27,055 nt of DNA, from positions 1 to 27,055 of the forward strand of contig JAIXRT010000074.1 of the NCBI GenBank assembly GCA_027485075.1, read 5' to 3'. The DNA is from Cytophagaceae bacterium (GTDB lineage: Bacteria > Bacteroidota > Bacteroidia > Cytophagales > Spirosomataceae). The position numbers and the translations under genes are program-made. The notes under the pieces are model-generated. The model searched no databases, was not told the DNA's origin, and saw nothing but the letters and a program-made list of their open reading frames with translations. This document shows, in pieces, positions 1 through 27,055 of this stretch; position 1 is the first letter of the stretch, and each line of letters starts with the position of its first letter.

Positions 1-30
1 ATTGAGAATTTCGAAATCGAGCAAGCATGA
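1..30 (+). CDS. purS: PurS, C-terminal end only (partial)
   Basis: The first nine codons of the window read IENFEIEQA followed by TGA at 28-30. This matches the usual C-terminal end of PurS (NPVIENYxIE...), the small subunit that bridges PurL and PurQ in FGAM synthase. The stop overlaps the purQ start in an ATGA arrangement, as expected for a purS-purQ operon. Only the tail is present, so the call rests on this short motif plus the neighbour. Confidence 0.75.
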
Positions 31-695
31 TGCGCGCTGCCGTCATTCAATTTCCCGGATCGAATTGCGACCGTGACATGGCGGTTGCCATTCGTGACAT
101 CACCGGCGCGGATACAAGCCTCATATGGCACCGCGAGAGCGAGCTGCCGACGGGACTAGACCTCATCGCAATCCCCGGTGGTTTTTCTTATGGGGATTAT
201 CTGCGTTCAGGCGCGATGGCGGCGCGATCACCCGTGATGCAGGCAGTCATTGCTGCTGCTGGTCGCGGCGTCCCGGTGCTCGGCGTCTGCAATGGCTTCC
301 AGATCTTAACCGAAGCAGGCCTGTTGCCCGGCGCATTGATGCGCAATGCGGGAATCCGCTTCGTCTGCCGCACGGTCGGTCTGACGGTCGAAAACAGCCA
401 ATCCATGTTCACCAGCGGTTATTCAGCCGGTGAAAAAATCCACATCCCGGTGGCCCATCATGACGGCAATTTTTTTGCCGACGATGCGACGCTTGATCGC
501 TTGGAAGGCGAAGGCCGCGTTGCGTTTCGCTATGCCGAACCCGTGAATGGTTCAGCACGCAACATTGCGGGTGTTCTCAATGACGCAGGCAATGTTCTCG
601 GCATGATGCCGCACCCTGAACGGATGATTGAGGCCGTGCAGGGTGGATCAGACGGCCGCAGATTGTTTGAAGGGCTGATCCGCGAAATCGCCTGA
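27..695 (+). CDS. purQ: Phosphoribosylformylglycinamidine synthase, glutaminase subunit PurQ
   Basis: PurQ supplies ammonia from glutamine to PurL for conversion of FGAR to FGAM in de novo purine synthesis in the cytosol. The 222-residue protein has the normal PurQ length. It opens with the family signature [12 protein letters not shown], carries the class I amidotransferase nucleophile in LGVCNGFQ, and ends with the His/Glu of the triad in MMPHPER. Two tandem ATG codons (27 and 30) are possible starts; the first overlaps the purS stop, which indicates translational coupling. No separate promoter is needed. This is a conserved backbone gene. Confidence 0.97.
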
Positions 696-1049
696 TCTGT
701 CGGTTTTTGCGTCAGATTTTTTGGCGCGCGGAAACATAAACCGACCCAACAGCAGGATTATCGTCGGCCAAAACATGGTGTTGTAAAGGTCATGCATGGC
801 AGCGTCGATTGTTGCCTCGTCCGGCCCCTGACCGTGTAAATCAGCATATTCGTTGAACAATTCGGCGACGAGCACGACCAACCAGCACCAAACACTGTCG
901 GGCCTGCGGCGCAGGATTATTGCTGAACCAAATAATATCAACAATGAACCGTGAATGTGCATCGCATCGTTGGTCAGTCCAACCGCGTCAAGCAAACGGA
1001 TTTTATAGCCGATCCAATATTCAGATAGCTGCTGCAAATAATCCTGCAT
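648..1049 (-). CDS. Small membrane protein of unknown function
   Basis: I do not recognise the family. The 133-residue product has about three hydrophobic segments: around residues 32-46, around 52-63 ([19 protein letters not shown]) and around 92-106. The tail is charged and probably cytosolic. Its start lies 6 bp after the stop of the YhhQ-type transporter gene, so the two probably form an operon. The 3' end overlaps the end of purQ by 48 bp in convergent orientation. The placement of membrane segments suggests an integral inner-membrane protein; nothing in the sequence shows catalysis. Confidence 0.75.
695..722 (+). terminator. Probable intrinsic terminator of the pur operon
   Basis: Directly after the purQ stop, ATCTG (695-699) pairs with CAGAT (713-717). 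An inner CG/CG pair stands across a T-T mismatch, with loop GTTTTTG, and a run of T follows (718-722). The geometry fits a rho-independent terminator on the plus strand. It lies inside the 3' end of the convergent membrane protein gene. The stem is short, so certainty is moderate. Confidence 0.5.
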
Positions 1050-1055
1050 GGCGTC

Positions 1056-1787
1056 CTAAACTTTGGTTTTGAAGGGCGAAAAATTCGTGCCCTCGTCGAA
1101 AATATCGACGCCCTCTTTGCGCTTTAACCAGCCTACCACGACATATGTTAGGGGGGTCAACACAACTTCCCAGCCCACTTTCAGCAGCCAGTTGGTGATC
1201 ATAACGCTGATCACCTGCTCTTGGCTCCATACACCCCAAAAGGCGAGCGGGTAAAATATGATGCTATCGACACCCTGCCCCACGACGGTCGACCCAATGG
1301 TGCGCGACCACAAATGCTTGCCGCCTGTCCATATTTTCATGCGCGCCATGACATAGCTGTTCACAAACTCGCCCGCCCAAAAAGCGGTGATGGACGCAAT
1401 CACGATCCGCCATACTTGCCCGAATACGCTTTCATAGGCGGCTTGGCCCTCCCAGCCCGGGGCTGGTGGCAAGGCAACGACAACCCAACTCATGAACGCC
1501 ATAAACAACAGGGCAGCAAAGCCAGCCCATATGACGCGCCGTGCGCGGGCATAGCCGTACACCTCGGTCAGGACGTCGCCGATAACGTAGCCAAGCGGGA
1601 AAAACAATATCCCCGCCCCGAATATCCATTGCTCCCCGCTTATGGTCACCGCAGCCGGCTTTGCCGCGCCAATGATATTGGACAGCAGCAAAATGGCCAC
1701 GAATGCGGCCATGACGAAATCATAATAGCGGAACTGGCGGCCGGCGACGGCACTTGCGCTTTCGGTTACAATGGGAGCTTCTTGCAT
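1056..1787 (-). CDS. Queuosine precursor transporter, YhhQ/VUT family
   Basis: The 243-residue protein looks like the YhhQ (DUF165, vitamin uptake-like transporter) family, inner-membrane proteins that import queuosine precursors. Visible features are an N-terminal segment FVMAAFVAILLLSNIIGA, then GEQWIFGAGILFFPLGYVIGDVLTEVYGYARARRVIWAGF, which is the hallmark region, and several further hydrophobic helices ending near residue 225. The start ATG at 1787 lacks a clear Shine-Dalgarno sequence. A small stem-loop (1803-1824) sits in its leader. The substrate is inferred from the family. Confidence 0.88.
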   Translation of the reverse strand: MQEAPIVTESASAVAGRQFRYYDFVMAAFVAILLLSNIIGAAKPAAVTISGEQWIFGAGILFFPLGYVIGDVLTEVYGYARARRVIWAGFAALLFMAFMSWVVVALPPAPGWEGQAAYESVFGQVWRIVIASITAFWAGEFVNSYVMARMKIWTGGKHLWSRTIGSTVVGQGVDSIIFYPLAFWGVWSQEQVISVMITNWLLKVGWEVVLTPLTYVVVGWLKRKEGVDIFDEGTNFSPFKTKV

Positions 1788-1802
1788 AAAATGACATAAG
1801 CA

Positions 1803-1824
1803 GCTTTGCGTTCGCAGGCAAAGC
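1803..1824. repeat. Stem-loop between queuosine transporter gene and tRNA
   Basis: GCTTTGC (1803-1809) and GCAAAGC (1818-1824) form a perfect 7-bp inverted repeat with an 8-nt loop. It lies about 15 nt upstream of the transporter start on the minus strand and 22 nt before the tRNA on the plus strand. It lacks a T-run, so it is probably not a terminator. It does not match the preQ1 riboswitch consensus as I know it. Its role is unknown. Confidence 0.4.
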
Positions 1825-1845
1825 CGTTATTGCGCCTCTCAGCGC

Positions 1846-1922
1846 GCGCCCTTAGCTCAGCTGGATAGAGCGCGAGACTTCTAATCTTGAGGCCACAGGT
1901 TCGACTCCTGTAGGGCGCGCCA
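1846..1922 (+). tRNA. tRNA-Arg (anticodon UCU), CCA encoded
   Basis: A full cloverleaf can be drawn. The acceptor GCGCCCT pairs with AGGGCGC, the D arm is GCTC...GAGC, the anticodon stem is CGAGA/TCTTG (one G-U) with loop CTTCTAA (anticodon TCT), and the T arm is ACAGG-TTCGACT-CCTGT. The discriminator is G and CCA is encoded. It reads AGA codons. It stands at the junction between backbone and accessory DNA, a common integration point. I saw no second copy of its 3' end in the window. Confidence 0.97.
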
Positions 1923-2012
1923 CGCAGTCCGCAAAATCACAACTTTCCAGAGACTTCTGTCGTCAAACTCTATGAACGGCGGAGTTCTGCGGGCCTTAGC
2001 GGCCATTAAATT

Positions 2013-2028
2013 CGTGCAGAAGCCGAAC
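2013..2028. repeat. Left copy of imperfect 16-bp direct repeat flanking the recombinase module
   Basis: CGTGCAGAAGCCGAAC here and CGTGCAGAAGTCGAAC at 4619-4634 differ at one base. They bracket the serine recombinase, DUF2924 and DUF3489 genes. They could be attachment-site remnants. A 15/16 match within a few kilobases could also be chance or an unrelated motif. Confidence 0.35.
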
Positions 2029-2055
2029 TTATCTCTGTTGTGAGACCGATTAACC

Positions 2056-2082
2056 AAAAAATAGGGCCCGTCTCACGAGCCC
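2056..2082 (-). terminator. Intrinsic terminator of the recombinase operon
   Basis: Read on the minus strand, GGGCTCGT pairs with ACGGGCCC (8 bp including one G-U) across a GAG loop. TATTTTTT follows (plus-strand A-run at 2056-2063). It lies about 34 bp beyond the recombinase stop. This is a strong rho-independent terminator by shape. Confidence 0.75.
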
Positions 2083-2115
2083 AAAAAACAGACTTCTTTT
2101 AGATTGCTGTAGGTA

Positions 2116-3804
2116 TTAGCTGAACCCGAGGATGCGCCTCTGATCCGCCCATGCCAGCGGTAAATCAGCGGCAAGAAGTTTGCCTGGTCTGAGATTCAAT
2201 GGCTGCCGCCCTTCCACAATTGCAGTGACAATATAGGGGTCAAGGCAGACAAGCTTTGCAACCTTCATCATTCGAACACGGCAACGACCTTGTTCGGCTG
2301 CAAGGGTCGGAACTGATTTATCAGGGTTCGTGGCAATTTGAGCCATGACTGCTCTCGATTCGGCGAGAAGCATGACGAGCTTGTCATCGCGTAAAGACAC
2401 GCCTTCACCTGCCGAGGTGGCGGGTATGACCAGCCTGAGCGCCTTACCGCGACGCAACCTTATGGCCTCGCGTTCAATAATTAGATCGCTACTTGACGGT
2501 TGGATCGACCCCTCCGCACTAATGGCATTGAGTAAACTCCTGTTATCGATTTTGATCACCACTCGGCCTTCATGCAGGTCGACCCGGTCGACTACATTCC
2601 GAACGATGGCTTGTTTCCGGATATATTTCGCGGCTGTGAGTTCATCTGCCAGCTGGCTACAACGCAAAATGACATTGTGCAGTTGGTCGGCTTTGTATGT
2701 GCCGTCCAGCATCATACTCTGTATCTGGCTGCCGGACGCTAATGTTTGCGAGAGCTGGCCAAGGACTATGTCTTCAATATCCCGTGCGCTGACGCGCGCG
2801 GCTATGGAGTCTCCGATATTTTCGTAGCGATTAGCGTAGTAATGGAACCTTCGATTACCCTTTTGCGTATGAGTCAGAACCATCGCCCTGCCCTCGCCAT
2901 CGTATATAAGGCCTGCCAGCACCCCTGTTCGGGGAGATACCTTACGTGAGCTGCCGCCCTGCCCTTGCTTTGCCAACTTGGCTTGAACTTGGTCCCACAG
3001 CTCTTCAGCAACGATGGCTTCATGCTCGCCTTGGAAGGCTTCGCCCTTGTGCACGGTTATGCCGCGATAGATGCGATTGGATAGGAGGTGGTAAAGATTG
3101 CCACGTTTGAAGTGGACCCCGCCTCTCGTCCCGCCATCTTTGCGCTGTTGGACCTTGGTGAGGCTGCCGCTCTTCGCCAACGTGTCGACCAGTTCAGGAA
3201 CTGAGCCTACTTTGAGGTAAAGTTGCATGATATGTCGGACACGCTCGGCCTCGACCTCATTGACCACCAACTTCCGGTCGATGACGTCATATCCCAATGG
3301 AACTGGTCCACCCATCCAAATCCCTTTGCGCTTTGAAGCATAAATCTTATCACGGATGCGTTCGCCTGTGACCTCGCGCTCAAATTGAGCAAAAGACAGA
3401 AGCATGTTGAGGGTCAGCCTGCCCATGCTGGTCGTGGTGTTGAACGACTGGGTAATCGACACAAAGCTTGCACCCTTGCGGTCGAGAATTTCTACAATCT
3501 TGGCAAAGTCTGACAGTGATCGAGTGAGTCGGTCAATTTTGTAGAGCAGTATGATATCGACCTTGCCTGCTTCGATATCTGCCAACAACCGCTTGAGGCC
3601 AGGACGTTCCAGATTGCCGCCTGAGAACCCGCCATCATCATAGCGGTCTTTGACGACCGTCCAGCCTTCGTGCCTTTGGCTTAATGCGTAAGCTGTGCAG
3701 GCATCATATTGCGCATCAAGGCTGTTATACTCTTGCTCCAGTCCGTCTTCGGTCGATTTGCGAGTATAGATGGCACAGCGCACGAGCTTCTTGGTCCGGT
3801 CCAT
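2116..3804 (-). CDS. Large serine recombinase (resolvase/recombinase/zinc-ribbon type)
   Basis: This is a site-specific DNA recombinase of 562 residues. The N-terminal resolvase domain has the catalytic serine in YTRKSTEDG (residue 17), then DDGGFSGGNLERPGL, the YKIDRLTRS block and FEREVTGERIRDK. The recombinase domain follows (about residues 160-260, with GYD and RIYRG motifs). A zinc-ribbon-like segment around 290-330 (THTQKGNRRFHYY) lacks the usual cysteines. The C-terminus is a long extension. The start at 3804 lies one base after the DUF2924 stop, so the three genes are one transcription unit ending in the terminator at 2056-2082. It probably mobilises the module or a larger island. Confidence 0.93.
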   Translation of the reverse strand: MDRTKKLVRCAIYTRKSTEDGLEQEYNSLDAQYDACTAYALSQRHEGWTVVKDRYDDGGFSGGNLERPGLKRLLADIEAGKVDIILLYKIDRLTRSLSDFAKIVEILDRKGASFVSITQSFNTTTSMGRLTLNMLLSFAQFEREVTGERIRDKIYASKRKGIWMGGPVPLGYDVIDRKLVVNEVEAERVRHIMQLYLKVGSVPELVDTLAKSGSLTKVQQRKDGGTRGGVHFKRGNLYHLLSNRIYRGITVHKGEAFQGEHEAIVAEELWDQVQAKLAKQGQGGSSRKVSPRTGVLAGLIYDGEGRAMVLTHTQKGNRRFHYYANRYENIGDSIAARVSARDIEDIVLGQLSQTLASGSQIQSMMLDGTYKADQLHNVILRCSQLADELTAAKYIRKQAIVRNVVDRVDLHEGRVVIKIDNRSLLNAISAEGSIQPSSSDLIIEREAIRLRRGKALRLVIPATSAGEGVSLRDDKLVMLLAESRAVMAQIATNPDKSVPTLAAEQGRCRVRMMKVAKLVCLDPYIVTAIVEGRQPLNLRPGKLLAADLPLAWADQRRILGFS

Positions 3805-3805
3805 A

Positions 3806-4246
3806 TCAAGTGGCCTTTGCCGTCAGACCAAAGAATCTGGGGCCTGACCAGTGTGCGCCTGTAACTTTGCGGGCGATTTCTGAGAGCGAACGATAGGTAT
3901 CGTTATCCCACTCAAATCCGCTATCCGTTGCGGTTACTGCAATAGTCTTGCCATTCCATTCTCGAACGAACCGCGTTCCAGGCAATATGGGGCCGCCTCG
4001 TGAAGGTGTCCGCGCTCTAGTTCCAATCTTCCCATTCAACCTGTCGAGCTCCCGCTCGATGTGGCAAGGCAATTTGCCCAGCGCCTTTTCCTGCAGCCGA
4101 TAGGTAATGCCTCGCCGGAGAAGGTCAGGAGAAATATTGGGGGCAACGTTGCGATAGACCTCATGCCAGCGAGAACGCAGCTCGGCAGGTTTCATGGTAG
4201 CAAGGCGGGCCACTTCCAAGCTTAGACTACTTGTCATAACCGCCAT
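3806..4246 (-). CDS. DUF2924 domain protein
   Basis: The sequence matches the DUF2924 family found next to serine recombinases in sphingomonads and rhizobia: an N-terminal helix region with MKPAELRSRWHEVY, then LLRRGITYRLQEKALGKL, and a C-terminal part with GTRFVREWNGKT and SLSEIARKVTGAHWSGPRFFGL. The last block resembles the SAIAREITG-x-W-SGP motif of small DNA-associated domains. I chose ATG 4246, one base after the DUF3489 stop and preceded by GAGG. The frame is open to an ATG at 4291, and ATG 4237 is also possible. The function is unknown; partner or accessory to the recombinase is inferred from the tight operon. Confidence 0.88.
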   Translation of the reverse strand: MAVMTSSLSLEVARLATMKPAELRSRWHEVYRNVAPNISPDLLRRGITYRLQEKALGKLPCHIERELDRLNGKIGTRARTPSRGGPILPGTRFVREWNGKTIAVTATDSGFEWDNDTYRSLSEIARKVTGAHWSGPRFFGLTAKAT

Positions 4247-4247
4247 C

Positions 4248-4493
4248 CTACGCCTCGGGCGACGATGATAGGCGGTAGCGGCGAACGCCATCCACCTTGT
4301 CGCTATCGATGACGTGCCCCTTCTTCCTCAGGCCGGTCACATATGCCCGCGTCGAATGCGGCAGCCAGTTTGCAAGTGTCGCGAGTTCTGCGAGCGTGGC
4401 ACCGCAATCACGGGTCAGCAGATCAAAGATCTGTTGAGGCTTTGAGGGAACTATGATTGTTTCGCTAACCTGGAGCTTTTTGGTCTTTGTCAT
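4248..4493 (-). CDS. DUF3489 family small protein (winged-helix-like)
   Basis: This 81-residue protein fits DUF3489: a Lys-rich start, then a helix-turn-helix-like core containing QQIFDLLTRDCGATLAELA, LPHSTRAYVTGLRKKGHVI and a terminal RRYRL strand. This pattern suggests DNA binding, although the family is uncharacterised. A strong AAGGAGAA ribosome-binding site stands about 8 nt before ATG 4493. The gene is first in the recombinase operon and lies just downstream of a perfect inverted repeat (4514-4530). That makes it a candidate autoregulator, by inference only. Confidence 0.85.
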   Translation of the reverse strand: MTKTKKLQVSETIIVPSKPQQIFDLLTRDCGATLAELATLANWLPHSTRAYVTGLRKKGHVIDSDKVDGVRRYRLSSSPEA

Positions 4494-4513
4494 GGGTGGT
4501 TCTCCTTAATCGA

Positions 4514-4530
4514 TGCAGCATCATGCTGCA
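4514..4530. promoter_or_regulatory. Inverted repeat upstream of the recombinase operon, candidate operator
   Basis: TGCAGCA-TCA-TGCTGCA is a perfect 7-bp inverted repeat with a 3-bp centre. It begins 21 bp upstream of the DUF3489 start codon, close to the likely promoter or leader. A dyad of this size fits an operator for a dimeric regulator; a small RNA hairpin is the alternative. Confidence 0.5.
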
Positions 4531-4618
4531 CCACCACCCAAAGCCCAGCTAAATGCCTAGCCGGGTCTATCGCCGCCTTATGTCGGGGCGCTTGAACATG
4601 AGCAGCAATGCTCGACTG

Positions 4619-4634
4619 CGTGCAGAAGTCGAAC
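4619..4634. repeat. Right copy of imperfect 16-bp direct repeat flanking the recombinase module
   Basis: CGTGCAGAAGTCGAAC matches 2013-2028 at 15 of 16 bases in the same orientation. It lies about 125 bp upstream of the first gene of the module. This copy also sits within a short dyad (CGACT...AGTCG). See the left copy for the att-site interpretation. Confidence 0.35.
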
Positions 4635-5240
4635 GGATTGTGCGCTCGATAGGCAGAAATTTATATTATTTGAGTACTTAGGGCCGTCATTGCGGCTAAG
4701 TAGGCTAAGCTAAGCCTCATCGCTGGGCGCAGCTTTGTGCGGGCATTGAGACAGATGTCCACTTTGCGCCTCAAATTCGCCGAAACAAATTCGTTCACTT
4801 CACCCACAAATCGCATAAATAAACGATTTGGCAACAATTTAACTCGCGGGGCTTCATTGGCGGCGCTGCCGACCGAAAGGATTATTACGTCGACCTCTAC
4901 AAACTCATATTGACTTGAATTTGCTGGCCTCACATGCCTATCTAAGGTGAACCGTAATGGGGAACCCAACCATACTCAGGCTTCCATAGTGAGCATCTTC
5001 GAGCGATCATAGACGCGAGTCGCGCCATACAACATTAGAAAAATGTAGCATAGCTGTGCGGCTGATACCTTGTGAGAAGCAAGTTTATTTGTAATTAAAA
5101 CCCAGTGAAACGACCTTGCATCCCTAGAGCGGCATTACCATCGGCTTTTTATGAGCTATTCTATGCCATCATGTTTTAAAACATTTACGAATAATTTCAA
5201 ATAAAAATTTATATTTTAATTAAAAAAGATAAACTAATTT
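4635..5240. other. Non-coding, increasingly AT-rich stretch
   Basis: I see no convincing gene here. One 102-codon minus frame (4661-4969) is open, but it begins at TTG, has no family resemblance and no ribosome-binding site. Base composition drops steadily toward 5240. The stretch contains a perfect AT-rich palindrome (5171-5184) and an AT-only inverted repeat at the end of the following gene. It marks the transition from the recombinase module to the capsule locus. Confidence 0.6.
5171..5184. repeat. Perfect 14-bp palindrome
   Basis: ATGTTTTAAAACAT is fully self-complementary. It lies about 57 bp beyond the stop of the winged-helix gene in AT-rich DNA. It could be a protein-binding site, but palindromes of this kind arise easily in AT-rich sequence. 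Confidence 0.4.
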
Positions 5241-5245
5241 TTAAT
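5219..5245 (-). terminator. Weak AT-only inverted repeat at the end of the winged-helix gene
   Basis: ATTAAAAA (5219-5226) and TTTTTAAT (5238-5245) form an 8-bp inverted repeat with an 11-nt loop, overlapping the TAA stop at 5241-5243. On the minus strand it continues into a short T-rich run. Without G-C pairs, termination would be weak at best. Confidence 0.25.
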
Positions 5246-5543
5246 CATTATGTATAGTATTTGATAGTTTTTCTACGTTAACTTTAACAAGATATCTCCG
5301 CTTATCTAATGGATCATTGCATTTCTCAATTATTCCTATCTGTTCAAAAAAGCCGAGGTGCTCGAAGCAAGTCCGAAAAGAAACTCCAGACAGGGATGGG
5401 ATATCCTTCACGTGGAGGCTGTCATGCCGCAGCATTGTCGCTAGAATTTTGCCCTTTGATGACAACAATTCCAGCCCCTTTACCTCTGCGCCAGATTTAT
5501 GCAAAATTACGAAATTTTCAAGCAGTGCGTCCAATCTGTACAT
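5241..5543 (-). CDS. MarR-like winged-helix transcriptional regulator
   Basis: The 100-residue protein reads as a compact winged-helix domain. Helices lead to HVKDIPSLSGVSFRTCFEHLGFFEQIGIIEK (helix-turn-helix plus linker, residues about 43-73). The wing NDPLDKRRYLVKVN contains the DxRR pattern typical of MarR-family proteins. It lacks the long dimerisation helices of full MarR proteins (about 140 residues). It is divergent from the capsule operon, and the shared intergenic region carries a perfect 30-bp palindrome. It is therefore a likely local regulator of the capsule genes or of itself; the ligand is unknown. The gene is AT-rich compared with the backbone. Confidence 0.75.
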   Translation of the reverse strand: MYRLDALLENFVILHKSGAEVKGLELLSSKGKILATMLRHDSLHVKDIPSLSGVSFRTCFEHLGFFEQIGIIEKCNDPLDKRRYLVKVNVEKLSNTIHND

Positions 5544-5611
5544 CCGTGTATGCCTATATAATCTTCAAAATTAATCGAAGCATCGAATATATTTTCTTGC
5601 AATTATATTTG

Positions 5612-5641
5612 CCGGCAAATTATGCCGGCATAATTTGCCGG
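5612..5641. promoter_or_regulatory. Perfect 30-bp palindrome with three GCCGG units, candidate operator
   Basis: The whole of 5612-5641 equals its reverse complement. Within and just before it, GCCGG occurs three times at an exact 13-bp period (5611, 5624, 5637). The first two units are themselves 12-bp palindromes (TTTGCCGGCAAA and TATGCCGGCATA). It lies about 70 bp upstream of the winged-helix gene start and over 110 bp upstream of ino1. GC-rich cores stand out in otherwise AT-rich DNA. The best reading is a multi-dimer operator; a transcribed cruciform or hairpin is the alternative. Confidence 0.65.
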
Positions 5642-5688
5642 AAAAATAGAGCGAATAATTTTTCACTTTCGTTTATTGAATTATTAAC

Positions 5689-5719
5689 ATTGAAATACAT
5701 TTAATTGTTTCAATTTAAT
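5689..5719 (+). promoter_or_regulatory. Candidate sigma70-type promoter with overlapping dyad before ino1
   Basis: TTGAAA (5690-5695) and TTTAAT (5714-5719) are 18 bp apart and each matches the consensus -35/-10 at five of six positions. An inverted repeat, ATTGAAA (5689-5695)/TTTCAAT (5708-5714), covers the -35 and spacer and could be an operator. Transcription would start about 30-40 nt before the ino1 start. In AT-rich DNA such matches are common, so this is tentative. Confidence 0.35.
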
Positions 5720-5764
5720 ATGAAATAATTACTTAATAAAGTAAATTTAAAATTGGTATTCATT

Positions 5765-6910
5765 TTGAATTCGATTGTAAAAATTGCTATCATTGGAATA
5801 GGTAACTGTTCTAGTTCTTTAATTCAGGGTATAGAACATTACCGCAATTCCCCCGCAGCCACTTATGGGCATATTTTTAAGCTGATCGGTGGATATCGAA
5901 TTGAAGACATCGAGGTGGTGCTGGCTTATGATGTTGATGAACGGAAAGTTGCGCGCGATTTAAGCGAAGCCATTTTTGTTGCGCCCAATAATGCACTTGT
6001 TTTTCACGCCGATGTTCCTCCTTCCGGAGTTGCCGTAAAAATGGGGCGAGTATTGGATGGTGTAGCGCCCCACATGGAGGCTGCGGGTGGTCGTGGTTTT
6101 CAGATATCGGGCTCGCCAGAGCCCTCAATGAGCGACGTCGTGCTCGCGCTAAAACAATCAGGCGCCGACGTGATGGTCAATTTTTTGCCTGTCGGTTCTC
6201 AGGAGGCCACGGAATTTTATATGGAGTGCGCCCTCGAGGCCGGGGTGGCTGTCGTAAACTGCATTCCAGTTTTTATAGCTAGCGATCTTGCTTGGTCCGA
6301 GCGTTTTCGTGCACGCAGCCTGCCGGTGGTGGGGGACGACATCAAGGCTCAAATTGGCGCAACAATTGTTCACCGCGTCCTCGCTGATTTGTGTTCGTCC
6401 CGCGGCATTAATTTAAAGCGGACTTACCAACTGAATACAGGCGGTAATACTGACTTCATGAACATGCTTGATGGTTCGAGATTGAGCCAGAAAAAATTGT
6501 CTAAAACTGAAGCCGTTCAGACTGCTTTAGCTAGCCGCCTAGCTGACGAGAATATTGTGATAGGCCCTGCAGAGTATGTTCCTTGGCAAAGGGACAACAA
6601 AGTCTGTTTTCTCCGAATTGAGGGGGAGCATTGGGGAGGGGTGCCCGTGAACATGGAAATCCGACTTTCTGTCGAGGACAGTCCGAATTCAGCGGCGTGC
6701 GTCGTCGACGCAATTCGCTTTGCCAAGTCAGCGCTAGATAGGGGGGAGGGTGGCCCCCTTCTTTTGCCTTCTGCTTATTATTGCAAGCACCCTCCCCAGC
6801 AAATGGAAGAGAAATTGGTGCGTGAAGTGCTGAACGACTTGGCCTCTCAGCCAAGAGGGCTCAAAGTTTCGGACGCTAATTCCGGCAACTTGACTGAAGC
6901 GACGACATGA
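5765..6910 (+). CDS. ino1: Inositol-3-phosphate synthase (actinobacterial/archaeal-type Ino1)
   Basis: The enzyme converts glucose-6-phosphate to myo-inositol phosphate using NAD in the cytosol. It has the Rossmann signature VKIAIIGIGNCSSSLIQG at the N-terminus, DVMVNFLPVGSQEATEFY, VGDDIKAQIGATIVHR and the active-site block NTGGNTDFMNMLDGSRLSQKK. The length (381 residues from TTG 5765) fits the shorter prokaryotic form. Both possible starts are TTG (5753 or 5765) and neither has a good ribosome-binding site. I chose 5765 because it places the protein start directly before the first strand, as in relatives. It is the first gene of the capsule run, followed 13 bp later by the cytidylyltransferase that would use its product. 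Confidence 0.93.
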   Translation: MNSIVKIAIIGIGNCSSSLIQGIEHYRNSPAATYGHIFKLIGGYRIEDIEVVLAYDVDERKVARDLSEAIFVAPNNALVFHADVPPSGVAVKMGRVLDGVAPHMEAAGGRGFQISGSPEPSMSDVVLALKQSGADVMVNFLPVGSQEATEFYMECALEAGVAVVNCIPVFIASDLAWSERFRARSLPVVGDDIKAQIGATIVHRVLADLCSSRGINLKRTYQLNTGGNTDFMNMLDGSRLSQKKLSKTEAVQTALASRLADENIVIGPAEYVPWQRDNKVCFLRIEGEHWGGVPVNMEIRLSVEDSPNSAACVVDAIRFAKSALDRGEGGPLLLPSAYYCKHPPQQMEEKLVREVLNDLASQPRGLKVSDANSGNLTEATT

Positions 6911-6923
6911 TGTGGGGTTTATC

Positions 6924-7664
6924 ATGGATGGCGTGATTATAGCGGCTGGCATCGGCAGTAGAATTAAGACCGTCTCGCCGTCAAAGCCATTAACCTCAGT
7001 TCGGGGTCGTACTTTGCTTGAGATTGCGGCGCGCCAGCTGTCTAGGGCAGGTGTCGATCGAATAATTGTAGTAACCGGATACCGCACCGAACTCGTCGAG
7101 GCTGCCCTTCCGCAGATTTCGTCAGCAGTGGGACTGCCGGTTGTTGCAACGCGTGTCCAAGATTATACATTAAACAACGGATACTCCGTGCTGGCTGGCG
7201 CCGCGCTTACCACTGGCGATTATTTGCTAGTGATGGCTGATCATATATTGGATGCAGAAATTCTGTCCTCGCTGGCAGAAGCCGGATCCGTTGACAGGGG
7301 CGTTACGCTGGCTGTCGACAGGCGGTTGGATAACCCTCTGGTTGACGATCTCGATGCAACCTATGTCCGCACCAACGACTTAGGTCGAATACTCAATATC
7401 AGTAAGCGGTTGGATCAACCTGATGCAGTGGACTGTGGCGCGTTTCTCGCCAGTTGGGAGTTGGCTGAGGGAATTGCAGCGGCAATAGCTGCCGGAGGCA
7501 TCGGCAGCTTATCGGAGGGCGTTCAATGGCTGGCTGACCAAGGGCGTGCTGCAACGATTGATATCGGGCAGGCTTTTTGGATTGACGTGGATGATCCCTC
7601 TGCGCTTGCGATAGCAGAAAGCAGTATTCCTGACCATTTAGCGTCTGCGTGTGTGTTGACATGA
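6924..7664 (+). CDS. CTP:inositol-1-phosphate cytidylyltransferase-like nucleotidyltransferase
   Basis: This 246-residue protein is a sugar-phosphate nucleotidyltransferase fold. The pattern IIAAGIGSRI...SKPL at residues 4-26 is the nucleotide loop and KPL lysine. Later blocks are NNGYSVLAG, VMADHIL, VDRRLDNPLVDDLDATYV, LGRILNISKRLDQPDAVDCGAFL and FWIDVDDPSAL. These follow the order seen in archaeal inositol-1-phosphate cytidylyltransferase (NGYSLLV, MGDH, IGKxL...DCVDTGF, WxDVDT). It would make CDP-inositol from the Ino1 product. ATG 6924 is preceded by GGGG; a GTG at 6912 is also in frame. A LicC-like choline-phosphate enzyme is the main alternative, but the neighbouring ino1 favours inositol. 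Confidence 0.8.
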   Translation: MDGVIIAAGIGSRIKTVSPSKPLTSVRGRTLLEIAARQLSRAGVDRIIVVTGYRTELVEAALPQISSAVGLPVVATRVQDYTLNNGYSVLAGAALTTGDYLLVMADHILDAEILSSLAEAGSVDRGVTLAVDRRLDNPLVDDLDATYVRTNDLGRILNISKRLDQPDAVDCGAFLASWELAEGIAAAIAAGGIGSLSEGVQWLADQGRAATIDIGQAFWIDVDDPSALAIAESSIPDHLASACVLT

Positions 7665-8923
7665 TCCGCAACCGCCCAATCTTGTTGGACGTCACCCGGC
7701 TAATTGCTTGCGGATGGAGTGGCCGGCAACCAACGGGTATAGATCGCGTGTGCGACGCCTATCTTAACCATTATCGACATCGGGCCCATGCCGCGTTCCA
7801 GCACCGCGGTGTCGTCAGAGTGCTGAACGAAACGCATTCAAATGAAATGTTTTCACTAATGGCAGAGCGAGATCGGAGTTTTAAATCTAGATTATTCCGC
7901 TTGGCGCCCTCGATGCTTAAAAACAGTGTCTCAACAGTTTATGGACCCGAGCACCTTTATCTTAATTTAAGCCAAACGGACGCAGATCTCGCAAGTCATT
8001 GGGATTGGATCAGGCGCTGTAAGTTGACGTCCGTTCAAATGGTTCATGATTTGATACCCATTTTGAACCCAAATTATTGTACTCCGGAAGCAACGCGCAG
8101 GCACACAGGCCGAGTGACTAACGCTCTTCGTTACGCCGGCGGTGTCATCACAAATTCACATGCGACAAATGATGATCTTGTTAGCTTCGCAAGTGACAAA
8201 GGCATCCCGCTGCCGCCCATTCTAACCGCGCATCTCGGCGTGAGCGACGTTATTGGACAGGCCGCGGGGCAGCAGGATCAATCTGAACATTTCGTCTTCG
8301 TGGGTACATTTGAAGCCCGCAAAAATCATCAGATGCTATTTCGAATTTGGCGGCGTTTCATCGCCAGCGGTCGCCCCGATGTGCCGCTTCTCGTGCTCAT
8401 CGGTCAACGTTCTTCACTTTTTCGAAGCATCGAATTGGAATTGAAAAGCGATAGGATTTTAGCAGCCAAGGTGAAAATTCTAACCGACTGCGGTGATGAA
8501 GAAATGAGCCGCTGGGTTAGAACCGCTCGTGCAGCCTTGATCCCGTCGTTGGACGAAGGATTTGGTTTACCATTAGTTGAAGCAATGACGCTCGGCGTGC
8601 CTTCAATCGTCAGTGATCTCCCTTCGTTCCGGGAGATCGGCGACAGCATTCCTGAATTTATTCCCGCCGATGATGAATGTTTGTGGGAGGCTGCGATAAT
8701 AAAATTTTTTGAATCCGAAACGCAAGGCAATCGTCAGCGCCTTAGGTTGGCTGCCTATAAACCATCTCCATGGCGGCAGCATTTCGGGTTGGTGGATGAG
8801 TGGCTTTCACGCCTGCCGCGCCAACATACTGCGAGCGCATCGGGCAATTTAGGCGCGGTGTTGGAGGACGGTGGAACCACTCCTTCTGCGTCGACAGAAT
8901 TTGCTCACAGAAAAGTTGCGTAG
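7661..8923 (+). CDS. Glycosyltransferase, GT4-type (GT-B fold)
   Basis: The protein (420 residues) is a cytoplasmic retaining glycosyltransferase. Near the N-terminus it has the block QPTGIDRV, shared with the TPR-glycosyltransferase further downstream. The C-terminal domain has FVFVGTFEARKNH (donor-domain start, residues 211-223) and the E-x7-E pair in EGFGLPLVE (E299, E307), followed by VPSIVSDLPSFREIGD. The ATG overlaps the cytidylyltransferase stop (ATGA), a sign of coupling. A long GTG extension at 7649 is not needed. Donor and acceptor sugars cannot be read from sequence. Confidence 0.92.
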   Translation: MIRNRPILLDVTRLIACGWSGRQPTGIDRVCDAYLNHYRHRAHAAFQHRGVVRVLNETHSNEMFSLMAERDRSFKSRLFRLAPSMLKNSVSTVYGPEHLYLNLSQTDADLASHWDWIRRCKLTSVQMVHDLIPILNPNYCTPEATRRHTGRVTNALRYAGGVITNSHATNDDLVSFASDKGIPLPPILTAHLGVSDVIGQAAGQQDQSEHFVFVGTFEARKNHQMLFRIWRRFIASGRPDVPLLVLIGQRSSLFRSIELELKSDRILAAKVKILTDCGDEEMSRWVRTARAALIPSLDEGFGLPLVEAMTLGVPSIVSDLPSFREIGDSIPEFIPADDECLWEAAIIKFFESETQGNRQRLRLAAYKPSPWRQHFGLVDEWLSRLPRQHTASASGNLGAVLEDGGTTPSASTEFAHRKVA

Positions 8924-8925
8924 CT

Positions 8926-10098
8926 ATGAAAGACACAACCAACATAGCCGAGGGCACTGGAAGTTCGGCCGACTTGAGTGCCGCGTCCGGTCTAACAACG
9001 CGTCGCAGCAAGCGGTTTTATAGAGGCCCGCTTTTCCTGTTGACGGTTCTACTGCCCACCTGCCTTTCGGTCATTTACTTTGGTATCTTGGCCAGCGACG
9101 TATACATATCAGACGCTCGCTTCGTTGTGCGAAGTCCGGCGCGTCAAGCGAGCTCTCCCCTCGGAACTATTCTAAATGCAGGCGGCTTTTCAGGCAGCAG
9201 CGAAGAATCCAATGCCGTGATGGAGTACGTCCGTTCGCGTGACGCTCTGAAAGAGATTAATTCAAATGGCTTGATAAGGACCTCCTTTTCTAACCCAGAG
9301 GTCTCATGGTTTGACCGTTTCGGGACATTGTTGCGCGGCAACACTGGCGAGCACTTGTACGTATATTATCTCGGTAAAGTTAGTATCGAGAATGACGCCG
9401 CTCTCCAAGTCACGCGACTTACGGTTCGCGCGTTTACGCCCAAGGATGCGCAGATCATAAACCAGCGATTGTTGCGCCAGTCAGAAGCCCTGGTAAATCG
9501 GTTGGCAGAGCGCGCCCGTGGTGACGCTATAACGATTGCGCGCGGTGAATTAGATACAGCGCGGGAACGGGCGCGCTCTGCCGCGGTCGCGCTATCTCGC
9601 TTTCAAGGTCAGCAAGGAATTCTAGACCCCCAGCGGGAGGGTGACGTTCGCATGCAAATGATCGCCAAATTGCAAGACGAACTTATCTCAACGAAGACGC
9701 AGCTGCAGCAGTTGAGGGCATTCACCCCACAGGCGTCTCAAATCCCCTTTGTCAGGTCGCGTATCCAATCTTTAGAAAAGGAAATTGCCGACCAAACCTC
9801 AAGCGTGGCTGGCGGCGAAGCTTCGCTTTCAAAGGTCGCAGTGCGCTTCCAGGAACTCAGGCTAGACAACCAACTCGCTGAGAAGCAATTTGCGGCGGCA
9901 CTGACCGCGTTAGAGGAAGCCCAAGCCGAAGCTCGCCGCAAAAGAGCATATGTCGAGAGAATATCGGAACCCAGTTTACCAGATTATGCTGCGGAACCCC
10001 GCCGCCTTAGGGGTATATTTGCAACTCTGGTCCTGAGTTTATTGTTTTGGGGTGTGCTTTCGATGCTTCTCGCAGGTGTCCGGGAGCACCAGGACTGA
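8926..10098 (+). CDS. kpsE: Capsule export inner-membrane protein, KpsE/BexC/CtrB family
   Basis: KpsE-type proteins (PCP-3 family) link the ABC exporter to the outer-membrane channel. The 390-residue product has an N-terminal cytosolic tail, a membrane segment at about 34-56, SDARFVVRSP right after it, a long coiled-coil region (about 190-320, rich in QLQQLRAF and EKEIADQ patterns), the family motif EPSLPDYAAEPRR, and a second membrane helix at the C-terminus. I chose ATG 8926, two bases after the previous stop; an upstream in-frame ATG at 8800 lies inside the preceding gene. The stop overlaps the KpsM start. Confidence 0.93.
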   Translation: MKDTTNIAEGTGSSADLSAASGLTTRRSKRFYRGPLFLLTVLLPTCLSVIYFGILASDVYISDARFVVRSPARQASSPLGTILNAGGFSGSSEESNAVMEYVRSRDALKEINSNGLIRTSFSNPEVSWFDRFGTLLRGNTGEHLYVYYLGKVSIENDAALQVTRLTVRAFTPKDAQIINQRLLRQSEALVNRLAERARGDAITIARGELDTARERARSAAVALSRFQGQQGILDPQREGDVRMQMIAKLQDELISTKTQLQQLRAFTPQASQIPFVRSRIQSLEKEIADQTSSVAGGEASLSKVAVRFQELRLDNQLAEKQFAAALTALEEAQAEARRKRAYVERISEPSLPDYAAEPRRLRGIFATLVLSLLFWGVLSMLLAGVREHQD

Positions 10099-10901
10099 TG
10101 AACGCTCGCGTGTCCCCTGAACACAACCTACGTCGGAGCTTGGAGATTCAGGTCCGGGTGTTGGGCGCTCTATTGATGCGCGAAACGCTAACACGTTACG
10201 GTCGCCATAATATTGGATTTCTTTGGCTCTTTGTCGAGCCAATGATATTCACTTTAGGGGTTACAGCGCTTTGGATAGCTACAAAATCGGTCCACGGTAG
10301 CGACCTTCCAATCGTTGCGTTCGCGCTTACTGGATATTCAAGCGTCCTTCTGTGGCGAAATATGCCCGGGCGATGCACCGGCGCTTTAATGGGCAATTTG
10401 GCCCTAATGTATCACCGTAACATTAAGGTGCTCGATATCTATCTTGCGCGTGTAATTCTAGAATTTGCGGGCGCAACGATGTCATTTGCTACGCTTGGCC
10501 TGACATTCATTTCGTTTGGCATATTGGCCCCGCCGCAAGACATTATTCAAGTCGCGACAGGATGGCTTTTGCTGGCTTGGTTTGGCGGCGCGCTGGCAAT
10601 TCTTTTGGGTGCGTTGTCGCATCGCAGTGAATTGGTTGAAAAGCTATGGCACCCTGCGTCTTATCTATTGTTTCCGCTGTCAGGCGCCGCCTTCCTGGTG
10701 GCCGCCCTTCCACCTGCTGCGCAGCAGATTGTGCTCTACATCCCAACCGTCCATGCGATTGAACTTTTGCGTGAAGGGTGGTTCGGGGACCGCGCAAGAG
10801 CGATTTATGATCTGAGTTACATTATACCATTCAACCTCATATTGACTTTGTCGGCGCTGTTACAGGTCCGTATCACCGGCAGAGACGTGGTCCCCGAATG
10901 A
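10098..10901 (+). CDS. kpsM: Capsule ABC exporter permease, KpsM family
   Basis: This 267-residue integral membrane protein matches ABC-2 type polysaccharide exporters. The N-terminal cytosolic portion has LGALLMRETLTRYGRHNIGFLW, the typical amphipathic entry helix motif, then about six transmembrane helices, with LPLSG-like and IPTVHAIELLREGWFG near the end (compare NPxVHxxEllR in KpsM). The ATG shares one base with the kpsE stop (TGATG). The ORF could be extended upstream to 10047 but that would lie wholly in kpsE. It works with KpsT to move the glycan across the inner membrane. Confidence 0.93.
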   Translation: MNARVSPEHNLRRSLEIQVRVLGALLMRETLTRYGRHNIGFLWLFVEPMIFTLGVTALWIATKSVHGSDLPIVAFALTGYSSVLLWRNMPGRCTGALMGNLALMYHRNIKVLDIYLARVILEFAGATMSFATLGLTFISFGILAPPQDIIQVATGWLLLAWFGGALAILLGALSHRSELVEKLWHPASYLLFPLSGAAFLVAALPPAAQQIVLYIPTVHAIELLREGWFGDRARAIYDLSYIIPFNLILTLSALLQVRITGRDVVPE

Positions 10902-12376
10902 TACACGTTCAAAACGTCCACAAAACTTACCAAACGAGGCATGGCAAAAGCCACGTGCTGAATGATGTGTCCTTTGACCTGCGCAAGGGCGAAAAGCTTG
11001 GAATTCTAGGTCGTAACGGCGCAGGAAAGTCTACCCTTGTTCGCCTAGTCAGTGGCGCAGAGCAGCCCACCTCAGGATTAGTAGAACGCTCTATGTCTGT
11101 GTCCTGGCCACTTGCTTTCGGAGGCGCGTTTCAAGCTGACCTTACTGGTAAGGATAATGTGCGGTTCATCAGCCGTATTTATAGGCAGGATTTTGAGCAA
11201 AATCTCGCATTTGTAGAAGATTTTGCCGAGTTGGGGCCTTATTTGCTTGAGCCTGTCCGAAGCTATTCATCAGGTATGCGCGCAAGGTTGGCGTTCGCGA
11301 TATCGATGATAATTGAGTTCGATTGTTTTCTGATTGACGAAGTTAGTGCGGTGGGTGACGCGAGGTTCCACGAAAAGTGCAATTATGAATTGTTTACCAA
11401 GCGCGCTGACCGCGCGATGGTCATGATTTCGCATGATGCGACTTATGTGAGGGATCATTGTAACCGCTTCGGAATCCTTCACGATGGAAAACTGGGGTTA
11501 TATGATGATTTTGACGTCGCCTATAGTGAGTATGCGAAGTTAATTTCCGTATCCACAACGGCATACGCAACATCCAAATTTGTAGCCAACCGCTCGTCAC
11601 CTATGGAGGTACAGTATCAAGCTGCGCTAGCTGATGAGCAGTTTATGTTTCATGTCCGCCGAGGTGACTGGGCCATGGAGAAGTCTGCATGGTCGGAGGC
11701 AGAGGATGAGTATAGCGCGGCACTGAAGCTGCATCCATATGAGCGGACCTATTGGTCTCAACATGGCCATGCAGCTAGGGCGCAGGGTAAATACACCCTT
11801 GCAGAAATTTCATACCGTAACTCCTGCGCTCTGGGATACCCTCTTCCGGAAATCAGTCCGTTCATCAAAGACGCAATGGCGCACCAGTCAGTAACTGAAC
11901 TGGAATACCCCATCATGTCATATAATAAGGGGGTTTTGAGCACCCAACCTCCAGTGTCGAACGACGTTTTGATATTTGCCAAGGCATTTTGGGGTCAGCT
12001 TGATGTTACCGATTTAGAATTGCTTGATTTGATCCGGAATTCTCCGACACTAGATAGCTTGGCGGAACGGATGCTCGTGGACGAGAAGTGTATTTGGCGG
12101 CCCGGTGGAGCGCCGTCTGCATTAGAACAAATGTCACGGGCCATAACGGGCGACGATCTGAGTTGGATACGAACGTTTTGCCAACTTGGTGGAGCGGGTT
12201 TGAAATTTGCGAACACAGCCGACCTCATTGAACGATTTCAAAGCCAGCAGGATTTATTTGCCGTCACTATTAAAGAAAACTGGTTTTCTGAATGGAGCAA
12301 TACTTCGTCAACCCTTAGCGAATTCACCGCAGCGTATAGTGACCTCAAACATGAGCTATCAAATGTCTACCCTTAA
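10898..12376 (+). CDS. kpsT: Capsule ABC exporter ATPase KpsT with a long TPR-containing C-terminal extension
   Basis: Residues 1-220 form a complete KpsT-type ATPase: Walker A GRNGAGKS (38-45), signature SSGMRAR (124-130), Walker B CFLIDE (143-148) and switch histidine MISHD (179). Ordinary KpsT ends near residue 220, but this protein runs to 492. Residues about 250-314 contain two TPR-like helix pairs (WSEAEDEYSAALKLHP, then YTLAEISYRNSCALGYP). The remaining 175 residues are a soluble region I do not recognise. The start overlaps kpsM (ATGA). The tail does not look like a carbohydrate-binding beta domain as in Wzt. It may dock the TPR-glycosyltransferase or another assembly protein at the exporter, by inference. 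Confidence 0.9.
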   Translation: MIHVQNVHKTYQTRHGKSHVLNDVSFDLRKGEKLGILGRNGAGKSTLVRLVSGAEQPTSGLVERSMSVSWPLAFGGAFQADLTGKDNVRFISRIYRQDFEQNLAFVEDFAELGPYLLEPVRSYSSGMRARLAFAISMIIEFDCFLIDEVSAVGDARFHEKCNYELFTKRADRAMVMISHDATYVRDHCNRFGILHDGKLGLYDDFDVAYSEYAKLISVSTTAYATSKFVANRSSPMEVQYQAALADEQFMFHVRRGDWAMEKSAWSEAEDEYSAALKLHPYERTYWSQHGHAARAQGKYTLAEISYRNSCALGYPLPEISPFIKDAMAHQSVTELEYPIMSYNKGVLSTQPPVSNDVLIFAKAFWGQLDVTDLELLDLIRNSPTLDSLAERMLVDEKCIWRPGGAPSALEQMSRAITGDDLSWIRTFCQLGGAGLKFANTADLIERFQSQQDLFAVTIKENWFSEWSNTSSTLSEFTAAYSDLKHELSNVYP

Positions 12377-13199
12377 AGAAATACTTGTTAACTCTCGACG
12401 TGACGAGGCGGAAACTCACTTTGGCACTCGCGCACGCAGCCAATATTTGGGAGACGACACACTGTTGTGTCGTATCCTCGGAGAAAAGAAATTTTTCGCC
12501 ATCGCAAGCGATATTGGACTGTCACCTCACCTGGCCTTTGATGGTTACTGGGAGTTCTGGCTTACGCTGCATTTCGCAAGAAAGATCAATCATGGCGATA
12601 CAGTAATCGATATTGGAGCAAATCTCGGTTATTACAGCGTTCTTGCAGCAGACCTTGTTGGCACGGCTGGTAAGGTTGTGGCCATTGAACCTAATCCAAC
12701 TGTATATTCCTATCTGAAAAAAACGATCCAACTGAATGGCTATGGTGATCGGGTCGATGCCAAAAATTATGCCATTTCATCTCAAGATGACGACGTTTCT
12801 GTCCCATTTTTTGTTCCCACGGGTGAACCAAAAAATGGACGGTTCATTCTAGATGACGAAAGTTCCGAATATCTCGCTAATTTTGGAAACGTCTTTGACG
12901 TGACAGCTGGATCCTTGGTCGAATGCCAGTTTGACCGCATAGATCTTATAAAGATCGACGTAGAGGGTGCCGAACTGCAAGTTCTAAAGCGATTACAGCC
13001 CCTAATTCAGAAGTTTTTGCCTCAGGTCGTGTGCGAAGTTAATTTTGCCAGAGGGTATTGCTACGAGGACGTGCAGGAAGCCCTAGGTGTAGAAACTGAA
13101 CTCTTATTTCTGGATTATGACGGGGCAGTAAAGCCTCTGTCAAAGATTATGGCAGCCGGAGAGCGGTGCGGCGACGATTGGCTGATTTGCCATGGATAA
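12351..13199 (+). CDS. FkbM-family SAM-dependent methyltransferase
   Basis: The 282-residue protein has a class I methyltransferase core: motif I VIDIGANLGYYS (86-96), acidic AIEPNP (111-116), the FkbM-type block FDRIDLIKIDVEGAELQVL and a terminal PQVVCEVNF strand. FkbM proteins in glycan loci usually O-methylate sugars. ATG 12351 overlaps the kpsT end by 26 bp; ATG 12363 is a second possibility. An open frame reaches back to 12207, but that would overlap kpsT by 170 bp. It is the last gene before the only sizeable gap in the operon (13200-13375). Confidence 0.88.
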   Translation: MSYQMSTLKEILVNSRRDEAETHFGTRARSQYLGDDTLLCRILGEKKFFAIASDIGLSPHLAFDGYWEFWLTLHFARKINHGDTVIDIGANLGYYSVLAADLVGTAGKVVAIEPNPTVYSYLKKTIQLNGYGDRVDAKNYAISSQDDDVSVPFFVPTGEPKNGRFILDDESSEYLANFGNVFDVTAGSLVECQFDRIDLIKIDVEGAELQVLKRLQPLIQKFLPQVVCEVNFARGYCYEDVQEALGVETELLFLDYDGAVKPLSKIMAAGERCGDDWLICHG

Positions 13200-13241
13200 T
13201 CAAACATATTTTCGCGCGCACTCGAGCGCCATTGTCACCGA

Positions 13242-13268
13242 GTAAGTTGGTTTGAACTTACACCAACT
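13242..13268 (+). promoter_or_regulatory. Two mutually exclusive hairpins in the fkbM-glycosyltransferase gap
   Basis: GTAAGTT (13242-13248) pairs with AACTTAC (13255-13261). AGTTGGT (13245-13251) pairs with ACCAACT (13262-13268). Both are 7-bp perfect stems, and they share bases, so only one can form at a time. There is no T-run behind either. They sit in the 176-bp gap before the TPR-glycosyltransferase and could set expression of the downstream half of the operon or be an RNA processing site. Confidence 0.4.
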
Positions 13269-13375
13269 GGCCACAAAAGCTTGCTCCAGAGGTGCGCAGG
13301 TTAGACATCTAAGCTGTGTTGTCGCGGCTTTTGGCAACGTCATTTGCATTTACAGTTTGTAAGAGGGAAGATTCA

Positions 13376-15652
13376 ATGTTGTTAAAAAAAACAAGAGCGC
13401 GAAAATCTAAAACGACGTTTGTTGAGTTACTTTCAAAAGCAGACGCAGCGCGTGATGCTGGCCTTTGGCCCGATGCTGCACGTCTCTACGCAGACACTAT
13501 CAGTCTGCGCCCAGATGATGCACCAATTAGGATGCAATATGGTCACGCTCTAAAGGAGTCGGGTGAACTTAAGGAGGCGGAGGCTGCCTATCTCAGTGCC
13601 ATTAAGATAGAGCCAGATGCAGACAGCTATCTGCAGCTAGGGCACCTGTATAAACTTATGCACCGACCTGATTTGGCCGAACAGAATTATCTGCAATCCT
13701 TGACCTTGGATTTGACTTCGGCCGACGCGCGGTCTGAGCTAATCGACTTAGGCTGGACCGCCGCACGTTTACGTGGTCGCCTTGGTAAAGATGAGCTTGG
13801 TGTGGAAGGGTCTTATCCTCAAGGTTCTGATAGCGGAGCCATTGCATTTGAGTTGAGCGATCTGGTCGATTTTCTCCAACACGCACGATATCCGACCGGT
13901 ATTCAGCGTGTTCAGCTCGAGCTGGCGGAAGTGCTTCGTCATACAGAACATTCTGTCCACTACGTGTATTTTGATAACACCAGCTTCATGTTTAACGAGA
14001 TATCACATAGCCAGGTAAAACGAATTGTCGACCTCGTTACCGATGAGGATCGGTCGGAAGATACCAGGAGATCTTATGCTGAACGCATAAGAATGGAAAT
14101 TCGGTCAGGTGTTGAATTTGAATTCCAGCAAAACACAAATCTCGTCAATGTAGGGACATCATGGGGCTATCAAAATTACTTTCTTGTTATACGGGACATA
14201 AAGCGACGCTTTGGTGTTAAGTATATTCCTCTTGTCCATGATACTATACCACTGATTTTCCCCGAGTTTTGTGACCAAAATCTTGTTACAAATTTCATCA
14301 GTTGGATAGATGGCATGACTGAGCATGCGGATATGGTGCTCGCAAATTCTCAGAATACTTTGAATGATTTAACCAGTTTGGCAGAAAGACTATCTCAGAA
14401 TCTGCCGCCATCACGCCTTCTTCTTTTAAATGGTGAGTTCCGCGCGCGGGATGGAAAGAATCTTGATGAAAAGAAAAAAGCGCTTGCTGTTTTGCGCTCT
14501 CACAACCTCGACGTAGACGACTACGTTTTGATGGTATCAACGATTGAGCCTCGGAAAAACCACATGCTGGCTTTTAACGCATGGTCCCGGATGCTCAAAA
14601 CTCGAGAGCGCGCTTCAATTCCATATCTCGTGTGCGTGGGGGCGCCCGGCTGGATGAATGAAGCCTTATACACGCGGCTTGAACGCGACGAGGATTTGGC
14701 CGAGCGCATCATCATTCTCCGTAATGTTTCAGACCAGACGCTCAATCAGCTTTACGATCGAGCTCAATTCACCATTTTTCCGAGTCTTTATGAAGGTTGG
14801 GGCCTGCCGATTTCTGAGGCTCTGGCCCACGGGAAAGTACCTCTGGTTTCGAACGTCTCAGCTCACCCGGAAGCAGGCGGTGAACATGCCGTTTACTTTG
14901 ACCTCGGTTCGGAAGCTGACTTCCAGACTAAGTTGGAAGACCTAATCGATGACGTTCCTTCCCGCCAGCATCGCGAAGCGGCCATTAAGACGGCGACACC
15001 GCTCAAGCCTTGGTCTGATATCTGCGCTGATCTTGTAAACCATCTGAATTATCTTGAAACTGAAGCGAACCAGGATGCTCCACCTGCCCCCCAAATTGTT
15101 AGCGGCCGATATTACTCCATGGGGCGCAATATGGAGCGACGCATATCCCGCCTCGGCTATCGCGCGGAACAATTTCGAACGGGATTGAACTGGGAGGAAT
15201 TGGAGGAATGGGGCTGCTGGGTACGCGGGGGTACCGCTGAACTTCGTTTGACACTACCAGACGAGGGCGACGCATTTCAATTTTATCTGTATTTGTCGAC
15301 GCCACCGCTTGAAGCGAATACTGCGAATATTTCGATTGCCGTGCCGGAAGCAAAATGGACTCTGCAGACGCAAGCGGGTTCCAATGCGACATTCTGGCGC
15401 TCCTTTAAATTGAACCTTGAGCCGGGCGCCAAACGAGAAATCAGTCTTCGTTTGGTAGGAAGCACAGTTGTTGATTTCCGCACGTTGAGTGAAGGCAGGG
15501 ACCATAGAGAAAGCGCCTTCGCAATGCGCGGTATCTTTGTTGCTCACGCAGATAATGATGAAGAGAGGCGGTCTTTGATGGAGGCCATCCAGTTCAAAGA
15601 TCTGAAAAGCATAAGCTTACGGTTTCAAAAACAGGCAACTATTACCTCTTGA
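13376..15652 (+). CDS. TPR-containing glycosyltransferase (GT4 type) with C-terminal beta-rich domain
   Basis: This 758-residue protein has three parts. Residues about 18-115 are TPR repeats (WPDAARLYADTISLRPDD, LKEAEAAYLSAIKIEPDA, PDLAEQNYLQSLTLD). Residues about 155-575 are a GT-B glycosyltransferase with YPTGIQRVQ (172-180), LVHDTIPLIFP, STIEPRKNH and the E-x7-E pair EGWGLPISE (E473, E481). Residues about 590-740 are a beta-rich domain of unknown role. The start at 13376 has AGAGGGA upstream; an ATG-less extension to 13316 is unlikely. The TPR block resembles that in the KpsT tail, which suggests a shared docking system. Confidence 0.88.
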   Translation: MLLKKTRARKSKTTFVELLSKADAARDAGLWPDAARLYADTISLRPDDAPIRMQYGHALKESGELKEAEAAYLSAIKIEPDADSYLQLGHLYKLMHRPDLAEQNYLQSLTLDLTSADARSELIDLGWTAARLRGRLGKDELGVEGSYPQGSDSGAIAFELSDLVDFLQHARYPTGIQRVQLELAEVLRHTEHSVHYVYFDNTSFMFNEISHSQVKRIVDLVTDEDRSEDTRRSYAERIRMEIRSGVEFEFQQNTNLVNVGTSWGYQNYFLVIRDIKRRFGVKYIPLVHDTIPLIFPEFCDQNLVTNFISWIDGMTEHADMVLANSQNTLNDLTSLAERLSQNLPPSRLLLLNGEFRARDGKNLDEKKKALAVLRSHNLDVDDYVLMVSTIEPRKNHMLAFNAWSRMLKTRERASIPYLVCVGAPGWMNEALYTRLERDEDLAERIIILRNVSDQTLNQLYDRAQFTIFPSLYEGWGLPISEALAHGKVPLVSNVSAHPEAGGEHAVYFDLGSEADFQTKLEDLIDDVPSRQHREAAIKTATPLKPWSDICADLVNHLNYLETEANQDAPPAPQIVSGRYYSMGRNMERRISRLGYRAEQFRTGLNWEELEEWGCWVRGGTAELRLTLPDEGDAFQFYLYLSTPPLEANTANISIAVPEAKWTLQTQAGSNATFWRSFKLNLEPGAKREISLRLVGSTVVDFRTLSEGRDHRESAFAMRGIFVAHADNDEERRSLMEAIQFKDLKSISLRFQKQATITS

Positions 15653-15677
15653 GGGGCCTTTGAAATCGGAGAATAGC

Positions 15678-16736
15678 ATGGCAAATCCTTACTCAAATAG
15701 ACCCGATTCATCCTTCTGGAAAAGGGCGGTCGCGGGGGTAGCTCTAGAACACTTCGACCCAGTTCTCGATGTGCCCTTCACATTGTTGCCTTCAGACAAA
15801 ATTGCTACCGCGGGTAGTTGTTTTGCGCAGCACATTGCCCGAACACTCGTAAGTGAGGGTTTCTCTTATCTTGTCACGGAGCCTGGAGCTAGCGAGCACA
15901 ACTACGGTGTATTCCCAGCGCGTTTTGGTAATATTTACTCAACCTTGCAGCTGCTCCAACTCTTCCAGAGGGCTTATGGCCTCTATCAGCCGCAAGATCA
16001 TATCTGGCGTCTAGGTGATGGATACATTGATCCGTTCCGGCCTCTGGTTGAGACTTATTGCAGTGAGGAGGCGCTTCTGGAAGATCGAGCGGTTCATCTG
16101 TCAGCCGTCCGCAAAATGTTTGAAGAGTGCGATGTATTCATTTTTACTCTAGGACTTACAGAAACGTGGATGGCGGTAGCGGACGAAGCCGTTGTTCCGT
16201 TAGCGCCTGGCGTATCTAACACTAGTAGTGGATGTGAGTACAAGTTTTCGAACCGAACCGTTCCGGATATGATTGGAGATATGGAACAATTTGTTGCGGC
16301 TTTAAGTGTCGTCAATCCTAATGCCCGCATCATTCTAACAGTATCGCCAGTTCCATTGATCGCCACCTTTGAGCCGCGCCATGTCCTAGTTTCCACAGTA
16401 TACAGTAAATCCGCCTTACGCGTTGTAGCGGAACATATCAAAAATTCCGCAGACAATGTTACATATTTCCCATCGTATGAGATCATCAATGGGAATCACA
16501 TCGGGAACAAATATTTTGAAAACGACCTCCGCGAAGTTCGCCCTGAAGGCGTAAAGCACGTGATGAGTTTATTTAAAAAATACTACCTTTCTAGCAATGA
16601 AAAAGAAACTCGAAGTCGTCCTGACACTGAAGAAAAAGTCCATTTAGGAACTGTCGAAAATTCAGTTATTTTTAGAGAAATGATCGAGGCTCAAAAAATT
16701 ATATGCGATGAGGAAAACATTGATGCCCAGAATTAG
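15678..16736 (+). CDS. GSCFA domain protein, probable glycan acyl-modifying enzyme
   Basis: The name motif GSCFAQH is present at residues 46-52, within LLPSDKIATAGSCFA, followed by EHNYGVFPARFGNIYST and the TLGLTETW block. GSCFA proteins are SGNH-hydrolase-like and occur in bacterial polysaccharide loci; the exact reaction is not established. No signal peptide is visible, so it should act in the cytosol. The 352-residue product begins at ATG 15678 after a CGGAG element; a TTG at 15660 is in frame. It is followed by the overlapping WcbI gene, and the two may act on the same sugar. Confidence 0.85.
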   Translation: MANPYSNRPDSSFWKRAVAGVALEHFDPVLDVPFTLLPSDKIATAGSCFAQHIARTLVSEGFSYLVTEPGASEHNYGVFPARFGNIYSTLQLLQLFQRAYGLYQPQDHIWRLGDGYIDPFRPLVETYCSEEALLEDRAVHLSAVRKMFEECDVFIFTLGLTETWMAVADEAVVPLAPGVSNTSSGCEYKFSNRTVPDMIGDMEQFVAALSVVNPNARIILTVSPVPLIATFEPRHVLVSTVYSKSALRVVAEHIKNSADNVTYFPSYEIINGNHIGNKYFENDLREVRPEGVKHVMSLFKKYYLSSNEKETRSRPDTEEKVHLGTVENSVIFREMIEAQKIICDEENIDAQN

Positions 16737-17592
16737 TATCCTCGGAAATTGCCATGTAAGAAGCCTTGCAGCGTGCATCTCAGTCTTGGTGCCAAAATCG
16801 GCTGTCGATTTCCGAACTCTGGGAGAGTTCGAAAAATCAACACAAGAAGAGAATAAATACTATTTTGATAATTTGGCTAATGCCGATGTCATTTTCATTC
16901 AGCATCCGTTTCCGTTAAACGTTTTAAAACAAGAATTTGACGTCTTTGATCATCGTGTACATCGATTTCCAATGGTAACTTACACGGCATTTCATCCGGA
17001 CTCAACTTACTTGATCAGGAGAGGGAAGTTTATTCAGGGTGCCACTGGTCCTTATCACTCTGCACTTGTATTGGCCGGCTTTCTTGAAGGCGTTCAATCG
17101 GATCGCCTAATAAAATTGTTTAATCGCTTCACATTTTCATCGCTCGGTTACGTTGATCAGCACCAAGTTGCGACTGACATTTTGCGCCGTGATTTCCATG
17201 AGATAGGCTACGATTATGAGCCTGTGAGCTCCTCCGGTATTTTTATGCATACAATGGACCATCCAAAGATTGTCGCAATGAATGAAGTTGCGAAACAGGC
17301 GCTCACGAAATCGGGAATAGTCGCGCAGAAGAACGCTAAAATTCCAGTCGATCCGTTAGATAGGGACTGGAAATGGCCAGTATATGCTGACCTACCTTTC
17401 GGTCAAAACTATATTTTTCATGTAGGAATAGGGATGAACTCGTCCCATCAAGTTCCCATCGAAAGGCGGGAGCTATTGCTCAGTGAATTCATCAGAATAA
17501 GTTACGATATTTATAAAGATGTGAATTTTGAAAATGAATTTCCAGGAATAGTAATGAGAGAAATGAATTTCATGAGAAATAATTTAAAATAA
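16723..17592 (+). CDS. WcbI-type polysaccharide biosynthesis protein (putative acetyltransferase)
   Basis: The N-terminus ISILGNCHVRSLAACI matches WcbI, a CoA-binding protein of capsule loci thought to acetylate sugars. IQHPFPLN and TYTAFHPDS are further family-like blocks. The product has 289 residues. ATG 16723 is preceded by GAGGA at good spacing; ATG 16708 is in frame but less well placed. It overlaps the GSCFA gene by 14 bp. Base composition begins to fall toward AT in the last 100 bp, where the AT-rich sulfotransferase segment starts. Confidence 0.82.
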   Translation: MPRISILGNCHVRSLAACISVLVPKSAVDFRTLGEFEKSTQEENKYYFDNLANADVIFIQHPFPLNVLKQEFDVFDHRVHRFPMVTYTAFHPDSTYLIRRGKFIQGATGPYHSALVLAGFLEGVQSDRLIKLFNRFTFSSLGYVDQHQVATDILRRDFHEIGYDYEPVSSSGIFMHTMDHPKIVAMNEVAKQALTKSGIVAQKNAKIPVDPLDRDWKWPVYADLPFGQNYIFHVGIGMNSSHQVPIERRELLLSEFIRISYDIYKDVNFENEFPGIVMREMNFMRNNLK

Positions 17593-17617
17593 TTTATATG
17601 TAAATGGGGATTGTATT

Positions 17618-18307
17618 TTGAATATAATATTCAGTTATGGAATGCCAAAATCTGGCAGTTCTTTTGCTTGGATGATAATAAATTATTTATGCGTATATGC
17701 AAAATTAGATGTTATAAATCTTTCTTCAGAAGCTAAAAATAACGAAAGTTATGAAAATTACATAGACGCTGATTTTTTCATAAATAATGAAAAAATAATA
17801 AATGAAATAAATAATGGGTGGTGCGTAATTAAAACCCATTCTGGACCATTTAAATTTGATAATTTACGCAATGAAAGTTCAAAACATTTTTCATTTGCGC
17901 AACACAGGGATCCTAGAGAAATATACTTATCACTTATGGATCACGCAAAAAGATCTCAAATAATGGGTATTAATGATTTTGTTGAATGTAGAGATTTGGA
18001 AAATTGCATTCCTGTTATTGATGATGCAATAAATAAATTATTCAAATGGGTAGATGAATATAAATCAGTAGCAATTTCTTACGAGTACTTATGCTTTGAC
18101 AGCAAAAATGCCATTATGGATATAGCAAGCAAAATTGGTTTAGATATAGAAATAGATAAAATCGTAAAAAAATTTGAAAATAAATCGGAAATTATACAAT
18201 TCAATAAAGGCAAAATTCGTCGCTGGGAGACAGAAATATCGTCAGATGAATCGGAATTTTTTATTAAAAGATATGAAGAGTATTATAAGCGATTCGGAAT
18301 TTCATGA
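17618..18307 (+). CDS. Sulfotransferase-like protein, AT-rich and probably acquired
   Basis: The 229-residue protein has the two PAPS-binding signatures of sulfotransferases: GMPKSGSSF (residues 8-16, 5'-phosphosulfate loop) and HRDPREIYLS (96-105, 3'-phosphate site). It would transfer sulfate from PAPS to the polysaccharide in the cytosol. The start is TTG with GGGGA 7 nt upstream. Two lines counted by hand give about 32% and 20% G+C, far below the neighbouring genes, and Lys/Asn/Ile codons dominate. This suggests recent transfer into the operon. No PAPS-producing genes are in the window. Confidence 0.8.
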   Translation: MNIIFSYGMPKSGSSFAWMIINYLCVYAKLDVINLSSEAKNNESYENYIDADFFINNEKIINEINNGWCVIKTHSGPFKFDNLRNESSKHFSFAQHRDPREIYLSLMDHAKRSQIMGINDFVECRDLENCIPVIDDAINKLFKWVDEYKSVAISYEYLCFDSKNAIMDIASKIGLDIEIDKIVKKFENKSEIIQFNKGKIRRWETEISSDESEFFIKRYEEYYKRFGIS

Positions 18308-18322
18308 AGGTTTTAGAATATA

Positions 18323-19636
18323 ATGCCTAACATACTCATTGATGGCTACAATCTTGGCCTAGAAAAAGGTACAGGTGTCGCAACCTATGCGCGCAATCTC
18401 AGTTATGAGTTAAAGGCGCTAGGGCATTCCGTTTCCGTCCTATACGGCAATCGAGCGGCGCCCTCCCGAGAGAGCCTAATGCGTGAAATTGCATTTTTCG
18501 ATAGCAATGTAGGTGACCGAAACCGGCTGCTTCAAATTCTAGATCAGGCGCACCGAGCGCTGTTGGGGCCATTGGGGCACTTTGCTGAAGATGTTCCAAT
18601 CACGGGGCAGGTTATCACGCGAACCTTTAGTGCACGGATGCCCGCATTTGATCATATTCTGAACGCGACGGACGTCTTCGTGCGTTCTCAAAGCGCGTTT
18701 AAGCTTTGGAAAACGCTTTCTCGCGTTAGCGTGCCGGAAACGCCGGACCTCGTCCACTGGACCTATCCGGTGCCGTTGCGCATAAAACGGGCGCCCAACA
18801 TCTACACCATGCATGATTTGGTGCCGCTGCGTTTGCCCTATACTACACTCGATAAAAAGCGGACTTACTATAAGCTAATGCAGAAATTGGCACGTACGGC
18901 TGACCACATTGTAACAGTTTCAGAATGTTCGCGCCGCGACATTATTGATCTGTTGGGCGTGTCACCTGACCGTGTTACAAACACCTACCAGTCAGTGTCG
19001 ATACCTGAAAAATATACTAACAAGTCAGAAGCTCAGGTCGCCCGCGAAGTCGAAGGCGCAACCGGAGTGGGGTATAAGGAATATTTCTTATTCTGGGGGT
19101 CGATAGAACCGAAAAAAAATATCGGTCGGATGATCGAAGCCTATCTCTCCAGTGGTGTTGATGCACCGCTGGTTATCGTCGGTGCCCAAGCCTGGAAGTC
19201 CGAGCAAGAATTAAGACTGCTGAACGACGAGGTCATTCGCTATCTCTCTATAGCGGACGGACAAGTTCGCACCAAGAAGCGTGTTATCCAGCTATCCTAC
19301 GCACCGTTTAGCTTACTCGTAAGTCTTATCCGTGGGGCGAAAGGCGCCTTGTTTCCTTCCCTCTATGAAGGGTTTGGACTTCCGGCGCTTGAGGCGATGT
19401 TGCTTGGCACGCCAGTCATTTGCGCCGACACCGCCTCACTCCCCGAGGTGGTGGGGGATGCGGCTGTGATGGTTGACCCATATGACGTTGCGGCGCTGTC
19501 CAACGCAATCCGTACAATTGATCACGACGCCGATTTGCGAACAGAATTGACCGCGCGTGGCATAAAAAGAGCAAGTAACTTTACTCCAGAAAAGTACCGT
19601 GAGAATTTGAAAGCGCTTTATTCGCGCTTCGTTTGA
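18323..19636 (+). CDS. Glycosyltransferase, GT4-type
   Basis: A 437-residue GT-B enzyme. The N-terminus ILIDGYNLGLEKGTGVATYARNL is a typical GT4 acceptor-domain start. HDLVPLRLPYTT and VTVSECSRRDI are middle blocks. FWGSIEPKKNIGRMIEA opens the donor domain, and EGFGLPALE carries the catalytic E-x7-E (E349, E357), followed by TPVICADTASLPEVVGDAA. Composition returns to that of the rest of the operon right after the AT-rich sulfotransferase gene. The sugar specificity is not evident; mannose is possible given manC nearby. Confidence 0.92.
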   Translation: MPNILIDGYNLGLEKGTGVATYARNLSYELKALGHSVSVLYGNRAAPSRESLMREIAFFDSNVGDRNRLLQILDQAHRALLGPLGHFAEDVPITGQVITRTFSARMPAFDHILNATDVFVRSQSAFKLWKTLSRVSVPETPDLVHWTYPVPLRIKRAPNIYTMHDLVPLRLPYTTLDKKRTYYKLMQKLARTADHIVTVSECSRRDIIDLLGVSPDRVTNTYQSVSIPEKYTNKSEAQVAREVEGATGVGYKEYFLFWGSIEPKKNIGRMIEAYLSSGVDAPLVIVGAQAWKSEQELRLLNDEVIRYLSIADGQVRTKKRVIQLSYAPFSLLVSLIRGAKGALFPSLYEGFGLPALEAMLLGTPVICADTASLPEVVGDAAVMVDPYDVAALSNAIRTIDHDADLRTELTARGIKRASNFTPEKYRENLKALYSRFV

Positions 19637-19658
19637 TTGCGATTTGAGGATAATATTT

Positions 19659-20933
19659 ATGCGACCCATTGATAGTTCACTCGCCAAGGGCAAGATTGTC
19701 GCAGCCAACAAAAAGGTTGCGCTTCGGGCACCCCAGAAACCGCGCTATATAAGTCAGTTAAGGGCAACTTTGGTTGCGATGTCTGGCGCGCTGACACTGG
19801 CTGCATGTTCGTCAATAGGAGGCAGTGGACCATCGTCGGCGCGTATCAACAGCTCGGCCAAGGAATCTTATGCCGGAAACGGTATCACTATCGTTGATCT
19901 CAACAAAAGCGCGTTATCGCGTATCAATTCTGTTCAGGAAGCTAAAAGCTTCGCCGCGCTCCTTGCAGAGACGCCAGCTTTGAACCCAGTAATAGGGGCG
20001 GGTGACGTTCTGGATGTTTCAGTCTGGGAAGCGCCACCCTCAATTCTTTTTGGGTCAATAGAAGGCGGATCATCGCAAAATCTAGGAGCTCAGAACCGAA
20101 CTGTCTTGCAGCAAGTTGTCAGCACAGATGGAACGATGGCTATACCGTTCGTCGGTCGTATTTCTGTTGATGGCATGGCTCCCGCAGCCTTGGAGCGTGA
20201 AATAGTTCGCCGCTTGGCAAAGCGGGCAAACGACCCGCAGGTTGTTGTCAAAATTGCGCAAAATGAAGCGCGGAACGTGACGATATTAGGAGAAGTTGCG
20301 AGCAGTCGGCGCGTTCCCATTGGCGCCCGCGGAGACCGCTTACTTGATATTCTGGCAACAGCGGGTGGTCCGCGCCAGCCAGTTGGCCAAACAACCGTGC
20401 AAATCACGCGCGGAGGAACAATCGCAGTCATGCCGCTCGAAAAAATTGTTGAGGATCCAAGACAGAATGTACGGATGGTAGCGGACGACATCGTAACGGT
20501 GCTGCACCAACCTTATAGTTTTATCGCCTTGGGAGCGGTTGCGCGAAATGCCGAAATTCCCTTCGAGGGGAAGGGGATATCGTTGGCGCAGGCTTTAGCC
20601 CGGACGGGAGGTTTGCGTGATGATCGCGCTAATATTCGCGGCATTTTCGTTTTCCGACTGGAATCGCCAGAAGCCCTTGACGCATCGCGCCTGACCGACG
20701 CACGCAGGACCGAGAAGGGTCTAGTGCCCGTAGTCTATCGCCTTGACCTAAGCGACGCGACAGGTTTCTTTGTAACGCAAGATTTTCTAATTCACGACAA
20801 AGACGTAATATACATATCGACAGCGCCAGGCGCTGACCTGATGCGTTTTGTTTCAACGGTCTCAAGTCTTGCCTTTTCAGCGCTATCGATCGGTAATGTT
20901 ATAAGCAGTGCATCGAACAATAATCCAAATTAA
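19659..20933 (+). CDS. Outer-membrane polysaccharide export lipoprotein, Wza/KpsD (OPX) family
   Basis: This is the outer-membrane channel component that completes the KpsMTE exporter. The N-terminus has a rather long basic n-region, then a hydrophobic stretch ending in a lipobox, GALTLAAC (Cys at residue 50). The polysaccharide export domain follows (GAGDVLDVSVWEAP...GTMAIPFVGRISVDG), then two SLBB-type repeats (VTILGEVASSRRVPIG and FIALGAVARNAEIPFEGKG). The C-terminus is hydrophobic. ATG 19659 is preceded by GAGGA 8 nt upstream; a TTG at 19644 is less likely. Length (424 residues) fits the Wza class better than the long KpsD form. Confidence 0.92.
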   Translation: MRPIDSSLAKGKIVAANKKVALRAPQKPRYISQLRATLVAMSGALTLAACSSIGGSGPSSARINSSAKESYAGNGITIVDLNKSALSRINSVQEAKSFAALLAETPALNPVIGAGDVLDVSVWEAPPSILFGSIEGGSSQNLGAQNRTVLQQVVSTDGTMAIPFVGRISVDGMAPAALEREIVRRLAKRANDPQVVVKIAQNEARNVTILGEVASSRRVPIGARGDRLLDILATAGGPRQPVGQTTVQITRGGTIAVMPLEKIVEDPRQNVRMVADDIVTVLHQPYSFIALGAVARNAEIPFEGKGISLAQALARTGGLRDDRANIRGIFVFRLESPEALDASRLTDARRTEKGLVPVVYRLDLSDATGFFVTQDFLIHDKDVIYISTAPGADLMRFVSTVSSLAFSALSIGNVISSASNNNPN

Positions 20934-20974
20934 TCTCAGATCACTTCCACGACTAATATTATCCGAGGTGAGTG

Positions 20975-21031
20975 ATGGAACATGACGTAGATCCATTTCC
21001 AATGGTTGGGCTGGCGGGCAAAGTGATTTGA
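20975..21031 (+). CDS. 18-codon upstream ORF coupled to the next glycosyltransferase gene
   Basis: ATG at 20975 opens an 18-residue peptide (MEHDVDPFPMVGLAGKVI). It is preceded by GAGGTG at 6-nt spacing, the best ribosome-binding site in this stretch. Its TGA (21029-21031) overlaps the TTG start of the glycosyltransferase (TTGA). The glycosyltransferase itself has a TTG start and no good site of its own. A translational coupling leader is the simplest reading; a remnant of a lost gene is possible. Confidence 0.45.
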   Translation: MEHDVDPFPMVGLAGKVI

Positions 21032-22254
21032 CGCGTTTGGTATGCATTGACTGTAGGTATGTGAATTCGAAGCCTAGCGGTATCGCCGAGACTGTTATGG
21101 CTCTGGTTGACTACATACCAACGATGGCTCCAGATCTGCGTTTTCGGCTATTAGTCAGTCCGAATGTATCGTTTCAACTCAGCCATCTCGAGAATGTTGA
21201 ACAGGTGGAGGTATCTGCAGCGGCTAACGGGCCAGCCACAATGTGGGGGCTCCCCATGATCGCGGACTTAAAGGGCGTCGACCTTTTTCACGCCACGTTT
21301 AATATCATGCCTGCTGGGTTAGGCATGCCATGCATCACGACAATTCATGATTTAATGTGGCTGGAGCAACCTGAGTGGTGCGCGACGGGCTGGCGCCGCT
21401 ACCTCCGGCAGCCGTTTTTTGCGCACGGGATAAAGCGCGCATTGAACCAATCGACCATTATTGCGACTGTCAGTGAGGCAACAAAAAATGCCGTGGTCTT
21501 AGGTAGGCCTGACGCTGCGCCGCGAACTTTTGTAACGCTTTCGGGCGTCAGCGACGAATTCAAGCGATCTGCGTGCGAGCGAGGTAAGTTGAGTGCCTTT
21601 GGTTTAAATCCTGAACGCCGTTTCGTTCTCACAGTGGGCCAGTTTGCGCCCTATAAAAATCATCTGCAGGTAATTCGGAGCTTCGCGCAGGTTTGCGCCA
21701 CTCGAAAGGACGTTGATCTGGTGCTTGTCCAGCGTCAAGGGAGTGAATCTGCGGCATTGCGCAGGTTTGCTGAACGGCTTGGTATCGGGGGCCGCATACT
21801 CATTTTGCCTGCGGTGTCGCGCGCGGACCTCATTACGCTCTATTCTTTGGCAGAATTGTTGCTTCATCCATCCTTGTGTGAGGGGTTCGGAAATCCCTTG
21901 GCCGAGGCCATGGCGTGCGGCTGTCCGGTGGTGACTAGTGACAGATCTGCAATGGTTGAAGTGACTGCAGGGGCCGCCATGTTGATCAATCCGAACGATG
22001 CTGAGGCAATTGCGCGGGCTGTGGGCGTAATAATCGACGACCAGGTTATTAGATCCACTATGCGTGAGAGTGGTCTGTTGCGGGCCAAGCAGCTAAAGTG
22101 GTCGGAGTTTGCTCGCGCAAACTTGGCACTTTACCGGCGGGCACTGCGTGGGGAGCCGTCAAGGGTTAACAACTCTGCCACCATTGCCCTATCGGCCCGT
22201 ATAAACAGGATTTTTAACCAAATCAGAGCTCCGTTTAGAAGAATGATTTCGTAA
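21028..22254 (+). CDS. Glycosyltransferase, GT4-type
   Basis: A 408-residue GT-B enzyme, last gene of the plus-strand run. Visible blocks are CIDCRYVNSKPSGIAETV at the N-terminus, ITTIHDLMWLEQPEW, TVSEATKNAVVLG, LTVGQFAPYKNH opening the donor domain, and EGFGNPLAE (E285, E293) as the E-x7-E pair followed by CPVVTSDRSAMVEV. The start is TTG at 21028, overlapping the stop of an 18-codon ORF with a strong ribosome-binding site. Its 3' end overlaps the convergent CDP-alcohol phosphotransferase gene by 124 bp. Substrates are unknown. Confidence 0.9.
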   Translation: MTRLVCIDCRYVNSKPSGIAETVMALVDYIPTMAPDLRFRLLVSPNVSFQLSHLENVEQVEVSAAANGPATMWGLPMIADLKGVDLFHATFNIMPAGLGMPCITTIHDLMWLEQPEWCATGWRRYLRQPFFAHGIKRALNQSTIIATVSEATKNAVVLGRPDAAPRTFVTLSGVSDEFKRSACERGKLSAFGLNPERRFVLTVGQFAPYKNHLQVIRSFAQVCATRKDVDLVLVQRQGSESAALRRFAERLGIGGRILILPAVSRADLITLYSLAELLLHPSLCEGFGNPLAEAMACGCPVVTSDRSAMVEVTAGAAMLINPNDAEAIARAVGVIIDDQVIRSTMRESGLLRAKQLKWSEFARANLALYRRALRGEPSRVNNSATIALSARINRIFNQIRAPFRRMIS

Positions 22255-23066
22255 AGGAAGTACCATAAGGGCATGCCTGCCAGCATTGCCAATCCAAGAA
22301 AAATGGTTCGGTGGTTTGCGCTTAGAAGACCAAGCGGACCAAGTAGCGGCCGATGGTGTCGGATGATGGTCTCTCGAACATTGCGTTGTACCTTTGGATT
22401 ACCTTGCGCGGCGCTTAGGGCGCTGTCTATCGAGCGATCTGCAGCGAGTGCATGTTGGGATAGTCGCAGGTACATTTGGGCTACTATGTTTAAACCAATG
22501 CCAGGCGAGATATCATGCCGGGAGAACTGTTTAAGCCATCCACGATTATACACCCACAATTGGTACTGACGGCGCCTAACCTCATAGAAATTCGCCTGCA
22601 CGATACGGCTCAGTCCAGCAGCAATGACTACAGCCCAGGCCACTTTAGAGCCGAGCCCAGCAGCTAGCAGGTGGGCCATCATACAATAGAGAATTATATG
22701 TGACAGATAGTCTGACAGGCCGTCGACAATTTCCCCGTGTGGACTGACTTTGCCATTTATGCGGGCAAGATCACCGTCGGCGCCGTCTAAAACATGCCAA
22801 AGCATGTGAGCCAAAAGACCTATGATGACTGCTTGAGGCCAAGAGGGGATTGTATAGAAATAGGCGCAAGTGACGACAGACAGTCCGCCCGCAAGTGAGA
22901 CCAAATTTGGCGTTATAGCCGTCCGAGATAGGCCGTTTGCAATTTTCCAGGACAGCGGATGATAGAGATAAAAATTCAGCCAATCTTCCAACTCGCGCGG
23001 CCGCTTAAGCGCGGCGTCGTCAAATGCCACCTGCTTGGCGTCACCGTTTTGAGAATTGTCATGCAT
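22131..23066 (-). CDS. CDP-alcohol phosphotransferase (integral membrane)
   Basis: The full CDP-alcohol phosphotransferase signature is intact: D94-x2-D97-G-x2-A-R102-x8-G111-x3-D115-x3-D119. The 311-residue protein starts with RPRELEDWLNFYLYHPL, a juxtamembrane helix, then ITPNLVSLAG leading into several membrane segments; the last helices lie near residues 258-290. Such enzymes move a phospho-alcohol from a CDP-alcohol to another alcohol or lipid at the membrane. Given the upstream CDP-inositol-forming gene, phosphoinositol transfer is plausible but inferred. AGAGG precedes ATG 23066. Its end overlaps the convergent glycosyltransferase by 124 bp. Confidence 0.88.
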   Translation of the reverse strand: MHDNSQNGDAKQVAFDDAALKRPRELEDWLNFYLYHPLSWKIANGLSRTAITPNLVSLAGGLSVVTCAYFYTIPSWPQAVIIGLLAHMLWHVLDGADGDLARINGKVSPHGEIVDGLSDYLSHIILYCMMAHLLAAGLGSKVAWAVVIAAGLSRIVQANFYEVRRRQYQLWVYNRGWLKQFSRHDISPGIGLNIVAQMYLRLSQHALAADRSIDSALSAAQGNPKVQRNVRETIIRHHRPLLGPLGLLSANHRTIFLGLAMLAGMPLWYFLYEIILLNGALIWLKILFIRADRAMVAELLTLDGSPRSARR

Positions 23067-23261
23067 GTAGCCTCTTAAGCCTATCTGTCATCGTGAGACG
23101 GTAGTCGGGAGCTTAGATGTTTTAATGATGCCGTGCTGAATGCCATCAATAGGGGCGAAAATTGTCCAAATTTGAATTGGTTAAAATGCTACTTGGTAGC
23201 TAGGGCAGTTTCAAGTCTTATGGCTCTAATGAGTTGATCTAACTCGCGTAATGGAGGCCCG

Positions 23262-24365
23262 ATGCCTAGAATTTTCCTAGTTTTCTCTTCCGCCGAAACG
23301 GCGAATGCTAATGTTTCCGGAGTACCTGCAGTCGCTCGGGTCGCACGCAATGCCAACATTGTTAACGAGAGCCTTAAGGAGCAAAACGAAATATTTATAG
23401 TGATGCCCGAAGGCCATTTGATTGGTGAGTGGAGTTCTAGTGAAATCTGCCGCCTCGCCCCGCACGTAAAACAAACGGCGGCAGATGTTTCTAAACTGAC
23501 GGCCCGAGAGGATGACATTTACCTCGCTGGCGAATGGATGCTAACAGGCGACATGCTGACCGTAATTTCAAAGGCGCGATCTGACGGCTTGCCTCCGGTC
23601 GGGGGGAGTAAAAAACTTGAGACAATTCTCGATTTTTATATTTCTGAAGGGCGGGAGCGCATCCTTCAACAGATACATCGCGCGAGCCGCCTCGTAATGA
23701 AAAATACCGTGAAGCCTACCGATGGTGTAGTTTCAAAATATATTAATCGTCCGATTTCCATTCGAATTAGTCATCTACTACTTCGGTATCGGTCTATACG
23801 CCCCATCCACGCAACCGCAGCTACGGGCTTGGTTGCGATGTTCATGCTTGCCTGCCTTCTGTCGGGTAATCAGCTTGGCCTCATAGGTGGGGCACTTTTG
23901 TTTCAGGCGGCTTCTCTATTGGATGGTGTTGATGGCGAGATTGCCCGGGCCACTTTTCGCAGCAGCACGCTCGGCGCGAGCCTAGATTCACTAACTGACG
24001 CGATTACAAACCTGGGTTTTATAAGTGGCCTCAGCGTCAGTCTTTGGCTTTTAGGTGAAGATAACGCTCTGATGCTTGGTTTATTGGGCTTCATTTGCCT
24101 CGGTCTCGGTCTCCTAATGCTTGGAAGGCATGCCGCGGCAACGGGCGCGCCATTACACTTTGATGGAATAAAACATTTTTTAAGACGTTCTCCGACCCGG
24201 ATATCCGACTGGTTGATCTGGCTGACTATGAGAGACTTTCTGGCCCTTTTAGGCGCGTTGATGGTTCTATTTGGTCTTGGATACTATTTTCTGCTGCTGT
24301 TTGTACTCGGCACTTGTGTCTGGGTCATATTTGCAGGGCTTGTTGTCTTGCGGTCGCGTTCGTGA
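23262..24365 (+). CDS. CDP-alcohol phosphotransferase with degenerate nucleotidyltransferase-like N-terminus (DIPPS-like layout)
   Basis: Residues about 150-367 are a membrane CDP-alcohol phosphotransferase with an intact motif: D221-x2-D224-G-x2-A-R229-x8-G238-x3-D242-x3-D246. The linker KPTDGVVSKYINRPISIRIS resembles that joining the two domains of archaeal IPCT/DIPPS. Residues 1-145 align in layout with a nucleotidyltransferase domain, but the AAGxGxR loop and KPL lysine are missing, so it is probably inactive. The active cytidylyltransferase may instead be the separate gene at 6924-7664. GGAGG precedes ATG 23262. It is divergent from the other phosphotransferase across a 195-bp promoter region. 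Confidence 0.85.
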   Translation: MPRIFLVFSSAETANANVSGVPAVARVARNANIVNESLKEQNEIFIVMPEGHLIGEWSSSEICRLAPHVKQTAADVSKLTAREDDIYLAGEWMLTGDMLTVISKARSDGLPPVGGSKKLETILDFYISEGRERILQQIHRASRLVMKNTVKPTDGVVSKYINRPISIRISHLLLRYRSIRPIHATAATGLVAMFMLACLLSGNQLGLIGGALLFQAASLLDGVDGEIARATFRSSTLGASLDSLTDAITNLGFISGLSVSLWLLGEDNALMLGLLGFICLGLGLLMLGRHAAATGAPLHFDGIKHFLRRSPTRISDWLIWLTMRDFLALLGALMVLFGLGYYFLLLFVLGTCVWVIFAGLVVLRSRS

Positions 24366-24487
24366 CCGAACCTGAAAAGAAGGGCGGAAGTCTGTTTTCG
24401 GTGCTGACTGAAATGTTGCCGCATCTTCCCCGCCCCCATGCCGCAAGCCTTGGGTGGGCGGCGTATCAATGGCGGCGCGTTGGTTGA
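24362..24487 (+). CDS. Possible small ORF or gene remnant overlapping the phosphotransferase stop
   Basis: GTG at 24362 overlaps the preceding stop (GTGA) and opens 41 codons (VTEPEKKGGSLFSVLTEML...). A second short frame (ATG 24469 to TAA 24534, 21 codons, with an amphipathic WLTLNLLRQIV) overlaps its end. Together they could be the start and end of one decayed gene joined by a frameshift, or chance. I recognise no family. Confidence 0.25.
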   Translation: MTEPEKKGGSLFSVLTEMLPHLPRPHAASLGWAAYQWRRVG

Positions 24488-24749
24488 CACTCAACCTGCT
24501 GAGGCAAATCGTGTCTCGTCGGGGCACCTCGTAACATCCCAAAAATTCGATTTGTAATTCGCCCGCTGTCAAGGCGTAGATCGGCCGCCCGCAGGTAGCT
24601 CAAAATAGCGTTGTTCGAAAACCCAGAAAAAATATCGGCTAATTCTGCCGTTAAACTCTGTTTTCGGAAACACTTAAAGCCAATAGTGAGGGCGAAAGAA
24701 CAAATAGTAATTGTTTTTTAGAATAATTTTTAAATGACTGAAAAGCTAC
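24488..24749. other. Intergenic region before manC
   Basis: Apart from the short frame ending at 24534, I see no gene. Composition turns AT-rich toward 24700. AACAA (24699-24703) and TTGTT (24711-24715) followed by T form a weak hairpin with T-run, which could be a feeble plus-strand terminator. A promoter for manC is expected here, but no match is convincing. Confidence 0.5.
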
Positions 24750-26186
24750 ATGACAGGTGCGCTGAAGATTTATCCCGTTATTCTGTGCGGTGGGTCTGGA
24801 ACTCGGCTTTGGCCTGTCTCTCGTAAGTCTTCTCCTAAGCAATTTGTAAGCCTACTCGGTGCGCAAAGCCTTTTTCAGGCGGCCGTTCGGCGCACAGTGG
24901 GCCCATCGTTCGCCGCGCCGCTGATCGTAACAGGTGAAGCGTGGCGTTTCACAGTAGTCGAGCAGTTGGCGGCGATCGAAATGACTGCAAGCGCAATCCT
25001 AATCGAGCCAGAGGCCCGCAACACGGCTCCGGCGATACTTGCCGCGGCGCATTGGTTGAAGGCTCATGACCCCGATGCGCTGATGCTGGTTATGCCTTCC
25101 GATCACCAAATTGCAGATCGGGATCTATTTGAGCAGGCTGTGATGGCGGCGGTTTGCCGAGCCGAGGCCTCAGATCTCGTTACATTCGGCATTGTGCCGA
25201 CGCACCCAGAGACCGGCTACGGATACCTTGAACTTGCTGCAGGGGCGCAGCTGGATGCGGCTACCCCACAGGCACTAAGGCGCTTTGTCGAGAAGCCCGA
25301 TTTAGCCGACGCGACCGATATGGTTGCCTCTAAGAACTATCTCTGGAATGCCGGCATCTTTCTCTTCTCGGTGAGTGGCATTCTCGACGCCTTTGCATCG
25401 CATGCGCCGGAAATGTCTTCCGCCGTATCCGCCTCGGTTGGTGACGCGAAGCAGGATCTTTCCTTTACTCGCCTGGAGCCAGACGCATGGCGCTCAGCCG
25501 AAAGCATCTCAATCGATTACTGTGTAATGGAAAAAGCTCGTAATCTAGCCGTAATGCCGTTCGGCGCGGGCTGGAGCGACCTCGGCGGGTGGGCTAGTGT
25601 CTGGGCGGAAAGCCTCCCCGATGCGGCGGGTAATAGCTGTTCGGCTGACGTCACCGCCATCGATTGCAGCGGGGCACTCCTTAAGTCCGAGGGTGGCGGC
25701 CTACATGTGGTCGGCATCGGCCTCGACAAGATGATTGTGGTGGCCACGCCTGACGCCATCCTCGTTGCGCCGATGTCTGAGAGCCAGCGCGTGGGCGAGG
25801 CCGTGAATGCCATGCGGGCGAAGGGGGTGGCCCAGGCCGATGCCTCTAGGCGCGATGAACGGCCTTGGGGCTGGTATGACAGCATTGCGTCGGGCGACCG
25901 CTTTCAGGTCAAGCGCATCTTCGTCAAGCCGGGGGCGCTGCTCTCCCTGCAAAGTCACCACCACAGAGCTGAGCACTGGATCGTCGTCGCCGGAACGGCG
26001 CACGTGACTATTGGCGATGAAGTCCGGATGGTGACTGAGAACCAGTCAGTGTACGTCCCCGTCGGAGAGAAGCACCGTCTTGAAAACCGCGGGAAGCTGC
26101 CCGTGACGCTCATCGAGGTGCAGACTGGCGCCTACCTTGGTGAAGACGATATCATTCGCTACGACGACGCATACGCACGTGCGTGA
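24750..26186 (+). CDS. manC: Mannose-1-phosphate guanylyltransferase / mannose-6-phosphate isomerase (type II)
   Basis: This bifunctional enzyme makes GDP-mannose from fructose-6-phosphate-derived mannose phosphates. The N-terminal domain has the pyrophosphorylase signature CGGSGTRLWPVSRKSSPKQF, then VMPSDHQIAD, ETGYGYLE, FVEKPD and LWNAGIFLF. The C-terminal cupin isomerase domain has ERPWGWYDSI, SLQSHHHRAEHWIVVAGTA and VPVGEKHRLEN, with the metal-binding histidines. Length (478 residues) is normal for AlgA/ManC. It is separated from the capsule run by an intergenic region and probably has its own promoter. GDP-mannose would feed the GT4 enzymes here, or routes to other GDP-sugars elsewhere. 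Confidence 0.95.
   Translation: MTGALKIYPVILCGGSGTRLWPVSRKSSPKQFVSLLGAQSLFQAAVRRTVGPSFAAPLIVTGEAWRFTVVEQLAAIEMTASAILIEPEARNTAPAILAAAHWLKAHDPDALMLVMPSDHQIADRDLFEQAVMAAVCRAEASDLVTFGIVPTHPETGYGYLELAAGAQLDAATPQALRRFVEKPDLADATDMVASKNYLWNAGIFLFSVSGILDAFASHAPEMSSAVSASVGDAKQDLSFTRLEPDAWRSAESISIDYCVMEKARNLAVMPFGAGWSDLGGWASVWAESLPDAAGNSCSADVTAIDCSGALLKSEGGGLHVVGIGLDKMIVVATPDAILVAPMSESQRVGEAVNAMRAKGVAQADASRRDERPWGWYDSIASGDRFQVKRIFVKPGALLSLQSHHHRAEHWIVVAGTAHVTIGDEVRMVTENQSVYVPVGEKHRLENRGKLPVTLIEVQTGAYLGEDDIIRYDDAYARA
26173..26184. repeat. 12-bp palindrome at the manC stop
   Basis: ACGCACGTGCGT is a perfect palindrome ending at the first base of the manC TGA. A further GCCGG-ACG-CCGGC dyad follows at 26201-26213 between the convergent genes. 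Neither has a T-run; they could still act as a weak bidirectional end of transcription. Confidence 0.3.
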
Positions 26187-26222
26187 CAGAGCACCAGTTC
26201 GCCGGACGCCGGCCATTTCGTA

Positions 26223-26888
26223 TTAGGCTCTCACCCCCCACACATTATGCTCGGCGAACTCCAGATAGCGGTCAAGCATGTTGATGGACTTCCATCCGCC
26301 GGCGCGCATGATGGCTGCGGTATCAAAGCCTGCGCAGAGCAAATCCTGAGCCGCGCCAACGCGCAGTGAGTGGCCGCTAAAGGCCTTTACATCTTCCGGC
26401 CCGAACCCAGCGGCGGCGGCGGCCTCCTTGATAATCAGCTTCACCTTGGTCGTGCCAAGGGGCCGATTAATGGGGTTCCCCTGATAAATGCCGCAAAAGA
26501 GCGGCGCGATATCTGGCCCGCGCCACGCGAGCCACGCGCCGATCAAGTCGGCCGAGCGCCTCGAACTGAATGCGATCCGTCCCATACCCAACGGGTCGGC
26601 CTTGCTGCGGCGGATAAGTACCCGCATCGTGTCATCCTCCCTAAATTCAATGTCGCTGGTTTGTAAGACCACCAATTCGGAGCGGCGTGTCAAAAGGTCG
26701 TAGCCGCGCGTTATTGGGCGTCGGCATTTGATACATTCAGCGCAGCTCTGCTCCAAGGCCAACCGCGCACGTTCAAGGTATCGGCTTCCATGGACTTTTG
26801 ATTTGCCCAAAATGGAATGTCGCCGTTTCTGCATCTGCGCGAGCCGTAACCCGAAAGTTAGTTTCTGCTGCCAACTGGTCAAAACCAA
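26223..26888 (-). CDS. Tyrosine recombinase (phage-type integrase), N-terminus eroded
   Basis: The C-terminal catalytic domain is complete: first Arg in LLTRRSELVVL, Lys in RRSKADPLG, the HxxR pair in SGHSLRVGAA, the GGWKS box and the nucleophile in MLDRYLE. The N-terminal part is abnormal. The ORF opens with TTG at 26888 (next ATG 26834), and the core-binding SAM-like domain expected in a 300-residue integrase is missing or scrambled. GYDLLTRRSEL follows a region (CAECIKCRRPIT) that does not resemble the family. It is probably a decayed relic of the event that brought the locus or part of it. It converges on manC across 36 bp. Confidence 0.75.
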   Translation of the reverse strand: MVLTSWQQKLTFGLRLAQMQKRRHSILGKSKVHGSRYLERARLALEQSCAECIKCRRPITRGYDLLTRRSELVVLQTSDIEFREDDTMRVLIRRSKADPLGMGRIAFSSRRSADLIGAWLAWRGPDIAPLFCGIYQGNPINRPLGTTKVKLIIKEAAAAAGFGPEDVKAFSGHSLRVGAAQDLLCAGFDTAAIMRAGGWKSINMLDRYLEFAEHNVWGVRA

Positions 26889-27055
26889 CTATGGCCGATT
26901 TCAGTCAGCTCTGACTGAACTTTTAATGACTGCTAATGGGCGCACAGCGGTCCTTCTTTTTGGTATAAGCGAACGACCTGTTGAGCACCGGCATCACACT
27001 CCCCCTATCCTCGCAAACTGCACGCACCGCGACCGCATATCGAAATGCCAGCTTA
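26889..27055. other. Tail of the window, no clear gene
   Basis: A hairpin-forming dyad (TTCAGTCAG / CTGACTGAA, 26900-26919) followed by C and four T stands just upstream of the integrase. A minus frame is open from the window edge (27054) to a TAA near 26929 (about 42 codons, KLAFRYAVAVRAVCEDRG...). It might be the 3' end of a gene outside the window, but this is too short to judge. Confidence 0.35.

Follow-up and report, generated by a model that had tools for sequence, protein, structure and literature searches.

A sphingomonad locus for an ABC-exported capsule whose lipid anchor may be made via CDP-inositol and not Kdo

Gene content of the locus and its host

The window, the whole stretch of 27,055 nucleotides that was analysed, holds predicted genes of inositol metabolism together with those of a capsule exporter. 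Ino1, an inositol-3-phosphate synthase (5753..6910, + strand; product 1L-myo-inositol 1-phosphate), has an uncertain start at a TTG. It was identified by Pfam PF01658 (115 bits), and its best solved relative is M. tuberculosis Ino1 (1gr0, E 1.1e-105); against NCBIfam TIGR03450 it reached 380.5 bits, under the cut-off of 638. The gene that follows (6924..7664, + strand) encodes an IPCT-like cytidylyltransferase, predicted to form CDP-inositol from CTP and inositol 1-phosphate. Its reading frame opens at a GTG at 6912, but 18 of the 19 homologues in the alignment begin at the ATG at 6924. Counted from that ATG, the gap to the Ino1 stop is 13 bp, as had been described in the earlier note on this DNA.

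Among solved structures, the IPCT-like protein is closest to the IPCT of T. maritima (4jd0, E 1.7e-11) and to that of A. fulgidus (2xme and 4mnd), and these were the top three PDB relatives in both sequence searches. The phosphocholine enzyme LicC (1jyk) was a much weaker match (8.9e-4), while fold comparison placed PntC level with 4jd0. The protein carries the GxGxR...K signature (GIGSRIKTVSPSKP at residue 13) and the catalytic Asp within MADH at 108-111. Weaker IPCT-like matches (113-241 bits) were observed in 49 further genomes.

Two CDP-alcohol phosphotransferases lie at the other end of the locus, CDPAP2 (22131..23066, - strand) and a DIPPS-like protein (23262..24365, + strand). Both match PF01066 above its cut-off and have an intact D..DG..AR.{8}G...D...D motif, in agreement with the earlier note. 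The closest NCBIfam family to CDPAP2 is the archaetidylinositol phosphate synthase NF040950 (40.5 bits, cut-off 180). The DIPPS-like protein matches 4mnd (4.3e-12) and the C-terminal half of NF041135, the fused bifunctional IPCT-DIPPS; the locus has two separate genes in place of that fusion, with scores of 77.5 and 86.9 bits (cut-off 580), the latter for the DIPPS-like protein. Its N-terminal region is of unknown fold, and the idea that this is a decayed nucleotidyltransferase was discarded, as profile comparison gave it a probability of 2.4%.

The exporter comprises a KpsE-type polysaccharide co-polymerase (PCP-3; 8926..10098, + strand, start by eye in a longer reading frame from 8800), a KpsM-type ABC permease (10098..10901, + strand, start by eye in a frame opening at 10047), a KpsT-type ABC ATPase of 492 aa with a long C-terminal extension (10898..12376, + strand; PF00005, ABC_tran) and an OPX outer-membrane export lipoprotein (19644..20933, + strand; PF02563, Poly_export, and PF22461, SLBB), in which LAAC was recognised by eye as a lipobox. 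The presence of all four, which the earlier note had proposed and the profile matches bear out, identifies an ABC transporter-dependent capsule locus, with KpsE and KpsM under their NCBIfam cut-offs (TIGR01010, 339.5 bits against 437.5, and NF050053, 87 bits against 300).

Three family 4 glycosyltransferases matching PF00534 are encoded on the + strand: GT4a (7649..8923), GT4b (18323..19636) and GT4c (21028..22254; 105 bits). The remaining genes, all on the + strand, are mostly cargo: an FkbM-type methyltransferase (12207..13199; PF05050), a TPR protein with a GT4 glycosyltransferase domain (13316..15652; PF00534, TPR), a GSCFA-family protein (15660..16736; PF08885, 172 bits), a WcbI-like polysaccharide enzyme (16708..17592; PF18588, 65.5 bits) and a possible sulfotransferase, judged by eye (17618..18307; 0 Pfam or NCBIfam families). 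A ManC-type mannose-1-phosphate guanylyltransferase/isomerase (24750..26186; PF01050, PF00483) likely supplies GDP-mannose.

PurQ of the contig is 70-80% identical to PurQ of 10/10 Sphingomonadales genomes searched, against 44-45% for 4/4 genomes of the MAG's own genus, and a second PurQ is present in the MAG, split between C50 and C268. The YhhQ of the contig has matches in 26 of 30 other genomes of that genus, at an identity of only 27-32%. These comparisons rule out the MAG genome (G000) as host and indicate that the contig is misbinned and its true host a sphingomonad, which narrows the earlier assignment to an alphaproteobacterium down to the Sphingomonadales; we take this host to be mesophilic. 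Order-level searches around G000, and the G000 rows, are therefore uninformative on the host. When 5753-10000 was searched against plasmids, 16 records matched, every match falling inside the Ino1 region with a DNA identity of 65-71%.

Conservation of the inositol module and of its linkage to the exporter

In 69 of the 70 related loci where the order could be tested (among L005-L076), IPCT directly follows Ino1, and the two genes are neighbours in 3 of 8 more distant loci (Marinimicrobia twice, Arenicellaceae); a fourth distant locus, from Gracilimonas, has a eukaryote-type Ino1. Communities of reading frames split Ino1, antisense frames having won in GC-rich loci, and they were left out of these counts. 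These comparisons support the earlier proposal that the cytidylyltransferase is IPCT-like. IPCT-like enzymes with other substrates are described: Caulobacter CpgD, an alphaproteobacterial IPCT-fold enzyme that is 24% identical to T. maritima IPCT, makes CDP-glycerate and has R16, K26 and D112 in common with IPCT, according to passages of PMC12275187. It is nevertheless quite improbable that the enzyme of this locus makes CDP-glycerate or another CDP-alcohol, given the nearly constant Ino1 neighbour; its alignments to two IPCTs also cover the region D..(A/S)(T/S)..V....I..I.K, a comparison that had CpgD outside it. CpgD was likewise missing from the list of related structures, which is no evidence of a difference.

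The capsule-linked layout was found again in 14 of 80 fetched loci and is therefore not due to chance. The earlier note had made its reading depend on a neighbourhood conserved in relatives, and the layout is indeed kept across genera. A fifteenth locus, L030, has the module and GT4c beside a different exporter lineage, and a one-off product of a mosaic island is thus ruled out. GT4a, KpsE, KpsM and KpsT are present in 14/14 linked loci, and CDPAP2, DIPPS and GT4c in all 11 that have at least 6 kb upstream; GT4b (11/14) and OPX (10/14) are less constant, several of those loci ending early. GT4c was detected in 15 of 297 Sphingomonadales genomes at E 1e-50, every one capsule-linked, which makes it a marker of this arrangement. 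While the inositol module is kept, the cargo genes vary: the FkbM-type gene recurs in 3/14 linked loci (flank at most 10 kb), the TPR-GT4 gene in 2/14, and the GSCFA and WcbI-like genes in 0/14.

In the KpsE tree 27 of 28 linked rows fall in one clade, and the linkage therefore reflects few independent events; its association with the anchor type comes down to some three changes, and with three independent pairs significance is out of reach. The rows of G439 and G419 are very long.

The inositol module is not restricted to capsule loci: in a majority of the 80 loci fetched, mainly from Novosphingobium, it stands without KpsE or KpsM in the fetched stretch. Among 42 such unlinked loci with at least 9 kb upstream, CDPAP2 accompanies Ino1-IPCT in 41, against 16 for a DIPPS-like gene (distant ones may have been missed). 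This bears on whether the locus makes a soluble di-inositol phosphate as compatible solute, in the manner of hyperthermophiles, as its DIPPS-like gene might suggest. With CDPAP2 as the constant partner, and with no role for capsule export in a solute pathway, we regard this as highly improbable.

KpsC/KpsS absence and the Kdo cassette

No match to the KpsC, KpsS, KpsF or KpsU families was found among the 20 window proteins, which places the locus outside the Kdo-anchored group 2 type. Passages of PMC12220298 describe KpsS and KpsC as kept across ABC-exported capsule systems, with Vi lacking them. KpsE is present in 105 of the 297 Sphingomonadales genomes, 16 with a linked IPCT and 89 without. 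PF05159, the profile of the Kdo-linker transferase family to which KpsC and KpsS belong, matched in 79 of the 89, and in 0/16 linked genomes at E 1e-30 or 1/16 at a loose 1e-3 (Fisher p 1.7e-12 and 8e-11, respectively, on genomes that are not independent). Among the genomes behind the named linked loci, with L030 counted and the misbinned G000 left out, it matched in 0/15. The weak match in a linked genome is that of G426 (E 4.6e-11). As an internal control, 21 of 22 genomes with unlinked IPCT-like and KpsE genes have PF05159. Ten of the 105 KpsE genomes have neither PF05159 nor a linked IPCT, and hence the absence of KpsC/KpsS needs no inositol.

A counterpart was found in G413, where a KpsE of the clade that holds most linked rows stands beside a five-gene Kdo cassette (KpsF/KdsD, KdsB, KdsA, KpsC-like, KpsS). 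Its inositol module lies elsewhere in the genome and no GT4c match was found in it. It follows that the exporter itself is not inositol-specific. A GT4a homologue adjoins KpsS in G413. GT4b was rejected as an anchor-specific gene, since it also occurs in the Kdo-type genomes G413, G408, G479, G571 and G409.

These data also bear on whether the module makes an ordinary membrane inositol phospholipid, its place beside kps being a chromosomal habit without functional coupling. The many unlinked loci with CDPAP2 and Ino1-IPCT fit such a view, and passages of PMC12210278 list phosphatidylinositol among the major lipids of one Erythrobacteraceae genus. On the other hand, GT4c is confined to linked genomes, PF05159 is missing when the module is linked, and the module is linked to two exporter lineages, so that we consider this explanation rather unlikely.

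A candidate phosphoinositol anchor and its meaning

Three observations favour a lipid anchor: KpsC/KpsS are absent, G413 provides a counterpart with a Kdo cassette, and GT4c is restricted to linked genomes. The earlier note had left the phosphoinositol either lipid-linked or within the glycan; comparison of sequences favours the former. We infer that the phosphatidylglycerol-poly-Kdo anchor is replaced by a phosphoinositol lipid synthesised through CDP-inositol, and hold a sphingomonad ABC-exported capsule anchored in this way, and not through Kdo, to be slightly more probable than otherwise. Ino1 would convert glucose 6-phosphate to inositol 1-phosphate, from which IPCT would make CDP-inositol, and one or both CDP-alcohol phosphotransferases would transfer phosphoinositol to a membrane lipid. 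GT4c may then begin the glycan on inositol, GT4a, GT4b and the variable enzymes may lengthen it, and KpsM/T/E with OPX would take it to the surface. KpsM is thought to recognise a conserved lipid end (passages of PMC11041684).

Phosphoinositol could instead be a component or decoration of the capsule repeat, with another, unrecognised lipid as anchor. Its genes do sit in a capsule locus, and in Bacteroides inositol makes up to 0.2 mol% of the capsule and is not solely lipid-linked, as stated in part of PMC9246714. We think this unlikely, because the enzymes are integral CDP-alcohol phosphotransferases, no PF04464 (TagF-type) match was found among the 20 window proteins, the linked module goes with PF05159 absence while G413 has the Kdo cassette, and the module is kept where cargo varies. 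Against the inositol anchor itself, the polar lipids of the linked strain E. longus DSM 6997 are listed without phosphatidylinositol in the available text of PMC9283347, and the AfDIPP synthase reportedly does not process lipids (a passage of PMC4634129).

In common with the E. coli group 2 capsule (KpsMTED with KpsC and KpsS), the locus has KpsE, KpsM, KpsT and OPX, and the glycan would be built inside the cell before export by the ABC transporter; unlike it, the window has Ino1, IPCT, two CDP-alcohol phosphotransferases and GT4c. The Archaeoglobus IPCT-DIPPS and Thermotoga IPCT of the di-myo-inositol phosphate pathway belong to the same enzyme families, with CDP-inositol as predicted intermediate, but here there are two separate genes, an extra CDP-alcohol phosphotransferase, a capsule context and a presumably mesophilic host. 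In Rhodothermus marinus, CDP-inositol is reportedly the head-group donor for a phospholipid; the abstract of Jorge et al. from 2015 is said to place homologues in Alphaproteobacteria, where CDP-inositol lipids were already suspected. We know of no tie between that route and a capsule exporter. Mycobacterial lipoarabinomannan and PIMs are glycans on a phosphoinositol lipid, as proposed here, but their PI comes from CDP-DAG and they have no KpsMTE export.

The Salmonella Vi antigen (VexABCDE) is likewise ABC-exported without KpsC/KpsS and has its own lipid anchor; it differs in a diacyl-HexNAc end and VexE, and inositol is not mentioned in the available passages of PMC12220298. For the mesophile Prevotella, a predicted PI-DAG pathway of MIPS, NTP transferase and CDP-alcohol phosphotransferase has been proposed to lead to CDP-inositol lipids; it differs in a HAD partner, and the passages of PMC9246714 do not mention a kps exporter.

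ABC-exported capsules are described with a conserved phosphatidylglycerol-poly-Kdo end, Vi being the described exception (passages of PMC12220298 and PMC11041684). We give about an even chance to a wider proposal, that Erythrobacteraceae and Novosphingobium have a Gram-negative class of ABC-exported capsules on a CDP-inositol-derived phosphoinositol lipid, with GT4c as first transferase, and that inositol and poly-Kdo cassettes are interchangeable for one exporter lineage. If true, an inositol-based second anchor would make the capsule anchor a swappable module, the CDP-inositol pathway would gain a role in mesophiles, and there would be a Gram-negative parallel to the mycobacterial glycans on phosphatidylinositol. 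The anchor question is approachable in the environmental strains N. guangzhouense, C. xixiisoli and E. longus.

Origin and gene content of the contig

The window corresponds to contig C13 in a MAG of 2.3 Mb and 87% completeness. Its PurQ shares 70-80% identity with PurQ of all ten Sphingomonadales genomes searched and 44-45% with that of the MAG's genus (4 of 4 genomes), its YhhQ finds matches in 26 of 30 further genomes of that genus with no more than 27-32% identity, and a second PurQ lies in pieces on C50 and C268 of the MAG itself. Given the sphingomonad-like PurQ, the difference of both proteins from their counterparts in the MAG's genus and the second PurQ of the MAG, the contig is sphingomonad DNA and a binning contaminant in this MAG.

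The order of the window is PurQ, a YhhQ-type transporter, tRNA-Arg (1846-1922), a serine recombinase with its neighbour, the locus itself (from Ino1 at 5753 to the end of the DIPPS-like gene at 24365), ManC and a partial integrase. Domain searches confirmed every gene family named in the earlier note; several matches were below curated NCBIfam cut-offs, and we therefore name genes by family resemblance instead of as equivalogs. The spacing of 13 bp between the Ino1 stop and the cytidylyltransferase holds, its start at 6924 being agreed by 18 of 19 relatives, and the two CDP-alcohol phosphotransferases described as intact both carry the full motif. The locus is bordered by the tRNA-Arg, the serine recombinase and its neighbour (1846-4291) and the partial tyrosine integrase (26223-26888), and AT-rich stretches occur at 5-6 kb and 17-18 kb; given these features, it is likely to be a mosaic island. 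KpsT (10898-12376) has a C-terminal extension of ~270 residues, and the aligned part of KpsT in linked relatives (IPCT and KpsE in the same locus) measures 216-217 or 436-506 residues. The 3' ends of GT4c (21028-22254, +) and CDPAP2 (22131-23066, -) overlap by 124 bp (22131-22254).

The inositol module with and without capsule genes

The inositol module comprises Ino1 (5753-6910), the IPCT-like cytidylyltransferase (6924-7664), CDPAP2 and the DIPPS-like phosphotransferase (23262-24365, +). Genome contigs were scanned, and the best 80 of at least 361 candidate loci were analysed. In most of these 80 the module stands alone, outside a capsule locus. Among the 42 unlinked loci that extend 9 kb or further upstream, tblastn searches with the proteins of the window detected CDPAP2 in 41 (threshold 85 bits) and a DIPPS-like gene in 16 (70 bits). 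L019, the sole unlinked locus scanned for it, contains a Polysacc_synt-family (flippase-like) protein. Elsewhere, the IPCT of Gracilimonas locus L077 (7024-9978) lies beside a eukaryote-type Ino1 and a Polysacc_synt flippase, and near that of L081 (6907-8355) is a protein with weak resemblance to CDP-glycerol glycerophosphotransferases (PF04464, 24 bits); the CDP-alcohol phosphotransferase motif is absent from both loci.

The earlier note had described a capsule-linked neighbourhood of ino1, cytidylyltransferase and kpsMT, and this co-occurrence recurs in 14 of the same best 80 loci, from Novosphingobium, Croceibacterium, Altererythrobacter, Aurantiacibacter, Erythrobacter, Porphyrobacter and one Sphingomonadaceae MAG. 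KpsE, KpsM, KpsT and GT4a (7649-8923) are present in all 14, and CDPAP2, DIPPS and GT4c in all 11 with at least 6 kb upstream; GT4b (18323-19636) is found in 11 and OPX in 10 of the 14, several of which end early. Two more loci (L189 and L192) share the layout, and L190, ended by contig ends, agrees over its available stretch. In a fifteenth case (L030, Erythrobacter oryzae), the module and GT4c adjoin a diverged exporter.

Kdo-linker transferases and KpsE phylogeny

KpsC and KpsS add Kdo to phosphatidylglycerol, and a passage of a 2025 review describes them as conserved across such systems and missing in Vi antigen (PMC12220298). PF05159, their family, had no match in the 16 genomes of linked loci searched individually, a set that includes the unrelated MAG holding the window. 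In a fixed sample of 297 Sphingomonadales genomes, 80 had an IPCT-like match (E 1e-25), 94 a PF05159 match (E 1e-3) and 105 a KpsE match (E 1e-25, none above the curated TIGR01010 cut-off), with at most nine IPCT-like and six KpsE candidates scored per genome. In 16 genomes the distance between IPCT and KpsE is at most 15 kb. PF05159 was found in none of these at E 1e-30, a threshold picked after the list was seen, and in one at E 1e-3 (G426, 4.6e-11), against 79 of the 89 remaining KpsE genomes at either threshold (Fisher 1.7e-12 and 8e-11, respectively, on genomes that are not independent). Presence of IPCT alone is insufficient for this absence, since 21 of 22 genomes with unlinked IPCT-like and KpsE genes have PF05159. 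Against an inositol anchor stand ten KpsE genomes with neither PF05159 nor linked IPCT. In one of them, G318, the KpsE exporter (L191, 5040-17127) lies beside a fused PfkB-cytidylyltransferase, further sugar genes, a GlcNAc 2-epimerase-like protein and a HAD phosphatase, and this may be another non-Kdo anchor.

A KpsE tree built by a quick method had 72 rows (28 linked, 39 with PF05159, five with neither), drawn from the window, 11 named loci and 60 of the 105 genomes with a KpsE match. One clade (SH-aLRT 100) holds 27 of the 28 linked rows and one PF05159 row, and KpsE of L030 falls outside it. The tree requires three changes of linkage and offers only three independent pairs; PF05159 absence tracks linkage in a mean of 1.9 of these and never runs opposite, and with three pairs significance is unreachable. 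Phylogeny thus weakens the association statistics, as genome counts are not independent events.

A candidate inositol anchor and its exchange

From gene families and linkage, Ino1 and IPCT would make CDP-inositol, from which a CDP-alcohol phosphotransferase would probably transfer phosphoinositol to a membrane lipid (perhaps diacylglycerol, ceramide or other). A CDP-inositol route to inositol phospholipids has reportedly been found in Rhodothermus marinus. CDPAP2 has a long polar stretch separating its hydrophobic parts. A structural paper describes AfDIPP synthase as not processing lipids, lipid-acceptor enzymes typically having extra helices (PMC4634129). GT4c would begin the glycan. Among its best named models is the inositol-phosphate glycosyltransferase MshA, scoring 77 bits where the cut-off is 462.5, a family resemblance only. 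KpsM would then take the phospho-lipid end, by analogy with the recognition proposed for the Kdo lipid in a passage of PMC11041684.

Phosphatidylinositol is given among the major lipids of Pseudoblastomonas (Erythrobacteraceae) in an excerpt of PMC12210278, and is not listed for the linked strain E. longus DSM 6997 in the table of PMC9283347, whose row has unidentified lipids. A scarce anchor would fit both lists, as would other readings. The titles and abstract openings of the literature searched, with few subscription papers covered, held no description of an inositol-anchored Gram-negative ABC capsule.

The single PF05159 row in the linked clade is G413. Its capsule locus (L187) retains KpsE, KpsM, KpsT, FkbM and a GT4a homologue, together with KpsF/KdsD, KdsB, KdsA, a KpsC-like PF05159 protein and a KpsS-like protein (NF050054, 238.5 bits; cut-off 600). 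The Ino1-IPCT-CDPAP2-DIPPS genes (L188) lie on the same contig at a distance of ~590 kb. GT4b is still present in this genome, and GT4c has no match at E 1e-50. At that threshold, with at most six candidates scored per genome, GT4c occurs in 15 of the 297 genomes, all within the 16 linked ones; in the sixteenth, G009, the contig ends just upstream of Ino1. GT4b is found in all 16 (three at merely ~48% identity) and in five unlinked genomes. In this one case, the genes exchanged along with the anchor are Ino1, IPCT, the phosphotransferases and GT4c versus KpsF, KdsB, KdsA, KpsC and KpsS; the exporter, GT4a and GT4b are kept. As G413 keeps the exporter of the clade with a Kdo cassette, inositol is not obligatory for such exporters.
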